Of a DNA stretch of 64,000 bases, positions 1 to 64,000 are shown piece after piece. The stretch's first letter is position 1; every line of letters begins with the position of its first letter. The position numbers and the translations under genes are program-made. A model generated the notes under the pieces. It saw only the letters and a program-made list of their open reading frames with translations, ran no database searches and was not told where the DNA came from. The DNA comes from Betaproteobacteria bacterium Ga0077527 (GTDB lineage: Bacteria > Pseudomonadota > Gammaproteobacteria > Burkholderiales > SG8-41), in contig LNDW01000015.1 in the NCBI GenBank assembly GCA_001464815.1, positions 124,001-188,000 of the forward strand. Direction: 5' to 3'.

Positions 1-82
1 GGAGTGAAACATACGGGGCTGCGGACTCAGGAATGGAACTAGCGTCCTGTAGAATAAGGTTTTTTTCCGCTCTGGAACAGGC

Positions 83-1809
83 ATGCGGGTTTCACAATTT
101 TTCATATCGACACTCAAGGAAGCGCCATCCGAAGCCGAAGTCATCAGCCACAAGCTGATGATGCGCGCCGGCCTGATCAAACGCCTGACCAGCGGCGTCT
201 ACACTTGGATGCCGCTGGGCCTGCGCGTGCTGCGCAAGGCCGAGCAGATAGTGCGCGAGGAAATGAATCGCGGCGGCGCCATTGAGCTGCTTATGCCTGC
301 GGTGCAACCTGCGGAATTGTGGCAGGAATCCGGTCGCTGGCAGCAGTACGGCCCCGAACTGCTGCGCATCAAGGACCGCCACGACCGTGATTTCTGCTTT
401 GGCCCCACCCACGAGGAGGTGATCAGCGATGTGGTGCGCCGTGAGGTCAAGAGCTACCGCCAGTTGCCGCTGAACCTGTTCCAGATCCAGACCAAGTTCC
501 GCGACGAAATCCGTCCGCGCTTCGGCGTGATGCGCGGCCGCGAGTTCCTGATGAAGGATGCCTACTCCTTCCACACCGGCTACGATGATCTTGTGCGTGA
601 ATACCGCAACATGCACGACACCTACAGCCGCATTTTCACGCGACTGGGCCTGAAGTTCCGCGCGGTTGCGGCCGACACCGGCTCGATCGGCGGCACCGGT
701 TCACACGAGTTCCATGTGCTTGCCGACTCCGGCGAGGACGCCATCGCCTACTGCCCCCAATCGGACTACGCGGCCAACGTCGAGTTGGCAGAGGCGGTGG
801 CTCCGGTAAAAAAAAGAAAATCCCCTTCGGAAACTTATCAAAAAGTTTCAACCCCAGGCAAAACCTCCTGCACAGATGTAGCACAGCATTTAGGCATACC
901 CATCGAGAAAGTCGTTAAAACCATCGCAATCATCCGCGAGGATGTTGAAGACTCTCCCATCACAAGCGGCCGATTTGCACTTATCTTCCTCAGGGGCGAT
1001 CACGAATTAAATAACGTAAAAGCGCAGAAGATAATTGGCCGATTTCGTCTTGCAACCTCGGAAGAAATTGAATCAAGAATGGGCTGCCGCCCAGGTTATA
1101 TCGGCCCAAAGAACGGTGTGATGTGTTTGTATTTTATTGATAGAACCGTTGCCGAAATGAGTGATTTCGTTTGCGGTGCGAACGAGGCTGGATTTCACTA
1201 TGTTGGAGCCAACTGGGAACGAGACTACGAATACCCTGGCACCAATTTTGTTTACGACCTGCGCAATGTGCTCAGCGGCGACCCGTCGCCCGACGGCAAA
1301 GGCACGCTCGAACTGTGCCGCGGCATTGAGGTCGGACACATTTTCCAGTTACGCAGCAAATATGCCAAAGCGCTGAACCTCAGCTTTCTCGACGAGACTG
1401 GAAAATCGCAAATCATCGAGATGGGTTGTTACGGCATCGGCGTCACCCGTGTTGTCGCCGCTGCGATCGAACAGAACCACGATGAGCGCGGCATCATTTT
1501 CCCGCCGGCGCTTGCCCCCTTCGAGGTGGCTATCGTGCCCATCGGCTACGCCAAGAGTGAGGCGGTGCGCGAAGCCGCCGACCGCTTGCATGATGCATTG
1601 ATGGCTGCCGGCATCGACGTGCTGCTCGACAACCGTGACGAACGGCCCGGCGTGATGTTTGCCGACATGGAACTGATCGGCGTACCGCACCGTGTGGTCA
1701 TCGGCGACCGCGGCCTCAAGGAAGGTGTTGTCGAATACAAGGGCAGGCGCGACAGCGCAGCCCGCAATATCCCCTTGGCTGAAATAGAAAAGTCAATAAA
1801 ATCAATGGT

Positions 1810-1834
<25 letters not shown>
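83..1834 (+). CDS. proS: Prolyl-tRNA synthetase (bacterial type with editing domain)
   Basis: Charges tRNA-Pro with proline in the cytosol. The 583-residue product has the usual length for the bacterial form with an inserted editing domain. Class II catalytic segments are visible at roughly residues 100-160 ([10 protein letters not shown], then [12 protein letters not shown]), the INS/YbaK-like editing domain at about 225-395 ([22 protein letters not shown]), catalytic motif 3 near [17 protein letters not shown], and the anticodon-binding domain at the C terminus ([17 protein letters not shown]). The ATG at 83 follows a purine-rich GGAAC. The editing-domain DNA, about 800-1255, is conspicuously AT-richer than the flanks (two 60-base rows counted by hand: 28 and 27 G+C), suggesting a mosaic gene. 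The 3' end overlaps the next gene by 25 bases. Confidence 0.97.
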
Positions 1835-3391
<1,557 letters not shown>

Positions 3392-3406
3392 CGCCACCTC
3401 CAGCAG

Positions 3407-4948
3407 TCAAAGCTGCGGGTTGAGCCGCTCGGACTTGGCGTAGAGCTTGTTCAGCGCATTGATGTAGGCCTTGGCGGAAGCGACAACAATGTCGGTATCG
3501 GAACCCTGGCCGTTGACGATGCGCCCGTCGCGCGACAGGCGGACCGTGACTTCGCCCTGGGCATCGGTGCCAGTGGTGATCGCGTTGACCGAATACAGCA
3601 ACAACTCGGCCTGGCTTCCGACCAGCGCTTCGATCGCCTTGAACGCCGCATCGACCGGACCGCTGCCCTGCGCCTCCGAAGGCTGCTCCTTGCTGCCATC
3701 GGCCATCACGATGCGGGCATAGGGCGGCTCGCCTGTTTCCGAATGCGCAGTCAGTGAAACAAGGTTGAAGCGCTCGTTTTCGACATGTTCGAGGTTTTCC
3801 TCACTGATCAGCGCGTGCAGGTCCTCGTCGAAAATCTCACGCTTTTTGTCAGCCAGTTCCTTGAAACGCTTGAAGGCTGTATTGAGCGCCTCTTCAGACT
3901 CGAGCTCCACACCGATCTCCTGCAGCCGGGTTTTGAAGGCGTTGCGGCCGGAAAGCTTGCCCAGCGTCAGGCGGTTGGTGGTCCAGCCCACCGACTCCGC
4001 GCTCATGATCTCGTAGGTCTCGCGGTGCTTCAGCACGCCGTCCTGGTGAATGCCGGATTCGTGTGCGAAGGCATTGGCGCCGACGATGGCCTTGTTCGGC
4101 TGCACCGGGTAACCGGTGATGCCCGATACCAGTTTGGAAGCCGGCACGATCTGCGGCGCATCAATGTTGGTGTCGCACTGGAAAATGTCCTGACGGGTGC
4201 GTACCGCCATGACAATTTCCTCGAGCGAGGCATTGCCCGCCCGTTCGCCGAGACCATTGATCGTGCACTCGACCTGGCGTGCGCCGTTCTGCACCGCCGA
4301 CAGCGAGTTGGCCACCGCGAGCCCGAGATCGTTATGACAATGCACCGACCAGATCACCTGATCGGAATTCGGGATCCGCTCGCGCAGATTGCGGATCAGG
4401 CTGCCGAACTGGTCGGGCAGCGTATAACCGACGGTGTCGGGCACGTTGATCGTGCGCGCACCCGCCTTGATCACCTGTTCGAGAATGCGGCACAGGAAAT
4501 CAAGATCGGAGCGCCCCGCATCCTCGGCCGAGAATTCGACATTATCCGTGTAATCACGCGCCCACTTGATTGCACGAACCGCCTGTTCGACCACCTGCGA
4601 CGGCTCCATGCGCAGCTTCTTCTCCATGTGGATGGGTGAAGTCGCGATGAAGGTGTGAATGCGTGGCTGCGCCGCCACCTTTACCGCGTCACCGCAGCGG
4701 CGGACATCCTTTTCATTGGCACGTGCCAGACCGCAGATCGTGCTCTCCTTGATCGCGCGGGCAACCGCCTGCACGGACTCGAAATCGCCATCGCTTGCCG
4801 CCGGAAACCCGGCTTCGATGACATCGACGCGCATGCGCTCAAGCTGGCGCGCGATGCGCAGCTTGTCATCCTTGGTCATCGACGCGCCGGGGCTCTGCTC
4901 GCCGTCACGCATCGTGGTGTCGAATATGATCAGTTTTTCCTTGGCCAT
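3407..4948 (-). CDS. leuA: 2-isopropylmalate synthase
   Basis: First committed enzyme of leucine synthesis: condenses acetyl-CoA with 2-ketoisovalerate. The 513 residues match the family. The N-terminal TIM barrel begins with [16 protein letters not shown] (metal-binding Asp and substrate Arg), and [13 protein letters not shown] supplies the metal-binding histidines. The C-terminal LeuA regulatory domain for leucine feedback spans roughly residues 390-510. The start is ATG at 4948, with GCGAGG upstream as ribosome site. It lies downstream of pssA on the same strand but behind a 252-base gap that holds its own promoter and a short leucine-rich frame (5054-5155). Confidence 0.96.
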
Positions 4949-5053
4949 GACTCAAACCTCGCACTCTGGGGCCGCTGTTGGCGTGCCCGATGACAGTATC
5001 TGCCGGCCGATGTTCCGGTCCGGATGGGGGTGCTGCGAAGGGTGGGGGTGTAG

Positions 5054-5155
5054 TTAGCGCGCGCGGCCGCGCAGCAGCAGACCCGCCAGCGAAAGCACGC
5101 CGGCGGAAGTTTGGAACAGGGCCAAGGCCCCTGTGGTCTGCATTAACTGACACAT
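5054..5155 (-). CDS. Putative leucine-rich leader peptide of leuA
   Basis: A 33-codon frame lying entirely within the leuA leader, on the same strand. It contains eight leucine codons, including three consecutive CTG codons near its end (AGLLLRG), followed by a basic tail. The predicted transcription start from the promoter at 5165-5193 is about three bases before its ATG, so translation would be essentially leaderless. The pattern recalls leu attenuator peptides. However, no clear terminator hairpin with a T-run follows, so a mechanism is not demonstrated. It may be a chance frame. Confidence 0.3.
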   Translation of the reverse strand: MCQLMQTTGALALFQTSAGVLSLAGLLLRGRAR

Positions 5156-5164
5156 GATGGATTC

Positions 5165-5193
5165 AATATATCGGCTTTCCACGCCGGTCGCAA
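5165..5193 (-). promoter_or_regulatory. Predicted sigma70 promoter of leuA
   Basis: On the minus strand, -35 TTGCGA (5188-5193) and -10 TATATT (5165-5170) are separated by exactly 17 bases. Both lie in the gap between pssA and leuA. Transcription would begin near 5158 and give a leuA leader of about 210 bases. Confidence 0.55.
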
Positions 5194-5200
5194 GCCGTGC

Positions 5201-6025
5201 TCAGGCTCCATCACCATCCGGCGGTGCCGGACGACGCACCACTTTGTCGTATATCCACAGCACATAGCCTGACAGGCCGTACAGCACAAACAGCGCAAAC
5301 AGCAGCTCTGGAAGGGTGCCCGCAAAGGCGATCAACAACACAAAGCCGAGGGCTATTGCGACCACCGCAGAGAACGGCACGCTCTTGCGCAGATTGATGT
5401 CCTTACCGCTGTAAAAGCGCAGGTTGCTGACCATGGTCAGGCCGGCGACAAGGGTAAGCCCCCAGGCCAGCCACTTCACATCCGCGCCGCGCACCTGGTA
5501 TTCGCTCATCGCCAGCACCAGACCGGCCACCAGCGCCGCCGCCGCGGGGCTGGGCAGGCCCTGGAAAAAACGCTTGTCGACGATGTCGATGTTGGTATTG
5601 AAGCGCGCCAGCCGCAGCGCGGCGCAGGCGCAGTAAACAAAAGCGGCGATCCAGCCAAGCTTGGTCGAAAGCCAGGGGCCCAGTATCGGCACGGTCTTCA
5701 TCGCCGCAAAATCCTTCAGTGCCCATACGTAAACCACGAGCGCCGGCGCCACCCCGAAGGACACCATGTCCGAGAGGCTGTCGAGCTCGGCACCGAAATC
5801 ACTCTGCGTGCGGGTCAGCCGGGCCACCCGACCGTCGAGTCCGTCGAGCACCAGCGCAACAAAGATGGCAATGGCCGCCTGTTCGAAGCGGCCGCTGACC
5901 GCCTGTACCACGGCATAGAACCCGGCAAAAAGGGCAGCCAGGGTAAACATGTTCGGCAGCCAATAGATGCCGCGACGCGCGAAACGCGACTTGATGAACT
6001 GCTTGTGTTCCCTGAGTTCGGTCAT
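5201..6025 (-). CDS. pssA: CDP-diacylglycerol--serine O-phosphatidyltransferase
   Basis: Makes phosphatidylserine from CDP-diacylglycerol and serine at the inner membrane. The product has 274 residues. The CDP-alcohol phosphotransferase signature DG-x2-AR-x8-G-x3-D-x3-D is intact (DGLDGRVARL...GAELDSLSD, about residues 61-88). Several membrane helices follow, and the tail is charged. It lies 31 bases downstream of psd, the next enzyme of phosphatidylethanolamine synthesis, so the two form a functional pair. The ATG at 6025 is supported by family alignment (the MTELREHKQFIKSRFARRGI opening). Confidence 0.95.
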   Translation of the reverse strand: MTELREHKQFIKSRFARRGIYWLPNMFTLAALFAGFYAVVQAVSGRFEQAAIAIFVALVLDGLDGRVARLTRTQSDFGAELDSLSDMVSFGVAPALVVYVWALKDFAAMKTVPILGPWLSTKLGWIAAFVYCACAALRLARFNTNIDIVDKRFFQGLPSPAAAALVAGLVLAMSEYQVRGADVKWLAWGLTLVAGLTMVSNLRFYSGKDINLRKSVPFSAVVAIALGFVLLIAFAGTLPELLFALFVLYGLSGYVLWIYDKVVRRPAPPDGDGA

Positions 6026-6056
6026 TGGTGAATGTTAAACCATCCGCCAACCCGCG

Positions 6057-6701
6057 CTAGGCGAGTTCAGCAAGCACCGTTTCCGTGGCATAAACCTTGT
6101 CACCTACCGCGGCACGGGGCACCGCCTGCGGCGGCAGGTAGACGTCTACACGAGAACCAAAGCGGATAAAGCCGTAGCGGTCGCCACGCTTGAATCGGTC
6201 GCCGGTTTTCGCGTAACTGAGGATGCGCCGGGCAACCAGACCCGCAACCTGCACGCAGGTGACGTCGTGACCGGATTCCGTGCGCAGGCAGGTCACGGCC
6301 CGCTCATTCTCCAGGGAGGCCTTGGCCAGATCGGCATTGAAAAAGCTTCCGGCAAAGTACTCGGTTTTGGTAACCGTGCCATCGACCGGGATGCGGTTCG
6401 AGTGGGCGTTGAACACATTCATGAACACGCTGATCTTCAGAGCATCACGGTCAAGATAAGGGTCACGCACTTTTTCCACAGACACAATGCGTCCGTCTGC
6501 AGGCGACAGCACTGCGGCGGGCGCTGGCGGAATCAACCGCGGCGGATCACGAAAAAACTGCACCATGAACACCACCACCAGCCACGGAAAAGCCGCCCAG
6601 CCGAAACCGGCCCAGGCATGAACGGCGACGGCAACGAACAGCGCGATGGCAATAAACGGCCAACCTTCGCGGGCGATCAGCGGATGCGGATAGTTGTTCA
6701 T
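6057..6701 (-). CDS. psd: Phosphatidylserine decarboxylase, short (archaetidylserine-type) form
   Basis: Converts phosphatidylserine to phosphatidylethanolamine. The 214-residue size fits the short Psd family. Two N-terminal membrane segments precede the catalytic part: [14 protein letters not shown], then [16 protein letters not shown], and the self-cleavage motif [11 protein letters not shown], where the GS serine becomes the pyruvoyl group. I chose ATG at 6701 (MNNYPHPL). The upstream GTG alternative at 6728 would begin inside the terminator hairpin that follows ilvC. No good Shine-Dalgarno precedes the ATG; the T-run of that terminator sits there instead. Confidence 0.93.
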
Positions 6702-6710
6702 GATTACAAT

Positions 6711-6768
6711 AAAAAAGGCGGCTGGCACGATCCGCGCCCAAGGGTGCGGAGCATTGCTTCAGCCGCCT
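6711..6768 (-). terminator. Rho-independent terminator after ilvC
   Basis: On the minus strand, AGGCGGCTG (6760-6768) pairs with CAGCCGCC (6717-6724) and is followed directly by six T (6711-6716). The long loop contains a second small stem (TCCGC/GCGGA). It lies between the ilvC stop and the psd start, and its T-run ends only nine bases before the psd ATG. Confidence 0.65.
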
Positions 6769-6780
6769 GGTGAACCGGCA

Positions 6781-8345
<1,565 letters not shown>

Positions 8346-8349
8346 GGCA

Positions 8350-10047
8350 TCACACCAGGATCATCTCCGACAGGCCCTTGCCGCCGGGCACCATCGGAAA
8401 CACGTTTTCGGTCTGATCCGTCAGGAAATCCATGAACACCAGTTCTTTCTTGCGCGCAAAGGCTTCCTTCAGTGCGGGCTCGACGTCTGCCGGCTTTTCG
8501 ATGCGCATGCCGACATGGCCGTAGGCCTCTGCAAGCCGTACGAAATCGGGCAGGGCATCCATGTACGATTCGGAATAACGGTTACCGTGAAAGAACTCCT
8601 GCCACTGGCGAACCATTCCCATGTAGCGATTGTTAAGGTTGATCATCTTGATCGGCAACCGGTACTGCTTGCAGGTCGACAGTTCCTGGATGCACATCTG
8701 GACCGAGGCCTCGCCGGTGACGCAGGCGACGGTGGCTTTCGGGTGAGCGAGCTGCACGCCCATGGCGTAAGGCAGGCCCACACCCATCGTGCCCAGACCG
8801 CCGGAGTTGATCCAGCGCCGGGGCTTGTCGAATTTGTAGAACTGCGCGGCCCACATCTGGTGCTGGCCGACGTCTGAAGTGACAAAGGCTTCGCCCTTGG
8901 TCACCTTGTACAGGGTCTCGACCACGAACTGCGGCTTGATGATGGCGCTGGAGCGGTCGTATTTGAGGCAATCGCGGCTGCGCCACTGCCCGATCTGAGT
9001 CCACCAGGCCTTGAGCGCGGCCTTGTCCGGGCCGCCACGCGCGGCTTCGATCTGGCGCATCAGTTCCTTCAGCACGTCACGAACATTGCCGACCACCGGA
9101 ACATCAACCTTCACGCGCTTGGAAATCGATGCTGGATCAATGTCGATGTGAATAATCTGCCGCGGCTCCTCGAAGAAGTGCTTCGGATTGCCGATGACGC
9201 GATCATCAAAACGCGCACCAACCGCCAGCAGCACGTCGCAGTGCTGCATGGCCATGTTGGCTTCGTAAGTGCCATGCATGCCAAGCATGCCGAGGTTCTG
9301 CGGATCGGTTGCCGGGTAGCCCCCGAGGCCCATGAGGGTGTTGGTGCAGGGATATCCCAGTGCACGCACCAATTGCGCCAATTCCACCGAGGCATCGCCA
9401 AGAATGACACCGCCACCGGTGTAGATCATTGGGCGCTTCGCCTCCAACAGCAGTTTTGCAGCCTTTTTGATTTGCCCGGGATGCCCCTTGACCACGGGGT
9501 TGTACGAGCGCATCGAGATCGTCTTCGGATACTCAAACTCGGCTTTCAACGCAGTGATGTCCTTGGGGATGTCCACCACTACTGGGCCGGGCCTGCCGGT
9601 CGAAGCAATGTAGAAGGCTTTCTTGATCGTGACCGCCAGATCTTTGATGTCCTTGATCAGGAAATTGTGCTTGACGCAAGGACGGGTGATGCCAACGGTA
9701 TCGCACTCTTGAAAAGCGTCTTCGCCGATAGCATGCGTCGGAACCTGCCCGGTGATGATCACCATCGGAATCGAGTCCATAAAAGCAGTCGCGATACCAG
9801 TCACGGCATTGGTAACACCCGGACCCGAAGTCACCAGGGCAACACCGACCTTGTCAGTGGAGCGGGCATAGGCATCAGCCGCGTGTACTGCCGCCTGTTC
9901 ATGGCGGACCAGCACATGCTTCACCATGTCCTGCTTGAAAAGTTCGTCATAGAGGAAAAGGACCGCACCGCCCGGATACCCGAACACGTGCTCGACGCCC
10001 TCCGCCTGAAGACAACGCACTACGATCTCTGCGCCCGACAATTGCAT
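8350..10047 (-). CDS. ilvB: Acetolactate synthase large (catalytic) subunit
   Basis: ThDP-dependent enzyme that makes 2-acetolactate or 2-aceto-2-hydroxybutyrate from pyruvate. From ATG 10047 (MQLSGAEIVVRCLQAEGV) it has 565 residues. The open frame continues to 10299, but that part has no family similarity and runs through the promoter. Key motifs are FGYPGGAVL, the ThDP-activating glutamate in RHEQAAVHAADAYAR, FAD-domain GARFDDRVIGN, and the ThDP/Mg motif ending in LNNRYMGMVRQWQ. GEASVQ occurs where GDGSFQ-type sequence is common, a conservative variation. It heads the ilvBNC operon. Confidence 0.96.
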   Translation of the reverse strand: MQLSGAEIVVRCLQAEGVEHVFGYPGGAVLFLYDELFKQDMVKHVLVRHEQAAVHAADAYARSTDKVGVALVTSGPGVTNAVTGIATAFMDSIPMVIITGQVPTHAIGEDAFQECDTVGITRPCVKHNFLIKDIKDLAVTIKKAFYIASTGRPGPVVVDIPKDITALKAEFEYPKTISMRSYNPVVKGHPGQIKKAAKLLLEAKRPMIYTGGGVILGDASVELAQLVRALGYPCTNTLMGLGGYPATDPQNLGMLGMHGTYEANMAMQHCDVLLAVGARFDDRVIGNPKHFFEEPRQIIHIDIDPASISKRVKVDVPVVGNVRDVLKELMRQIEAARGGPDKAALKAWWTQIGQWRSRDCLKYDRSSAIIKPQFVVETLYKVTKGEAFVTSDVGQHQMWAAQFYKFDKPRRWINSGGLGTMGVGLPYAMGVQLAHPKATVACVTGEASVQMCIQELSTCKQYRLPIKMINLNNRYMGMVRQWQEFFHGNRYSESYMDALPDFVRLAEAYGHVGMRIEKPADVEPALKEAFARKKELVFMDFLTDQTENVFPMVPGGKGLSEMILV

Positions 10048-10112
10048 GATTTTTTTACCCGCGCGGACCGAAGGACCGCGATGACCGGGCTGCTTCAAAA
10101 AGGAAACCCGAA

Positions 10113-10142
10113 ACATTACCGGTGCACCCCCAGTACGGTCAA
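10113..10142 (-). promoter_or_regulatory. Predicted sigma70 promoter of ilvBNC
   Basis: On the minus strand, -35 TTGACC (10137-10142) and -10 TAATGT (10113-10118) are 18 bases apart. The predicted start near 10106 leaves a leader of about 60 bases that can fold into a short CGCGG/CCGCG hairpin just before the ilvB start. No leader peptide or T-run was found. Confidence 0.5.
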
Positions 10143-10270
10143 GCAAATAATCTGATGAAACAGCAGGATAGCCCTGCGCGCCGGCAACAACTATGCTTGC
10201 CTGCATTCGGTGTTTTGCTAAGATGCCGCCGACCTCAAGGCGCAAACAAGCGCTGCCGCCCTTTGGGCGG

Positions 10271-10858
10271 ATGATAAGAAAAGGCAACCCACTGGCCACC
10301 TACAAGGAACTCGCCGATTTCCTTGCCGAAGTCGAACGTCGGGCGTTCAAACAAGCGGTTTTTTCCGTTAGGGATGAACACCTTGCGCTGGATATCGTGC
10401 AGGAGGCGATGCTCAAGTTGTCGGAAAAATACTCGGCCCGGCCGGCAAACGAGTTTCCGATGCTGTTCCAGCGTATCCTGCAAAACGCGATCCGTGATTT
10501 CTTTCGCCGGCAGAAGGTGCGTAACGCCTGGGTCACCCCGCTTGGCAACCTTTTTGGTCCGGATCAGGAAGACGACAGCGACCCCCTTGAAAGCATGGAA
10601 ATCGACAACGGATCCAAGCTGGCGTCACGCCCTGCGGAGCAGTTGGAGCAAAAGCAAGTACTTGATTTTATTGAAAAATCTATTGAGACCCTACCGGCAC
10701 GTCAACGCGAGGCATTTATGCTGCGTTACTGGGAGGAACTCGATGTCGCTGAGGCTGCAAAGGTAATGGGTTGCTCGGAGGGAAGCGTGAAAACGCACTG
10801 CTCCCGGGCAACGCATGCTTTGGCGACATTGCTCAAGAAACAAGGTATTGAGCTATGA
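10271..10858 (+). CDS. ECF-like RNA polymerase sigma factor
   Basis: A 195-residue sigma factor with region 2 (about residues 25-95, AFKQAVFSVRDEHLALDIVQEAML...FFRRQKVRNAW) and region 4 (about 130-190, LPARQREAFMLRYWEELDVAEAAKVMGCSEGSVKTH, a clear helix-turn-helix). Residues between them are acidic and variable. I give ATG 10271 as start. Alignment with relatives of the type MATYKELADFL suggests the true start may be the CTG at LATYKELADFL, which has AAGG at good spacing. It overlaps the next gene by ATGA and heads a four-gene cassette of small envelope-type proteins. Confidence 0.88.
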   Translation: MIRKGNPLATYKELADFLAEVERRAFKQAVFSVRDEHLALDIVQEAMLKLSEKYSARPANEFPMLFQRILQNAIRDFFRRQKVRNAWVTPLGNLFGPDQEDDSDPLESMEIDNGSKLASRPAEQLEQKQVLDFIEKSIETLPARQREAFMLRYWEELDVAEAAKVMGCSEGSVKTHCSRATHALATLLKKQGIEL

Positions 10859-11241
10859 CCGCCCCAGAACAGGAAATCGCAAAAAAAATCATCAACAAGC
10901 TTGACCTCGGGTCCCGGGATCTCGATCCCGCCACAGTCTTGCGGCTGGCGACTGCCCGTGACCTGGCTCTGGATCGTTACAAGCATCTCCCCTCCGAAAA
11001 CCTGGTGACTGCCAGCGGGTTGTTTACCCAAGATTCTGGCCGCTCCGGCAACGGCTTGCGTTACATCATGCCCCTGATGGTTCTGCTTCTCGGGCTTGCT
11101 GGCATCGTCTATTGGCAGGGCAGCAATGGCGCGGATGGAGAAGTCGCCGACATTGACGCGCGGCTGCTTACCGACGACCTGCCGATCGACGCCTACCTCG
11201 ATAAAGGCTTCGATTCATGGCTAAAGCGGCAGTCGCACTGA
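10855..11241 (+). CDS. DUF3619-type single-pass membrane protein (candidate anti-sigma partner)
   Basis: A 128-residue protein with a cytoplasmic-like N-terminal half (residues 1-70), one membrane helix (about 75-92, YIMPLMVLLLGLAGIVYW) and a short acidic C-terminal part. It matches DUF3619 in layout. Its ATG overlaps the sigma-factor stop (ATGA). A single-pass protein translated coupled to a sigma factor is a typical anti-sigma arrangement, but no characterised anti-sigma domain is recognisable, so that role is inference from context. Confidence 0.75.
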   Translation: MTAPEQEIAKKIINKLDLGSRDLDPATVLRLATARDLALDRYKHLPSENLVTASGLFTQDSGRSGNGLRYIMPLMVLLLGLAGIVYWQGSNGADGEVADIDARLLTDDLPIDAYLDKGFDSWLKRQSH

Positions 11242-11690
11242 TTTGCTGGCTCTGCCTCGCGCTGCCGGCATTCGCCGCCCAATCCTCCAAGCAGGCCATC
11301 AAACCGGTTCGGCCGACCTGGACTGAGCTGACCTCGGCACAACAGCAGGTACTGGCCCCGCTAGCCACGGACTGGAGCGAGATGGAGGGATCCCAGCGCA
11401 AGAAATGGGTGACCATCGCCAACCGCTATCCGAAAATGAAGTCCGCCGAGCAGGAGCGCCTGCAGCAACGCATGAAAGACTGGGCTGCATTGACGCCTTC
11501 GCAGCGCCAGGAGGCCCGTGAACGATATCAGGGCATCAAGAAACTCAACCCAGGCCAGCGACGCGAGGTTGCCAAGCAGTGGGATGCCTATCGCAAAACC
11601 CTGGCCCAGCCCAATACCCAATTTGACCCGCCCGTCGGCGAACCACTGAGTTCACCGCCAGGGGCTGCCGCAGCCGTCGAGCGTCAGTGA
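11217..11690 (+). CDS. DUF3106 exported protein
   Basis: A 157-residue protein with a signal peptide (MAKAAVALICWLCLALPAFAAQ, cleavage after AFA). The mature part contains repeated basic W-motifs: WSEMEGSQRKKWVTIANRYPKM, then LQQRMKDWAALTPSQRQEARERY, then LNPGQRREVAKQWDAY. This is the DUF3106 pattern. It overlaps the DUF3619 gene by 25 bases in another frame. Predicted periplasmic, possibly metal- or stress-related by analogy with helical Spy-like proteins, but that is conjecture. Confidence 0.8.
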   Translation: MAKAAVALICWLCLALPAFAAQSSKQAIKPVRPTWTELTSAQQQVLAPLATDWSEMEGSQRKKWVTIANRYPKMKSAEQERLQQRMKDWAALTPSQRQEARERYQGIKKLNPGQRREVAKQWDAYRKTLAQPNTQFDPPVGEPLSSPPGAAAAVERQ

Positions 11691-12130
11691 CCCCCCCGAC
11701 CCCCGGACTTGGCCGGCGCTTGCTCTGCCTGATTTACGAAGTCCTGCTGCTGACCGCCGTTATTCTGCTCTCAGGTGGAATCGCCACCGGCATGGCCGGA
11801 TTGCTTGGTATTTCCGTGACCCCGTTGCTGACCCAAACCGTCGTACTACTGGTCTGTGGCGGCTATTTTCTCGTGCAATGGATGCGCAATGGTCAAACCC
11901 TGCCAATGAAAACCTGGCGTATCCGCATCGAAACCCGGGATGGTCGTTCCCTGGATGCAGGGACATCCCTGCGCCGTCTTTTTTTGGCGTCACTGGGTTA
12001 TGCCGTTGCCGGCATCACCATTCTGTGGGCATTGTTTGACCGGGATCACCAGTTCCTGCATGACCGCCTTGGCGGCACCCGGTTGGTGTCACTGGCGACC
12101 GTAAGGCCAGAACCCGGGGATACCGGTTAA
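11687..12130 (+). CDS. RDD family membrane protein
   Basis: A 147-residue integral membrane protein with the RDD layout: GRRLLCLIYEVLLL at the first helix, a second helix around residues 50-65, WRIRIETRDGRSLD linker, then SLRRLFLASLGYAVAGI and a third helix, and the HDRLGGTRLV end motif. The start is GTG at 11687, overlapping the TGA of the DUF3106 gene. It ends overlapping the lptG stop on the other strand by four bases. Substrate unknown; some RDD proteins act in ion transport. Confidence 0.85.
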   Translation: MTPPTPGLGRRLLCLIYEVLLLTAVILLSGGIATGMAGLLGISVTPLLTQTVVLLVCGGYFLVQWMRNGQTLPMKTWRIRIETRDGRSLDAGTSLRRLFLASLGYAVAGITILWALFDRDHQFLHDRLGGTRLVSLATVRPEPGDTG

Positions 12131-13200
12131 CGGCGCTCCTGCAGCCACATCATCGTCAAGGCAAGTCCCATGAACATCAGGGTCGGCGCGATCGCGCTGG
12201 CAAAGGGCGGCCAGTCATTGAGCAGGCCGAGGTGCCCAAAGAGCCGGTTCAGGAAATGGAAGCCAAGGCCGATCATGATCCCCGCGAAGACCTTGGCGCC
12301 CACGCCGCCCTGACGGTTCTGGAAATAGGCAAAGGGCAGCGCCAGAATCATCATCACCACCACGGCGGCCGGATACAGCATCTTCGTCCACAGCGCGATC
12401 TCGTAACGCAGCGCCTTTTGCCGGTTTTCCCTGAGATGCTGCGAGTATGAATACAGACTCCACGCCGACATCTTCTCCGGCTTCACCAAGAGCACATTCA
12501 GCAATGAAGGATCGAGTACAGACTGCCATTGCCGGAAGTCATGACGGCTGACGCGGGTGGCCTGCTCCTCGAAATTGGTACTCGCGACATTGACCAGCAT
12601 CCAGCGGTTGTTACCCTCGTATTCGGCGCCCTCGGCGAAACTCAGCGTGCGCAGGCGGTAGCTGCCGTCAAATTCATAAATACGCACACCGCGCAGCGTG
12701 GCCTCGGGTGTCACCTCGAGCACGTTGACGAAGGCAGTGCCGTCCTTGATCCACAGGCCGGAGCGGAACTCCTGGGCAACAATGCCCGAAATCGCCTGTG
12801 AGCGCAGCCGCTGCGCAAACTGCTCGGCGGGTGGGGCGACAAACTCTCCGACGGCGAAGGTCGCCGCACCGAAAATTGCCCCCACCATGGCCACCGACTG
12901 CACCATTCTCCCCAAGGACACCCCCGATGCACGCATCACGGTGTACTCCGAGCTTGCCACCAGCTGGGCCAACGCAAAAAGGGTGCCGATCAGCGCGGCA
13001 ATCGGAAACAGCTCATAAACATGGTTCGGCGCCGAGAGTGCGACATGCAGCAGGATATGGCGCAACTGATAGCTGCCGCGGCCCAGATCCTTCATCTGCT
13101 CGACAAGATCAAAAAATGCGAATAGCAACAGCAGCGCAATGAATACCAGCGCGGTGGCCATCGCGATTTCACGCGCCACATAACTGCGCAGGGTTCTCAT
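12127..13200 (-). CDS. lptG: LPS export ABC permease LptG
   Basis: One of two membrane permeases of the LptB2FGC complex that extracts lipopolysaccharide from the inner membrane. From ATG 13200 (MRTLRSYVAREIAMATALVF) it has 357 residues with six membrane helices: three at the N terminus, a large periplasmic beta-jellyroll domain at about 130-260, and three at the C terminus. The longer frame to 13479 is a shadow over lptF. Its ATG overlaps the lptF stop by four bases, as usual for this pair. Confidence 0.94.
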   Translation of the reverse strand: MRTLRSYVAREIAMATALVFIALLLLFAFFDLVEQMKDLGRGSYQLRHILLHVALSAPNHVYELFPIAALIGTLFALAQLVASSEYTVMRASGVSLGRMVQSVAMVGAIFGAATFAVGEFVAPPAEQFAQRLRSQAISGIVAQEFRSGLWIKDGTAFVNVLEVTPEATLRGVRIYEFDGSYRLRTLSFAEGAEYEGNNRWMLVNVASTNFEEQATRVSRHDFRQWQSVLDPSLLNVLLVKPEKMSAWSLYSYSQHLRENRQKALRYEIALWTKMLYPAAVVVMMILALPFAYFQNRQGGVGAKVFAGIMIGLGFHFLNRLFGHLGLLNDWPPFASAIAPTLMFMGLALTMMWLQERR

Positions 13201-14279
13201 CGCAGCAATCGCCAGAATGAAAACAGTGACAGCCTGCGGTAAAACAGCGCCGCCAACACAAGCGCCATACCGGCATGAACCATCCACATGCCGACGACGA
13301 CGGATACTCGGCCCTGTGAGATCGCCGCCTGCATGATCGACAGTAAATTGCTGTAGATCATGTAAACCAGGATCGCAACCACGATATTCATCGACCTTCC
13401 GGCGCGCGGATTGACAAAGGACAGCGGGATCGCGAGCAGGCAGAGCAAAAGCGCGCTCGCCGGCAGGCCGACGCGCCACGACAATTCGCCGAGATTACGC
13501 GGAGTCGGTTCGCGGATCAGCTCCCATGTGGTCATCGTCTTGGTGGTCGGCGCGCGATCCGCGGCATCCGCGGCGCTTTCGATGCGCACCGCATACCGCT
13601 CGAACTCGAACACCTTGTACTCGGGTGAACCGGGCTCCCCCTCGTAGCGGCGACCGTTCAGCAGCACCAGGAAACGGTCCCCGTTGGCGGCGGTTTCCTG
13701 GAACCCGGACTGCGCCACCATCACGCCTTGCTTGCCGTTCTGGGTGGAACTGACAAACACGTTGGCCACCATGTTGCTCTGGCCCGACACCTCCTCGACC
13801 AGATACACGCGGTCTGCACGGCGCGATTCGTGAAAAACGCCCGGTGTCACCTGAGCCACGTCGTCGCGGCTGTCCATCTGCCGGCGGAACTCCTCCGCCT
13901 TCTGCACCGCCCAGGGCGAAAGCAGCAGAGAAAGCAGACCCACCGTCAGCACCAGCGGAGCGGCAAAGGAAAGCACCGGGCGTATCCAGCGCGTCAGCCC
14001 CTGCCCGCAGGAAAACCACACCACCATCTCGGAATCCCGGTAACTGCGGGTGAGAGTCATCAGCACCGAGATAAACAGTGTCAGCGACAACAGGATTGGC
14101 AGATAACCGACCAGCGTGAATCCGAGCAGGGCCACCACGCCGGTGGATGTGATCTGGCCGCCCGCAGCCTGACCCAACAGGCGCACCAGCTGGGTGGTCA
14201 GCGATATGCCGAGCAGAACAAGGAAAGTCGCAGCAGCCGATGTCGCCAGTTCGCGCAGCAGGGATGTGCGAAAAATCAT
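13197..14279 (-). CDS. lptF: LPS export ABC permease LptF
   Basis: Partner permease of LptG in lipopolysaccharide transport. From ATG 14279 (MIFRTSLLRELATSAAATFLVLLGI) it has 360 residues with the same 3+3 helix architecture and a periplasmic jellyroll domain. SYRDSEMVVWFSCGQG is the coupling-helix region that contacts the LptB ATPase. It is transcribed away from pepA; the 249-base gap between them must hold both promoters. Confidence 0.94.
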   Translation of the reverse strand: MIFRTSLLRELATSAAATFLVLLGISLTTQLVRLLGQAAGGQITSTGVVALLGFTLVGYLPILLSLTLFISVLMTLTRSYRDSEMVVWFSCGQGLTRWIRPVLSFAAPLVLTVGLLSLLLSPWAVQKAEEFRRQMDSRDDVAQVTPGVFHESRRADRVYLVEEVSGQSNMVANVFVSSTQNGKQGVMVAQSGFQETAANGDRFLVLLNGRRYEGEPGSPEYKVFEFERYAVRIESAADAADRAPTTKTMTTWELIREPTPRNLGELSWRVGLPASALLLCLLAIPLSFVNPRAGRSMNIVVAILVYMIYSNLLSIMQAAISQGRVSVVVGMWMVHAGMALVLAALFYRRLSLFSFWRLLR

Positions 14280-14528
14280 GCCGGCGTTTTGCTTTTTGAG
14301 GGCAACCCGAAGATAATCAATAAGCCCAATATGACTGTGGTTGCAACCCTTGATGCACGCCGGATACGAACCGCTATCAAGACTCGATGCGACCCGAATC
14401 CGAACAATGTCTCCGCTGCCGGCAACCGTCAGACCGACGCCCGTAGCGGAAAAACCCGCCAATCGGCACTTTGCAGAAGGCAACAGCAACGACAAACGCC
14501 GACTGCTTGAATGCACAGGAGAAAACAC
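14280..14528. other. Divergent intergenic region lptF/pepA
   Basis: Promoters for lptFG (minus) and pepA (plus) must lie here, but I could not pick convincing -35/-10 pairs for either. The only clear element is the AGGAG ribosome-binding site at the right end before the pepA ATG. Confidence 0.5.
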
Positions 14529-16019
14529 ATGGAATTTAGCACAAAAGCCCTGGTTCCCGGACGCAGCAATAGCGACTGCTGCGTAGTCGGTGTATATGCC
14601 GGTCGCCGCCTCAGCACGACGGCCGCAACCATCGACAAGCTTTCGGGCGGCTATATCAGCCGAATTCTGGCACGGGGTGACATGGACGGCCGCCCCGGCT
14701 CAACCCTGCTGTTACACGATGTGGCCGGCATCAACTGCACCCGTATCCTGCTGGTCGGACTCGGCAACAAGGAAGATTTCACCGAAAAACAATTCCGGCG
14801 CGCTGTCGCAGCCGCCATTGAAGCCCTATGCAGCACGGCCGTCACCAACGCCGAGATGCACTTTGCCGAAGTGACCCCGGGCCGCCGTGACATCGAATGG
14901 CGTCTGCTGCAGGCCGCGCGTATTGCAGGCGAAACCGCCTACCGTTTTGAGCAGATGAAAAGCGCGCCGCAGTCACCGGCACCATTGCTCCACCATCTCA
15001 CCTTTGTTGTTGCAAAAGCCGACTTGAAACGGGCCGCACGCGGCCTTGCCCGGGGCGCCGCACTGGCCGCGGGCATCAATTTCGCCCGCGATCTCGGCAA
15101 CCTGCCGGGCAACGTCTGCACGCCCACCTATCTTGCCGGCGAAGCCCGCAAGCTTTCGCGCAGCCACGGCCTCAAGCTACGCGTGCTGGAACGCGCAGAC
15201 ATGGAAAAACTCGGCATGAACACCCTGCTTTCGGTCGCCGCCGGCAGCAGCCAGCCACCAAAGCTGATCATTCTCGAGCACATGGCCGGCCCGAAAAACC
15301 AGAAACCGGTGGTGCTGGTCGGCAAGGGTGTCACTTTCGACACCGGCGGCATTTCACTGAAACCCGCTCCGGAAATGGACGAAATGAAGTTCGACATGAG
15401 CGGCGCCGGCAGCGTGCTCGGCACGCTGAAAGCGGTGGCTGAAATGAAGCTGCCGCTGAACGTGGTCGGCATCGTGCCCGCCACCGAAAACATGCCCGGT
15501 GGCCGTGCCACCAAGCCGGGCGACATCGTCACCAGCATGTCGGGGCAGACCGTGGAAATCCTCAACACCGACGCCGAAGGCCGGCTGATCCTCTGTGATG
15601 CGCTGACCTACGCCGAGCGCTACGAACCGTCGGCGGTCATCGACATCGCGACACTGACTGGCGCCTGCGTCATCGCGCTGGGCCACGTGGTAAGCGGCCT
15701 TTTCGCCAACAACCAGCCGCTGGCCGCCGAAGTGCTGGCCGCGGGCGAAACCTCGGGCGACCGCGCCTGGCACCTGCCGCTGCACGATGAATACCAGGAG
15801 CAGTTGCGCAGCAATTTCGCCGACTTTGCCAACATCGGCGGCCGGCCGGCCGGTGCCGTGACAGCGGCCTGCTTCCTGTCGCGCTTCACCAAAAAATACA
15901 AATGGGCGCACCTTGATGTCGCCGGCACCGCATGGAAATCCGGGAAGGACAAGGGCTCGACAGGCCGTCCGGTGCCGCTGCTCACGGAATTCCTGCTCAA
16001 CCGCGCCGGCAAACGCTGA
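14529..16019 (+). CDS. pepA: Leucyl aminopeptidase (M17)
   Basis: Di-metal cytosolic exopeptidase that removes N-terminal residues from peptides, 496 residues. M17 signatures: VGKGVTFDTGGISLKP (metal-binding Lys and Asp), DMSGAGSVLG, and NTDAEGRLILCDAL (the family signature with catalytic Arg). The N-terminal macro-like domain spans roughly residues 1-165. The start is ATG 14529, behind AGGAG. In several bacteria PepA also binds DNA in site-specific recombination; nothing here indicates that. Confidence 0.96.
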   Translation: MEFSTKALVPGRSNSDCCVVGVYAGRRLSTTAATIDKLSGGYISRILARGDMDGRPGSTLLLHDVAGINCTRILLVGLGNKEDFTEKQFRRAVAAAIEALCSTAVTNAEMHFAEVTPGRRDIEWRLLQAARIAGETAYRFEQMKSAPQSPAPLLHHLTFVVAKADLKRAARGLARGAALAAGINFARDLGNLPGNVCTPTYLAGEARKLSRSHGLKLRVLERADMEKLGMNTLLSVAAGSSQPPKLIILEHMAGPKNQKPVVLVGKGVTFDTGGISLKPAPEMDEMKFDMSGAGSVLGTLKAVAEMKLPLNVVGIVPATENMPGGRATKPGDIVTSMSGQTVEILNTDAEGRLILCDALTYAERYEPSAVIDIATLTGACVIALGHVVSGLFANNQPLAAEVLAAGETSGDRAWHLPLHDEYQEQLRSNFADFANIGGRPAGAVTAACFLSRFTKKYKWAHLDVAGTAWKSGKDKGSTGRPVPLLTEFLLNRAGKR

Positions 16020-16051
16020 GCCGGTGACGCGGGCATCACGCAGATCAAGCG

Positions 16052-16480
16052 ATGACGCAAATCGATTTTTACACCCAGGTCGATGACCGGCTGCATACCG
16101 CCTGCCGCCTCATCTCGAAAGCCCGCAGCCGCGGTCTGAAGGTGACTGTTTACTGCCCGGATCATGAAACGGCCGGCCGGCTCGACCGCCTGCTGTGGAG
16201 CCACCCCCCCACCGGATTCCTGCCGCACTGCGGTCGTGATCACCGGCTGGCCGTCGTCACGCCGGTGATCATCGACGCAGCCATGGACGAACCACTGCAC
16301 GATGAGCTGCTGATCAATCTGCACACCGAATGGCCGGCCCCCTTCAGCCGCTTCCAGCGGCTGGCGGAAATCGTCGGCACCGATGACGATGATCGCGCCC
16401 TGGCACGCCAGCGCTACCGTTTCTACCGCGACCGTGGCTACGAAATCCGCACTCACGATCTCTCGGCCGGTACCGGCTGA
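16052..16480 (+). CDS. holC: DNA polymerase III chi subunit
   Basis: Chi subunit of the clamp-loader assembly; binds single-stranded DNA-binding protein during replication. The 142 residues match Hol[11 protein letters not shown] opening, [50 protein letters not shown], and [14 protein letters not shown] near the end. It sits between pepA and valS, the typical proteobacterial order. Confidence 0.93.
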
Positions 16481-16494
16481 CCACCAGGCTGCGC

Positions 16495-17028
16495 ATGGCT
16501 GATCCGACAAACCCTGAACCGGGCAACGACGACATCATCAATCGCGCGGATGCCCTGCTCAACCGGCATCGCCGTCCGGCTAACGCCGAACCCGGCACTC
16601 CAGCCCGGGATATCCCGCTGCTGACCGACGTGGTGGTTGAAGGCGAACTGTTGCCGCCTGCCCGTGAGGAGCCCCGGCAGCAGCAACCTGGCGGCGAAAT
16701 CGTATCCCGCGTGCAGGCGCAGAATATCGAACATGCCGTGCACCTGCGCATCAAGCGCGGACTCAACGACCAGATCGCCAAGGTGATGGAAGAGCGTTAC
16801 CTGCCCGAAATCGGCGCCGCGCTGGAGCAGGCTCTGGGCAAAGTCAGCAGCGAGCTGCAATCTGGCATCGCCGAGCTGGTGAAGGCGACCGTTACAGCAA
16901 CCCTGCAGGAGCAACTGCGGCAGATCGCGCCGCCAGCCGGTGGCGGGACCTCCGGTATAATCACCTCCTCTTCCGCAGCACCTAGCATCCCTGCAGCATC
17001 AGCCACAGCAGCAGCATCCCCCCCAGTC
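16495..17028 (+). other. N-terminal extension region, DUF2486-like, normally a separate gene
   Basis: This 178-residue segment opens with a short acidic stretch and [13 protein letters not shown], then [15 protein letters not shown], then a helical part ([35 protein letters not shown]) and ends in Ser/Ala/Pro low complexity. I recall similar proteins as independent small genes between holC and valS in betaproteobacteria. Here no stop codon separates it from ValS. A seven-C run (17018-17024) just before the valS ATG could be a site of a natural or sequencing frameshift. Confidence 0.55.
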
Positions 17029-19788
17029 ATGGAACTCCCGAAAAGCTTCGAACCGGCGGCGATCGAATCGCGCTGGTATCCGCAATGGGAACAAGGCGGT
17101 AATTTCAAGGCCGGCCTCGATCCCGCAAAGTCCGCCGCCTACTGCATCCAGCTGCCGCCGCCCAACGTCACCGGCGTGCTGCACATGGGCCACGCCTTCA
17201 ACCAGACCATCATGGACGGGCTCACGCGTTACCACCGGATGAACGGCTTGAACACGTTATGGCAGCCCGGAACCGACCACGCCGGCATCGCCACCGAGAT
17301 GGTGGTGACCCGCCAGCTCGAGCAGCAGGGCCTGTCGCGCAATACGCTGGGCCGCGACGAGTTCATCAAAAAAGTCTGGCAGTGGAAGGAACAGTCCGGC
17401 TCGACCATCACCCGGCAGATGCGCCGGCTCGGCGCCTCCTGCGACTGGTCGCGCGAACGCTTCACGATGGACGAACCGCTTGCCAAGCTGGTCAGCCACA
17501 CCTTCGTCAAACTCTACCGCGACGGCCTGATCTATCGCGGCGTGCGCCTGTCGAACTGGGACCCGGTGCTGAAGACGGTGATCTCCGACCTTGAAGTGCA
17601 GGCCGAGGAGGAAGACGGCAGGCTGTGGCAGATCCGCTACCCGCTAGCCGATGGCAGCGGTCACCTTACCGTCGCCACCACGCGCCCCGAGACCCTGCTT
17701 GGCGACGCCGCGGTTGCCGTGCACCCCGAGGACGAACGCTACAGCAGCATCGTCGGCCGCCAGGTCATCCTGCCGCTGACCGGTCGCACCATCCCGGTGA
17801 TCGCCGACGAGTATGTCGACAAGGCTTTCGGCACCGGCTGCGTGAAAATCACTCCGGCACACGACTTCAATGACTATCAGGTCGGCCAGCGTCACAACCT
17901 GCCGCAGCTCAACATCTTCACGCTAGACGCTGCGATCAACGACAACGCGCCGGAAAAATACCGCGGCCTTGACCGCTACGCCGCGCGCGAGCGCATCGTT
18001 GCCGACCTCAAGGCCCAGGGCCTGCTTGAATCAGAAAAACCGCACCGCATGGTGGTACCGCGCGGCGACCGTACCGGCGTTGTGATTGAACCGATGCTGA
18101 CCAGCCAGTGGTTCGTCAAAATGGAACCGCTGGCGAAACTGGGTCTTGATGCCGTGGCCTCAGGCGAGGTCCGGTTGTTCCCGGAGCAGTGGATCAACAC
18201 CTACAACCACTGGCTCAACAACATCCAGGACTGGTGCATTTCGCGCCAGTTGTGGTGGGGCCACCGCGTGCCGGCGTGGCACGATGATGCCGGCAACATC
18301 TATGTCGCCCACGACGAAGCCGAGGCGCGGGAACTGGCCGGCGGCAAAGCGCTGACCCAGGATCCGGATGTACTTGACACCTGGTTCTCCTCGCAGCTGT
18401 GGTGTTTCTCGACGCTGGACTGGACGCCGGAGTGGCCGCAGAAATCCAATCCGGCCCTCGACCTCTACCTGCCGTCGTCAGTGCTGGTCACCGGTTTCGA
18501 CATCATCTTCTTCTGGGTCGCGCGCATGGTGATGATCACCAAGTACATGACGGGCAAGGTGCCGTTCCGCCACGTCTACGTACACGGCCTGGTGCGCGAT
18601 GCCGAGGGCCAGAAGATGTCGAAATCCAAGGGCAACACGCTGGATCCGCTGGACCTGATCGACGGCATCGGCCTCGAAGCGCTGGTCGCCAAACGCACCG
18701 CCGGCCTGATGAATCCGAAACAGGCTGAGGCCATCGCCAAGCGCACCCGCACCGAATTCCCGGACGGCATCCCGGCCTACGGCACCGACGCGCTGCGCTT
18801 CACCTTTGCCAGCCTCGCCAGCCTCGGCCGCGACATCAAGTTCGACCAGAAACGCTGCGAAGGCTACCGCAACTTCTGCAACAAGCTGTGGAACGCCACG
18901 CGCTATGTACTGATGAATTGCGAAGGCCACGACACCGGCCTCGGTGCCAATGCCGCAGTCGAGCTGTCCATCGCCGACCGCTGGATGGTGAGCCGACTGC
19001 AACGCGCCGAAGCCGAAGCACAGCAAGCCTATGCCGACTACCGCTTCGACAACCTGGCGCGCACCCTCTACGAACTGACCTGGGACGAATACTGCGACTG
19101 GTATGTCGAACTGGCCAAGGTGCAGCTCTCCTCGGGCAGTGAAGCCGCGCAGCGCGGCACCCGCCGCACGCTGGTGCGCGTCCTCGAAACCATCCTTCGC
19201 CTTGCCCACCCCGTGATCCCCTTCATCACCGAGGAACTGTGGCAGAAAGTCGGCCCGCTTGCCGGCAAAACCGGCACCAGCATCATGCTGCAGAAATACC
19301 CGGTGCCCGAGCCCGCAAAAATCGACGTGGCCGCCGAAGCCGACATCGACCTGCTCAAGCAGCTCACCTCGGCCTGCCGCACGCTGCGCGGCGAGATGAA
19401 CATCGCGCCCTCGCAGAAGCTGCCGCTGCTGGTGCAGGGTGATGCCGCGCGTGTGCGCGCCTGGGCCCCGTACCTGACCGCGCTGGCGCGGCTGTCCGAG
19501 GTCATGGTGGTCGCGGAACTGCCGCAGGCCGACGCGCCGGTATCGATCGTCGGCGACTTCAAGCTGATGCTCAAAGTCGAGATCGATGTTGCCGCCGAAC
19601 GCGAGCGCCTTGCGAAGGAAATCACCAGGCTCGAGACCGAAACGACAAAGGCGCAAGCCAAACTCGCCAACGAAAGTTTTGTCGCCAAGGCACCACCGCT
19701 GGTGGTTGCCCAGGAAAAGGAGCGCCTTGCGCGCTTTTCCAGCACCCTGGAACAGATGCGCGCCCAGCTCGCCAAGTACGGCAGCTAG
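16495..19788 (+). CDS. valS: Valyl-tRNA synthetase, in frame with an upstream N-terminal extension
   Basis: Attaches valine to tRNA-Val. The whole open frame encodes 1097 residues, but conventional ValS begins at the internal ATG 17029 ([21 protein letters not shown]) and is then 919 residues, the normal size. Class I motifs: [14 protein letters not shown] (HIGH) and [12 protein letters not shown] (KMSKS), a CP1 editing domain with [17 protein letters not shown], the anticodon-binding domain, and a C-terminal coiled coil (residues of the form [23 protein letters not shown]). The first 178 residues are unrelated to synthetases. A perfect TATAAT at 16956-16961 suggests a promoter specific for the short form. 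Confidence 0.93.
16956..16961 (+). promoter_or_regulatory. Perfect -10 box inside the valS extension
   Basis: TATAAT occurs 68 bases upstream of the conventional valS ATG. No good -35 is visible at 16-18 bases spacing. In GC-rich coding DNA a consensus -10 is unexpected, so it probably marks the original valS promoter now lying within an open frame. Confidence 0.4.
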
Positions 19789-19808
19789 CCGGCCACGCCG
19801 CCGCATCG

Positions 19809-21065
19809 ATGGATTTCAGCCATTCGCTGCGCGCGCTGCGCCATCGCAATTACCGGCTGTTTTTCTGCGGCCAGACGCTGTCGATCATCGGCAACTGGGT
19901 GCAGCAGATCGCGATGGCCTGGCTGGTCTATCGCCTTACAGAATCACCCTGGTTGCTCGGCGTCACCGGTTTCGCCGGGCAGATCGCCATTCTGGTGCTG
20001 GCACCCTTCGCCGGCCTCTGGGCGGACCGCTTCGACCGCTACAAACTGCTGCTGCTGACCCAGGCGCTGTCGGCACTGCCGCCGCTGGTGCTAGCCGTAC
20101 TCGCCTATACCGGGCTGATTGAAATCTGGCATGTGGTGTCGATGGCCCTGCTCGCCGGGATCATCAACGCCATCGACACCCCGATCCGGCTCACCTTCAC
20201 CACCGAAATGGTGTCGCGCGAAGACGTGCCCAGCGCCATCGCAATGAACGCGCTGATGCAGAACGCCGGCCGCATGATCGGCCCCACCGTCGCCGGGGGG
20301 CTCCTTGCGATCTCGACCGAGGCCTTCTGTTTTGTCGTCAACGCGGTGAGCAAGGGCATCATTGTCGGCACCGTGCTGATGATGAGCATCACGCCGCGAG
20401 TCATCACACCATCGACCTCATCACCGTGGCAGCAACTCCGCGAAGGCATCGCCTATGCCTGGAACCTGCTGCCCGCGCGCTGGCTGCTGCCGATGGTGGC
20501 GACCATCAGCTTCATGGTCACACCATACCAGACCCTGATGCCGATTTTTGCCGCCGAGGTGTTCGAGGGTGGCGCCAGCCTCCTCGGTTTCCTGATGGCC
20601 GCGGCGGGCTGCGGCGGCGTGATCGGCATGCTCGCGCTCGCCTCGCGCAAGGACGTACGCGGTCTGACGCGCTGGATCAGCTTCGCTTCGCTCGCGGCGG
20701 GCATCAGCGTCACCGTGTTCGCACTGTCTCCATGGTTGCCGCTGTCCCTGCTCGCCATCGCTGTCACCGGCTTCGGCATCGTTGTCAACGGCATGTCGGT
20801 GAGCACCATGCTGCAGACCATCGTTGATGACCGCATGCGCGGGCGGGTGATGGGCCTGTTCTCGATGGCCTTCCTCGGCATGTATCCGCTGGGCAGCCTG
20901 GCCGGAGGCGCACTGGCCGAACGCATCGGCGCACCGGCGACCATGGCCATCGGCGGCGGTTTCTGCACGGTTGCCGCTATGCTGCTGTGGCGGCGGATGC
21001 CGGCCTTGCGCAAACACTTGCGCCTGCTTTACGAAAAACTTGATTTATTCAATAAAAACAATTAG
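19809..21065 (+). CDS. MFS transporter, enterobactin-exporter-like (MFS_3)
   Basis: A 418-residue major facilitator protein with about 12 membrane helices. The opening FSHSLRALRHRNYRLFFCGQTLSIIGNWVQQIAMAWLVYRLT is characteristic of the EntS/DUF894 subgroup, and WADRFDRYKLLLL is the loop 2-3 motif. Substrate not predictable. The start at 19809 is 20 bases after valS. The last codons (LDLFNKNN) are unusually AT-rich and coincide with a copy of the dispersed AT-rich repeat described at 21051. Confidence 0.88.
   Translation: MDFSHSLRALRHRNYRLFFCGQTLSIIGNWVQQIAMAWLVYRLTESPWLLGVTGFAGQIAILVLAPFAGLWADRFDRYKLLLLTQALSALPPLVLAVLAYTGLIEIWHVVSMALLAGIINAIDTPIRLTFTTEMVSREDVPSAIAMNALMQNAGRMIGPTVAGGLLAISTEAFCFVVNAVSKGIIVGTVLMMSITPRVITPSTSSPWQQLREGIAYAWNLLPARWLLPMVATISFMVTPYQTLMPIFAAEVFEGGASLLGFLMAAAGCGGVIGMLALASRKDVRGLTRWISFASLAAGISVTVFALSPWLPLSLLAIAVTGFGIVVNGMSVSTMLQTIVDDRMRGRVMGLFSMAFLGMYPLGSLAGGALAERIGAPATMAIGGGFCTVAAMLLWRRMPALRKHLRLLYEKLDLFNKNN
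21051..21062 (-). repeat. AT-rich dispersed repeat, copy 1
   Basis: Minus-strand ATTGTTTTTATT. Shares the core TTGTTTTTA with copies at 34254, 41091, 54802 and 62928. It covers the last codons of the MFS gene and its stop. Confidence 0.45.
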
Positions 21066-21078
21066 TTAAAACATAAGC

Positions 21079-21657
21079 ATGGATGCACTGACATGGGCGT
21101 TGGCCGCAGGCCTGGGCTGGACCAGCGGCATCCGCCTGTATGCCACGATATTTTTTATGGGGCTGCTGCAATACAGCGGTCAGCACACGCTGCCGGCCAG
21201 CCTCGCCGTGCTCGCTCACCCTTGGGTGATCGGCATTTCCGGATTGCTTTTCATCACTGAATTTCTCGCCGACAAGGTGCCGGGTTTTGACAGCCTTTGG
21301 GATGCCGTGCACACCTTCATCCGCATTCCTGGCGGAGCGTTGCTCGCTGCCGCGGCCGTGGTCGATGCCGATCCCGGACTTGCGGTGGCGGCAGGGTTGC
21401 TCGGCGGCACACTGGCTGCGGGTGCACATCTGACCAAGGCCGGCAGCCGCGCGCTGCTCAACCTGTCGCCGGAGCCGGTCAGCAACTGGCTGGCTTCACT
21501 GACCGAAGATGTACTGTCGATCAGCGCCCTGTGGGCGATGCTCAAGTTCCCGCTGCTGCTGCTAGGCATGGTCGGAATCATGGCGCTGGTCTGCCTGCTG
21601 CTGTTGCCGCAGCTATGGCGCGGCATCCGGCGAGTGCTTTCCTGGCGCAGCAGTTGA
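21079..21657 (+). CDS. DUF4126 membrane protein
   Basis: A 192-residue integral membrane protein with glycine/alanine-rich helices. The opening (ALTWALAAGLGWTSGIRLYATIFFMGLL) and the segments FLADKVPGFDSLWDAVHTFIRIPGGALLAAAAV and HLTKAGSRALLNLSPEPVSNW are typical of DUF4126. It begins 13 bases after the MFS gene, so co-transcription is likely. Function unknown. Confidence 0.85.
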   Translation: MDALTWALAAGLGWTSGIRLYATIFFMGLLQYSGQHTLPASLAVLAHPWVIGISGLLFITEFLADKVPGFDSLWDAVHTFIRIPGGALLAAAAVVDADPGLAVAAGLLGGTLAAGAHLTKAGSRALLNLSPEPVSNWLASLTEDVLSISALWAMLKFPLLLLGMVGIMALVCLLLLPQLWRGIRRVLSWRSS

Positions 21658-21662
21658 GGTTG

Positions 21663-21701
21663 CTGCCGGTATTCTGAAAAAACCGCACGGCAGACTTTTT
21701 T
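21663..21701 (+). terminator. Possible terminator after DUF4126
   Basis: CTGCCG (21663-21668) can pair with CGGCAG (21688-21693), followed by six T from 21696. The 19-base loop is long and the T-run overlaps the stop of the converging tusA-like gene, so support is moderate. Confidence 0.35.
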
Positions 21702-21927
21702 ACTTCTTCTTCATCAGGAACGTGAATTCCTTGTCACCGGTCTCGGAGGACAGCAGGTCGTTGCCGGTCTGCCGGGCAAAGGCCTGAAAATCCTTCACCG
21801 AACCGGGATCGGTGGTCATGATGCGCAGCAACTGGCCGGAGGACATGTCCGCCAGTGCTTTTTTGGTGCGCAGGATAGGCAGCGGACAATTAAGTCCGCG
21901 GGCATCGAGTTCCTTGTCAAACTGCAT
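21700..21927 (-). CDS. TusA/SirA family sulfur-carrier protein
   Basis: A 75-residue protein with the family signature LDARGLNCPLPILRTKKAL, in which the CPxP cysteine carries persulfide sulfur. The rest fits the two-layer alpha/beta fold, ending in a lysine tail. Members relay sulfur for tRNA thiolation, molybdenum cofactor synthesis or sulfur oxidation. moaC lies about 3 kb away, but no direct link is evident. Monocistronic, with a 126-base gap upstream. Confidence 0.9.
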   Translation of the reverse strand: MQFDKELDARGLNCPLPILRTKKALADMSSGQLLRIMTTDPGSVKDFQAFARQTGNDLLSSETGDKEFTFLMKKK

Positions 21928-22053
21928 CAGCTTGTCCTCGCTGTGGATGGCACGGGTTTGAAAACGCCCGGTTGCCGGGATGCGGATTTTAATACGAAGC
22001 GAGACTGCAGTTTCAGGCCGATGATCCTGACACTTTAATCCCGCCCCGGCCCC

Positions 22054-23397
22054 TTAAAACACGCTGATCTTGCTGTCAGTCAGCAGTTGGGACAGGCGCA
22101 GGTTCGCCGCTGAGAGGCGGTCCACCAGCAGTTCCAGAAAGGCGCCATTAAAATGATGCCGGCACAGCTCTGAAGCCCGGGGCAGAGTTTCGGCACGGAT
22201 CTCGATCAGCATCGCATCAGTGGCAGCCACCACGCTTGCCGAACGCTGGAACTTCTGCTTTCCGAGGTAGGCCATTTCGCCAAAACATTCGCCGGATACC
22301 AGCCTGTTAAGCGGCCGGTCCTGCTTGCGCACCTCGACCTCGCCCTCTGCGATGATGAAAAAAGAGGAGCCGATATCACCTTCCTGAATGACCTGACTGC
22401 CCTGCTTCACCGGCTGCCAGCGGGCAAGACGCAGCACCTCCCACAGCTCGACGTCACCAAAGGCGGAAAAAAATGCGAGCCGGCGCAGGGTGTCAAATTT
22501 CTCGGCCTCGGGCACTGCTTCGCTGCCGCGCGCCCGGGTGCCGCCCAGCGCCTCCACCAGGTCCCCGGCCAATTCGCTCCAGGTCTGGTAGCGATCGGTG
22601 GTGGCCTTGGCCAGCATGCGCAGCACGATGGTGTCGATCGCCGGCGGAACTTCCGTGCGCAGCCGGCTCGGCGGAGAGGGCTCGACGTTGATGATCTGGT
22701 AGATGATGCTGTAGTTGTTGGTGCCGATGAACGGCAACCGTGCGGTAAGCAGCTGGTAGAACACCACGCCCAGGGAAAAAATATCGGTCTGGTAACTCAA
22801 CTGCTGCTCGCGCACCTGCTCCGGCGACATGTACGCGGGTGAGCCGATGCCGGTGATCTGCGTGGACTCGCTGGAGGTGTTCAGCGCCGCGCCAAAATCC
22901 GAAATCTTGATGTCGACTTCACCGGCAAGCAGGATGTTCGCCGGCTTGATGTCCCGGTGGATGACCCCTTCCCGAGCGGCGTAATCCAGCGCCCGCGCGC
23001 ATTTGTAGATGATCTCCAGCACCCTGGCCAGCGGCAGCAGCTGGTCGATCTGCGTGTAGCGTTCGAGCGTTGAGCCGTCGATGTATTCCATCACGATGTA
23101 ACTCGCCGAGGGTTCGGCGACGGCATCGTAGATGGCCACGATGTGGGGATGTGACAGCCTGCCGGCGAGGGAAGCCTCGGTCACGAACAGCTTGCGGTAA
23201 CGCCGGCCATACTCATCGTCGCCCAGAGCCTCGGGATTGACCGCCTTCAACGCCACCTCCCGGTTCTGGAAGGAATCGAAGGCCTTGTAGACCACGCTGG
23301 TCGCACCGCGGCCCAGCTCGCGGATCAGCTCGTACTTGCCGATCCGGCGCTCAGCCTGCGGGCCGGCTTCCATCGTGAACTGGGGAAGATCGCTCAT
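22054..23397 (-). CDS. Ser/Thr protein kinase with C-terminal cyclic-nucleotide-binding domain
   Basis: A 447-residue soluble protein from ATG 23397 (MSDLPQFTMEAG). Kinase domain at about residues 20-285: GRGATSVVYKAF (P-loop), VALKAVNP (catalytic Lys), VIHRDIKPANILL (catalytic loop), SDFGAAL (DFG), SPAYMSPEQV (APE). A cNMP-binding domain follows at about 310-430, with QVIQEGDIGSSFFIIAEGEVEV and FGEMAYLGKQKFQRSASVV; the cassette keeps FGE and Arg, though Ser follows Arg where Ala is usual. No membrane helix. It could be a bacterial analogue of a cyclic-nucleotide-gated kinase. An adenylate cyclase is encoded at 34276-36504. Confidence 0.9.
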   Translation of the reverse strand: MSDLPQFTMEAGPQAERRIGKYELIRELGRGATSVVYKAFDSFQNREVALKAVNPEALGDDEYGRRYRKLFVTEASLAGRLSHPHIVAIYDAVAEPSASYIVMEYIDGSTLERYTQIDQLLPLARVLEIIYKCARALDYAAREGVIHRDIKPANILLAGEVDIKISDFGAALNTSSESTQITGIGSPAYMSPEQVREQQLSYQTDIFSLGVVFYQLLTARLPFIGTNNYSIIYQIINVEPSPPSRLRTEVPPAIDTIVLRMLAKATTDRYQTWSELAGDLVEALGGTRARGSEAVPEAEKFDTLRRLAFFSAFGDVELWEVLRLARWQPVKQGSQVIQEGDIGSSFFIIAEGEVEVRKQDRPLNRLVSGECFGEMAYLGKQKFQRSASVVAATDAMLIEIRAETLPRASELCRHHFNGAFLELLVDRLSAANLRLSQLLTDSKISVF

Positions 23398-23436
23398 CGA
23401 GGGCACGTTAACACCAAAGCAATGGCGGGCGGCAGC

Positions 23437-24861
23437 CTACTTTTTCCTGTCTTGCTCCAATTGTTGCCGCCGCAGTTCCCGCAGCCTGGCTTCGACCGCG
23501 GACAGCTGAAAAAAATCACCCTTGCCGGTTTTGATCGCGATCTCGAACTGCTGGACAGCGGCCCCCAGCGCGCCGCTGCGGGCGTAAGCCTCGCCCAGGG
23601 CACGATGATGCAGCAGCGGATTGTCCAGTACCGCATAGGCTTGGGCCTGCAGACGGTACAGCCGGACTTCGTCAGGGTCTCCCGACCTCAGGCGGGGCTC
23701 GATCAGTTGCAAGGCTTCGGCGGGCTGCCTGGCCCGCAGCAGTTCCTCGACATGTCCCAGCAGCAACGCACGCTGCTCGGGGTAGAGCTTGCGCGCCTGC
23801 TCAAAACAGGCCAGCGCCTGCCGCGGCTCATCTGCTGCCACATGAACACGGCAGGCGAGATGCTCGATCATCGGGTGCCGGGTCTTGCGCAAGGCCGGCA
23901 GCTCGATCCTTGCGCGGGAAAAATCACGAATGCGCAGCAGGCTTGCCACCAGACCGTAACGCGCCGCGGCTTCGGACAGGAATTTTCGATCCTTGAGTCC
24001 GATCTCAAAAAATGCCAGTGCGTCACGCGGCACATCCTGCTCGACACGCAGTTTGGCACGCACCAGATGGAATTCAAGACTATCCGCGACCTGGCGGTAA
24101 GGCATGCGCTCAACACGGTTCTGGATATCGCCAATACGTTCGAAGGTCAGCGGGTGGGTGCGCAGATACGAAGGGGCGCCACCCTCGTAAATTCGCGTCG
24201 CACGCTGCAGCCGCTCAAAGAACATGCCCATGCCCCGCGGATCGAATCCGGCGGCCTCCAGTATCTGGACACCGACACGATCAGCCTCGCGTTCATTTTC
24301 GCGGGTGAAGTTAAGCTGGGACTGGACCACCCCGGCCTGGCCGAAAGCCAGAGCCGCCTCCGCGATCTGTGAATTTGAACGCGAGGCGAGGATCGCCACC
24401 GCCAGTGCGGCCAGCGACACCAACTGGCTCTGCGACTGCTGACCGATCATGCGTGCGATGTGGCGCTGGGTGACGTGGGCGATTTCGTGGGCCAGCACCC
24501 CTGCCACCTCGGATTCGCTCTGCGCGGCAAGCAGCAGGCCGGTATGAATACCGATGAAACCGCCGGGCAACGCAAAAGCGTTGATCTGCGGATCGCGAAT
24601 CACAAAAAACTCGAATTCCTGGCGTGGCGAATCACTGCGCGCCACCAGGCGCCCGCCCAGGGTATTCGCGTAATCGCGGATTTCTGGGTCGTCGAGGTAG
24701 GCCGGATCCCGGCGCGCCTCGAACATGATGCGTTCACCCAGCCGGCGCTCGTCAGCCGGGGATATTGTGGCCGCCGAAACATCCCCCAGGTCGGGCAGGG
24801 CCTGGGCAAGTACACGCGGCACTGCCATCAACAGGACAAGCGTCAATAGGCGCAGAAACAT
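23437..24861 (-). CDS. BepA-like periplasmic M48 metalloprotease with TPR repeats
   Basis: A 474-residue exported protease from ATG 24861. The signal peptide is [21 protein letters not shown]. The M48 zinc motif [10 protein letters not shown] lies near residue 125, and the third ligand glutamate is probably in NEREADRVG. Before it, [17 protein letters not shown] is the BepA/YfgC signature. The C-terminal half (about 290-460) is TPR-like helices. The family assists outer-membrane protein assembly and degrades misfolded LptD or BamA. It is divergent from moaC; the two start codons are about 35 bases apart. Confidence 0.9.
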
Positions 24862-24896
24862 GGTGCTATGATAAATCCAGGCGTCCGAGGTTCCCA

Positions 24897-25406
24897 ATGA
24901 AAAAACAGTCTGTTACACGCAACCCGAAAAAGAACCTGCTAACCCATTTCGACGCAAGTGGCGCCGCATGGATGGTCAATGTCGCGGACAAGGCGCCGAC
25001 CAGGCGCCTGGCACGTGCATCCGGGCGCATCGTGATGCAAGCCGCCACCCTGCGCCTGATCACCAGCGGCACCGCCAAAAAAGGCGATGTGCTGGGAATC
25101 GCCCGTATCGCCGGCATCCAGGCCGCCAAACAGACCTCAGCACTCATACCCCTGTGCCACCCGCTGGCGCTGACCCGGGTCGAGGTCGATTTCAAAATCC
25201 TGCCCCGCACGCGCGCAGTGGAATGCACCGCCACCGTTGAAACCCTCGGCCGTACCGGCGTTGAAATGGAGGCGCTCAGCGCGGTCAGCATCGCACTGCT
25301 CACCATCTACGACATGTGCAAGGCTGTCGATCGCGGCATGCGCATCGAATCGATGGGATTGCTGGAGAAACGCGGCGGCAAATCGGGAGTCTGGCTCGCC
25401 GAATAG
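24897..25406 (+). CDS. moaC: Cyclic pyranopterin monophosphate synthase
   Basis: Molybdenum cofactor synthesis, step 1: converts the MoaA product (3',8-cyclo-GTP) to cyclic pyranopterin monophosphate. The 169 residues match Moa[77 protein letters not shown] (conserved GVEMEAL). The ATG is at 24897; the longer frame upstream overlaps bepA and has no family similarity. The molybdenum formate dehydrogenase encoded at 54310-58852 would need this cofactor. Confidence 0.95.
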
Positions 25407-25412
25407 TCATGT

Positions 25413-26879
25413 TCAATCGGGTATCCAGCCGTGAATCCAGAAGCGGGGCAACAGCCGCGGATTGGGGCCCTGCGGATAAACCTTTTCGTGCGCCTCCAGC
25501 CTCTCCTGCAGATGCGGCACTTCCGGGGCCACACATAACAGCACGACGGCAACCAATGCGGAAAACAAATACCTGAACGCGATTGACCGGCCCGGTGCCA
25601 CAGCAGGCCGGGGTGCCACCAAGGACCAGGCCCAGCCAGCAAGCAACACCAGCAGCAACTGGCTGATCGGCATCACCAGAACACCGTCAACCATGGCCTG
25701 GGCCGCGGCACCGGTCAGTGCGGCCAGCAAAGCCACCGACACGGTGGCGGCCGCCGTATCCGGCGGTCGATGAATACGCACCCAAGCGGCAAAACGCAAA
25801 CCGGCAACCGCAAAAAACACCGTCAACAGCAGCGCTGCGGGAATACCCCACTCCACCATCCATTGCAGCACGGCGTTATGCGGATGCGCGGCGATCTCGG
25901 TCAGGCGCTGCGCAAAGTGCATGGGGCCCAGCCCGAACCAGGGATGGACGGAAATCCAGTCCACCGACAGCCCCCAGAGCAGCTCTCGCCCCCTTAACGA
26001 AACCAGGTCAGCACCACGATGCAGGTACAGGGCGGGCTTGCTCAGCAACTCCGGCAGTCCCAGCACAAACAACACATACATCAGCAGTCCGGCGATAAAA
26101 CCCAGCAGCTGCAGCTTCAGCCACGAGGTGGCTGCCCCGCGCGCAAAAAGACAGGCGGTTATCACACCGATCGTCATCGCCACCCAACTGCCTCGTGTGC
26201 CAGAGGCTATGGCCAGCATCCACCAGGCCACCGGCACCAACATCCATAAAGCACGCTGCCCAGATGACTTGCCCCACCATAAAGCCGGCAGCACCAAAAA
26301 TGGCAACAGCAACGTCTGCACATGCCCGAAAAAGCGGACATTGGAAAATCCTGGAAACAGCTCCTGCACATCAAAGGCCAGACCGTAATCCGTGCCGATA
26401 CTGAACATCAACACGTAGGCGAGCAGCGACTTCAGCGCATAAAACAGCCCTGCCGTGTAGAAAATGACCACGGTAAGACGTCTCAAGGCCACCGGATCGC
26501 GGCGAAATTCCGCGGCAACCACAGCAGCAACCATCAACAACACCATGGTCATCGCCCACTCGAGCAACGCCCAGCGAGGCCATGCGGACAGCAGCACAGA
26601 CACCAGCCCGAGAGCAAAAGCACTGGCCGGCATCCAGGCCCAGGACCACGAGAAACTCAGGCGCCAGTCCGCATCGGCGGCGCTGGCACGGAGTCCCGGC
26701 ACGGCAATCAGCAGCAACGCCAGCAGTTGCAACAGCCGGTGTGAGTCATGCCAACTGGGGGCATTGAAGGGATCAACCGTCAGCGCCAACAACAAAAAAA
26801 GTACCAACACCGTTATTGTCGGCACTCCACGCAAAACAGTCATGGCGCGCATCAGCAGCCCTGCACCGGCATCCGACAT
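25413..26879 (-). CDS. O-antigen ligase / pilin oligosaccharyltransferase-like membrane protein
   Basis: A 488-residue protein with about 12 membrane helices and the Wzy_C/O-antigen-ligase pattern: GTRGSWVAM in the middle and IAAHPHNAVLQWMVEWGIPAALLL in the periplasmic loop with its conserved His. Its size is closer to PilO/TfpO pilin glycosyltransferases than to the longer PglL. It lies immediately downstream of the pilin gene on the same strand, as tfpO does in Pseudomonas, which favours transfer of a lipid-linked glycan to the pilin. Alternative: an ordinary O-antigen ligase. A terminator lies between it and the pilin. Confidence 0.78.
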   Translation of the reverse strand: MSDAGAGLLMRAMTVLRGVPTITVLVLFLLLALTVDPFNAPSWHDSHRLLQLLALLLIAVPGLRASAADADWRLSFSWSWAWMPASAFALGLVSVLLSAWPRWALLEWAMTMVLLMVAAVVAAEFRRDPVALRRLTVVIFYTAGLFYALKSLLAYVLMFSIGTDYGLAFDVQELFPGFSNVRFFGHVQTLLLPFLVLPALWWGKSSGQRALWMLVPVAWWMLAIASGTRGSWVAMTIGVITACLFARGAATSWLKLQLLGFIAGLLMYVLFVLGLPELLSKPALYLHRGADLVSLRGRELLWGLSVDWISVHPWFGLGPMHFAQRLTEIAAHPHNAVLQWMVEWGIPAALLLTVFFAVAGLRFAAWVRIHRPPDTAAATVSVALLAALTGAAAQAMVDGVLVMPISQLLLVLLAGWAWSLVAPRPAVAPGRSIAFRYLFSALVAVVLLCVAPEVPHLQERLEAHEKVYPQGPNPRLLPRFWIHGWIPD

Positions 26880-26902
26880 TCAAGACACCCTTGATGAATG
26901 CG

Positions 26903-26930
26903 AAAAAAAACCCCGGTTGCCCGGGGTTTT
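26903..26930 (-). terminator. Rho-independent terminator after pilin gene
   Basis: On the minus strand AACCCCGG-GCAA-CCGGGGTT is followed by a run of eight T. It lies between the pilin stop (26951) and the start of the downstream membrane protein (26879). It would allow high pilin mRNA with lower read-through expression of the glycosyltransferase. Confidence 0.85.
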
Positions 26931-26950
26931 CTTGAAACAGCAGCGATGGA

Positions 26951-27382
26951 TCAGGTGCCCACGCCGGTCCGCGACTTGTTGCAGCCGCCACCGTTGGTGT
27001 AACCCCATGCCACTGCCGATCCGGTCAGGTTGGGAGAGATCAACACCGTGCAGCTGGAAACACCAGCAGTTCCGGTAATCAAAATGCCGGTTGCGTCGTA
27101 AGACAGCGCAGAAATGTTGCCAGCGGCTGCGGGCAGCGTCAGTGCACCCGTCGCGCTCCGCACTTCATCCGTCGTGTCGCACTCGGCGATTACACCAGCG
27201 TTGTTCTGCAGGCATTCGGCAATCGCCGTCTTGAAGGCCTGGACACGGGCCAGATTGTCCTGCCACTTGGCGCGAGTGATGTAGTCCTGATATTGCGGAA
27301 TCGCAATCGCGGCCAAAATGCCAATGATCGCCACGACGATCATCAGTTCGATCAGCGTAAAGCCCTTTTGCAGATTTTTCAT
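26951..27382 (-). CDS. pilA: Type IV major pilin (type IVa)
   Basis: Structural subunit of type IV pili. Of 143 residues, the first seven (MKNLQKG) are the leader cut by PilD before Phe. The mature start [27 protein letters not shown] has the invariant Glu5 and the hydrophobic helix. Two cysteines near the C terminus (SSCTVL, GGGCNKS) should form the D-region disulfide; two more are in AIAECL and IAECD. The protein ends in Thr (RTGVGT). Ribosome site GGGGG lies nine bases before ATG. Expression is predicted from the sigma54 element at 27443-27458. Confidence 0.95.
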
Positions 27383-27442
27383 GTGATACCCCCGAAAAGT
27401 TGAAAGACGGTATTGCCGGGCAATGCCCGCGCCACCGATAGA

Positions 27443-27458
27443 AGCAAATGCTGTGCCA
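27443..27458 (-). promoter_or_regulatory. Sigma54 (-24/-12) promoter of pilA
   Basis: Minus strand TGGCAC-AGCAT-TTGCT matches the RpoN consensus TGGCAC-N5-TTGC exactly. It lies about 60 bases upstream of the pilA ATG. Pilin genes are RpoN/PilR-dependent in pseudomonads and many relatives. Confidence 0.8.
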
Positions 27459-27555
27459 ATCGGACCTTAAAATCCTTGGCGCAACTTGCTTGATGATGGT
27501 AATTATATGATTATATTGATTTTAAATTGAAGCCATGATGCGGTCTTCAACTTCA

Positions 27556-27571
27556 TGTGATTTTCATCACA
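27556..27571. promoter_or_regulatory. Perfect CRP-type palindrome upstream of pilA
   Basis: TGTGA-TTTTCA-TCACA matches the CRP/Vfr consensus TGTGA-N6-TCACA with no mismatch. It is about 100 bases upstream of the sigma54 element, in an AT-rich gap. The position suits an upstream activator or looping element, not a class II site. Confidence 0.6.
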
Positions 27572-27662
27572 CATCAATCAAGCCTGAAAAAACCCTTATG
27601 TCCTTTTCTTCGTTCCACATGATTTCTTCGACCCATGAAATGTCATGTAGTGACAAAATCCG

Positions 27663-29435
27663 TCAATCACTCCTTCCTGATTGAAGTCGTAACTGGAGTG
27701 ACTCCTGAATTTCGTTGATCACGTTATCCCATGTGCCACGTTCCCGCTGCCGGAACAGGCGCACTGACGGATACCAAGGCATGGTGTCGTGCTCCAAGCC
27801 GTAACGCCACTCAGGAATCCGTGGTGTCATTACCCATGCCGGGCGCCCCAGCGCACCGGTCAAATGCACCGCTGATGTACAGACTGATATCACCAGATCC
27901 AGCGCACTAACCAGCGCCGCCGTCTCGTCATAGTCTCCGTCGATGGCTTCCGGCCAATCGGTGATTCTGATTTTTTGTGCCGAAGCCAGCTCCGCGATCT
28001 CGGAGGCCCTGTCTCCATACTGGAGGTTGATCCAAAACACACCGGACAAGGACAGCACAGGCAGCAATTGGGTCAAATTCAGCGACCGCCGCGAACGCCG
28101 TGTAACGGCTACGCCACCACGCCAGGAAAGTCCGACTTTGAGACCAGGACCCAGGGCTTCAAGCCTTTGCCGCCAGTAACTGACGCGAACGGGATCCGCT
28201 TTCAAATATCCCTGATGCGCAGGAAAATCCTGCAACCCGTTGCGGAAATGACGCGGCAAACTCCCGGCGTAGCTATAGACATCGACTGGCACCCCTGGAT
28301 CGGTACGCTCCCGGGTTTCCATATCTCTTAGTGGGTGGATAGTTGCGTTCGGAAACGAGCGGGTAAAGAGGCGCTCCAGTCGCGGCTCACACTCGATATG
28401 ACATTGCCCTGATTGCTTCAGCAGATCCGGGTAACAGGCAGCGTACATGATCTCATCACCCAGACCCTGTTCGCGCATGACCAGAATAGTCCGCCCCTGG
28501 AGCGCAGTGCCGTTCCAGCGCGGTTCGCATGACCGCCAGACCTTGAACCGGTTAATGTGAAGGCGCTGCTCGAAATCCTGCCAACCCTCGCGAAAACGCC
28601 AGCGCATCAGATTGATCAGGCCAATGTTATAACGTGCCGAAACAGAACCCGGATCGAGTTTAAGGGCACGGCGGTGCGCGGCCAATGCCTCTTCGTGACG
28701 CCCAAGTTCGGACAAAGCATTGCCGAGGGTCAAATACGGTGCCGGGCTGTCACTGCGCAGGAGCAAGGCTTTCCTCGCAGTCGCTTCAGCCGCTTTGAGA
28801 TCGTCCACACCGTATTGCGCCAGGGCAAGACAGCATAGTGTCTGGATATTTTCACCGTTTTCGATAATCGCGCGCTCTGCCAATGGGAGCATTTCTCGGT
28901 GGCGCCCTACGCGATCCAGCCCCAGGCACAGCCTGATCAGCAGATCCTGGCGTTCAGGGGCAAACTCCATTGCCGCAAACAATTCGGCCAGTGCTTCGCG
29001 ATCGCGCCCCACAGCCTGCAACACATCAGCCAGCACTTCCCTGAATCGTGGTTCGGCAGGATTCGCCATCACTGCAGCGCGGGCATGTTTTTCCGCTGCC
29101 TGGTGATCGCCGGCCTCCAAGCGGATGGTTGCCAGATCTCCGCTGGCATCCGCAAGTCCCGGATCAATTTCCAGTGCTTCTCTCAGGTGAGTTTCTGCAT
29201 CGGCATGGCGCTTCAGGGCCATCAGGGAACGCCCGCAAAGGTGGTGAACCTGAGCGCTTTTAGGATGAACAGCGAGAACGGACTTGCAGGCGGCAACCGC
29301 CTGATCAAAGTGGTTGGCATTGAATGCTTCGACAGCAGGGCCGAGACCGGACAATGCCTGCCGCTCACGCTTGGTGCGTGCTGCCACGGCTGGCGCCTGC
29401 AACAGGCCAGACAGCAAATTTTTCAATATGCGCAT
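27663..29435 (-). CDS. TPR protein with C-terminal glycosyltransferase-like domain
   Basis: A 590-residue protein. Residues about 30-300 are tandem TPR units (for example AETHLREALEIDPGLADASGDLATIRLEAGDHQAAEKHARAA), and the C-terminal half resembles GT-B/family 9-like glycosyltransferase domains (ILVMREQGLGDEIMYAACYPDLL; VGLSWRGG; DLVISVCTSAVHLTGALGRPAWVM). There is no signal peptide, so it is cytosolic. Such proteins often neighbour flagellin or pilin genes. It lies directly upstream of pilA, on the same strand but separated by the pilA promoter region. Role in pilin or glycan modification is inference. Confidence 0.8.
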   Translation of the reverse strand: MRILKNLLSGLLQAPAVAARTKRERQALSGLGPAVEAFNANHFDQAVAACKSVLAVHPKSAQVHHLCGRSLMALKRHADAETHLREALEIDPGLADASGDLATIRLEAGDHQAAEKHARAAVMANPAEPRFREVLADVLQAVGRDREALAELFAAMEFAPERQDLLIRLCLGLDRVGRHREMLPLAERAIIENGENIQTLCCLALAQYGVDDLKAAEATARKALLLRSDSPAPYLTLGNALSELGRHEEALAAHRRALKLDPGSVSARYNIGLINLMRWRFREGWQDFEQRLHINRFKVWRSCEPRWNGTALQGRTILVMREQGLGDEIMYAACYPDLLKQSGQCHIECEPRLERLFTRSFPNATIHPLRDMETRERTDPGVPVDVYSYAGSLPRHFRNGLQDFPAHQGYLKADPVRVSYWRQRLEALGPGLKVGLSWRGGVAVTRRSRRSLNLTQLLPVLSLSGVFWINLQYGDRASEIAELASAQKIRITDWPEAIDGDYDETAALVSALDLVISVCTSAVHLTGALGRPAWVMTPRIPEWRYGLEHDTMPWYPSVRLFRQRERGTWDNVINEIQESLQLRLQSGRSD

Positions 29436-29570
29436 GAATATATTCCCGAAATCAGGCTAAAGAGTGATTTGAATACCGCCCGAGGGATATAGAGCTACAC
29501 CTGGAGCAACAGGCTTGGTATTCTCACATTTTACACATGCGAATTTTTATCCCGCATACAGGAAGGAATC

Positions 29571-29891
29571 ATGGGTCTTTTCGGTTCGGTTTCCGGGAAA
29601 CAAGTGGACGAGTTCGCTCAAGGGCTCGTCGATACGATCATGACTTTGCGGCCGCCTAAGGATAAGGTTTCTCCCGGAAGTCCGGGGGTTTCCCTAAAGA
29701 CCCTCGAGCAACGCGTTGATGCGCTGTTTGCAACCGCAACCGCCTTCCGCAAGCAGCACAAACTCGGGCTCTACAAAAAAGCGCGCCTCGCCAACAGTTT
29801 TCGCTGGGCGATGAAGGAACGTGGTTACGAAGACAGCTTCATCGAGATGATCACCGAGAAACTGGTGGTCGCAGTTTCGCGCAAGGACTGA
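29571..29891 (+). CDS. Conserved hypothetical protein, 106 residues
   Basis: A small soluble protein, strong ribosome site AGGAAGGA before ATG 29571. The sequence is helical, with basic residues (FRKQHKLGLYKKARLANSFRWAMKERGYEDSFIEMITEKLV). No domain recognised. Nothing in the flanks fixes its job: it is divergent from the TPR-glycosyltransferase and convergent with the HD-GYP gene. The length, codon use and ribosome site indicate a real gene. Confidence 0.7.
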   Translation: MGLFGSVSGKQVDEFAQGLVDTIMTLRPPKDKVSPGSPGVSLKTLEQRVDALFATATAFRKQHKLGLYKKARLANSFRWAMKERGYEDSFIEMITEKLVVAVSRKD

Positions 29892-29975
29892 ACACAGCAC
29901 ATTACGCGCAGCCTGCCCGGGGCTTGGCAGGGATCCATCTGAAAATAAGTTAAGTTACTGATTTAAAATAATATT

Positions 29976-31595
29976 TTACGCGACCGGAGGCGCCCTGTAA
30001 CCCGGGATCCCGGTGACATCAACCGCGTCAATCTGCTCCGGCGACATGAATTCACGGGCATAACGCTCGTAGACTTTTTCCCAGATGAACACATCGAACA
30101 GATCCGGATCGATGTGGCCGTTGAGTTTGAACTTGCCGAGGATGGTCAGTGACTCAGTCAGGGTCTTGCCCTTCTTGTAAGGACGGTCCTTCGCGGTCAG
30201 CGCCTCGAAAATGTCGGCAATGCCCATGCAACGCGCCTGCACCGACATCTGTTCGCGGGTGAGGCCGCGCGGATAACCCTTGCCGTCCATGCGCTCGTGG
30301 TGGCCGCCGGCATATTCGGCCACGTTGCGCAGATGTTTGGGCCAGGGCAGCGACTCGAGCATCTGGATCGTGACTTCGATATGGTGGTTGATGATCTGGC
30401 GCTCGGATGCGGTGAGCGTGCCGGCGCGTATGGTCAGGTTTTCGATTTCATCAATGCTCAGGAAGTCGTGCATCCCGCCATCGGGGCCGCGCCAGCGGTA
30501 ACGCACGGCGATGTCACGCACCCTGGCCATGTCGGCATCGTTCATCGCCTCGCCGCCGACATTCGCGCGGCGCAGGAACTCGCGGTCGTCATCGAGCCCT
30601 TCGAGCAGCTTGTTCAACTCGGCCGCATCCATCCCGCCGCGCAGCGCGGTGATCTCGGCGTCGCGCCTGACCACCTCGAAACGGGTGTCGATCAGGTCGA
30701 TGCGGTCATAGATGGTCTGCAGCTTGGTCGCCTTGTCGACCACGTGTACCGGCGTGGTGACCTTGCCGCAGTCGTGCAGCAGGCCGGCGATGCGCAATTC
30801 ATAGCGGTCACGGTCGCTCATCGTGAAATCGCTGAGCGGGCCGATCCGGCAATTGTTGACCGCCTCGGCCAGCATCATGGTCAGCGTCGGCACCCGCTCG
30901 CAATGCCCGCCGGTGTACGGCGACTTGTCGTCGATCGCCGCGTTGATCATCTGGATGAAGGATTCAAACAGCGTTTCCAGGTGATTGATCAGCAGCCGGT
31001 TGGTCAGCGCGATCGCCGCCTGCGATGCCAGTGACTCGGCCAGTTGCTGGTCTTCGTCGGAGAAGGGGATGACCTTGCCGGTGGAGCGGTCCTTGGCATT
31101 GAGCAACTGCAGCACACCGATGATTTCCTCCTCGTGGTTCTTCATCGGCACGGTGAGGAAGGACGTTGAGCGATAGCCGGTCTTCTGGTCGAATTTTTTG
31201 GTGCCGGAAAAATCGAAGCCGGCCTCGGTGTAGGCATCTGCGACATTGACCGAACGGTCGTGGTGCACTGCGTAGGCAGCGACCATGCTGTGCACGGGGC
31301 TGCCGTCCTGCTCGTAGAGGTTGACCGGATAGAAGGGAATGTCGACGCCGCTGGTGCCACCCATCGCGATGCCCAGCGAGTCGTTGCGCATGATCTCGAA
31401 GCGCAGCGTCTGCTCCTCGGTCATCCGGTACAGGGTGCCGCCATCGGCGTTGGTGATGGTTTTGGCGGCGACCAGGATCGCCTCGAGCAGGCGGTTGATG
31501 TCGCGCTCCCGCGACAGCGCGACGCCGATGCGCAGCAGCTCGGCCAGGCGGTGCGGCAGGTCACCCTGCGCTGGCGGTGTCTGCATCTGGTTCAT
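29976..31595 (-). CDS. GAF-HD-GYP protein, predicted cyclic-di-GMP phosphodiesterase
   Basis: About 539 residues from ATG 31595; ATG 31586 is an alternative. An N-terminal GAF domain covers roughly residues 15-190 (GGTLYRMTEEQTLRFEIMRNDSLG; TSFLTVPMKNHEEEIIGVLQLLNAKD). The C-terminal HD-GYP domain has AGLLHDCGKV (HD metal pair), NHHIEVTIQML, and HHERMDGKGYPRGLT (the GYP motif). HD-GYP enzymes hydrolyse cyclic-di-GMP to GMP. An insertion of about 60 residues lies between the HD motif and the GYP part. It directly follows the GAF-ATPase gene on the same strand and may form an operon with it. Confidence 0.88.
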   Translation of the reverse strand: MNQMQTPPAQGDLPHRLAELLRIGVALSRERDINRLLEAILVAAKTITNADGGTLYRMTEEQTLRFEIMRNDSLGIAMGGTSGVDIPFYPVNLYEQDGSPVHSMVAAYAVHHDRSVNVADAYTEAGFDFSGTKKFDQKTGYRSTSFLTVPMKNHEEEIIGVLQLLNAKDRSTGKVIPFSDEDQQLAESLASQAAIALTNRLLINHLETLFESFIQMINAAIDDKSPYTGGHCERVPTLTMMLAEAVNNCRIGPLSDFTMSDRDRYELRIAGLLHDCGKVTTPVHVVDKATKLQTIYDRIDLIDTRFEVVRRDAEITALRGGMDAAELNKLLEGLDDDREFLRRANVGGEAMNDADMARVRDIAVRYRWRGPDGGMHDFLSIDEIENLTIRAGTLTASERQIINHHIEVTIQMLESLPWPKHLRNVAEYAGGHHERMDGKGYPRGLTREQMSVQARCMGIADIFEALTAKDRPYKKGKTLTESLTILGKFKLNGHIDPDLFDVFIWEKVYERYAREFMSPEQIDAVDVTGIPGYRAPPVA

Positions 31596-31659
31596 CTTGT
31601 CCGGGAACTTGGCGGGCTGAAATGAGCGGGCTGAAAGGAGCAGGCTTAACCAAGCGGAC

Positions 31660-34035
31660 TTACTTGATACAGACCGCACGCACCTGCTTCATGTCGGTGA
31701 TGCCCATCAGCACCTTCTCGATGCCGTCCTGCTTCAGGGTGCGCATGCCGTCCTCGAGTGCGGTTGCCACCATCTCGGCCACCCGCGCGTGCTCCTGGAT
31801 GTTCTTTTTCAGGGCGTCGGTGCCGACCAGCAATTCATGCAGGCCGACCCGCCCCTTGTAGCCGCTGCCGCCGCAGACCTCGCAGCCCACAGGGTCGTGG
31901 ATCACCAGCTTGCCGTTTTCGTTGCCGTAGTTGGCGATCCAGTCTTCGAGCAGTTTTTCCTCTGCCGCCTTCGGATCCTTTTTCCAGGTCACGGTGTTGC
32001 GCAACTCAAGCGCAAATTCGGTGATCAACGCCTGGATCTCTTCCGTTGTCGCCTCATGCGGTTTCTTGCATTTGCCGCACAGGCGTTTCGCCAGACGCTG
32101 GGCCAGGATGCCGAGCAGGGCGTCAGCGAAGTTGAACGGGTCCATGCCCATGTCGAGCAGACGGATGATTGATTCCGGGGCACTGTTGGTGTGCAGGGTG
32201 GCGAACACCAGGTGACCGGTCAGCGAGGCTTCAATGCCGGTGCCGGTGGTTTCCTTGTCGCGCATCTCGCCAACCATGATGATGTCCGGATCCGCGCGCA
32301 GGAAGGCCTTCATCGCCACCGCAAAGGTCATCCCCGCCTTGGGATTCATCTGCACCTGACGCAGGCCTTTCTGCGTGATCTCGACCGGGTCTTCCGCGGT
32401 CCAGATCTTGGTGTCCGAAGTGTTGAGATAACCCAGCACCGAGTGCAGCGTCGTGGTTTTTCCAGAACCGGTCGGACCGCAGACAAAAAACAGGCCGTAC
32501 GGTTTGGACACCACCGACTTCAGCGTCTCGTTGTTGTATTTGGTCAGACCCAGCTTGTCGAGCGGAATCGGCTCGCCGGCCGCCAGAATACGCATCACGA
32601 TGTCTTCGACCCCGCCGGCCGAGGGGATGGTTGCCACCCGCAGTTCGATGTCGAGCGGGCCGAACTTCTTAAACTTGATCTTGCCGTCCTGGGGCTTGCG
32701 GCGCTCGGAAATGTCGAGGTCGCACATGATTTTCAGTCGCGCGACGATCGCGCTGCGATAACTCGCCGGGATCTGGATGTAGGGCTGGAGTGAGCCGTCC
32801 CTGCGAAAGCGGATTTCGGTCTTGGCCTTTCCCGGATAGGGCTCGATGTGGATGTCCGAAGCACCCTGCTGGTAGGCGTCGATGATGATCTTGTTGACCA
32901 GCTTGACCAGCTCGTTGTCGGCCGCCGCAGAAGCCACATCGTCGCCACCAACTTCGATTTCGGTATCGTCATCGAGCGTGCCGAGCAGGTCGTCGATGTT
33001 GCCCGAATCTTCGAGCCCGGCGTTGCCGCCAAAAAGCTGGTCCAGCGTATTGGTGAACTCCTTGTTGGTGGTCACCCGGTAAACGATCTTGCTCTTCGGG
33101 TAGACGTTGGTGACCATGCGCGAGGCCTTGACCCGCTCCGGATCCAGCGTCAGCACGATGATGCCTTCCTTCGAGTCCTCCAGCGGAATCCACTGGTTGG
33201 TCTGGCAGAACTCGCGATTCATGTTCTTCATCAGGTCCGGCTGCTTGATGCGGTCCTGCTTGAAGGTCTCGTACGGCACGCCGAAATAGCCGGCGAGCCC
33301 TTCGCCGATGGCCGGGAGCTTGACCTGGAACTCGTCGGTGAGCACGACCTCGATGTCGAGGTTCTTGCGCCGCGCGGAACGCTGCGCAAGCTCCAGCTCC
33401 TCGGCCGAGATCACCGCGTTGGTGACCAGCGCGTCGTACTTGCTGCGGACCTGCATCATCGGGCCCTGGCGCTGGCGGAAGGCGATGGCCAGAGTCTCGG
33501 TGAGCGATTGCACGCCCTCCTCCATCATCGGCGGGAAGGGGGTGCTGGCCTTGTTGTTGATGATCTGCACCACGCCGATCAGGTCGCGGCTCTTGGCCTC
33601 GATCACCGGGGCCACCAGCATCTGCTTGGTGCGGTAGCCGGTCTTGGCGTCGACCGCCTTCAGGAAATTGAGCTGTGCGCTGTACGACTTCAGCTCGGCA
33701 TCGTCATACACGTCGCGGATGTTGACGATGCGCTTGTTGGTGGCGACAAAACCGGCGATCGACTGCTCGTTGATCGGCAGCTTGATGTCCTTGAAGGAAT
33801 TGAGCCCGGTCTTCACCTTCGAAATGATCGATCCCTTGTCCTCTGACAGCAGGTAGATTGTCAGGCGGTCGGCGTTGAACAGGTTGCACAACTCCTGCGA
33901 CAGCTCGAGGATGATCTCGTCGATGTTCTTGGTCGCATGAATCTTGTTGGTGACGGCCTGCAGCTTTTGCTGGAAACCCAGCTTTTCGGCCAGGTTGTCC
34001 GCCGCGACCGGCTTGCTCTGGAGAACTGTGCTCAT
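31660..34035 (-). CDS. PilB/GspE-family secretion ATPase with N-terminal GAF domain
   Basis: A 791-residue protein. Residues about 20-175 form a GAF domain (EKLGFQQKLQAVTNKIHATKNIDEIILELSQELC, GVVQIINNK). Residues about 200-330 resemble the MshEN/GspE N-terminal domain. The ATPase follows: Walker A GPTGSGKTTT, Asp-box region EDPVEI, Walker B DPDIIMVGEMRD, and zinc-binding CGKC and CEVCGGSGYKGR at the C-terminal end. It belongs to type IV pilus/type II secretion motors, but the added GAF domain suggests ligand-controlled activity. No other secretion gene is adjacent except the distant pilin. Confidence 0.88.
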   Translation of the reverse strand: MSTVLQSKPVAADNLAEKLGFQQKLQAVTNKIHATKNIDEIILELSQELCNLFNADRLTIYLLSEDKGSIISKVKTGLNSFKDIKLPINEQSIAGFVATNKRIVNIRDVYDDAELKSYSAQLNFLKAVDAKTGYRTKQMLVAPVIEAKSRDLIGVVQIINNKASTPFPPMMEEGVQSLTETLAIAFRQRQGPMMQVRSKYDALVTNAVISAEELELAQRSARRKNLDIEVVLTDEFQVKLPAIGEGLAGYFGVPYETFKQDRIKQPDLMKNMNREFCQTNQWIPLEDSKEGIIVLTLDPERVKASRMVTNVYPKSKIVYRVTTNKEFTNTLDQLFGGNAGLEDSGNIDDLLGTLDDDTEIEVGGDDVASAAADNELVKLVNKIIIDAYQQGASDIHIEPYPGKAKTEIRFRRDGSLQPYIQIPASYRSAIVARLKIMCDLDISERRKPQDGKIKFKKFGPLDIELRVATIPSAGGVEDIVMRILAAGEPIPLDKLGLTKYNNETLKSVVSKPYGLFFVCGPTGSGKTTTLHSVLGYLNTSDTKIWTAEDPVEITQKGLRQVQMNPKAGMTFAVAMKAFLRADPDIIMVGEMRDKETTGTGIEASLTGHLVFATLHTNSAPESIIRLLDMGMDPFNFADALLGILAQRLAKRLCGKCKKPHEATTEEIQALITEFALELRNTVTWKKDPKAAEEKLLEDWIANYGNENGKLVIHDPVGCEVCGGSGYKGRVGLHELLVGTDALKKNIQEHARVAEMVATALEDGMRTLKQDGIEKVLMGITDMKQVRAVCIK

Positions 34036-34253
34036 CGTGACCTCGCTAATCCTGAATCACTGCGCCTGTATCACCACGACCCTGATGAATCACCACGGCC
34101 GCCACCGGGAACAAGCCCGCACCGCAACGCCGGCACTGTAATGATAGTTTCCGTCATTACTGTGCTGAAGTGTGTCATACAAACGCCCGCAGCTGACGCT
34201 TGTTGCAGCCCGCCAGCGCACCGGCACCAAACTCTGCAAAATCACACAAGTTA

Positions 34254-34269
34254 TTGTTTTTAAACAATA
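34254..34269 (+). repeat. AT-rich dispersed repeat, copy 2
   Basis: ATTGTTTTTAAACAAT; extended by one or two bases on each side it is a near-perfect palindrome. It lies in the 240-base gap after the cyclase stop, which otherwise holds nothing I can name. It shares core TTGTTTTTA with four other copies. Confidence 0.45.
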
Positions 34270-34275
34270 ATTTAT

Positions 34276-36504
34276 TTACTTGGTGTCGAATTTATAAACC
34301 CCGATCCAGTCCGCGCCCGGAGGCTCACGGCGGAACTGGGCAATACGTTCGATGAAAACCTCGTAGAGCACCCGCGGCGCGGCCTTCTGCAGATTGAGAA
34401 GCTGCAGTTCCGCCTTGTCCCATTCCTGCCCGCGGTAATAACGCAATGCCTGGTTCCACAGCTTGATCTCGTCGAGCAGCTTCGGATCAACGTCGCTCTC
34501 CAGCCCCAGTGGCTCGTAAATCGTGATCGGCTCGTCCTTGCCCTTGACCTGCACCAGGTCGATCTCGCGCAGCACGATGCCGCGGATGCGCTCCTTGGTC
34601 GCCTGCCCGATCAGGATCGCCGAGCCATACTGCTTGGTGATGCCCTCCAGCCGCGACCCCAGGTTCACCGCGTCACCCATCACCGTGTACGCCTTGCGGA
34701 TCTGCGAGCCCATGTCACCAACACGCATGGTGCCCGAGTTGACACCGATGCCGATCGCAAACGGCGGCCAGTTCCTGGCGTGGAATTTCTCGTTGAGCAC
34801 CTGCGCCTGCTTCATCATGTCCAGCGCGGCGAGCACTGCATCCTGGGCATGGTCCTTGTTAGCCACCGGCGCGCCCCAGAACGCCATGATCGCATCACCG
34901 ATGTATTTGTCGAGCGTGCCGCGGTGGCCCTCGCGGATCACCAGGCTCATCGTGGTCAGGTAATCATTGATGTAGACCGACAGGTCCTCCGGCGACAGAC
35001 TCTCCGAAATCGTGGTGAAGCCGCGCACGTCGGAAAACAGCACCGACAGCTCCTCGGCCCGCGGTGCCATGTTGAACTGCTCGGGATTACGCGCCATTTC
35101 CTCGACCAGTTCGGGCGGCACGTACTGGCCGAACAGCCCGGCAATCAGCCGGCTGCCGCGAGCCTCGACAAAAAAGCCGTAGGCCATGTTGAAGGTGAAC
35201 AGCACCAGGATCAGCACCAGACCCGAGGCCAGCGGCAGCACCAGGTTGCCGTAATGGAACACCGACAGGTTGACCGCGATCACCGAAATCAGTGCGATCG
35301 CAGAGAACAGCATCGACTTGAACGGCGACAGCAGCGGCAGCAGCAGGGTCACGCCAACGCCGGCAAGCAGCAACAGCACAAACTCAGCGCCGACAACATA
35401 GGGAGGACGCTGCTTGATGTTGCGGTCAAGAATGCCGGCAATCAGGTTGGCGTGGATCTCGACCCCGGGATAGACCGGATCCACCGGGGTTGCCCGCAGA
35501 TCCAGCAGCCCCGGCGCCGTGGTACCGACCAGCACGATCTTGCCGCGCAAGGCATTGACCGGCACCTTTTCATTGAGCACATCGACCAGTGAGAAATAGC
35601 GGAAACTGCCCTTGCCGCCACGGTACGGCACGAGCGCCGCCGCCTGGTCATCCACCGGAATTTCGAAGGGCCCCGATTTCACCCACTCAAGGCCGCTGTA
35701 ACCTGAGCTGCCTCCGTCATTCGATACCACTGGAGTGATCGGCGGATTGCCATGCACCGCGCGCACCATCGCCAGCGACAGCGGCTCATAGTAGGCATTG
35801 TTGAACTCGACCAGCATCGGCACCCGGCGGAAGATGCCGTCGGGATCGGGCAGCGGATTGAAGTGCCCCGCGCTTTGCGCCGCCTTCTGCAGACGGTCAA
35901 GATTCGCGGTGTAGCCGGTCCATGAGGTCACGCCGACCTTGCGGTTGCCAAAAGTGCCTGCGGGCAGCACCGGCGGCGGCAGCATGCCCTTCTGGCTTGC
36001 CGCCTCGTCACCGAGGAACACATAACCCATCACCACTGGCCGGCCCTTCATCTTGCGCGCGAAAATGTCATCGTATTCAAGTTGCGGCCGCACCCGCTCG
36101 AGCACCGACTGGAACTGCGGCACCTCGCGCAACTCGCGCTGGCCGAGGCGTTCGAGCACGCGAATGCCCGAGGACTCGTCACGCTCGGCAAACACCACGT
36201 CGAAGCCGAGCACGGCAATGCCGTAGGTATCGAACAGCTTGTCGAGCATCAGCGCCATGCGGTCGCGCGGCCATGGCCAGCGGCCTTCGCCGCCCTTTTC
36301 GCGCTCAAGCAGGCTTTTTTCGTCGATATCGAGAATGACGATGCGCGGATCCACCGTCTGCGGCATGGTCAGCCGTAACCGGGTGTCATAGACGATTGCT
36401 TCGAGATTGTCGAGCAGCGGAAGGCGGAACAAATAAATCGCGTGCATCAGGAACACCGCCGTGATGGCGATGCCGATGACGATGCGATTCAGATTTTTTT
36501 TCAC
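34276..36504 (-). CDS. CHASE2-domain class III adenylate cyclase
   Basis: A 742-residue membrane protein, GTG start at 36504. One N-terminal helix, an extracytoplasmic CHASE2 sensor (about residues 35-360), then three membrane helices (about 370-450) and a cytoplasmic cyclase domain (about 490-680). Metal-binding aspartates are in FSDVRGFT and KYIGDAIMAFWG. The purine-selecting pair is Lys (LDKYIGD) and Thr (YTVMGD), which marks class IIIb adenylate cyclases; the transition-state Asn and Arg are in NLGSRLE. It should make cAMP, not cGMP. It ends the cluster that begins with the CHASE2 kinase at 40832. Confidence 0.9.
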   Translation of the reverse strand: MKKNLNRIVIGIAITAVFLMHAIYLFRLPLLDNLEAIVYDTRLRLTMPQTVDPRIVILDIDEKSLLEREKGGEGRWPWPRDRMALMLDKLFDTYGIAVLGFDVVFAERDESSGIRVLERLGQRELREVPQFQSVLERVRPQLEYDDIFARKMKGRPVVMGYVFLGDEAASQKGMLPPPVLPAGTFGNRKVGVTSWTGYTANLDRLQKAAQSAGHFNPLPDPDGIFRRVPMLVEFNNAYYEPLSLAMVRAVHGNPPITPVVSNDGGSSGYSGLEWVKSGPFEIPVDDQAAALVPYRGGKGSFRYFSLVDVLNEKVPVNALRGKIVLVGTTAPGLLDLRATPVDPVYPGVEIHANLIAGILDRNIKQRPPYVVGAEFVLLLLAGVGVTLLLPLLSPFKSMLFSAIALISVIAVNLSVFHYGNLVLPLASGLVLILVLFTFNMAYGFFVEARGSRLIAGLFGQYVPPELVEEMARNPEQFNMAPRAEELSVLFSDVRGFTTISESLSPEDLSVYINDYLTTMSLVIREGHRGTLDKYIGDAIMAFWGAPVANKDHAQDAVLAALDMMKQAQVLNEKFHARNWPPFAIGIGVNSGTMRVGDMGSQIRKAYTVMGDAVNLGSRLEGITKQYGSAILIGQATKERIRGIVLREIDLVQVKGKDEPITIYEPLGLESDVDPKLLDEIKLWNQALRYYRGQEWDKAELQLLNLQKAAPRVLYEVFIERIAQFRREPPGADWIGVYKFDTK

Positions 36505-36644
36505 CCTGTATATTCCGCCTGGGTTTTAGTGCACGGATTTTTCAGCACACGATGACCGCGTGTACAGCCCCTGAAAGCCGGGACCGCCTTGAGGTGTTGC
36601 ACGCCGCGATGCCATGCCGCTCCGACCATGAACCGGTGGCACCA

Positions 36645-37430
36645 TCACTTCTTGATGAAGAACTCCATCTTCACACCGGCGAGCTCGATCACATCATGGT
36701 CCCGCAGCGGCTGCGCCTGGGCATCGAGGGTCTTGCCATTGACGACCGGAAACTTGGCGCCTTCGACGTGGGTGATGAAATAGCCCTGGGGGCGGCGGGT
36801 GATCACCGCGACCTGCACGCCTGGCTTGCCCAGTGTGGTCAGGTTTTTCACCAAATCAAGCTCGCGGCCCGCGCTCGGCCCGCTCAGAATCTGCACCGCA
36901 GCCAGTGGCTGGCCCTCCCCGGGCTTCGCTGCGGCCGCCGCCACAGCGGGGGCAGCAGCAGGAACCGCCGCCGGCGCGAGACCCGGCACCAAAGGCTTCG
37001 GGGTCGGCGGCGGCATCGAGGGTTTGGCGGCGGCTGGCGCCGGCGCGGCCGCCGGGGCCGCAGCGGGTTTCGCGGCAGCCTTGGCCGACGGACGCAGGAT
37101 CATCGTCTTTTCGAAGTCCTCGGCAGGTGCCCCCTGGGCCGGAGCACCAGCGACGTACTTGAGCTTGTACTTGCCGATTTCGATCACATCGTTGTTCTGC
37201 AGGATGTGTTTCTTGATCGGCTGGCCGTTGACCAGGGTGCCGTTGGTCGAACCCATGTCCTCAAGGAAGGAGTCGTTGAGGATGGTCACGATGCAGGCGT
37301 GCTCGCCGCTGACCGCCAGGTTCTCGATCTGGATTTCGTTGGACGGCTTGCGGCCGATCATGATGCGCTCCTTGTCGAGCGGCACCTCGCGCACCAGCGT
37401 ATTGTCGAGAGTAAGTATCAGCTTCGCCAT
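36645..37430 (-). CDS. FHA-domain protein (two FHA modules)
   Basis: A 261-residue cytosolic protein. The first FHA domain (residues ~1-90) is complete, with IMIGRKPSNEI, SGEHACIV and GSTNGTLVNG, the phosphothreonine-binding loops. An Ala/Pro-rich linker (~100-175) leads to a second FHA-like domain (~180-260) that lacks most phosphopeptide-binding residues. FHA domains read Ser/Thr kinase products, so this is a likely partner of the adjacent kinase and PP2C phosphatase. It lies between the phosphatase (28 bases) and the cyclase (140 bases). Confidence 0.88.
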   Translation of the reverse strand: MAKLILTLDNTLVREVPLDKERIMIGRKPSNEIQIENLAVSGEHACIVTILNDSFLEDMGSTNGTLVNGQPIKKHILQNNDVIEIGKYKLKYVAGAPAQGAPAEDFEKTMILRPSAKAAAKPAAAPAAAPAPAAAKPSMPPPTPKPLVPGLAPAAVPAAAPAVAAAAAKPGEGQPLAAVQILSGPSAGRELDLVKNLTTLGKPGVQVAVITRRPQGYFITHVEGAKFPVVNGKTLDAQAQPLRDHDVIELAGVKMEFFIKK

Positions 37431-37458
37431 AATGTCTTCCCCGTCACTGCTCCGTCAC

Positions 37459-38271
37459 TTATCTGAACCAGGACTTCAACCGGTCCACCAACCCGGCCCG
37501 GGCCGGAAAACTTCTCAGCACCCGAACCAGAATAACTGAAACATTGTCCTTGCCGCCATTGTCGTTGGCTTGCTGCACCAATTGCTGCGCCGCCAGCGGA
37601 AGGTTGGCCTGCAGCGAGGCCAGCGTTAGCTCGATGTCCTCGTCGGTGACCATGTCGTTCAGGCCGTCCGAACAAATCAGGAAAATATCACCGGGTTCGA
37701 CCGGATAGCTGTGGACCTCCGGATCAACCTCGGAGTCAATGCCCACGGCGCGGGTCACCAGGTTCTTGTTCTGCGAGTGGCGGGCCTGCTCCCTGGTGAT
37801 CAGGCCGCTGTCGATCTGCTCCTGCAGCAGCGAATGGTCCTTGGTCACCAGCTCAAGCTTGCTCGAGCGCATGCGGTAAAGCCGCGAATCACCGACATGT
37901 CCGACAATGATGTGGTTGTCGTGCCACAGTGCCACCACCAGCGTGGTGCCCATGCCGGCATACTGCGGCTGGCTCTGCGAGGCCTGGAAAATCGCGTTGT
38001 TGGCGCGCATCGACTGCTCGCCGACCAGCTTTTCGCCGGCGGAAATATCCAGCCCGTCGCCGATCGCGACGAGCGCCTTCCTGGTCTCCGCGCTGATCAT
38101 TGCCACCGCGATGCCGCTCGCCACCTCGCCGGCGTTGTAACCCCCCATACCGTCGGCCAGCACGGCCAGACCGGCGCTGGCGTCGGCGGCGATGCTGTCC
38201 TCGTTGTGCGAACGCACCATCCCGGAATGGGTGGCGGTCGCGATTTCGAGCGTGTTGGTCAAATCAGCCAT
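37459..38271 (-). CDS. PP2C-family Ser/Thr phosphatase
   Basis: A 270-residue cytosolic phosphatase from ATG 38271. PP2C motifs are all present: GMVRSHNEDSI, LAVLADGMGGYNAGEVAS, GTTLVVALW, GHVGDSRLYRMR, TKDHSLLQEQ, FLICSDGLNDMVTDEDI, NGGKDNVSVILV, with Asp metal ligands intact. It lies eight bases after the CHASE2 kinase and should reverse that kinase's phosphorylation, as Stp/Pst phosphatases do for bacterial Hanks kinases. The frame extends 60 bases upstream into the kinase, but the conserved start is MADLTNTLEI. Confidence 0.93.
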   Translation of the reverse strand: MADLTNTLEIATATHSGMVRSHNEDSIAADASAGLAVLADGMGGYNAGEVASGIAVAMISAETRKALVAIGDGLDISAGEKLVGEQSMRANNAIFQASQSQPQYAGMGTTLVVALWHDNHIIVGHVGDSRLYRMRSSKLELVTKDHSLLQEQIDSGLITREQARHSQNKNLVTRAVGIDSEVDPEVHSYPVEPGDIFLICSDGLNDMVTDEDIELTLASLQANLPLAAQQLVQQANDNGGKDNVSVILVRVLRSFPARAGLVDRLKSWFR

Positions 38272-38279
38272 GACAGCCC

Positions 38280-40832
38280 TCAGGATACCGCAGCCGGCGG
38301 TTTTGCCGGTGGTGAAAGCGTTCCGAGGCAAAGGCGGATCGCCTTGGCCATCTGTTCGCCGGAGTGGTAGCGCTGTTCAGGGTCCTTGGCCAGCGCCTTG
38401 TTGATCACCGCCGCGACGCAGGCAGGCAGCGCCGGGTTGACCGTGCGGATGTCAGGATGCGGATCATTGGCTATCTTGAACATCAGCTGCGCCATCGACT
38501 CGCCCTGGAAGGGCAGACTGCCGCAGAGCATCTGATAGAGCGTGACGCCCAGCGAGAACAGGTCGGAACGGCCCTCGACCTTTTTGCCGGCAAGCTGCTC
38601 GGGGGACATGTACGACGGGGTACCAAGCACCATCCCGGTCTTGGTCTTCGATGAATCAGTGACTCGGGCGATTCCGAAGTCGGTGACCTTGGGTGTGTCG
38701 CTCTCGGGCTCGTACATGATGTTCGCCGGCTTGATGTCGCGGTGAACCACATTCTGCTGGTGGGCATAACCCAGCGCTTCGGCAACACGCGCCACGATCG
38801 ACAACACCTGCGGCACCGGCAGCAAGGCATCCTTCTTGGTATACGGAGCGAGGTCGCGGCCCTTCAGGAACTCCATCGCGATGTAGGCGAGGTCGTGCTC
38901 TTCGCCGGCGTCGTAGATGGTGACGATATTCGGGTGGGTCAGCCGGCCGGCAGTCTCGGCCTCGCGGAAAAATCGTTCCTTCACCTCCGTCAGCTCGTCG
39001 CCCTCGAACTCCTGCGACAGCGCCATGGTCTTGATCGCCACCACGCGGCCGATTTTCGGATCCTTGCCGAGATAAACCACGCCCATCGCACCCTTGCCCA
39101 GCTCCTTCTCGACCTGGTAGCGGCCGAGCATGGGTTTTTCCATGCCGCCGCCAGCGAGCATCACGGTGCCACCGGGATGCCCCTGTGCCCCGCCGAGGAT
39201 CACCGTCTCCGACAGCGCCTTGGCGCGGGTCAATCGCTGCTCGAGGTCGCGGAATTTGGGGTTGTGCCCGGCCATGTACTGAAACACCGACTCGGCCTTG
39301 TTGAACTGGCGCTTGCGCTCGAAATCCAGCGCCAGGCTGTAGAGGTTTTCCATCACCGGATCATTGAGCGGACACTGGCGGAACTTGTCCCAGGCCAGAT
39401 CAAGCTGGCCCTGCGCCTGATAGGCAATACCCAGCATGCGGTTCGATTCGGCGGACTCGGCGTCGGATTTTTCCTTGCCACGCTCGGTGACCAGGAAACG
39501 CTTGGTGGTGAGCGCGGCATAACCCACCGCGAGCAGCACGATCGAGCCCATGAACTGGATCCAGACCAGTTGCGTGGTCATCAGGCCGAAATGGGTCCCC
39601 AGCAAGATCAGACCGATACCGAGGCTCACCACGGCGGCCAGACCGGCTTTCATCCGCGGCAGCAGCAGGATCAGGTAAAGGGCCACCAGCAGGAACACGC
39701 CGAGCTGGACCCAGATGCCCCAGGACGGCACCACAAAAAAATGCTCGCCGAGTATGCTCGATACTGCGTGGGCCAGCGTCATCACCGGCGCCATCGCAGG
39801 CGACACCGGCGTCACCTGCGCGGTGCCCAGCCCTGCGGCAGTGGCACCGATCAGCACGATCTTGTCCTGGAATTTGGATGCCGGCACTTTGCCGCTGATC
39901 ACATCGAAAAAGGAATCCACCTGGAATGGCGGCCTGCCGTCGCGGTCGGCATAGAAAAAGGTGTGCATGCGCAGTTCAGGATCGGTCAGCACGCGCAGTT
40001 TCCCGAGTTGCAGGGCCTCGCCCCAGGCCGGTTTGATGTCGGTCACACCAAGGTTGAGGCTGCGTGCGGCGATCTGCACCGAAAGTGCCGGAAACACCTT
40101 GTCGTAGTAACGCACCAGCAGCGGCTCGGCACGCACCGCGCCATCGACGTCGATGTCGGCATTGAGATGGCCGATACCCGGCTTGGCCGCGCCCAGCTCG
40201 GCAATCGGAACCAGCGGAAAAACACCGGGGGGGGGCAGTATCGGCGCGGCAACCAGCGGCATTGCATTGGCGGCAACATAGTCGGGCAGCGGCTTGTCGG
40301 GATTGCCCTGGGGCTCGGCCAGTTGCTGGAATACCATCGGCAGCACCACGTTGCCGGCCTGACCGATGCTGCCGGCAAGCTTGCGGTCGGCGTTGAGCGT
40401 CTGTTCAGCCTCATTCAGCACGGCGCCGATTTTGCCCAGCAGTTCATCGGACGGGCCGGGTTTGGCCGACTCCGGCGCCTCCTTGTGCAGCGCCAACAAC
40501 TTGTCGATGTAAGCAAGACCGGGATCGCGCTGGGGCTCGAAGAAAAACGCGGTGTTGGCGATCACCCGCGCCTTGGCGCCGGCGAGCAGGTCGATCATGC
40601 GAGCATGAACATCACGCGACCATGGCCAGCGTCCGATGTTGGCGATGCTGGTATCGTCGATAATGATGACCGCGATGCGGTCGGATGGCGCACGCGAGGT
40701 CGCCTGGACGCCGAGGTCGTAGGCCTTGCGTTCCAGGCTCTGGATCAGGTCTCCACGCATGGCCAGCAGCATGATGAACGCCACGATCAGCCCGAGGAAC
40801 CAGTCGGCCTTCCAAAAGCTCAGCTTTTTCAT
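38280..40832 (-). CDS. CHASE2-domain transmembrane Ser/Thr protein kinase
   Basis: An 850-residue protein. One N-terminal membrane helix (about 10-25), an extracytoplasmic CHASE2 sensor (about 30-370), three helices (about 380-450), a TPR-like stretch (about 455-540), then a Hanks kinase (about 570-840). Kinase motifs: GKGAMGVVYLG, VAIKTMAL, VVHRDIKPANIMY, VTDFGIARV, TPSYMSPEQL. CHASE2 domains sense unknown environmental cues. The domain arrangement mirrors the cyclase four genes downstream, so both outputs, phosphorylation and cAMP, may answer to related signals. Confidence 0.92.
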   Translation of the reverse strand: MKKLSFWKADWFLGLIVAFIMLLAMRGDLIQSLERKAYDLGVQATSRAPSDRIAVIIIDDTSIANIGRWPWSRDVHARMIDLLAGAKARVIANTAFFFEPQRDPGLAYIDKLLALHKEAPESAKPGPSDELLGKIGAVLNEAEQTLNADRKLAGSIGQAGNVVLPMVFQQLAEPQGNPDKPLPDYVAANAMPLVAAPILPPPGVFPLVPIAELGAAKPGIGHLNADIDVDGAVRAEPLLVRYYDKVFPALSVQIAARSLNLGVTDIKPAWGEALQLGKLRVLTDPELRMHTFFYADRDGRPPFQVDSFFDVISGKVPASKFQDKIVLIGATAAGLGTAQVTPVSPAMAPVMTLAHAVSSILGEHFFVVPSWGIWVQLGVFLLVALYLILLLPRMKAGLAAVVSLGIGLILLGTHFGLMTTQLVWIQFMGSIVLLAVGYAALTTKRFLVTERGKEKSDAESAESNRMLGIAYQAQGQLDLAWDKFRQCPLNDPVMENLYSLALDFERKRQFNKAESVFQYMAGHNPKFRDLEQRLTRAKALSETVILGGAQGHPGGTVMLAGGGMEKPMLGRYQVEKELGKGAMGVVYLGKDPKIGRVVAIKTMALSQEFEGDELTEVKERFFREAETAGRLTHPNIVTIYDAGEEHDLAYIAMEFLKGRDLAPYTKKDALLPVPQVLSIVARVAEALGYAHQQNVVHRDIKPANIMYEPESDTPKVTDFGIARVTDSSKTKTGMVLGTPSYMSPEQLAGKKVEGRSDLFSLGVTLYQMLCGSLPFQGESMAQLMFKIANDPHPDIRTVNPALPACVAAVINKALAKDPEQRYHSGEQMAKAIRLCLGTLSPPAKPPAAVS

Positions 40833-41090
40833 GCCCAGTACGCCCGGTTCCCCTTGTTTCCGCTGCCGATTGGCCTGGTGCGTCTTGCGCGGTCAGGACA
40901 CCGCCTCTTTTCGGGAATTTTACGATATCCAACCCGAAAAAATCTGTTTTTTTAAGGACTTAGTGGCAAAGTTCACAGGACAACCTGAACATCGCCGACG
41001 ACCGGTCAAAAAATCATGACCAGCGCGGATCGGTGCCCTGCCGGCTGCGGTGGCGTTAGCGGAAACGGCAACAAAGATTACCTAAATATT

Positions 41091-41104
41091 ATTTAAAAAC
41101 AAAT
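41091..41104 (-). repeat. AT-rich dispersed repeat, copy 3
   Basis: Minus-strand ATTTGTTTTTAAAT, sharing core TTGTTTTTA with the other copies. It lies about ten bases beyond the terminator of the frc operon. Confidence 0.45.
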
Positions 41105-41112
41105 AGTTAAAT

Positions 41113-41136
41113 AAAAAAGCCACGCGTTTGCGTGGC
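41113..41136 (-). terminator. Rho-independent terminator of the frc operon
   Basis: Minus-strand GCCACGC (41130-41136) pairs with GCGTGGC (41119-41125) across an AAAC loop and is followed by six T. It lies 25 bases after the stop of the formyltransferase-like gene. Confidence 0.85.
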
Positions 41137-41160
41137 CTTGATACCGTGGTTTGAATGGAA

Positions 41161-42093
41161 TCAGGTGCCGAGCAAGGCCCCCTTGGCGAGACCGTTGGCC
41201 CGGGCAAAGTCGCCTCCCGAGAGTTTCTTGCCGTCTTCGCCGCGGGCGCGCAACACCTCGATGAATCCACCCTGTGCGGTGACCTTGAAACTGCCATCAC
41301 TGACTTCAGCCACTTCACCGACCTTGCCGACGACATCGGCAAAACGGCGGAACAGGTGCTTGCGCGAATCAAAAATCTGGACCTTCTTGCCATTCAGCGT
41401 GGTCCACGCCCCCGGTGCCGGGTTGGTGCCGCGGATCAGGTTGTAGACAAAATCGACGTGATTGGCCCAGTTGATGTGGCATTCGCCGGCGCGGCACCAG
41501 CCCTCATAACTCGCCTGCGCCTCGTCCTGCACAATCTCGCTGTGCTTGCCGGCATAAACCAGGTCGGCGGCCTCGAGCATCGCCTTCACGCCCATCGGGA
41601 ACAGCTTGTTGAAATAAACCTCGCCGATGGTCTCGTCAGGACCGATATCGCAGGTCTTCTGCAGGATCACCGGGCCTTCGTCGAGGCCCTCGTTGGGACG
41701 GAAAATGGTCAGGCCGGTTTTGGTATCACCGCGGATGATCGGCCAGTTGATGGACGACGGGCCACGATATTTCGGCAGCACTGAAGGGTGATACTGGATC
41801 ATGCCCAGGCGCGGCAGATGGACAAACGTATCCGGCGCGAACTGCAGCACATAGGCCATCACGCCGATGTCGACGTTCAGTGACTTCAGCGCATCGTGCG
41901 CCTCCGGCACGCGCAGCGACGGAAACTGGAACACCTTGAGGCCGTGCGCCTCGGCCGCGGTGCGCAGCGGATCGGCTTTGGCGCCGGGTTTCTCAGGCGC
42001 ACAGAACACGCCGGCGACTTCATCCTTGCGCGCCAGAAATGCTTCCAGCACTTCCTTGCCGAAATCCTGCTGACCGATGATTGCGATTTTCAT
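41161..42093 (-). CDS. Single-domain 10-formyl-THF hydrolase/formyltransferase-like protein
   Basis: A 310-residue protein closely resembling the N-terminal hydrolase domain of 10-formyltetrahydrofolate dehydrogenase (ALDH1L1) rather than ordinary Fmt. The opening MKIAIIGQQDFGKEVLEAF, YHPSVLPKYRGPSSINWPII and GLDEGPVILQKTC are typical. The catalytic pair falls at His102 and Asp138, the same 36-residue spacing as His106/Asp142 of ALDH1L1. The C-terminal part (INWANHVDFVYNLIRGTNPAPGAW) resembles the formyltransferase C domain. It lies 18 bases after frc, which makes or uses formyl-CoA. It may move formyl from formyl-CoA to THF, or release formate from 10-formyl-THF; the choice is inference. True methionyl-tRNA formyltransferase is unlikely here. 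Confidence 0.8.
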   Translation of the reverse strand: MKIAIIGQQDFGKEVLEAFLARKDEVAGVFCAPEKPGAKADPLRTAAEAHGLKVFQFPSLRVPEAHDALKSLNVDIGVMAYVLQFAPDTFVHLPRLGMIQYHPSVLPKYRGPSSINWPIIRGDTKTGLTIFRPNEGLDEGPVILQKTCDIGPDETIGEVYFNKLFPMGVKAMLEAADLVYAGKHSEIVQDEAQASYEGWCRAGECHINWANHVDFVYNLIRGTNPAPGAWTTLNGKKVQIFDSRKHLFRRFADVVGKVGEVAEVSDGSFKVTAQGGFIEVLRARGEDGKKLSGGDFARANGLAKGALLGT

Positions 42094-42111
42094 TTTGAGC
42101 CTCTGCCAGAA

Positions 42112-43380
42112 TTATTTTTTCTTGGGCGGCGCGCTGAATGCACCCGCCACCTTCAGTTTCTCGACCTGCCCGGCATCGTAGCCCAGCACGTCCTTCAGCA
42201 CCTCATCGGTATGCTCGCCCAACAGCGGCGAACGCTTGATCACCGCGGGGGAGGCCGAGAGCTTGATCGGCATGCCGACGTTGAACCATTTGCCGCGCTG
42301 AGGATGGTCAAGCTCGACATACATGTCGCGGCCACGCACATGTTCGTCGTTGGCAAGATCCTCGGTCGACATGATCGGACCGCAGGGCACGTCGAGGGGA
42401 TTGAGGATGGCCATGAATTCGCGCTTGGTGAACTTCTCCGCGAACTTGTTGATCAGCGTCCACATCAGTTGCTGGTTCTTGCGGCGCTCGCCGATGGTGG
42501 CAAAACGCACGTCGGTGTCGAGGTCGGGGATGCCGACATCGGCGCCAATACGTTTCGCCAGCGCATCCCACACCGCCTCCTGCACTACGATGTAGAGCCA
42601 GTCGTTGGCGCCATGCGGCTTGCAGTGGATGGCGTTGCCGAGCTGGCCGCCGCCGGAATCATTGCCGGCACGCGGCGTCTCCCCCATGCCCTTGTAGGTC
42701 GGCACCGAATACTCGGGCATGTCGCCGCGGGTCAGTCGCTGGTGGTCGCGGAACTTGACGCGGCACAGGTTCATCACGCCGTCCATCATCGCCACTTCGA
42801 CATACTGCCCCTGGCCGGTGCGGTTGGCCTGGTGCAGCGCGGCGAGCAGGCCGATCGCGAGGTGGAGGCCGGTGCCGGAGTCGCCGATCTGCGCGCCGGT
42901 GACAAAAGGCGGGCCGTCGGGCACACCGGTGGTGCTCATCGCGCCGCCCATTGCCTGGGCAACGTTTTCATAGGCCTTGAATTCGGCGTAGGGACCTGAG
43001 GAACCGAAACCCTTGATCGAACCGACGACGATCTTCGGGTTGATCTCGTGGATTTTTTCCCAGGTGAAGCCGAGGCGCTCGAGTACGCCGGGGCCGAAAT
43101 TCTCCATCATGATGTCGCACTTTTTCAGCAGATCGACAAACACCGACTTGCCTTCCGCGCTTTTCATGTTGACGGTGATCGAGCGCTTGTTGCAGTTGAG
43201 CATCGTGAAGTACAGGCTGTCCGCATTGGGCACGTCGCGCAGCTGGCCGCGTGTCGCGTCACCCTGCGGCGGCTCGAACTTGATCACATCGGCGCCCATC
43301 CATGCCAGCAGCTGCGAACAGGTCGGCCCCGCCTGGACGTGAGTCATGTCGAGAATACGAACACCCTTCAAAGCTTCCAT
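42112..43380 (-). CDS. frc: Formyl-CoA:oxalate CoA-transferase (class III)
   Basis: Transfers CoA from formyl-CoA (or succinyl-CoA) to oxalate. From ATG 43380 (MEALKGVRILDMTHVQAGPTC) it has 422 residues, nearly the length of Oxalobacter Frc. Long stretches match: DSLYFTMLNCNKRSITVNMK, MENFGPGVLERLGFTWE, SIKGFG, the catalytic aspartate in QIGDSGTGLH (Asp167, equivalent to Asp169), MMDGVMNLCRVKFRDHQRL and PCGPIMSTEDLANDEHV. The Gly-rich loop GNDSGGGQLGN is present. It is divergent from the regulator gene, with the shared operator between them. The extra open frame upstream has no similarity. Confidence 0.93.
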   Translation of the reverse strand: MEALKGVRILDMTHVQAGPTCSQLLAWMGADVIKFEPPQGDATRGQLRDVPNADSLYFTMLNCNKRSITVNMKSAEGKSVFVDLLKKCDIMMENFGPGVLERLGFTWEKIHEINPKIVVGSIKGFGSSGPYAEFKAYENVAQAMGGAMSTTGVPDGPPFVTGAQIGDSGTGLHLAIGLLAALHQANRTGQGQYVEVAMMDGVMNLCRVKFRDHQRLTRGDMPEYSVPTYKGMGETPRAGNDSGGGQLGNAIHCKPHGANDWLYIVVQEAVWDALAKRIGADVGIPDLDTDVRFATIGERRKNQQLMWTLINKFAEKFTKREFMAILNPLDVPCGPIMSTEDLANDEHVRGRDMYVELDHPQRGKWFNVGMPIKLSASPAVIKRSPLLGEHTDEVLKDVLGYDAGQVEKLKVAGAFSAPPKKK

Positions 43381-43519
43381 GCTGATCTCCAAGATATCGA
43401 GGCCGGGACGGCCGGGACGCCACGTTGCCACCGGTTTGTTCCGGCGGTTTCTTGTTGTGCAACCCCATTGGGCAAAGCATAACCCACCACTACGTCTGCC
43501 ACTGCAACGTGGGGCAATT

Positions 43520-43525
43520 ACTATA
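43520..43525 (-). promoter_or_regulatory. Predicted -10 of the frc promoter
   Basis: Minus-strand TATAGT. With a start seven bases downstream, near 43513, the operator at 43548-43561 is centred at -41.5, the class II activator position. Confidence 0.55.
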
Positions 43526-43547
43526 GGCAATGGTTCACGCAGCAGCC

Positions 43548-43561
43548 TTGACCGCAGTCAA
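43548..43561. promoter_or_regulatory. Crp/Fnr-type operator, frc/regulator divergent promoter
   Basis: Perfect palindrome TTGAC-CGCA-GTCAA between frc (minus) and its regulator gene (plus). The same sequence recurs in the sucC promoter, with close variants at oxc and tctC. It is centred -41.5 from the predicted frc start and could also control the regulator itself. Confidence 0.75.
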
Positions 43562-43641
43562 GATTTGGTTGCAAAAATTCTCCTTGATTTACAATCAGTT
43601 ATAAAATCGTCAGCGCCCTCCACGCATCCACCGCGACAACC

Positions 43642-44250
43642 ATGACCCAGCTCGCGCTCCATCCACAATCCAGAATCATCCGCGTCCAACTGCGGCAGAA
43701 TCTGGTGCTTAAAAACCTGGGTGCCGCGCAGTGGCAGGAATTCGAGCCGCTGCTGGAAATCATCGACTATGCCAAGGGCGAGACGCTGGAACTGCAGGGC
43801 ACGCACTCGATGGAGCAATACTTTGTCATCGACGGCATCCTCAAACGCACGGTATCCAACGCCCAGGGCAAGGAAATGATCCTGCGCTTTGCCGCGGAGA
43901 GCGATATCGACACCAGCTACGCCGCATGGCGCCTGAAAACCCCGATGCCCTATTCGATCCGTGCAGTGACCAAGGTCCGTGCTGCAAAACTGTCGATGCT
44001 GCAGTGGGCGGCTTTTCTTGAGCGCCATCCGAAAATCAAGGGTGAATTCGAACTTGAAGTCATGCGCCTGATGAGCGAGGTGATGGGACATACCATCACC
44101 CTGCATCTGCTCAATGCACCGGGACGTGTGCAGCGCTTCATGCGCAAACACATCAATATCAGCGATCGTCTGCCGAAAAAGGAGCTGGCCTCCTACCTCA
44201 ATCTGTCCCCGGAAACCCTGAGCCGCCTGAAACGGCGCGGCAAGATCTGA
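43642..44250 (+). CDS. Crp/Fnr-family transcriptional regulator of the oxalate island
   Basis: A 202-residue protein with a cNMP-type beta-barrel sensor (about residues 20-110), a dimerisation helix (about 115-150) and a C-terminal winged helix-turn-helix (LPKKELASYLNLSPETLSRLKRRGKI). The recognition helix has the ExxSR residues used by Fnr to read TTGAT-type half-sites, fitting the TTGAC palindromes nearby. There is no cysteine in the protein, so it cannot hold an Fnr iron-sulfur cluster. The cAMP-pocket motif of CRP is not recognisable either. Its ligand is probably a pathway metabolite such as oxalate, oxalyl-CoA or formyl-CoA, but this is inference. Confidence 0.88.
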   Translation: MTQLALHPQSRIIRVQLRQNLVLKNLGAAQWQEFEPLLEIIDYAKGETLELQGTHSMEQYFVIDGILKRTVSNAQGKEMILRFAAESDIDTSYAAWRLKTPMPYSIRAVTKVRAAKLSMLQWAAFLERHPKIKGEFELEVMRLMSEVMGHTITLHLLNAPGRVQRFMRKHINISDRLPKKELASYLNLSPETLSRLKRRGKI

Positions 44251-44327
44251 AGATCGGTGCCGGCGCTGATTGATGCACCGCAATACCGCACTTACAGCGC
44301 GGACCAGCAGCCAGCAGCCCGCTAAAA

Positions 44328-44341
44328 TTGACCGGGGTCAA
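44328..44341. promoter_or_regulatory. Crp/Fnr-type operator of oxc
   Basis: TTGAC-CGGG-GTCAA. With -10 TAAGAT at 44364-44369 and a start near 44376, its centre is at -41.5. An alternative reading is a sigma70 -35 TTGACC paired with TTATAC at 44351-44356, 17 bases apart, in which case the factor would act as a repressor. Confidence 0.7.
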
Positions 44342-44363
44342 GAGCGTTTTTTATACGCTCCCC

Positions 44364-44369
44364 TAAGAT
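44364..44369 (+). promoter_or_regulatory. Predicted -10 of the oxc promoter
   Basis: TAAGAT positioned as expected for class II activation from the operator at 44328-44341. It gives a leader of about 138 bases before the oxc ATG, in which I see no known riboswitch or leader peptide. Confidence 0.5.
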
Positions 44370-44513
44370 GCAATGGATTCCATCAGAGCCGTTACCAAGG
44401 CGGCCTGGCCAAGGGGCATCGGGTGGCTGACGCACAGGCTGCCGGCAATTACCCATCCGTAAACGATTTCCACTGATTCACTGACTCAGAACCGCATCGC
44501 GAAAGCTTCCAAC

Positions 44514-46247
44514 ATGACGACCGACACCCAATCACAGTCACTCAGCGACGGCATTGACATCCTGATCGAGGCCCTCAAGCTCAACGGCATCAGCAACCTC
44601 TATGGCCTGCCCGGTATCCCGATCACCGACCTTACCCGCCGCGCCCAGGCTGCCGGCCTGCGCATGATCTCTTTTCGCCATGAGCAGAACGCAGGCAATG
44701 CCGCGTCGATCGCCGGCTTCCTGACCCGGAAACCGGGCATCTGCCTCACAGTTTCGGCCCCGGGCTTCCTTAATGGCCTTACCGCGCTGACCAACGCAAC
44801 CACCAACTGCTTCCCGATGATCCTGATCAGCGGCTCGAGCGAGCGCGAGATTGTTGATCTGCAGCAAGGTGACTACGAGGAGATGGACCAGCTTGCCATC
44901 GCCAAACCGCTGTGCAAAGCCGCGTTCCGCGTGCTGCACATCGAGGATATCGGCATCGGCATCGCGCGCGCCATCCGCGCCGCGGTATCCGGCCGCCCTG
45001 GTGGCGTGTACCTCGACTTGCCGGCAAAGGTATTCGCGCAGACCATCGATGCAACGGCGGGCAAAGCCTCGCTGATCAAGGTGGTGGATCCCGCGCCGCG
45101 CCAGATTCCGGCGCCGGAAGCAGTACAACGTGCCTTGCGCCTGCTCGCCAGCGCCAAGCGCCCGCTGATCATCCTCGGCAAGGGCGCGGCCTACGCACAG
45201 GCCGACACCGAAGTTCGCGCACTGATCGAAAAAACCAAGATTCCCTACCTGCCGATGTCGATGGCCAAGGGCCTGTTACCCGACACCCATGAGCAATCGG
45301 CGGCCGCGGCACGCTCCTACGTGCTGCCCGAAGCCGATGTGGTGGTGCTGGTCGGCGCGCGCCTGAACTGGCTGCTGTCGCATGGCAAAGGCAAGACCTG
45401 GGGCGGCAAGGATGCCAAGGCCTGGGGCGGCCAGAAATACATCCAGATCGACATCTCGCCGCAGGAAGCTGACAGCAATGTGCCGATCGACGCGCCGCTG
45501 GTCGGCGACGTTGGTTCCTGCGTATCAGCCCTGCTCGACGGCATCAGTGCCGCCGGTGCGGGCTGGCCGCAGCCCTCAGCCGACTGGCTGGGCGCGATCT
45601 CCGAGCGCAAGGGCAAGAACATCGCCAAGATGGCGGAAACGCTGGCCAAGAACCCGAGCCCGATGAACTTCCACAGCGCGCTGAACGTGGTGCGCGACAT
45701 CGTCAAGGCCAACCCGGATGCGATGCTGGTCAACGAAGGCGCCAACGCGCTCGACTTCACGCGCAGCATCGTGGACATGTACAAGCCGCGCAAGCGCATC
45801 GACGTCGGCACCTGGGGCGTAATGGGCATCGGCATGGGCTTCGCCGTCGCCGCCGCCGTGGAAACCAACCTGCCGGTGATTGCGATCGAAGGTGACAGCG
45901 CCTTCGGTTTCTCCGGCATGGAAGTGGAGACCATCTGCCGCTACAAGCTGCCGGTGTGCATTGTCGTGTTCAACAACAACGGCGTCTACAAGGGCACCGA
46001 TGTCAACCCGACCGGCGGCCCTGACGTCGCCCCCACGGTGTTCGTCAAGGGCGCGCGCTACGACATGCTGATGCAGGCCTTTGGCGGTGTCGGCGTCAAT
46101 GCCACGACGCCGGACGAACTGCGCAAGGCGATGGAAGAAGCCGTGCGTTCCGGCAAGCCGACGCTGATCAACGCGGTGATCGACGAAACCGCCGGCACCG
46201 AAAGCGGCCGCATCACCAGCCTCAATCCTAAAAGCGCCAAGAAGTAA
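44514..46247 (+). CDS. oxc: Oxalyl-CoA decarboxylase
   Basis: ThDP enzyme that converts oxalyl-CoA to formyl-CoA and CO2. The 577 residues match Oxc in length. Diagnostic points: [13 protein letters not shown] at the N terminus, ThDP-activating glutamate in [51 protein letters not shown], and the ThDP/Mg motif [14 protein letters not shown]...FNNNGVYKG. It lies downstream of the regulator gene but behind its own operator and promoter, and ends at a strong bidirectional terminator shared with tctA. Confidence 0.95.
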
Positions 46248-46250
46248 CGG

Positions 46251-46304
46251 GCGCGGGCGCAAAAAAAACCGCGGCATTTCTGCCGCGGTTTTTTTGCGCC
46301 CGCG
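46251..46304. terminator. Bidirectional terminator between oxc and tctA
   Basis: A very long near-perfect hairpin: GCGGGCGC, an A-run and CCGCGGCA (to 46276) pair with TGCCGCGG, a T-run and GCGCCCGC, around a four-base loop. The A8/T7 tracts within the stem let it work in both directions for these convergent genes. Confidence 0.9.
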
Positions 46305-46326
46305 TGGTGGCGGGTTGCGGTCAATC

Positions 46327-47823
46327 TCAACCAGCGGCCTTGAGTCGCGCCTTGAGCTTGCCGAACAGCGGCCAGACCAGCAGCAGCAGGCCAAGTCCCA
46401 TGATGCTGCCGACCAGTCCGTTCGAGAAAAACACGCCGAGGCTGCCCTGGGAAATCAGCATCGACTGGCGGAACGCGTCCTCGGCCTGGTCACCCAGCAC
46501 CAGGGCCAGCACCAGCGGCGCCAGCGGGTAGGCCAGCTTCTTGAAGGCATATCCGAGCACGCCGAATATCAGCATCATCCAGATGTCGAGCATGGCATTG
46601 TTGACGGTATAGGCGCCGATCGCGCAGATCACGATGATCACCGGCGCGATGATCGAGAACGGGATGCGCAGGATCGCGGCGAACAGCGGCACGCAGGTGA
46701 GCACGATGATCAGGCCGACGATGTTGCCCAGATACATGCTGGCGATCAGGCCCCAGACGAAATCCTTCTGCTCGACGAACAGCAGCGGCCCCGGCTGCAG
46801 GCCCCAGATCAGCAGGCCGCCGAGCAGCACCGCCGCGGTCGGCGAACCGGGAATGCCCAGCGACAGCATCGGCAGCAGCGCCGCGGTGCCGGCGGCATGG
46901 GCCGCGGTTTCCGGCGCCACCACACCCTCGGCCTGGCCGGTGCCGAACTTGGCGCCGTCGGGTGACATGCGCTTGGCCACGCCATAGGCCATGAACGAGG
47001 CCGGCGTCGCGCCGCCGGGGGTAATGCCCATCCAGCAGCCGATCAGGCAGCTGCGCAGCGAGGTCACCCAGAACCTGGGCAGCTTCTTCCAGGTTTCGAC
47101 GACGATGCGGGTGTTGATCCTGGCGTCGCGGCCGGAGAAGGACAGCCCCTCCTCCATCGACAGCAGGATTTCGCCGATGCCGAACAGCCCGATCACCGCA
47201 ATCAGGAAGTCAAAGCCGCGCATCATCTCGTGCCAGCCGAAAGTCAGCCGCAACTGGCCGGTGACGGTGTCGATGCCGACCGCCGCCAGCGCGAAACCGA
47301 GCATCATCGCGGCGAGGATCTTGAAGGCGGGCTCCTTGCCCATGCCGATAAAACTGCAGAAGGTCAGGAAAAACACCGAGAAAAATTCAGGCGGGCCGAA
47401 CTTCAGCGCGAATTTCGCCACCAGCGGCGCGAGGAAGGTGATCATCACCACCGCGAAAAAGGCGCCGATGAACGACGAGGTGAACGCCGTCGTCAGCGCC
47501 TCACCGGCGCGTCCCTGCTGCGCCATAGGATAACCGTCGAAGGTGGTCGCCACCGACCAAGGTTCGCCCGGAATGTTGAACAGGATGGAGGTCATGGCCC
47601 CGCCGAACAGCGCCCCCCAGTAAATGCAGGAGAGCATGATCACCGCCGAGGTTGGCGGCATGCTGAAGGTGAGCGGCAGCAGGATCGCGATGCCGTTGGC
47701 CCCGCCCAGCCCCGGCAGCACGCCGATGAGCACGCCGAGGACGATGCCGATCACCATCAGCATCAGATTGAACGGGGTCAGCGCAATGGAAAACCCGTGA
47801 AACAGGGCATTGATTTCGTCCAA
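46327..47823 (-). CDS. tctA: Tripartite tricarboxylate transporter, large permease TctA
   Basis: Large membrane subunit of a TTT-family, secondary, binding-protein-dependent transporter. The 498 residues form about 11-12 helices. Family segments: LIGVLPGLGGANGIAILLPLTF, YWGALFGGAMTSILFNIPGEPWSVATTFDGYPMAQQG, and ITPGGATPASFMAYGVAKR. The start is TTG at 47823 behind GGGACGG. Last gene of tctCBA. In this setting oxalate (or another small dicarboxylate) is the likely substrate. Confidence 0.93.
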   Translation of the reverse strand: MDEINALFHGFSIALTPFNLMLMVIGIVLGVLIGVLPGLGGANGIAILLPLTFSMPPTSAVIMLSCIYWGALFGGAMTSILFNIPGEPWSVATTFDGYPMAQQGRAGEALTTAFTSSFIGAFFAVVMITFLAPLVAKFALKFGPPEFFSVFFLTFCSFIGMGKEPAFKILAAMMLGFALAAVGIDTVTGQLRLTFGWHEMMRGFDFLIAVIGLFGIGEILLSMEEGLSFSGRDARINTRIVVETWKKLPRFWVTSLRSCLIGCWMGITPGGATPASFMAYGVAKRMSPDGAKFGTGQAEGVVAPETAAHAAGTAALLPMLSLGIPGSPTAAVLLGGLLIWGLQPGPLLFVEQKDFVWGLIASMYLGNIVGLIIVLTCVPLFAAILRIPFSIIAPVIIVICAIGAYTVNNAMLDIWMMLIFGVLGYAFKKLAYPLAPLVLALVLGDQAEDAFRQSMLISQGSLGVFFSNGLVGSIMGLGLLLLVWPLFGKLKARLKAAG

Positions 47824-47879
47824 GATACCGTCCCTTCAGATCACTTGTCGTTGTGCCTGCGATCCAGCCTGCGCGGCAC

Positions 47880-48395
47880 TCACAGCCCGATCAGGGGCAG
47901 CGGATTGAATTCGCCCTTGAAAAGCGGCACCTTGAACCAGATCTCGAACATCGTGTAAGTCAGCGCGCTGACGGCGCAACCGAGCAGCACGCCCTTGATC
48001 CAGCTGTAATTGCCCATGAACACCATGAACAGGGCGATGTAGGCGGCGGAGGCGGCGTAGATGCCGATCAGCTGGATGCCGAGCACATAAAGCGCCACGG
48101 GTATCAGCACCTGCATGATCTGGCGCAGGGCTCCCCACTCGACAAACAGCTTGTCGTCGCCCTTTTGGCGCAGCACACCGGTCACGGTGACAGCTGCGCC
48201 GATGCAGATCAGCAAGCCGATATAAAACGGGAAATAGCCCGCCTCGGGGCCGTCTGCGCCCCATTTCGCACCCAGCCGCACGCTGTCATAAATGACCATG
48301 CCGCCGATGGTCGCGAGAAAGGCCGCGACCACCAGCTCGGCGCTGCGCATCGAAATGCCGCCGGAGGACCCGCCTGAGATTTTTTCTTCGCTCAT
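47880..48395 (-). CDS. tctB: Tripartite tricarboxylate transporter, small permease TctB
   Basis: A 171-residue membrane protein with four helices and the DUF1468/TctB pattern (AELVVAAFLATIGGMVIYDSVRLG...GPEAGYFPFYIGLLICIGAAV). ATG at 48395 (MSEEKISGG); the frame continuing upstream overlaps tctC and is not coding. It works with TctA as the membrane part of the transporter. It lies 86 bases after tctC and 56 bases before tctA. Confidence 0.92.
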   Translation of the reverse strand: MSEEKISGGSSGGISMRSAELVVAAFLATIGGMVIYDSVRLGAKWGADGPEAGYFPFYIGLLICIGAAVTVTGVLRQKGDDKLFVEWGALRQIMQVLIPVALYVLGIQLIGIYAASAAYIALFMVFMGNYSWIKGVLLGCAVSALTYTMFEIWFKVPLFKGEFNPLPLIGL

Positions 48396-48481
48396 GATTC
48401 CAGTCTCGGATTGCAATGACGGCCAGCGCCGTCCTGCCGGCTCCGGCACCCCCCTGACGGAAATGCCGGAGTGGCCGGGGA

Positions 48482-49483
48482 TCAGGGCTTGGCGAGGAAG
48501 CCCGCTTCCTTCATCAGGTCGCGATGCAGCACTTCCGCCTTGCTGACCCAGTCGGCATAGGCCTTGCCGGTGAGGAAAGTCTGGTTGAACGCGCCGTCTT
48601 CCATGAATTTCTTCCACTCGGGCGTGGCGCGCACCTTGTTGAAGAGGTCGACATAGAAGTTGACGGCCTCCGGCGGCACGCCGGCGGGCATGAAGATGCC
48701 GCGCAGCATCACGTACTCGGTGGACACGCCGGCCTCCCTGCAGGTCGGGATGTCGAACCACGACTGGGTATCGGTGACCCGCGTCTTGTACGGCATCCGC
48801 TCGTCGTCAAACACACACAGCGCGCGCAGCTTGCCCGCGCGCCAGTTGGCGACCGCCTCAATCGGATTGTTGACGGTGGCGTTGACATGCTTGCCCACCA
48901 GCTGGGTGGCCACCGCGCCGCCGCCCTTGAACGGGATGTAGGTGAACTTGACGCCGGCGGCCTTTTCGATCGCCACTGTCAGTATCTGGTCTTCCTGCTT
49001 GGCGCCGGTGCCGCCCATCTTGAAGGTGTTGGGCGGCGCTTTTTTCACCGCGTCGAGGAATTCTTTCGCGGTCTTGTAGGGATCTTCGGCGTTGACCCAG
49101 AGCACGAAATTGTCGAGGGCCAGCATCGACACCGGAGTCATGTCCTTCCAGTTGAAGGGCACGCCGGTCGCCATCGGGGTGGTGAACAGGTTGGACAAGG
49201 TGATGATGATCTTGTGCGGATCACCCTTGGCGGCCTTGACCTCGAGGAAACCCTCGGCGCCGGCGCCACCGGACTTGTTGACCGGAATCAGCGGCTGCTT
49301 CATCAGGTTGTGCTTGGCAACGATGCCCTGGATCAGGCGCGCCATCTGGTCCGCACCACCGCCGGTGCCGGCCGGGATGATGAATTCCACGGGCTTGCTG
49401 GGCTCCCAGGCGGCAACCGGCGCAGCCATGATGGCCGCGAACAGTGCAACCACTGCACCCGAAAACAATCGCTGAATCTTCAT
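48482..49483 (-). CDS. tctC: Tripartite tricarboxylate transporter, periplasmic binding protein TctC (Bug family)
   Basis: A 333-residue exported solute receptor. The signal peptide runs from MKIQRLFSGAVVALFAAIMA to AWEPSKPVEF. Bug-family features: VEFIIPAGTGGGADQMARLIQ, a first-lobe ligand loop, and FKMGGTGAKQEDQILTVAIEKAAGVKFTYIPFKGGGAVATQLVGKHVNATVNNPIEAVANW. ATG 49483 is preceded by a very strong GGAGGAG. It is the first gene of tctCBA and the island operator lies 119 bases upstream. Oxalate as ligand is inferred from context. Confidence 0.92.
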   Translation of the reverse strand: MKIQRLFSGAVVALFAAIMAAPVAAWEPSKPVEFIIPAGTGGGADQMARLIQGIVAKHNLMKQPLIPVNKSGGAGAEGFLEVKAAKGDPHKIIITLSNLFTTPMATGVPFNWKDMTPVSMLALDNFVLWVNAEDPYKTAKEFLDAVKKAPPNTFKMGGTGAKQEDQILTVAIEKAAGVKFTYIPFKGGGAVATQLVGKHVNATVNNPIEAVANWRAGKLRALCVFDDERMPYKTRVTDTQSWFDIPTCREAGVSTEYVMLRGIFMPAGVPPEAVNFYVDLFNKVRATPEWKKFMEDGAFNQTFLTGKAYADWVSKAEVLHRDLMKEAGFLAKP

Positions 49484-49572
49484 GACACTCCTCCTATCGA
49501 TGGGTGACGACGGTGCCGGGAAGTTCTCCGGCGAATTGCCGGGCCCGGCTTTTGTAATTGATCTTTGATGCC

Positions 49573-49578
49573 ATTCTT
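49573..49578 (-). promoter_or_regulatory. Predicted -10 of the tctCBA promoter
   Basis: Minus-strand AAGAAT, placing the start near 49566. The operator at 49602-49615 would then be centred at about -42.5. Confidence 0.4.
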
Positions 49579-49601
49579 GAGCAATTGCGGTGCTGGAACA
49601 A

Positions 49602-49615
49602 TTGACCGCAATCAA
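49602..49615. promoter_or_regulatory. Crp/Fnr-type operator of tctCBA
   Basis: TTGAC-CGCA-ATCAA, differing from the frc and sucC operators at one base in the right half (an Fnr-like ATCAA). Located 119 bases upstream of the tctC ATG. The rest of this 318-base gap (to 49801) is AT-rich DNA and the terminator of the universal stress protein gene. Confidence 0.65.
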
Positions 49616-49763
49616 GAATCGAGTATATCCCTCGCGCGCATTGCGGGCTGCGATTGTGGCTCAAGAGCAAGAAGCCGCAGATCGCAACCCGCCGCAATCA
49701 ACAGTCCGACGCGAATCAGGCCTGGCGCAGAAAAAATATCAATTAAATCAATAACTTGATAAA

Positions 49764-49796
49764 TCAAAGAGCAAGGCGGCACCCGAAGGCACCGCC
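49764..49796 (-). terminator. Terminator after the universal stress protein gene
   Basis: Minus-strand GGCGGTGCC (49788-49796) and GGTGCCGCC (49775-49783) form a nine-pair stem, with two G-T pairs, closed by a TTCG tetraloop. The following tract, TTGCTCTTTG, is only partly T-rich. Confidence 0.55.
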
Positions 49797-49801
49797 CCTG
49801 A

Positions 49802-50230
49802 TCAGCGGATCAAGGTGATCGGAACCTGCGTCAGATGCAGGACCTTGGTCGCCACCGAGCCCAGCACCAGGCCTGACACTGCGCCAAGACCGCGGCAGCC
49901 CATCACGATACGGTCGCAGCCCTGCGATTTGACGTAGGCCGCGATCACATCGGCGGGTTCGCCGACACTGATATGCGGGGTGTACGGGATTTTCGCCGCA
50001 TCCAGTTTCGCCCGCGCCGGAGCCAGCGCCTTCTCACCCTCTTCCTTGTAGTACTGATTCAGCGAATCCGCGCTGATGAACATTTTCACGTTCACACCGC
50101 CGAGCGTCATCTGCGCGTTGAGCAGATGCAGCTCCATCGGCACCTTGTGCAGCGCACTCTCCTTGACCAGGAAATCGATCACACGCGCCGAGTTTTCCGA
50201 ACCATCCACCGCCACCAGCAACTTTGCCAT
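49802..50230 (-). CDS. Universal stress protein, UspA family
   Basis: A 142-residue cytosolic protein with the Usp fold: KLLVAVDGSENSARVIDFLV at the N terminus, VKSQGCDRIVMGCRGLGAVSGLVLGSVATKVLHLTQVPITLI at the C terminus. The ATP-binding pattern G-x2-G-x(9)-G-S is present (GCRGLGAVSGLVLGSVATK). It follows terC by 13 bases, so the two are probably co-transcribed. No island operator lies before terC-usp. Confidence 0.92.
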   Translation of the reverse strand: MAKLLVAVDGSENSARVIDFLVKESALHKVPMELHLLNAQMTLGGVNVKMFISADSLNQYYKEEGEKALAPARAKLDAAKIPYTPHISVGEPADVIAAYVKSQGCDRIVMGCRGLGAVSGLVLGSVATKVLHLTQVPITLIR

Positions 50231-50243
50231 TTTGTATGCTCCT

Positions 50244-50987
50244 TCAGTCTTTTTTGGCTTCCTGGCCAGCGGCCAGGTCAACCGGTGCCGCTTCTTCCGC
50301 CTTGTTTCCGCCAGCTGCTTTTTTTCGGGCGGTCATGACCTTGCCGACGATCACCACCAGCGCGGCGCCCGCCACCGGCGCAACATATTTGAGCCACGGG
50401 GCATTGGCCAGCATCCAGTCCTTGACCACGACGTCATGCACGAACATGTCACCCGCGATCCAGCCAAGCAGCGCGGCACCACCGACGATCACTATCGGGT
50501 AGCGATCCATCAGCATCAGCACCAGCTTGCTGCCGTAGACGATGATCGGAACACTGACCAGCAGGCCGAACACCACCAGGCCGATGCTGTCCTTGGCCGC
50601 GCCGGCAATCGCGATCACGTTGTCGAGGCTCATCACCGCGTCGGCGACGATGATGGTCTTTACCGCGCCGAAGAGGTTGCTGCTGGCATCAATTTCATGT
50701 CCGCCTTCATCCTGGGGCGCCATCAGTTTGAGACCGATCCACAGCAGCAGTATCGCGCCGACTATCTTCAGGTAGGCGATCTGCAGCAACTGCAGCGCGA
50801 AGAAGATCAGCACCACGCGCAGCGCGATCGCGCCGAACACACCCCAGAAAATGGCCAGCTTGCGCTGCGCCTCCGGCAGCCGCCGTGATGCCAGCGCGAT
50901 CACCACGGCGTTGTCGCCGCCGAGCACGATGTCGATGGCGATGATCTGTACTACGGCGACCCAGAATGCAGGAGAGGAAATGTCCAT
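50244..50987 (-). CDS. TerC-family membrane protein
   Basis: A 247-residue protein with seven helices. TerC motifs: QIIAIDIVLGGDNAVVIALA (acidic GGDN) near the N terminus and VADAVMSLDNVIAIAGAA in the middle, followed by VFGLLVSVPIIVYGSKLVLMLMDRYP. Relatives export manganese or confer tellurite resistance; some aid metalation of exported proteins. No manganese (yybP-ykoY) riboswitch is visible in its leader. C-terminal tail is Lys/Glu-rich. Confidence 0.88.
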   Translation of the reverse strand: MDISSPAFWVAVVQIIAIDIVLGGDNAVVIALASRRLPEAQRKLAIFWGVFGAIALRVVLIFFALQLLQIAYLKIVGAILLLWIGLKLMAPQDEGGHEIDASSNLFGAVKTIIVADAVMSLDNVIAIAGAAKDSIGLVVFGLLVSVPIIVYGSKLVLMLMDRYPIVIVGGAALLGWIAGDMFVHDVVVKDWMLANAPWLKYVAPVAGAALVVIVGKVMTARKKAAGGNKAEEAAPVDLAAGQEAKKD

Positions 50988-51025
50988 GATTGACTTCCGT
51001 GAAATTAAATTCTTTTTTAGTTCGG

Positions 51026-51046
51026 AAAAACGCCGGCAAAACGGCG
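51026..51046 (-). terminator. Terminator of the sucC...transporter operon
   Basis: Minus-strand CGCCG-TTTTGC-CGGCG followed by five T. It lies about 87 bases after the stop of the NhaD-like gene and before terC, marking the end of the long operon that starts at sucC. Confidence 0.6.
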
Positions 51047-51132
51047 CGATGAAAAAGCAGGACTGGCGCAGTTTATAGGACTCGCCGGGAAAGACAAAAC
51101 CGGGGTAGCTGCCGTTGCCGGAAATTTCATCA

Positions 51133-52503
51133 TCAGCGTGCCGCGGCCGGTGCGGTCACCGGGGCCGGGTTGGCGGGCAAAATCCTGCTTTTCTCATGCG
51201 GCTCCCAGCCGAGCAGGGCAAGCATCACAAAAAAACCGATCACGTATGCAACGGGCACATGCCAGCCGTAGCGCAGCCACAACCCGACCGAGCGCGCCTC
51301 CGGATACATGTTGGACAGCGCCACTCCGGCGCTGGAACCAAACCAGATCATCGAGCCGCCGAAACCGACGGCAAAGGCCAGCACGCCCCAATCGTAACCA
51401 CCCTGCTTCAATGCCAGAGCGGTCAGCGGAATGTTGTCGAACACCGACGAGATGAAGCCCAGGCCAAACGCCGACCCCCAGGAAGCCGGTGGCAGTTTTT
51501 CCACCGGCATCATCGAGGCGCAAAGAACCAGCGAGAGCAGGAACACGCTGCCCTTGGCGGCCTCGGGCACCAGCTCCCACTGCGGCTTGCGCCAGGGCAC
51601 ACAGGCAAGGATCACCACCCATACCGCGACGCCGATGAAGGGAAAGGCATGTGAAAGATGGCTGAACCTGAGGTTGATGGTGACATTGGTGATGATCGCC
51701 GCCGCGAGGATCAGCACGACAATCAACACCCGCGACCAGTCCACCGGCGCGTGCCCGCCGCTGTCGCGGCAGATCGGCGCGTAACGGTGCTGCTGCAGCG
51801 CGGCCGGAATACCGCAGATGACCAGGGCCACAGCCGCAGCGACATAGGCATGCAGCACATCAAGCGGGCTGACGCCGTCGAGCCACATCATTGTCGTCGT
51901 GGTGTCTCCGACCACGCTGCCGGCGCCGCCGGCATTTGAAGCCGCGACAATCCCTGCGAGATAGCCGATGTGCACCTTGCGCCTGAACAGTGTCGCCGCC
52001 AGCGTACCGCCGATCAGCGCCGCGGCGATGTTGTCGAGAAAACCCGACATCACCCACACCATCACCAGCAGCGCGAAAGCCCCCTTCCAGCCTTCGGGCA
52101 GGAACTTCGGCAGAACCAGCGGCAGATGGCTGCGCTCGAAATGGTTCGACAGGATCGCAAAGCCGACCAGCAGGCATAGCAGGTTGGTGATGATCACCCA
52201 CTCATGGGCGAGGTGGGCGAGCAGTCCGCCGATGCCGTCGCCGGTCTTGAATCCGGTGAACCCCGTCTTGTAGAGCGCGATGACCGCCAGCCCGGTCAAG
52301 GCCACGCGCAGAGTGTGTTTGTGGAACAGGGCGACACCCAGCAGTGTCAGCGCGAACAGGATGAAATCGACAGGGATGCCGAACACCGCCGGTGCCTGTG
52401 ACGCAGCCGCGGCGTGACCTGCTCGACAGGCCATCAGCAGGCCGGTGGCAGCCGCAAGCGTGTTGATACCGCGCGCGGGACGGCTCACAGGGTGAACGGG
52501 CAT
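51133..52503 (-). CDS. NhaD/ArsB-superfamily ion transporter
   Basis: A 456-residue membrane protein from ATG 52503 with about 12 helices. Typical ion-transporter-superfamily motifs: MSGFLDNIAAALIGGTLAATLF, AASNAGGAGSVVGDTTTTMMWLDGVSPL, and the repeat-2 counterpart SSVFDNIPLTALALKQGG, with GFGGSMIWFGSSAGVALSNMYPEA. These resemble NhaD Na+/H+ antiporters and citrate-type carriers. It is the last gene of the operon, 55 bases after fhs. In this setting it might export Na+ or move an organic anion such as formate; not decidable by sequence. Confidence 0.82.
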   Translation of the reverse strand: MPVHPVSRPARGINTLAAATGLLMACRAGHAAAASQAPAVFGIPVDFILFALTLLGVALFHKHTLRVALTGLAVIALYKTGFTGFKTGDGIGGLLAHLAHEWVIITNLLCLLVGFAILSNHFERSHLPLVLPKFLPEGWKGAFALLVMVWVMSGFLDNIAAALIGGTLAATLFRRKVHIGYLAGIVAASNAGGAGSVVGDTTTTMMWLDGVSPLDVLHAYVAAAVALVICGIPAALQQHRYAPICRDSGGHAPVDWSRVLIVVLILAAAIITNVTINLRFSHLSHAFPFIGVAVWVVILACVPWRKPQWELVPEAAKGSVFLLSLVLCASMMPVEKLPPASWGSAFGLGFISSVFDNIPLTALALKQGGYDWGVLAFAVGFGGSMIWFGSSAGVALSNMYPEARSVGLWLRYGWHVPVAYVIGFFVMLALLGWEPHEKSRILPANPAPVTAPAAAR

Positions 52504-52558
52504 CAGATGCTTTGTGGCGTGGCGCCCCGGCGGCAGCTGCCTGCCGGGGCGGGGCTGC

Positions 52559-54232
52559 TCAGAACAGCCCGACCACCTTGCCATCGTCGGTGAGGTCGAT
52601 TTTCTCCGAGGACGGCACTTTCGGCAGCCCCGGCATGGTCATGATGTCACCGCAGATCATCACGATGAATTCCGCGCCGGCAGCCAGCCGCACTTCGCGG
52701 ACATTCACCATGTGCCCGCTCGGCGCGCCGCGCACGCTGGCATCGGTCGAGAACGAGGACTGGGTCTTCGCCACGCATACCGGGTAGTGGCCGTAGCCGC
52801 CCTCCTGCAGCTCCTTGATGCGGTTGCGCACCTTGGAATCCGCGGAAATATCCGCCGCACCATAAACCTTGGTCGCGATCTTTTTCATCTTGTCCCACAA
52901 CGGATCGCTGTCTTCGTAGACGAAGGTCGGGTTCGACTTCTGCTCGCACATGTCGACGACGATCTTCGCCAGCTCGGCAGCACCCTTGCCGCCTTCACCC
53001 CAGTGGTTGGCGACCACGACCCTGGCGCCGAGCTTGGTGATGCGATCGGTGAGCAGATCCATTTCCGCCTTGGTGTCGGCGGTGAAGCGGTTGACCGAGA
53101 CCACGCAGGGAATGTTGTAGACGTTTTTGACGTTGTGCACATGGCGCTCAAGGTTGACCAGGCCTTTTTCCAGCGCCCCCAGGTTTTCCTTGTTGAGGTC
53201 CTCCTTGCCGACGCCGCCGTGGTGTTTCAGCGCACGCACGGTGGCAACAATCACCGCGGCGGCAGGTTTCAGGCCGGCCTTGCGGCACTTGATGTCGAGG
53301 AACTTCTCGGCACCGAGATCGGCGCCGAAACCGGCTTCAGTCACCACGTAATCCACCAGTTTCAGCGCAGTCTTGGTGGCGATCACCGAGTTGCAGCCGT
53401 GGGCGATGTTGGCAAACGGACCACCATGGATGAACGCGGCATTGTTTTCCAGCGTCTGCACCAGGTTCGGCGCCAACTGGTCCTTCAGCAACACGGTCAT
53501 CGCGCCATGCGCTTTCAGGTCGCGCGCGCGCAGCGGCTTGTTGTCTCGGGTGTAGCCGAAAACGATGTTGCCGAGGCGTTCCTTCAGGTCCTTCAGCGAA
53601 GTCGCAAGGCAGAAAATCGCCATCACTTCCGAGGCGACTACGATATCGAAGCCGTCCTCACGCGGGTAGCCGTTGGCGGTGCCGCCGAGGGACACCACGA
53701 TGTCGCGCAGTGCGCGGTCGTTCATGTCCATCACCCGCTTCCAGGTGATGCGGCGCGGGTCGATGCCGAGTTCATTGCCGTGCGAAATGTGGTTGTCGAT
53801 CATCGCGGCAAGCAGGTTGTTCGCCAGCGCGATCGCGCCGAAGTCGCCGGTGAAGTGCAGGTTGATGTCTTCCATCGGCACCACCTGGGCGTAACCGCCG
53901 CCGGCAGCACCACCCTTGACGCCGAACACCGGACCCAGCGAGGGCTCGCGCAGGCAGATCATCGCCTTCTTGCCGATGTGGTTCAGCGCGTCGCCAAGGC
54001 CGACCGTGGTCGTGGTCTTGCCTTCGCCCGCGGGCGTCGGGTTGATCGCGGTGACGAGGATCAGCTTGCCGTCTTTTTTGTCCTTCAGACTGTCGACGTA
54101 TTCGAGAGAGACCTTGGCCTTGTAGTGGCCGTAGGGCACGAGGTGCGCTTCCGGGATGCCCAGCTTCTGCGCGATCTTGTTGACGCGCTCCATTTTTGCC
54201 GCCTGGGCAATTTCGATGTCCGACAGTGCCAT
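52559..54232 (-). CDS. fhs: Formate--tetrahydrofolate ligase
   Basis: ATP-dependent formation of 10-formyl-THF from formate and THF. From ATG 54232 ([22 protein letters not shown]) it has 557 residues, the family length. The P-loop is [18 protein letters not shown]; other segments are [36 protein letters not shown] (family signature) and [14 protein letters not shown]-type [15 protein letters not shown]. It lies between the formate dehydrogenase and the NhaD-like gene, so formate can be either oxidised or assimilated. Confidence 0.96.
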
Positions 54233-54309
54233 GTTGATTCCTCTCCTGAACGGTGAATAGTTATTGATGCCCGCAACGCGGGTGTTGTCCTGCAGCAGTC
54301 CTGAAACTG

Positions 54310-57120
54310 TCAAACCGCGGAAAGTTTCGCCAGCACCTGCCCGCCGCCGTAACTCGAGCGCGGCGTCAGCTCCCCGCCTTTCATCACCTTGACCGCGCAA
54401 TACTTGAATTCCGGAATCTTGCCGTAGGGATCCAGCGCGGCGTTGGTCAGCAGGTTGGCCGCGGCTTCGTAATAGCAGAACGGGATGAACACCGAGCCGC
54501 GCGGCGTGCCGTCGTCGGCGCGCGCATGCAGCGAAATGATGCCGCGGCGCGAGGCGACGGTGACCACATCACCACCGCGGGCACCTATGGCGTCGAGGTC
54601 GAGCGGATGCATCGACACCGTCGGCTCGGGCTCGATGGCGTCAAGTACGCCGGCACGGCGCGTCATCGCGCCAGTGTGCCAGTGCTCGAGCTGGCGGCCG
54701 GTGATCAGTACGAAGGCATATTCGTGGTCGGGACGCTCGTTGGCGGGAATGACGTCGGCCGGCACAAATTTCGCCCGACCGGTAGGCGTAGGAAATTTAT
54801 CAATAAAAACAATGGGTTGACCAGGATCACCCTCTTCCAAGCAGGGGTAGGTGACGCTGCTCTCCGCCTCCAGCCGCTCCCAGGTGATGCCGGCAATCGA
54901 GTTCATCGCCAGGCGCATCTCGTTGAACACATCCTTCGGTCCGGCGTAGTTCCAGTCAAGACCGAGGCGGCGCGCCAGCTCCTGGATGATCCACAGGTCA
55001 GGCTTCGCCTCCCCCGGCGCATCCACCGCCTTGCGGCCGAGCTGCACCATGCGGTCGGTGTTGGTGACGGTGCCATCCTTTTCCGGCCACACCGTGGCGG
55101 GCAGGATCACATCGGCGTGGTAACAGGTTTCGGTCAGGAAAATTTCCTGAACCACCAGCCAGTCGAGCTTGGCCAGCGCCTCGCGCGCGTGGTTGGCATC
55201 CGGGTCCGACATCGCCGGGTTTTCACCCATCACATACATGCCGCGGATGTCGCCATCGAGAATCGCATGCACGATCTCGACCACGGTCAGGCCGGGTTTC
55301 GGATCCAGCTTGGTGTTCCACAGTTTTTCAAACCGCGCCAGCGCCTCGGGATTGTCGACGCGCTGATAGTCCGGGAACACCATCGGGATCAGCCCCGAGT
55401 CGGAAGCCCCCTGCACATTGTTCTGGCCGCGCAGCGGATGCAGCCCCGAACCCGGCTTGCCGATCTGGCCGGTCATCAGGCACAGCGCGATCAGGCAGCG
55501 CGCATTGTCGGTGCCGTGGATATGCTGGGAGATACCCATGCCCCACAGAATCATCGAGGCTTTCGAGGTCGCGTAAAGCCGCGCCACAGCCTTGATGGTG
55601 TCGGCGGGAATGCCGCAAACCGGCGCCATCACTTCGGGGCTGTAGCCTTCGACGTTCTTTTTCAAGTCTTCGTAACCGATGGTGCGTGACTTGATGAAGT
55701 CTTCGTCGACCAGCCCTTCGTGGACGATGACATGCATCATTGCGTTGAGCAGCGCAACGTCGGTGTCGGGTTTGAACTGCAGCGAATACTCGGCGTGGCG
55801 CGACAGTTCGTTGAGTCGCGGGTCGGCATAGATCAGCTTGGCGCCGTTTTTCACCGCATTCTTGATCCACGTCGCCGCAACCGGATGGTTGGACAGCGGG
55901 TTGGCACCGATCAGGAAAATCACTTCGGCGCGCGCCACGTCATTCACCTGGTTCGACACCGCACCGGAACTCACCGCCTCCATCAGCGCGGCGACACTCG
56001 ATGCATGGCACAGCCGCGTGCAATGATCGACGTTGTTGGAGCCGAAACCGGTGCGCACCAGTTTCTGGAACAGATAGGCCTCTTCGTTGCTGCCCTTGGC
56101 CGAGCCAAAACCGGCGAGCGACTTGTTGCCATGCCGGTCACGGATTTCCTTGAGCTTGCCCGCGGCGAGGTCCAGCGCCTCTTCCCAGCTTGCTTCACGG
56201 AAGTGCTCCAGCGGATTCGCCGGGTCCATCGTGAAATCGGCATGCTTTGGAACCCCGGGCTTGCGGATCAGCGGCTTGGTCAGGCGCTGCGGATGGTGGG
56301 CGTAATCAAAGCCGTAGCGGCCCTTCACGCACAGCCGGCCGTGATTGGACGGACCGTCGCGGCCATCGACCGAGACGATTTTATTGTCCTTGACGTTGTA
56401 GGTGAGCTGGCAGCCGACGCCGCAGTACGGGCACACCGAGTGCACCTGCCTGTCCGGCTTGACCAGGCCGGCCTCGCGCGCCGGCATCAGCGCGCCGGTC
56501 GGACAGGCCTGCACACACTCGCCGCAGGCGACACAGGTCGATTCACCCATCGGGTCGCCAAGATCAAACACGATGGCCGAATGCTCTCCCCGGAAAGCAT
56601 AACCGATGACGTCATTGACCTGCTCTTCGCGGCAGGCACGCACGCAGCGTGTGCACTGGATACAGGAATCAAGATTGACCGCGATGCCGTGGTGCGACAG
56701 ATCGGCCGCCGGCTGGTGGCGCCGCGCGAACCGCGGCTTGCCGACCTGCAGCCTGCCCGCCCAGTGATCGAGTTCGGAATTGTTGGTGTGACGGTGCTCC
56801 GGCATATCCGACAACAGCAGCTCCATCACCATTTTCTGCGATGCCACCGCCCGCGCACTGTCGGTGGTGACTTCCATGCCCGGCGACGGATTGCGGCAGC
56901 ACGATGCCGCAAGCACACGTTCGCCCTTGACCTCGACCACACAGGCGCGGCAGTTGCCGTCGGGGCGCATTCCTTCCTTGTAGCAAAGGTGGGGGATCTC
57001 GACGCCGTGGCGCTTCGCGGCCTGGATGATGGTTTCGCCGGCCTCGGCAACGACGCTGCTGCCGTTCAGCTTGAACTCGACAGGCATCGCCGACAGTTCG
57101 TCCTTGCTCATTGCGGTCAT
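54310..57120 (-). CDS. fdhA: NAD-dependent formate dehydrogenase, molybdenum catalytic subunit
   Basis: Oxidises formate to CO2, cytosolic. About 936 residues. Domains in order: N-terminal [2Fe-2S] ferredoxin (C...CRACVVEV, residues ~10-90), a His-Cys [4Fe-4S] region, two [4Fe-4S] clusters ([23 protein letters not shown]), then a further [4Fe-4S] (CPYCGVGC) opening the bis-MGD domain. The active-site Mo ligand is cysteine in [11 protein letters not shown], followed by His; no selenocysteine. ATG 57120 is chosen; ATG 57111 is possible. It lies 34 bases after the fused diaphorase gene. An AT-rich patch with atypical codons lies at 54797-54820. Confidence 0.94.
54802..54813 (-). repeat. AT-rich dispersed repeat, copy 4 (inside fdhA)
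   Basis: Minus-strand ATTGTTTTTATT within fdhA, coding IVFI with codons ATT GTT TTT ATT. It is identical over 12 bases to copy 1 (21051-21062). Confidence 0.35.
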
Positions 57121-57154
57121 GGCTGTGACTCCGAAGCTGTGCGGCAAGCCCGCA

Positions 57155-58852
57155 CTACCCGACTTCCTTGGGAAAATACTTCATTACCGTGCGGATCGGG
57201 TTCGGCGCCGCCTGACCCAGTCCGCAGATCGAGGCGTCGGCCATCGCACCCGACAGTTCCTCGAGCAGGCCTCGATCCCACTGTTTTGCATCCATCAACT
57301 GCCGCGCCTTCGCCGTACCGACGCGGCAGGGCGTGCACTGGCCGCAGGATTCCTCGGCGAAAAACTTCATCACGTTGCTCGCTGCACCACGCGCGCTGTC
57401 ACGATCCGAAAAAATGATCACCGCCGCCGAGCCGATGAAACAGCCGTACGGATTCAGTGTGTCGAAATCGAGTGGAATGTCGCCCATCGCCGCCGGCAGG
57501 ATGCCGCCCGAGGCCCCACCCGGCAGATAGCCGTAGAACTGGTGACCGGGCAGCATGCCGCCGCAATACTCCTCGATCAGTTCCTTCACCGTGATGCCGG
57601 CCGGTGCGAGGTGTACGCCGGGTTTCTTCACGCGGCCCGACACCGAAAACGAACGCAGGCCCTTGCGGCCGTTGCGGCCGTGGCCGGCAAACCACCCGGC
57701 GCCCTTCTGCACGATGTCGCGCACCCAGTACAGGGTTTCCATGTTGTGCTCGAGTGTCGGATGACCGAAGAGCCCGACCTGCGCCACATACGGCGGGCGT
57801 AGCCGCGGCATCCCGCGCTTGCCTTCGATCGATTCGATCATCGCGGATTCTTCGCCGCAAATGTAGGCACCGGCGCCGCGGCGCAGGAACATCGGCGGCA
57901 AGGGGCAGGGTGGATCGGCCTGCAGCGCCTTGATCTCTTTTTCAAGTATCGCGCGGATTCCGGCGTACTCGTCGCGCAGATAGATGTAAACCTCGGAAAT
58001 CTGAGCCGCCCAGGCCGCGACCACCACGCCTTCAAGAAAACGGTGCGGATCACGTTCGAGGTAATGACGGTCCTTGAAGGTGCCGGGTTCGCCCTCATCG
58101 ATGTTCACCGCCATCAGTCGCGGGCCTTTTTCGCCGCGCACGATCCGCCACTTTCGACCGGTAGGAAAACCCGCGCCGCCGAGCCCGCGCAGGCCGGAAT
58201 TTTCCATGGTCTTGATCAGCGACTCGGCATCGCGCGTGCCATTAAAGCATTCGATCGCGAGGTCGTAGCCGCCGGTTCTGCGGTATTCGCTGTAGTTCAC
58301 ATACTTGCCGGTCGCACACTGCGTTTTTTTCGCAGCGACCAGCGGCTTGACCTTGTCGATGCTGGCCTGCGCCACAGGATTCTGCCCGACCACGGCCACC
58401 GGAGCCTGATCACAACGACCGACGCAAGGCGCCGGGATCACCCGCACGCCATTACCCAGCACCTTCTTCAGATCCTGGATCAGCGCATTCGCGCCGGACA
58501 GTTCGCAGGACAGGGAATCACAGACCCGCACGGTCAGCGCCGGCGGCGGGGTCTGCCCCTCCTTCACCACGTCGAAGTGGTGGTAGAAAGTTGCGACCTC
58601 ATAAACTTCGGTCATCGCCAGCTTCATTTCACGCGCCAGCGCGACGATGTGCGCAGCCGGAATGTGGCCGTAACGGTCCTGGATCAGATGCAGATTCTCG
58701 ATCAGCAGGTCGCGGCGGCGGGGATCAATGCCGGTTTTGCGCTGCGCAGCCGCAAGCAGAGCCTGGACTTCACCCAGCGCTCCGGACTCGACACTGCGGC
58801 CTTTCATGGCGCCGCGCGCGCGCTTGCCGCGTTTAACGATGCCGCCTTCCAA
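57155..58852 (-). CDS. Formate dehydrogenase diaphorase subunit, NuoE-NuoF (FdsG-FdsB) fusion
   Basis: Passes electrons from the catalytic subunit to NAD. Residues about 20-165 are NuoE/FdsG-like, with the [2Fe-2S] cysteines in VRVCDSLSCELSG and PAPCVGRCDQAP. Residues about 200-565 are NuoF/FdsB-like: SGLRGLGGAGFPTGRKW (NADH site), GAGAYICGEESAMIESIEG (FMN site) and ESCGQCTPCRVGT ([4Fe-4S]). In soluble formate dehydrogenases these are usually separate genes. I place the start at TTG 58852, seven bases after a strong GGAGG; ATG 58807 and GTG 58876 are alternatives. Confidence 0.92.
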   Translation of the reverse strand: MEGGIVKRGKRARGAMKGRSVESGALGEVQALLAAAQRKTGIDPRRRDLLIENLHLIQDRYGHIPAAHIVALAREMKLAMTEVYEVATFYHHFDVVKEGQTPPPALTVRVCDSLSCELSGANALIQDLKKVLGNGVRVIPAPCVGRCDQAPVAVVGQNPVAQASIDKVKPLVAAKKTQCATGKYVNYSEYRRTGGYDLAIECFNGTRDAESLIKTMENSGLRGLGGAGFPTGRKWRIVRGEKGPRLMAVNIDEGEPGTFKDRHYLERDPHRFLEGVVVAAWAAQISEVYIYLRDEYAGIRAILEKEIKALQADPPCPLPPMFLRRGAGAYICGEESAMIESIEGKRGMPRLRPPYVAQVGLFGHPTLEHNMETLYWVRDIVQKGAGWFAGHGRNGRKGLRSFSVSGRVKKPGVHLAPAGITVKELIEEYCGGMLPGHQFYGYLPGGASGGILPAAMGDIPLDFDTLNPYGCFIGSAAVIIFSDRDSARGAASNVMKFFAEESCGQCTPCRVGTAKARQLMDAKQWDRGLLEELSGAMADASICGLGQAAPNPIRTVMKYFPKEVG

Positions 58853-58918
58853 AATGACTCCTCCCGGGGCAGTCACGGCCGGACCCTTCAGGGCCCGGCC
58901 GCGTTGTGTACAGCGGTT

Positions 58919-59803
58919 TTACTTCAGCACCGACTTGAGCAGCTTGCCCATCTCCGCCGGATTTTTCGTGGTACGGATGCCGCACTCTTCCATCACCGAC
59001 AGCTTTTCATCGGCCGTGCCCTTGCCGCCGGAAATGATCGCGCCGGCGTGGCCCATGCGTTTGCCCGGAGGCGCGGTGACGCCGGCGATGAAGCCGACCA
59101 CCGGTTTTTTCATGTTGGCCTTGATCCAGCGCGCACATTCTTCCTCGTTCGAGCCGCCGATCTCCCCGACCATGATCACCGCCTCCGTCTGCGGGTCGTC
59201 GTTGAACATCTTCATCACGTCAATGTGCTTCAGGCCGTTCACCGGGTCGCCGCCGATGCCGACACAGGATGACTGGCCCAGGCCCAGCTCCATCAGCTGG
59301 CCGACCGCTTCATAGGTCAGCGTGCCGGAACGTGACACCACGCCGATCGGTCCCTTTTTATGGATGTGGCCTGGCATGATGCCGATCTTGATCTCGTCGG
59401 GCGTGATCACGCCGGGGCAGTTCGGCCCGATCAGGATGGTCTTGCTCCTGTTCTGCTCCATCTTGTATTTCAGGCGCACCATGTCACGCACCGGAATGCC
59501 TTCGGTGATGCAGATCACCAGCTCCAGTTGCGCGTCCACCGCCTCCTCGATCGCCGCGGCGGCAAAGGGCGGCGGCACGTAGATCACCGACACGTTGGCG
59601 CCGGTGGCATCCTTCGCTTCGCGCACCGTGTTGAAGATCGGGATGCCTTCGTAGCTCTGGCCGCCTTTTTTCGGGGTGACGCCGGCAACATAGCAATTCT
59701 GGCCGTTGGCGTATTCCTTGCCGGTCTTGGTGTGGAACATGCCGGTCTTGCCGGTGATGCCCTGGGTCATCACCCGCGAGTTTTTATCGATCAGGATGGA
59801 CAT
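58919..59803 (-). CDS. sucD: Succinyl-CoA synthetase alpha subunit
   Basis: ATP/GTP-linked interconversion of succinate and succinyl-CoA. The 294 residues from ATG 59803 match Suc[63 protein letters not shown], and the phosphohistidine site [14 protein letters not shown]. The start is one base after the sucC stop. In an oxalate regulon it would supply succinyl-CoA as CoA donor for oxalate activation and recycle succinate. Confidence 0.96.
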
Positions 59804-59804
59804 A

Positions 59805-60974
59805 TCAGTTCTTTCCCTTCGCAGCCGCAACGACCTTTTGCGCGGCGTCTGCCATGTTGTTGCCGGAAATGATCGGCAGTCCCGACTCCGCGAGGATCTT
59901 CTTGCCGAGTTCGACGTTGGTGCCTTCGAGGCGCACCACCAGCGGTACACTGAGGCTGACCTGGCGCGCAGCTGCAACCACGCCCTGCGCGATCACGTCG
60001 CATTTCATGATGCCGCCGAAGATGTTGACCAGGATCGCCTTCAGCTGCGGGTTGCGCAGCATGATCTTGAACGCTTCGGTGACCTTTTCCGCGGTGGCGC
60101 TGCCGCCGACGTCGAGGAAGTTGGCGGGGGCGCCGCCATAGAGCTTGATGATGTCCATCGACGCCATCGCAAGACCGGCACCGTTGACCAGGCAGCCGAT
60201 GTTGCCATCAAGCTGGATGTAATTGAGGTCGTGCTTCGAGGCCTCGACCTCTGCCGGATCCTCTTCATCGAGGTCGCGCAGCGCAACGATGTCGGGATGA
60301 CGGAACAGCGCATTGTTGTCGAAATCGATCTTGGCATCCAGCGCGATCACCTTGCCGTCGCCGGTCAGAATCATCGGGTTGATTTCGGCCAGCGACGCGT
60401 CGGTGTCGTCAAATGCCTTGTACAACGCCTGCAGGATCGTCCGCGCCTGGGGCACTGAAGCATCGGGCACACCGATCTTGCGCGCGACATCGTCGGCATC
60501 GGCATCAGCGAGGCCCTTGACCGGGTCGATCACCACCTTGTGGATTTTCTCGGGGGTGTGCTCGGCGACTTCCTCGATGTCCATGCCGCCTTCGCTCGAC
60601 GCCATCAGCACCGCGCGCTGGGTGCCGCGGTCGATCACCAGGCCGACATAGAGTTCTTTCTTGATGTCCGCGCCTTCTTCAACCAGCAGGCGCCGCACCT
60701 TCTGTCCTTCTGGCCCGGTCTGGTGGGTCTTAAGCTGCATGCCGAGGATTGCCGAAGCATGGTTTTTAACTTCGGCCGCGGATTTCGCGACCTTGACGCC
60801 GCCACCCTTGCCGCGACCACCGGCATGGATCTGCGCCTTGACGACCCAGACCTTGCCGCCGAGTTTTTCGGCCGCCGCGACAGCTTCGTCAACAGTGAAA
60901 CAGGGTATGCCCCGTGGCGTGGTGACGCCGTATTTGCGCAGCAGCTCTTTCGCCTGATATTCGTGGATTTTCAT
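59805..60974 (-). CDS. sucC: Succinyl-CoA synthetase beta subunit
   Basis: Beta subunit with an ATP-grasp domain (about residues 1-235) and a CoA-ligase domain. The 389 residues match Suc[101 protein letters not shown]. First gene of a six-gene operon reaching to 51133. The island operator lies 92 bases upstream of its ATG, so this copy is probably tied to oxalate metabolism. A second, TCA-cycle sucCD may exist elsewhere, but that cannot be seen here. Confidence 0.96.
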
Positions 60975-61036
60975 GTTCCGTTCCGCGTGGTTAGCGCAAT
61001 TGGATGGGTGGCGTCACCGGCCCCCGCAGGGACGCC

Positions 61037-61042
61037 AATCTA
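61037..61042 (-). promoter_or_regulatory. Predicted -10 of the sucC operon
   Basis: Minus-strand TAGATT. The start near 61030 would place the operator at 61066-61079 at about -42.5 and give a 55-base leader. Confidence 0.45.
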
Positions 61043-61065
61043 TTACAGCGAACTGCGCAGCGGCC

Positions 61066-61079
61066 TTGACCGCAGTCAA
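61066..61079. promoter_or_regulatory. Crp/Fnr-type operator of the sucC operon
   Basis: Perfect TTGAC-CGCA-GTCAA, identical over 14 bases to the operator at frc (43548-43561), about 17.5 kb away. Upstream of the six-gene operon sucC-sucD-fdsGB-fdhA-fhs-NhaD. Confidence 0.75.
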
Positions 61080-61502
61080 TAAACTCACGATTGGGTTCTG
61101 CTGAAACGCGAGTCGCGAGGGCGGACTGTCTGAAGCCGGCGGTCCGGATACAAAGGGCCTGAGACAGGGGCCGCAAACAGGTATCTGAGCAGGACCAGAA
61201 ACAGCCGGTAGCAGAGCTTGTGCCGCCCTGATCGGCCCTGTGGCGGTTGAAAACACCACCGGAATCCACCGGGTCAGGCTGCTGCAAATTGCTGTGCTGC
61301 AAGTATAGCAAAGCCCCCCCTTCAAAGCCCGCCTTGAACTTCGCGACAAAACCGTGGCTGGCTTGCCGGCAGTCATCCGGCGGGAAATACTGGGTCCCGG
61401 GAAATCCTGCCGGCGCAATCGTTCCGCCATCGACATCGATTGACCGGGAGCCTTTCAGCTCTCAATGAAAAGGGTTAGGATGTTGCCCCGCAGCAATCAG
61501 GC
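61080..61502. other. Intergenic stretch with no recognisable gene
   Basis: Between the sucC operator and the candidate small RNA. Open frames here lack family resemblance and ribosome sites. I see nothing else that I can support. Confidence 0.5.
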
Positions 61503-61534
61503 AAAAAAAAAGCGCAACCCCTGAGGGTTGCGCT
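61503..61534 (-). terminator. Rho-independent terminator of the candidate small RNA
   Basis: Minus-strand AGCGCAACCC-TCAG-GGGTTGCGCT, a ten-pair perfect stem, followed directly by a run of T (61503-61510). No protein gene on this strand ends nearby, so it must close a non-coding transcript. Confidence 0.85.
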
Positions 61535-61600
61535 GAAGTTCCACCAAAGGAGGAGGTTTTGGAGGAGATGTGCCGATGTCTGTAGAGACACCCAACACGG
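61503..61600 (-). ncRNA. Candidate trans-acting small RNA with anti-Shine-Dalgarno motifs
   Basis: Predicted minus-strand transcript of about 98 bases. It has a sigma70 promoter just upstream (61606-61633) and ends in a textbook terminator. Its single-stranded middle carries CTCCTCC (61561-61567) and CCTCCTCC (61549-61556), complementary to ribosome-binding sites. No plausible open frame lies inside. CU-rich anti-SD loops are a hallmark of several families of small regulatory RNAs. Novelty and targets unknown. Confidence 0.5.
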
Positions 61601-61605
61601 TTCCC

Positions 61606-61633
61606 ATTCTGCCACCACACCCCGCCCAGTCAA
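61606..61633 (-). promoter_or_regulatory. Predicted sigma70 promoter of the candidate small RNA
   Basis: Minus-strand -35 TTGACT (61628-61633) and -10 CAGAAT (61606-61611) with 16 bases between. Transcription would begin near 61600. Confidence 0.5.
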
Positions 61634-61851
61634 GCAATTTTGCTGCTCTGCAAAATACATTTTATCTTGGCTGTGTTGAGAAAAACTAAATCGAAATCCT
61701 CGCTTCCCCGACAACCGTGAAACAGTTCACAACTCAACTCTCCACCACCCGGATTTGACCGCCGCGAATCCCGCTTAACGTGGTACACCAACCGGGCTGC
61801 ATCAGGCCGGAACGGCGATGCGGCCCGCAACAAGCCCACCCGGAGGACACC

Positions 61852-62895
61852 TTGGCAAGCCAGACCCTGATGTTTACCGGTGACGTCAATCTGATGAATG
61901 TCACCGATCCCGCGCGGCCTTTCGCCCGCGTCATTGATACCCTGCACAGCGCCGACCTGCTGTTCGGCAATGTCGAATGCTGCTTCTACCAGCCCGACGG
62001 AGCACGCTCGCTGGGCGACGAAGGTTTTTACGCGACACCCGCCGCCGGACAGGCGCTGAAGCTTGCCGGTTATGACGCGATCGGCAATGCCAACAACGTC
62101 AACTATGGCGATGCTGCGATCCGCTCGTCACTCGCGGAATTGCGCAAGCTGGGCATTCCCAGCACCGGCGCCGGACTGAACCGCAGCGAGGCACGCGCGC
62201 CGGTGATCGTAGAGAACAACGGCCTGCGCTACGGCTTCCTGCAGCGCACCTCCGTTTACTGGCCGACCAACCACGAAGCCGGTGAGCACAGCAGCGGCGT
62301 CGCCGCGCTGCGCGGCCACACCGCCTATCAGTTGCCGCTGCACAAGACACGCGTCGAAATGCCGCCGGCCAACCGGCCCGGCGTGCCGCCGATCGTCGTC
62401 ACCTGGACCGATGCCAAATACCTCGCCGAATACCTCGCCGAAATCCGCGCGTTGCGCGAAAAGGTGGATGTGCTGGTGGCCTCGCAGCACTGGGGACTGC
62501 ACGAGGAAGTGCTCGACTACATGCCGGAGATCGCGCATGCGGTGATCGATGCCGGTGCCGATGTGGTGATCGGCCACGGCCCGCACTACTCCCTGCCCGT
62601 TGAACTTTACAAGGGCAAGCCGGTGTTCTACGGCCTCGGCAGCTTTTCCTTCCACACCGGCCATGGCGGCCGCAAACACGGCGACTGGGTGGGCATGCTG
62701 GCGCGGGTGGAGATGGACGGCCGCGACTGCAAACGCGCCGCCTTCGAGTTCGTGCGCCACAACGACGCCAACGAAACGGTGATCTGCGAGCTGGGCAAAG
62801 AACAGGTCACGCTGGAGGCCCTGCGCGCGCGCAGCGCCGCCTTCAACACCAGCATCGAGGCCGAAGGCAACCAGGGCGTATTGCGTGCGAAGTGA
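61852..62895 (+). CDS. CapA-family (PGA_cap) metallophosphatase-like protein
   Basis: A 347-residue protein of the calcineurin-like CapA family. I place the start at TTG 61852, five bases after GGAGG; the frame upstream lacks similarity. Motifs: LMFTGDVNLMNV, NVECCFYQPDGA, GNANNVNYGD, ASQHWGLHEEVLDYMPEIAHAVIDAGADVVIGHGPHYSLPVE and FYGLGSF. The usual NNH metal motif reads NNV here, an atypical substitution. No signal peptide. It may act on a small-molecule or polymer substrate rather than in capsule synthesis. It lacks a clear island operator. Confidence 0.85.
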   Translation: MASQTLMFTGDVNLMNVTDPARPFARVIDTLHSADLLFGNVECCFYQPDGARSLGDEGFYATPAAGQALKLAGYDAIGNANNVNYGDAAIRSSLAELRKLGIPSTGAGLNRSEARAPVIVENNGLRYGFLQRTSVYWPTNHEAGEHSSGVAALRGHTAYQLPLHKTRVEMPPANRPGVPPIVVTWTDAKYLAEYLAEIRALREKVDVLVASQHWGLHEEVLDYMPEIAHAVIDAGADVVIGHGPHYSLPVELYKGKPVFYGLGSFSFHTGHGGRKHGDWVGMLARVEMDGRDCKRAAFEFVRHNDANETVICELGKEQVTLEALRARSAAFNTSIEAEGNQGVLRAK

Positions 62896-62927
62896 GCACT
62901 ATCTCGCACGCAATAAACCCATAAGCA

Positions 62928-62942
62928 ATTGTTTTTAAACAG
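62928..62942 (+). repeat. AT-rich dispersed repeat, copy 5
   Basis: ATTGTTTTTAAACAG in the 75-base gap between two convergent genes. Shares ATTGTTTTTAAACA with copy 2. Confidence 0.45.
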
Positions 62943-62970
62943 ATATTTATACGCCGCCCAGTACCCCTGC

Positions 62971-64000
62971 TTACGGCCCCTCTTCTGCCGGCGTGCGCAG
63001 TTTGCGCGCCGGATAGACCTTGGCCGGATGCTGCAGCAGCGCCGCCTCATCAACATCGACACCGAGACCCGGCGCGGTGGGCAATTCGATGTAGCCGTTT
63101 TTCGGCTTCAGCTGGTTCGGCGAAATCTTGTCGCAGAAATCAACGAAGGGCAGGAAGTATTCGGTGATGATGAAGTTGGGCATCGTCGCCGAGGCATGTA
63201 CGGTGGACGCCAGCGCCACCAGCGTCGAGTTGTAGTTGTGCGGTGACACGGCGACCAGGAAAGGCTCGGCCATCGCAGCGATTTCCTTCAGCTCAAGAAT
63301 CCCGCCGACACAGGCGACGTCGGGATTGAGGATGTCGGCGGAACGTTTTTCGAGCAGCGGCCGGAAACCGGTCTTGGTGTAGGTCGCCTCGCCGATCACC
63401 ATCGGCACACCGATTTCGCGCCGGATCAGCGCCAGCTCCTCCGGGAATTCGGCCTGGCAGGACTCTTCCATCCAGTAGAGGTCAAACTCGGCCAGTTGCT
63501 TGTCGAGGCGGATCGCGTGCATCGGCGCGAGCCGGCGGTGCTGCTCGATCAGCAGGTCGACATCCGGGCCGACCGCATCACGGATGGCTTTCACGACGCG
63601 CACCGCGCGCCGCTCATGTTCTTTTGGAATCCAGGTGCGCCATGGCGCCGGCAAAGGATCGAATTTCATCGCGGTGAAGCCCTGCTTCACCACTTTCTCG
63701 GCGGCCCGCGCATAATCATCGGGCTCCTTCATGCCGTAGCTCCAGCCGTTGGCATAGACGCGGATCTTGTCGCGGTATTTGCCGCCGAGCAGGTTGTACA
63801 CCGGCTGCTTCGCCGCCTTGCCGACGATGTCCCACATCGCCTGCTCGATGCCGCTCACCGCGCAGAACAGCTCCACCGAACCACGGCGCGCGGCGTAATC
63901 ATCAAACGCAAATTGCGTGAAGTGTTTGATGTCAAAAGGACTGCGGCCAGTCATGTATGGCCCCAGCGCATTGAGTTGCGCCATCACCGCGGTATCGCGG
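62971..64000 (-). CDS. Mandelate racemase/muconate lactonizing (enolase superfamily) dehydratase, partial
   Basis: The frame is still open at the right edge of the window, so the N-terminal capping domain start is missing. About 343 codons are visible. The barrel shows AMWDIVGKAAKQPVYNLLGGKYRDKI, AMKFDP, and metal ligands plausibly in LLIEQHRRL, YWMEESC and MVIGEATYTKTG, with AVSPHNYNST carrying the catalytic His region. These fit galactonate-dehydratase-like sugar-acid dehydratases. Exact substrate unknown. It converges with the CapA-like gene. Confidence 0.88.
   Translation of the reverse strand, partial: RDTAVMAQLNALGPYMTGRSPFDIKHFTQFAFDDYAARRGSVELFCAVSGIEQAMWDIVGKAAKQPVYNLLGGKYRDKIRVYANGWSYGMKEPDDYARAAEKVVKQGFTAMKFDPLPAPWRTWIPKEHERRAVRVVKAIRDAVGPDVDLLIEQHRRLAPMHAIRLDKQLAEFDLYWMEESCQAEFPEELALIRREIGVPMVIGEATYTKTGFRPLLEKRSADILNPDVACVGGILELKEIAAMAEPFLVAVSPHNYNSTLVALASTVHASATMPNFIITEYFLPFVDFCDKISPNQLKPKNGYIELPTAPGLGVDVDEAALLQHPAKVYPARKLRTPAEEGP

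Follow-up and report, generated by a model that had tools for sequence, protein, structure and literature searches.

Among the described systems close to the one treated here, HcpR1 of deltaproteobacteria and two cyanobacteria has the predicted operator wyTTGACnnnnGTCAArw (Rodionov et al. 2005, PMC1274295). In the same paper, a Ser or Pro at CRP position 180 is tied to TTGACnnnnGTCAA, HcpR1 is predicted to control the hcp and frdX genes, and the DNR motif is given as TTGATnnnnATCAA (PMC1274295). Our system, which is built around a putative regulator that we call P0001, resembles HcpR1 in its operator TTGACnnnnGTCAA, in belonging to the Crp/Fnr family, in carrying Ser or Pro where CRP has R180 and in lacking an FNR-type cysteine motif; it differs in its predicted targets, which are oxalate and formate genes rather than hcp and frdX. 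None of the genes at the island promoters described below is hcp or frdX.

FNR contacts its sites through an E-T-x-S-R helix, and the class II position and spacing are typical of FNR too. With FNR, Anr and DNR the P0001 system shares this helix, the TTGA-N6-TCAA core of the site and the predicted class II position. On the other hand, its sites mostly have C/G and not T/A at the inner base of the half-site, P0001 has neither a cysteine nor a wing after the recognition helix, and there is a separate Fnr in the same genome. From cAMP-CRP it differs in the operator, which is TTGAC and not TGTGA, and in the Arg82-Ser83 pair, which in CRP binds the phosphate of cAMP: in an ungapped phmmer alignment these residues fall on Met102-Pro103 of P0001. 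In the literature searched we found no dedicated regulator of frc and oxc, and in particular none of the Crp/Fnr type; the original prediction had likewise not recognised such an oxalate regulon from described systems.

Predicted operators and genes of the oxalate island

The window, that is the whole stretch of 64,000 nucleotides that was analysed, contains all four palindromes of the original prediction: TTGAC-N4-GTCAA before frc, oxc and sucC and a relaxed copy before tctC. The frc operator (43548..43561, minus strand), which sits in the divergent gap between frc and the regulator gene, and the operator of the putative sucCD-fdhB-fdhA-fhs operon (61066..61079, minus strand) are, as claimed, identical over 14 bases; both read TTGACCGCAGTCAA on the forward strand and TTGACTGCGGTCAA towards their genes. 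The oxc operator lies on the plus strand (44328..44341, TTGACCGGGGTCAA), and the relaxed tctCBA operator is again on the minus strand (49602..49615), with the forward-strand letters TTGACCGCAATCAA and TTGATTGCGGTCAA towards tctC. The distance from site to start codon is 167 bp for frc, 172 bp for oxc, 118 bp for tctC and 91 bp for sucC.

The enzymes encoded by frc (formyl-CoA transferase, 42112..43380, minus strand) and oxc (oxalyl-CoA decarboxylase, 44514..46247, plus strand) are the same as those of the known oxalate catabolic genes and score above the cut-offs of TIGR03253 and TIGR03254, respectively. The island genes listed next are all on the minus strand. Downstream of frc there is a formyltransferase of the Fmt family (41161..42093), which stays below the cut-offs of the Fmt and PurU models. 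The tripartite transporter consists of the large membrane subunit tctA (46327..47823, PF01970), the small membrane subunit tctB (47880..48395, PF07331) and the periplasmic binding protein tctC (48482..49483, PF03401). The last group comprises sucC and sucD (succinyl-CoA ligase beta, 59805..60974, NF001913, and alpha, 58919..59803, NF004230), the formate dehydrogenase alpha subunit fdhA (54310..57120, TIGR01591) and the formate-tetrahydrofolate ligase fhs (52559..54232, NF010030), each above the cut-off of its model, together with fdhB (57155..58855), a NuoE/NuoF-like subunit below the cut-offs of the NuoF/NuoE models that we take as the formate dehydrogenase partner by its position. A riboswitch ahead of terC was also considered, but nothing between positions 38000 and 64000 matches Rfam at the gathering score.

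The pattern TTGACN4RTCAA has 7 strand-matches in the window, compared with a mean of 0.21 and a maximum of 2 in 100 dinucleotide shuffles. In the whole 3.42-Mb genome (3,418,246 bases) the strict TTGAC-N4-GTCAA occurs three times, and all three copies belong to the island, so that the motif is not frequent genome-wide; a reversed control pattern occurs twice in the same genome. The relaxed form TTGAYN4RTCAA is found 22 times, including four times in the island.

From the 11 of the 18 relaxed matches outside the island that were read in both directions, we propose no further target in this genome: TAnnnT was found at the class II offset in one of 22 cases (L004, inside an open frame), which also serves as a control for the promoter spacing discussed below. 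At L013 (TTGACCGAGATCAA) the frame downstream continues past the end of the locus and shares its stretch with frames of the minus strand. Four genus mates have 7 strict sites outside the island, 5 of them inside open frames of at least 150 aa. Open frames of this length also overlap the sucC sites of the mates, so the position within a frame says little.

Site position and promoter spacing among relatives

Next, we asked where the site lies in 109 distinct loci that encode a relative of the protein of 43642-44250, identical regulator DNA being counted once. Genes with fewer than 300 upstream bases or with a match starting after residue 40 were left out of the upstream-site counts, and a gene was called operon-internal if a codirectional island gene ends at most 200 bp upstream of it. 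Within 300 bp upstream, a site is present for 89 of 92 oxc genes, 32 of 39 leading frc genes (7 without), 51 of 73 tctC genes (22 without) and 11 of 22 fhs genes, counts that include related genomes as they are, kinship being handled only by the thinning of promoters. The site is therefore conserved in orthologous islands at oxc, leading frc and tctC. In the two leading oxc genes scored as having no site, one does lie farther upstream, at 367 bp (L130) and 351 bp (L132). No site was seen in the 300 bp upstream of the operon-internal controls (tctA 0/76, tctB 0/75, frc 0/34 and the Fmt-like gene 0/65). Genes outside the target list that lead a transcript have a site in some cases: the Fmt-like gene in 5/13, terC in 3/18 and uspA in 1/1. 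In several lineages fhs would thus be an additional target.

For sucC, the strict site lies upstream in 4 of 4 genus mates examined, and two genomes from different families have it as well. The sucC branch of the regulon is not universal, since in 7 of 7 more distant loci sucC is without a site inside 300 bp.

The original prediction had placed the palindrome at about -41.5 to -42.5, and in the window this holds for three of the four promoters. The -10 hexamers are TAAGAT for oxc (44364-44369, plus strand) and TATAGT for frc (43520..43525, minus strand), both at offset 37 from the start of the operator (centre -41.5 for oxc), and TAGATT for sucC (61037..61042, minus strand) at offset 38 (centre -42.5). 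The tctC promoter has a poor hexamer there (AAGAAT, at offset 38), and in the relatives the placement did not hold up either, with TAnnnT at the class II offset in 0/33 thinned tctC promoters. In the other thinned sets, from which contexts cut by locus ends and identical contexts were removed, TAnnnT stands at 37 or 38 from the site start in 48/54 oxc, 12/12 frc, 4/4 sucC and 10/13 fhs promoters. The largest values in 500 shuffles of nearly identical sets were 7/61, 3/12, 2/4 and 2/14, respectively; these shuffle sets, as well as those used for the two gap directions, for the half-sites and for the consensus between site and -10, keep the 7 of 246 rows that read TTGATN4ATCAA, and their "oxc" includes low-identity enzymes.

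This spacing also bears on two other ways to read the palindrome: its first half could be the -35 element of a sigma-70 promoter, as the original prediction had allowed for the oxc site, or the whole could be the operator of a repressor. TTGACC does resemble the -35 consensus, and at oxc in the window it is followed by TATACG at an 18-base spacing. However, TAnnnT at the corresponding offsets of 22-25 occurs in 1/54 thinned oxc, 0/12 frc, 0/4 sucC and 0/13 fhs promoters, and on these counts we rejected the -35 reading; in the consensus of the stretch between site and -10 no -35 is visible. The -41.5 position makes a repressor operator less likely. Taken together, we consider these readings highly improbable. 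A site centred at about -41.5 and no evident -35, as in class II promoters, are what we find for oxc, frc, sucC and fhs, and weakly for tctC. In the frc/regulator gap of the relatives the conserved -10 belongs to the frc direction (33/33); in the direction of the regulator there is no peak at 37/38 (4/98), so that autoregulation through the shared gap finds no support.

Potentially, the sites could be there by chance, or could be the functionless descendants of one duplicated promoter piece. In this genome the frc and sucC sites and the bases that follow them are indeed alike. Conservation between genera, a -10 at a fixed distance even after thinning, and operon-internal controls that have no site speak against this, and we see hardly any room for it.

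The putative regulator and the presence of its gene

The regulator gene (43642..44250, plus strand) encodes the 202 aa of P0001, a Crp/Fnr-type protein with a cyclic-nucleotide-binding-like domain at the N-terminus, with no cysteine, and with the recognition helix PETLSR, soon after which it ends. Its putative helix-turn-helix region reaches 19.6 bits with Pfam HTH_Crp_2 (PF13545), where the cut-off is 27. In a predicted structure of middling quality (pLDDT 75.6 on average, dropping at 78-88 and 149-157) the helices span 179-185 and 190-198, and the wing that normally comes after the recognition helix is absent; the structure is too weak for modelling a ligand, and what we say about the ligand does not draw on it. 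P190, E191 and R195 are spaced as residues 180, 181 and 185 of CRP, and the homologue C-termini that were read, where long enough, show (P/A)ET(L/M)SR. A search for cysteines that could hold a [4Fe-4S] cluster found none in P0001 and no invariant one among 40 aligned homologue sequences. These features are best read as those of a Crp/Fnr-type class II activator that would be neither an Fe-S FNR nor a cAMP-CRP.

Among the 13 places with a cNMP domain in the genome, a regular-expression scan picked out two with an E-T-x-S-R type helix, P0001 and the cysteine-bearing Fnr (L113). The scan also hit ESASR in L116, close to where a frame starts and not at the position of a helix-turn-helix.

Of 300 genomes of the order, 54 have a homologue of the regulator, 51 have oxc and 46 have both (Fisher P about 5e-40, with relatedness not corrected). 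Whether oxc has the site goes with whether the genome has the regulator gene. Where oxc is not linked to the regulator, the exact site is upstream in three of five genomes (G002, G008 and G057), and in the other two (G052 and G180) the best site has two mismatches; the oxc of G144 is split over two contigs with its start by the regulator and with the site (L038), and its other part (L236) was not counted as unlinked. In the five genomes that have oxc and no regulator (G293, G119, G158, G255 and G247) there is no site within 400 bp, the best having 3-4 mismatches. The bare number of motifs does not tell genomes that have the regulator from those that lack it: at least one strict motif occurs in 272 of the 300, and regulator-less genomes reach 16. 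Outside the order, one of the 369 genomes in a search of the class matched, which was the window's own. A record labelled Lysobacter (L098) matched as well and may be mis-binned.

In another account the palindromes would be common FNR boxes to which the oxygen-sensing Fnr binds, so that the island would be controlled by oxygen and the neighbouring regulator gene would be incidental. That Fnr has the same E-T-x-S-R helix, the genome has the 22 relaxed matches, and the first half-site of tctC is often TTGAT (21/52). On the other hand, the inner half-site bases are mostly C and G at oxc (94 and 83 of 105) and at frc (31 and 32 of 33), the strict motif is absent outside the island in this genome, and oxc in the five genomes that have no regulator has no site. 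Mainly on these three points we set the FNR account aside as very unlikely.

The proposed regulon and its signal

P0001 is most likely a dedicated class II activator of oxalate and formate catabolism that acts at TTGAC-N4-GTCAA. A dimer would bind the palindrome centred at -41.5/-42.5 and would recruit RNA polymerase to promoters that have a -10 and no evident -35. Its targets here would be frc with the Fmt-like neighbour, oxc, tctCBA and sucCD-fdhBA-fhs, and the outcome would be that uptake of oxalate, its activation with CoA, its decarboxylation and the oxidation or assimilation of formate are switched on jointly. A metabolite of the pathway is the probable signal, because the sensor has neither the cysteines of FNR nor the Arg-Ser pair of cAMP-CRP; it could be oxalate, oxalyl-CoA, formyl-CoA or formate.

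As for the dedicated oxalate regulon of the original prediction, a strict motif that in this genome is restricted to the island, that is conserved and that is associated with the regulator gene supports the regulon, while "oxalate" may be too narrow a name. The inducer could be formyl-CoA, formate or one-carbon overflow, the oxalate genes being targeted as makers of formyl-CoA; this is compatible with the activator proposed above, and we regard it as a serious possibility, if a less than even one. Eight genomes have the regulator and no oxc at E 1e-120, and in seven of them (G007, G036, G048, G081, G092, G132 and G280) the regulator is adjoined by a thiamine-diphosphate enzyme that is 23-28% identical to Oxc and is accompanied by frc or an frc-like gene. 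A site lies within 300 bp of 9/10 such low-identity genes, with a -10 at 37/38 in 6/7 after thinning, and half of the fhs genes counted above have a site too. The enzyme of L144, the only one compared with solved structures, is nearest to 2-hydroxyacyl-CoA lyase. The signal may therefore be formyl-CoA or formate, given that a different thiamine-diphosphate enzyme stands under the same site.

On the other hand, the enzyme that replaces oxc could itself decarboxylate oxalyl-CoA, or maybe do something else. For the three of these enzymes that were scanned, an NCBIfam model named acetolactate synthase scores best (about 470-500 bits against a cut-off of 587) and that of 2-hydroxyacyl-CoA lyase comes second (347-361 bits, cut-off 600), and in three of the seven genomes (G048, G092 and G132) tctA-like transporter genes lie beside the replacing enzyme. 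Tentatively, and with some doubt, we suggest that a factor of the Crp/Fnr fold might sense formate or a thioester of the acyl-CoA kind, either formyl-CoA or oxalyl-CoA, and might induce whichever formyl-CoA-producing enzyme the lineage has, oxalyl-CoA decarboxylase or one like 2-hydroxyacyl-CoA lyase, along with formate-consuming genes. Lineages in which a different enzyme replaces oxc under the same type of operator lend themselves to the question of what the sensor detects.

Since the switch recurs in many relatives, mostly at the same distance and near the same regulator gene, the palindrome system is very probably a control of oxalate degradation in this bacterial group. The prediction covers the regulator, its operator, the architecture of the promoters and the list of targets, all of which can be tested jointly, and it suggests partner genes of the pathway, namely the transporter, the Fmt-like formyltransferase, fhs, formate dehydrogenase and sucCD. 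How bacteria degrade oxalate is of importance for carbon in soils, for the relations between plants and microbes and for the biology of kidney stones.

Operator sites and genes of the oxalate island

The original prediction placed a palindromic operator at each of four promoters, and we found all four, at frc (43548), oxc (44328), tctC (49602) and sucC (61066). There are seven strand-matches to TTGACN4RTCAA in the window, compared with a mean of 0.21 in shuffles. When we asked how frequent the motif is outside promoters, we saw that the strict form, TTGACN4GTCAA, is confined to the island: it occurs three times in the 3,418,246 bases of the genome, every copy inside the island, and a reversed control pattern occurs twice. 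The relaxed form, TTGAYN4RTCAA, has 22 genome-wide occurrences, of which 4 are in the island, and several of those off the island are TTGAT-N4-ATCAA, the type expected of Fnr. A cysteine-bearing Fnr is encoded elsewhere in this genome (L113, G000:C21 at about 249100-249590), with a TTGATCTGGGTCAA box nearby; it is the probable owner of other TTGAT-type boxes in the genome. The frc (43548-43561) and sucC (61066-61079) operators are identical over 14 bases and share 9 of the 10 bases that follow geneward (GGCYGCTGCG).

The island encodes formyl-CoA transferase, oxalyl-CoA decarboxylase, a tripartite Tct transporter, formate-tetrahydrofolate ligase, formate dehydrogenase, succinyl-CoA ligase and an Fmt-family formyltransferase. 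By gene order, the transcripts would be frc with the Fmt-like gene, oxc, tctCBA and sucCD-fdhBA-fhs. This gives 11 genes under the four promoters; the predicted 12 are reached only by counting the antiporter-like gene after fhs (51133-52503). The Fmt-like gene (41161-42093) lies downstream of frc here and in many islands. It does not reach the cut-off for methionyl-tRNA formyltransferase and misses that for PurU by a wide margin, and its product might transfer a formyl group from formyl-CoA or formyl-tetrahydrofolate. Genes for a UspA-like protein and a TerC/YjbE-type membrane protein (49802-50987) recur after tctC in many islands; they carry the operator in 0 of 42 operon-internal and 4 of 19 leading cases.

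Conservation and promoter geometry

Next, we counted relaxed sites within 300 bases upstream of genes at 109 distinct loci of the regulator, the Crp/Fnr-type protein P0001 (43642-44250, forward strand). Genes with a codirectional island gene ending at most 200 bp upstream were classed as operon-internal. A site precedes oxc in 77 of 79 cases (plus 12 of 13 operon-internal), leading frc in 32/39, tctC in 44/61 (plus 7/12) and fhs in 3/3 (plus 8/19). None was seen at the operon-internal controls tctA (0/76), tctB (0/75), frc (0/34) and the Fmt-like gene (0/65). Untidy cases are leading Fmt-like genes (5/13) and leading terC (3/18). The expected conservation in related islands holds, though sucC has no site in the seven distant loci where it is in reach; its site is kept in all four genus mates and in two genomes from other families. 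The five genomes of the genus hold 22 strict sites, 15 at frc, oxc or sucC and 7 elsewhere. By itself the motif is widespread in the order: 272 of 300 genomes have at least one copy, and genomes lacking the regulator have up to 16, so that at this level the argument rests on the position of the motif and not on its number.

We then looked for a -10, scored as TAnnnT, and numbered the bases from the start of the site. With the -10 at 37 or 38, the palindrome is centred at -41.5 or -42.5. Before thinning, this spacing was found in 93 of 105 oxc and oxc-like promoters, 33/33 for frc, 6/6 for sucC, 12/15 for fhs, 0/52 for tctC and 4/98 in the direction of the regulator. After thinning, the counts were 48/54 for oxc, 6/7 for low-identity oxc-like genes, 12/12 for frc, 4/4 for sucC, 10/13 for fhs and 0/33 for tctC, and shuffles of nearly identical sets gave means of 1.6/61 (oxc), 0.2/12 (frc), 0.05/4 (sucC), 0.2/14 (fhs) and 0.8/33 (tctC). 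The class II placement proposed for all four promoters is therefore borne out in relatives for oxc, frc and sucC, but not for tctC. There, the mean match to TATAAT does peak at 37 and 38, but with only 2.4 and 2.2 of 6 bases (0.85-1.73 at the remaining offsets from 30 to 47), so that a tctC -10 is weak at best. The oxc site had also been read as overlapping a sigma70 -35. The -10 spacing that this would entail (offsets 22-25) was met in just 1 of the 54 thinned oxc promoters and in no other class, which argues against that reading.

Regulator and oxc across the order

The regulator was found in 54 and oxc in 51 of the 300 order genomes. The two occur together in 46 genomes and are both missing from 241; the regulator stands alone in 8 and oxc alone in 5. 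In the genome collection the regulator was found in 63 loci, a set that overlaps with the 54 order genomes, and in a sample of 369 genomes of the class (E 1e-30) the sole match was the window's own genome. Metagenome bins titled Bordetella parapertussis (L047, L050, L053, L055, L057, L059, L061, L067) carry regulators 90-92% identical to the window's; these records appear to be misnamed.

Five genomes have oxc and the regulator on different contigs. Upstream of the unlinked oxc there is an exact site in three of them (G002, G008, G057), and the best site has two mismatches in the other two (G052, G180). In the five oxc genomes where no regulator was found (G293, G119, G158, G255, G247), even the closest match to the motif in the 400 bp upstream of oxc has 3-4 mismatches. 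One of these, G293, belongs to the same family as the window genome and retains frc, oxc and fhs; its tctA and tctC matches are fragment-like.

We conclude that the conserved regulon is real and that P0001, with its predicted binding, is very probably the regulator. Class II geometry is clear at all promoters except tctC, and activation is predicted from the sequences. A dedicated regulon outside the described systems had been proposed, and no Crp/Fnr-type oxalate regulator for Oxc, Frc or oxalotrophy was found in the literature searched, in which subscription journals are largely missing. The exact motif string appears in one paper of that literature, as the published motif of HcpR. The regulon is new; the mechanism is of a known kind.

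An enzyme in place of Oxc and the possible signal

Of the eight order genomes in which the regulator occurs without oxc, seven have, adjoining the regulator, a thiamine-diphosphate enzyme that shares 23-28% identity with Oxc, together with frc or a frc-like gene. Such enzymes lie beside the regulator at L144:8194-9810, L145:4884-6500, L146:7545-9188, L078:8182-9789 and L081:1621-3237, and at L133, L134, L147 and L148; an operator of the same kind is usually present. No oxc was found in the seven genomes of L133, L134 and L144-L148. Among solved structures (PDB), the nearest to the L144 enzyme, the sole one compared, is 2-hydroxyacyl-CoA lyase. For the three enzymes scanned against NCBIfam, a model labelled acetolactate synthase came first and the lyase second, all below cut-off. 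The enzyme is a candidate for a new formyl-CoA-producing or oxalyl-CoA-decarboxylating enzyme.

Because genomes without oxc pair the regulator with this lyase-like enzyme, formyl-CoA or formate, rather than oxalate, is a serious alternative as the inducing signal. If the enzyme is of the 2-hydroxyacyl-CoA lyase kind, the product that it has in common with Oxc would be formyl-CoA.
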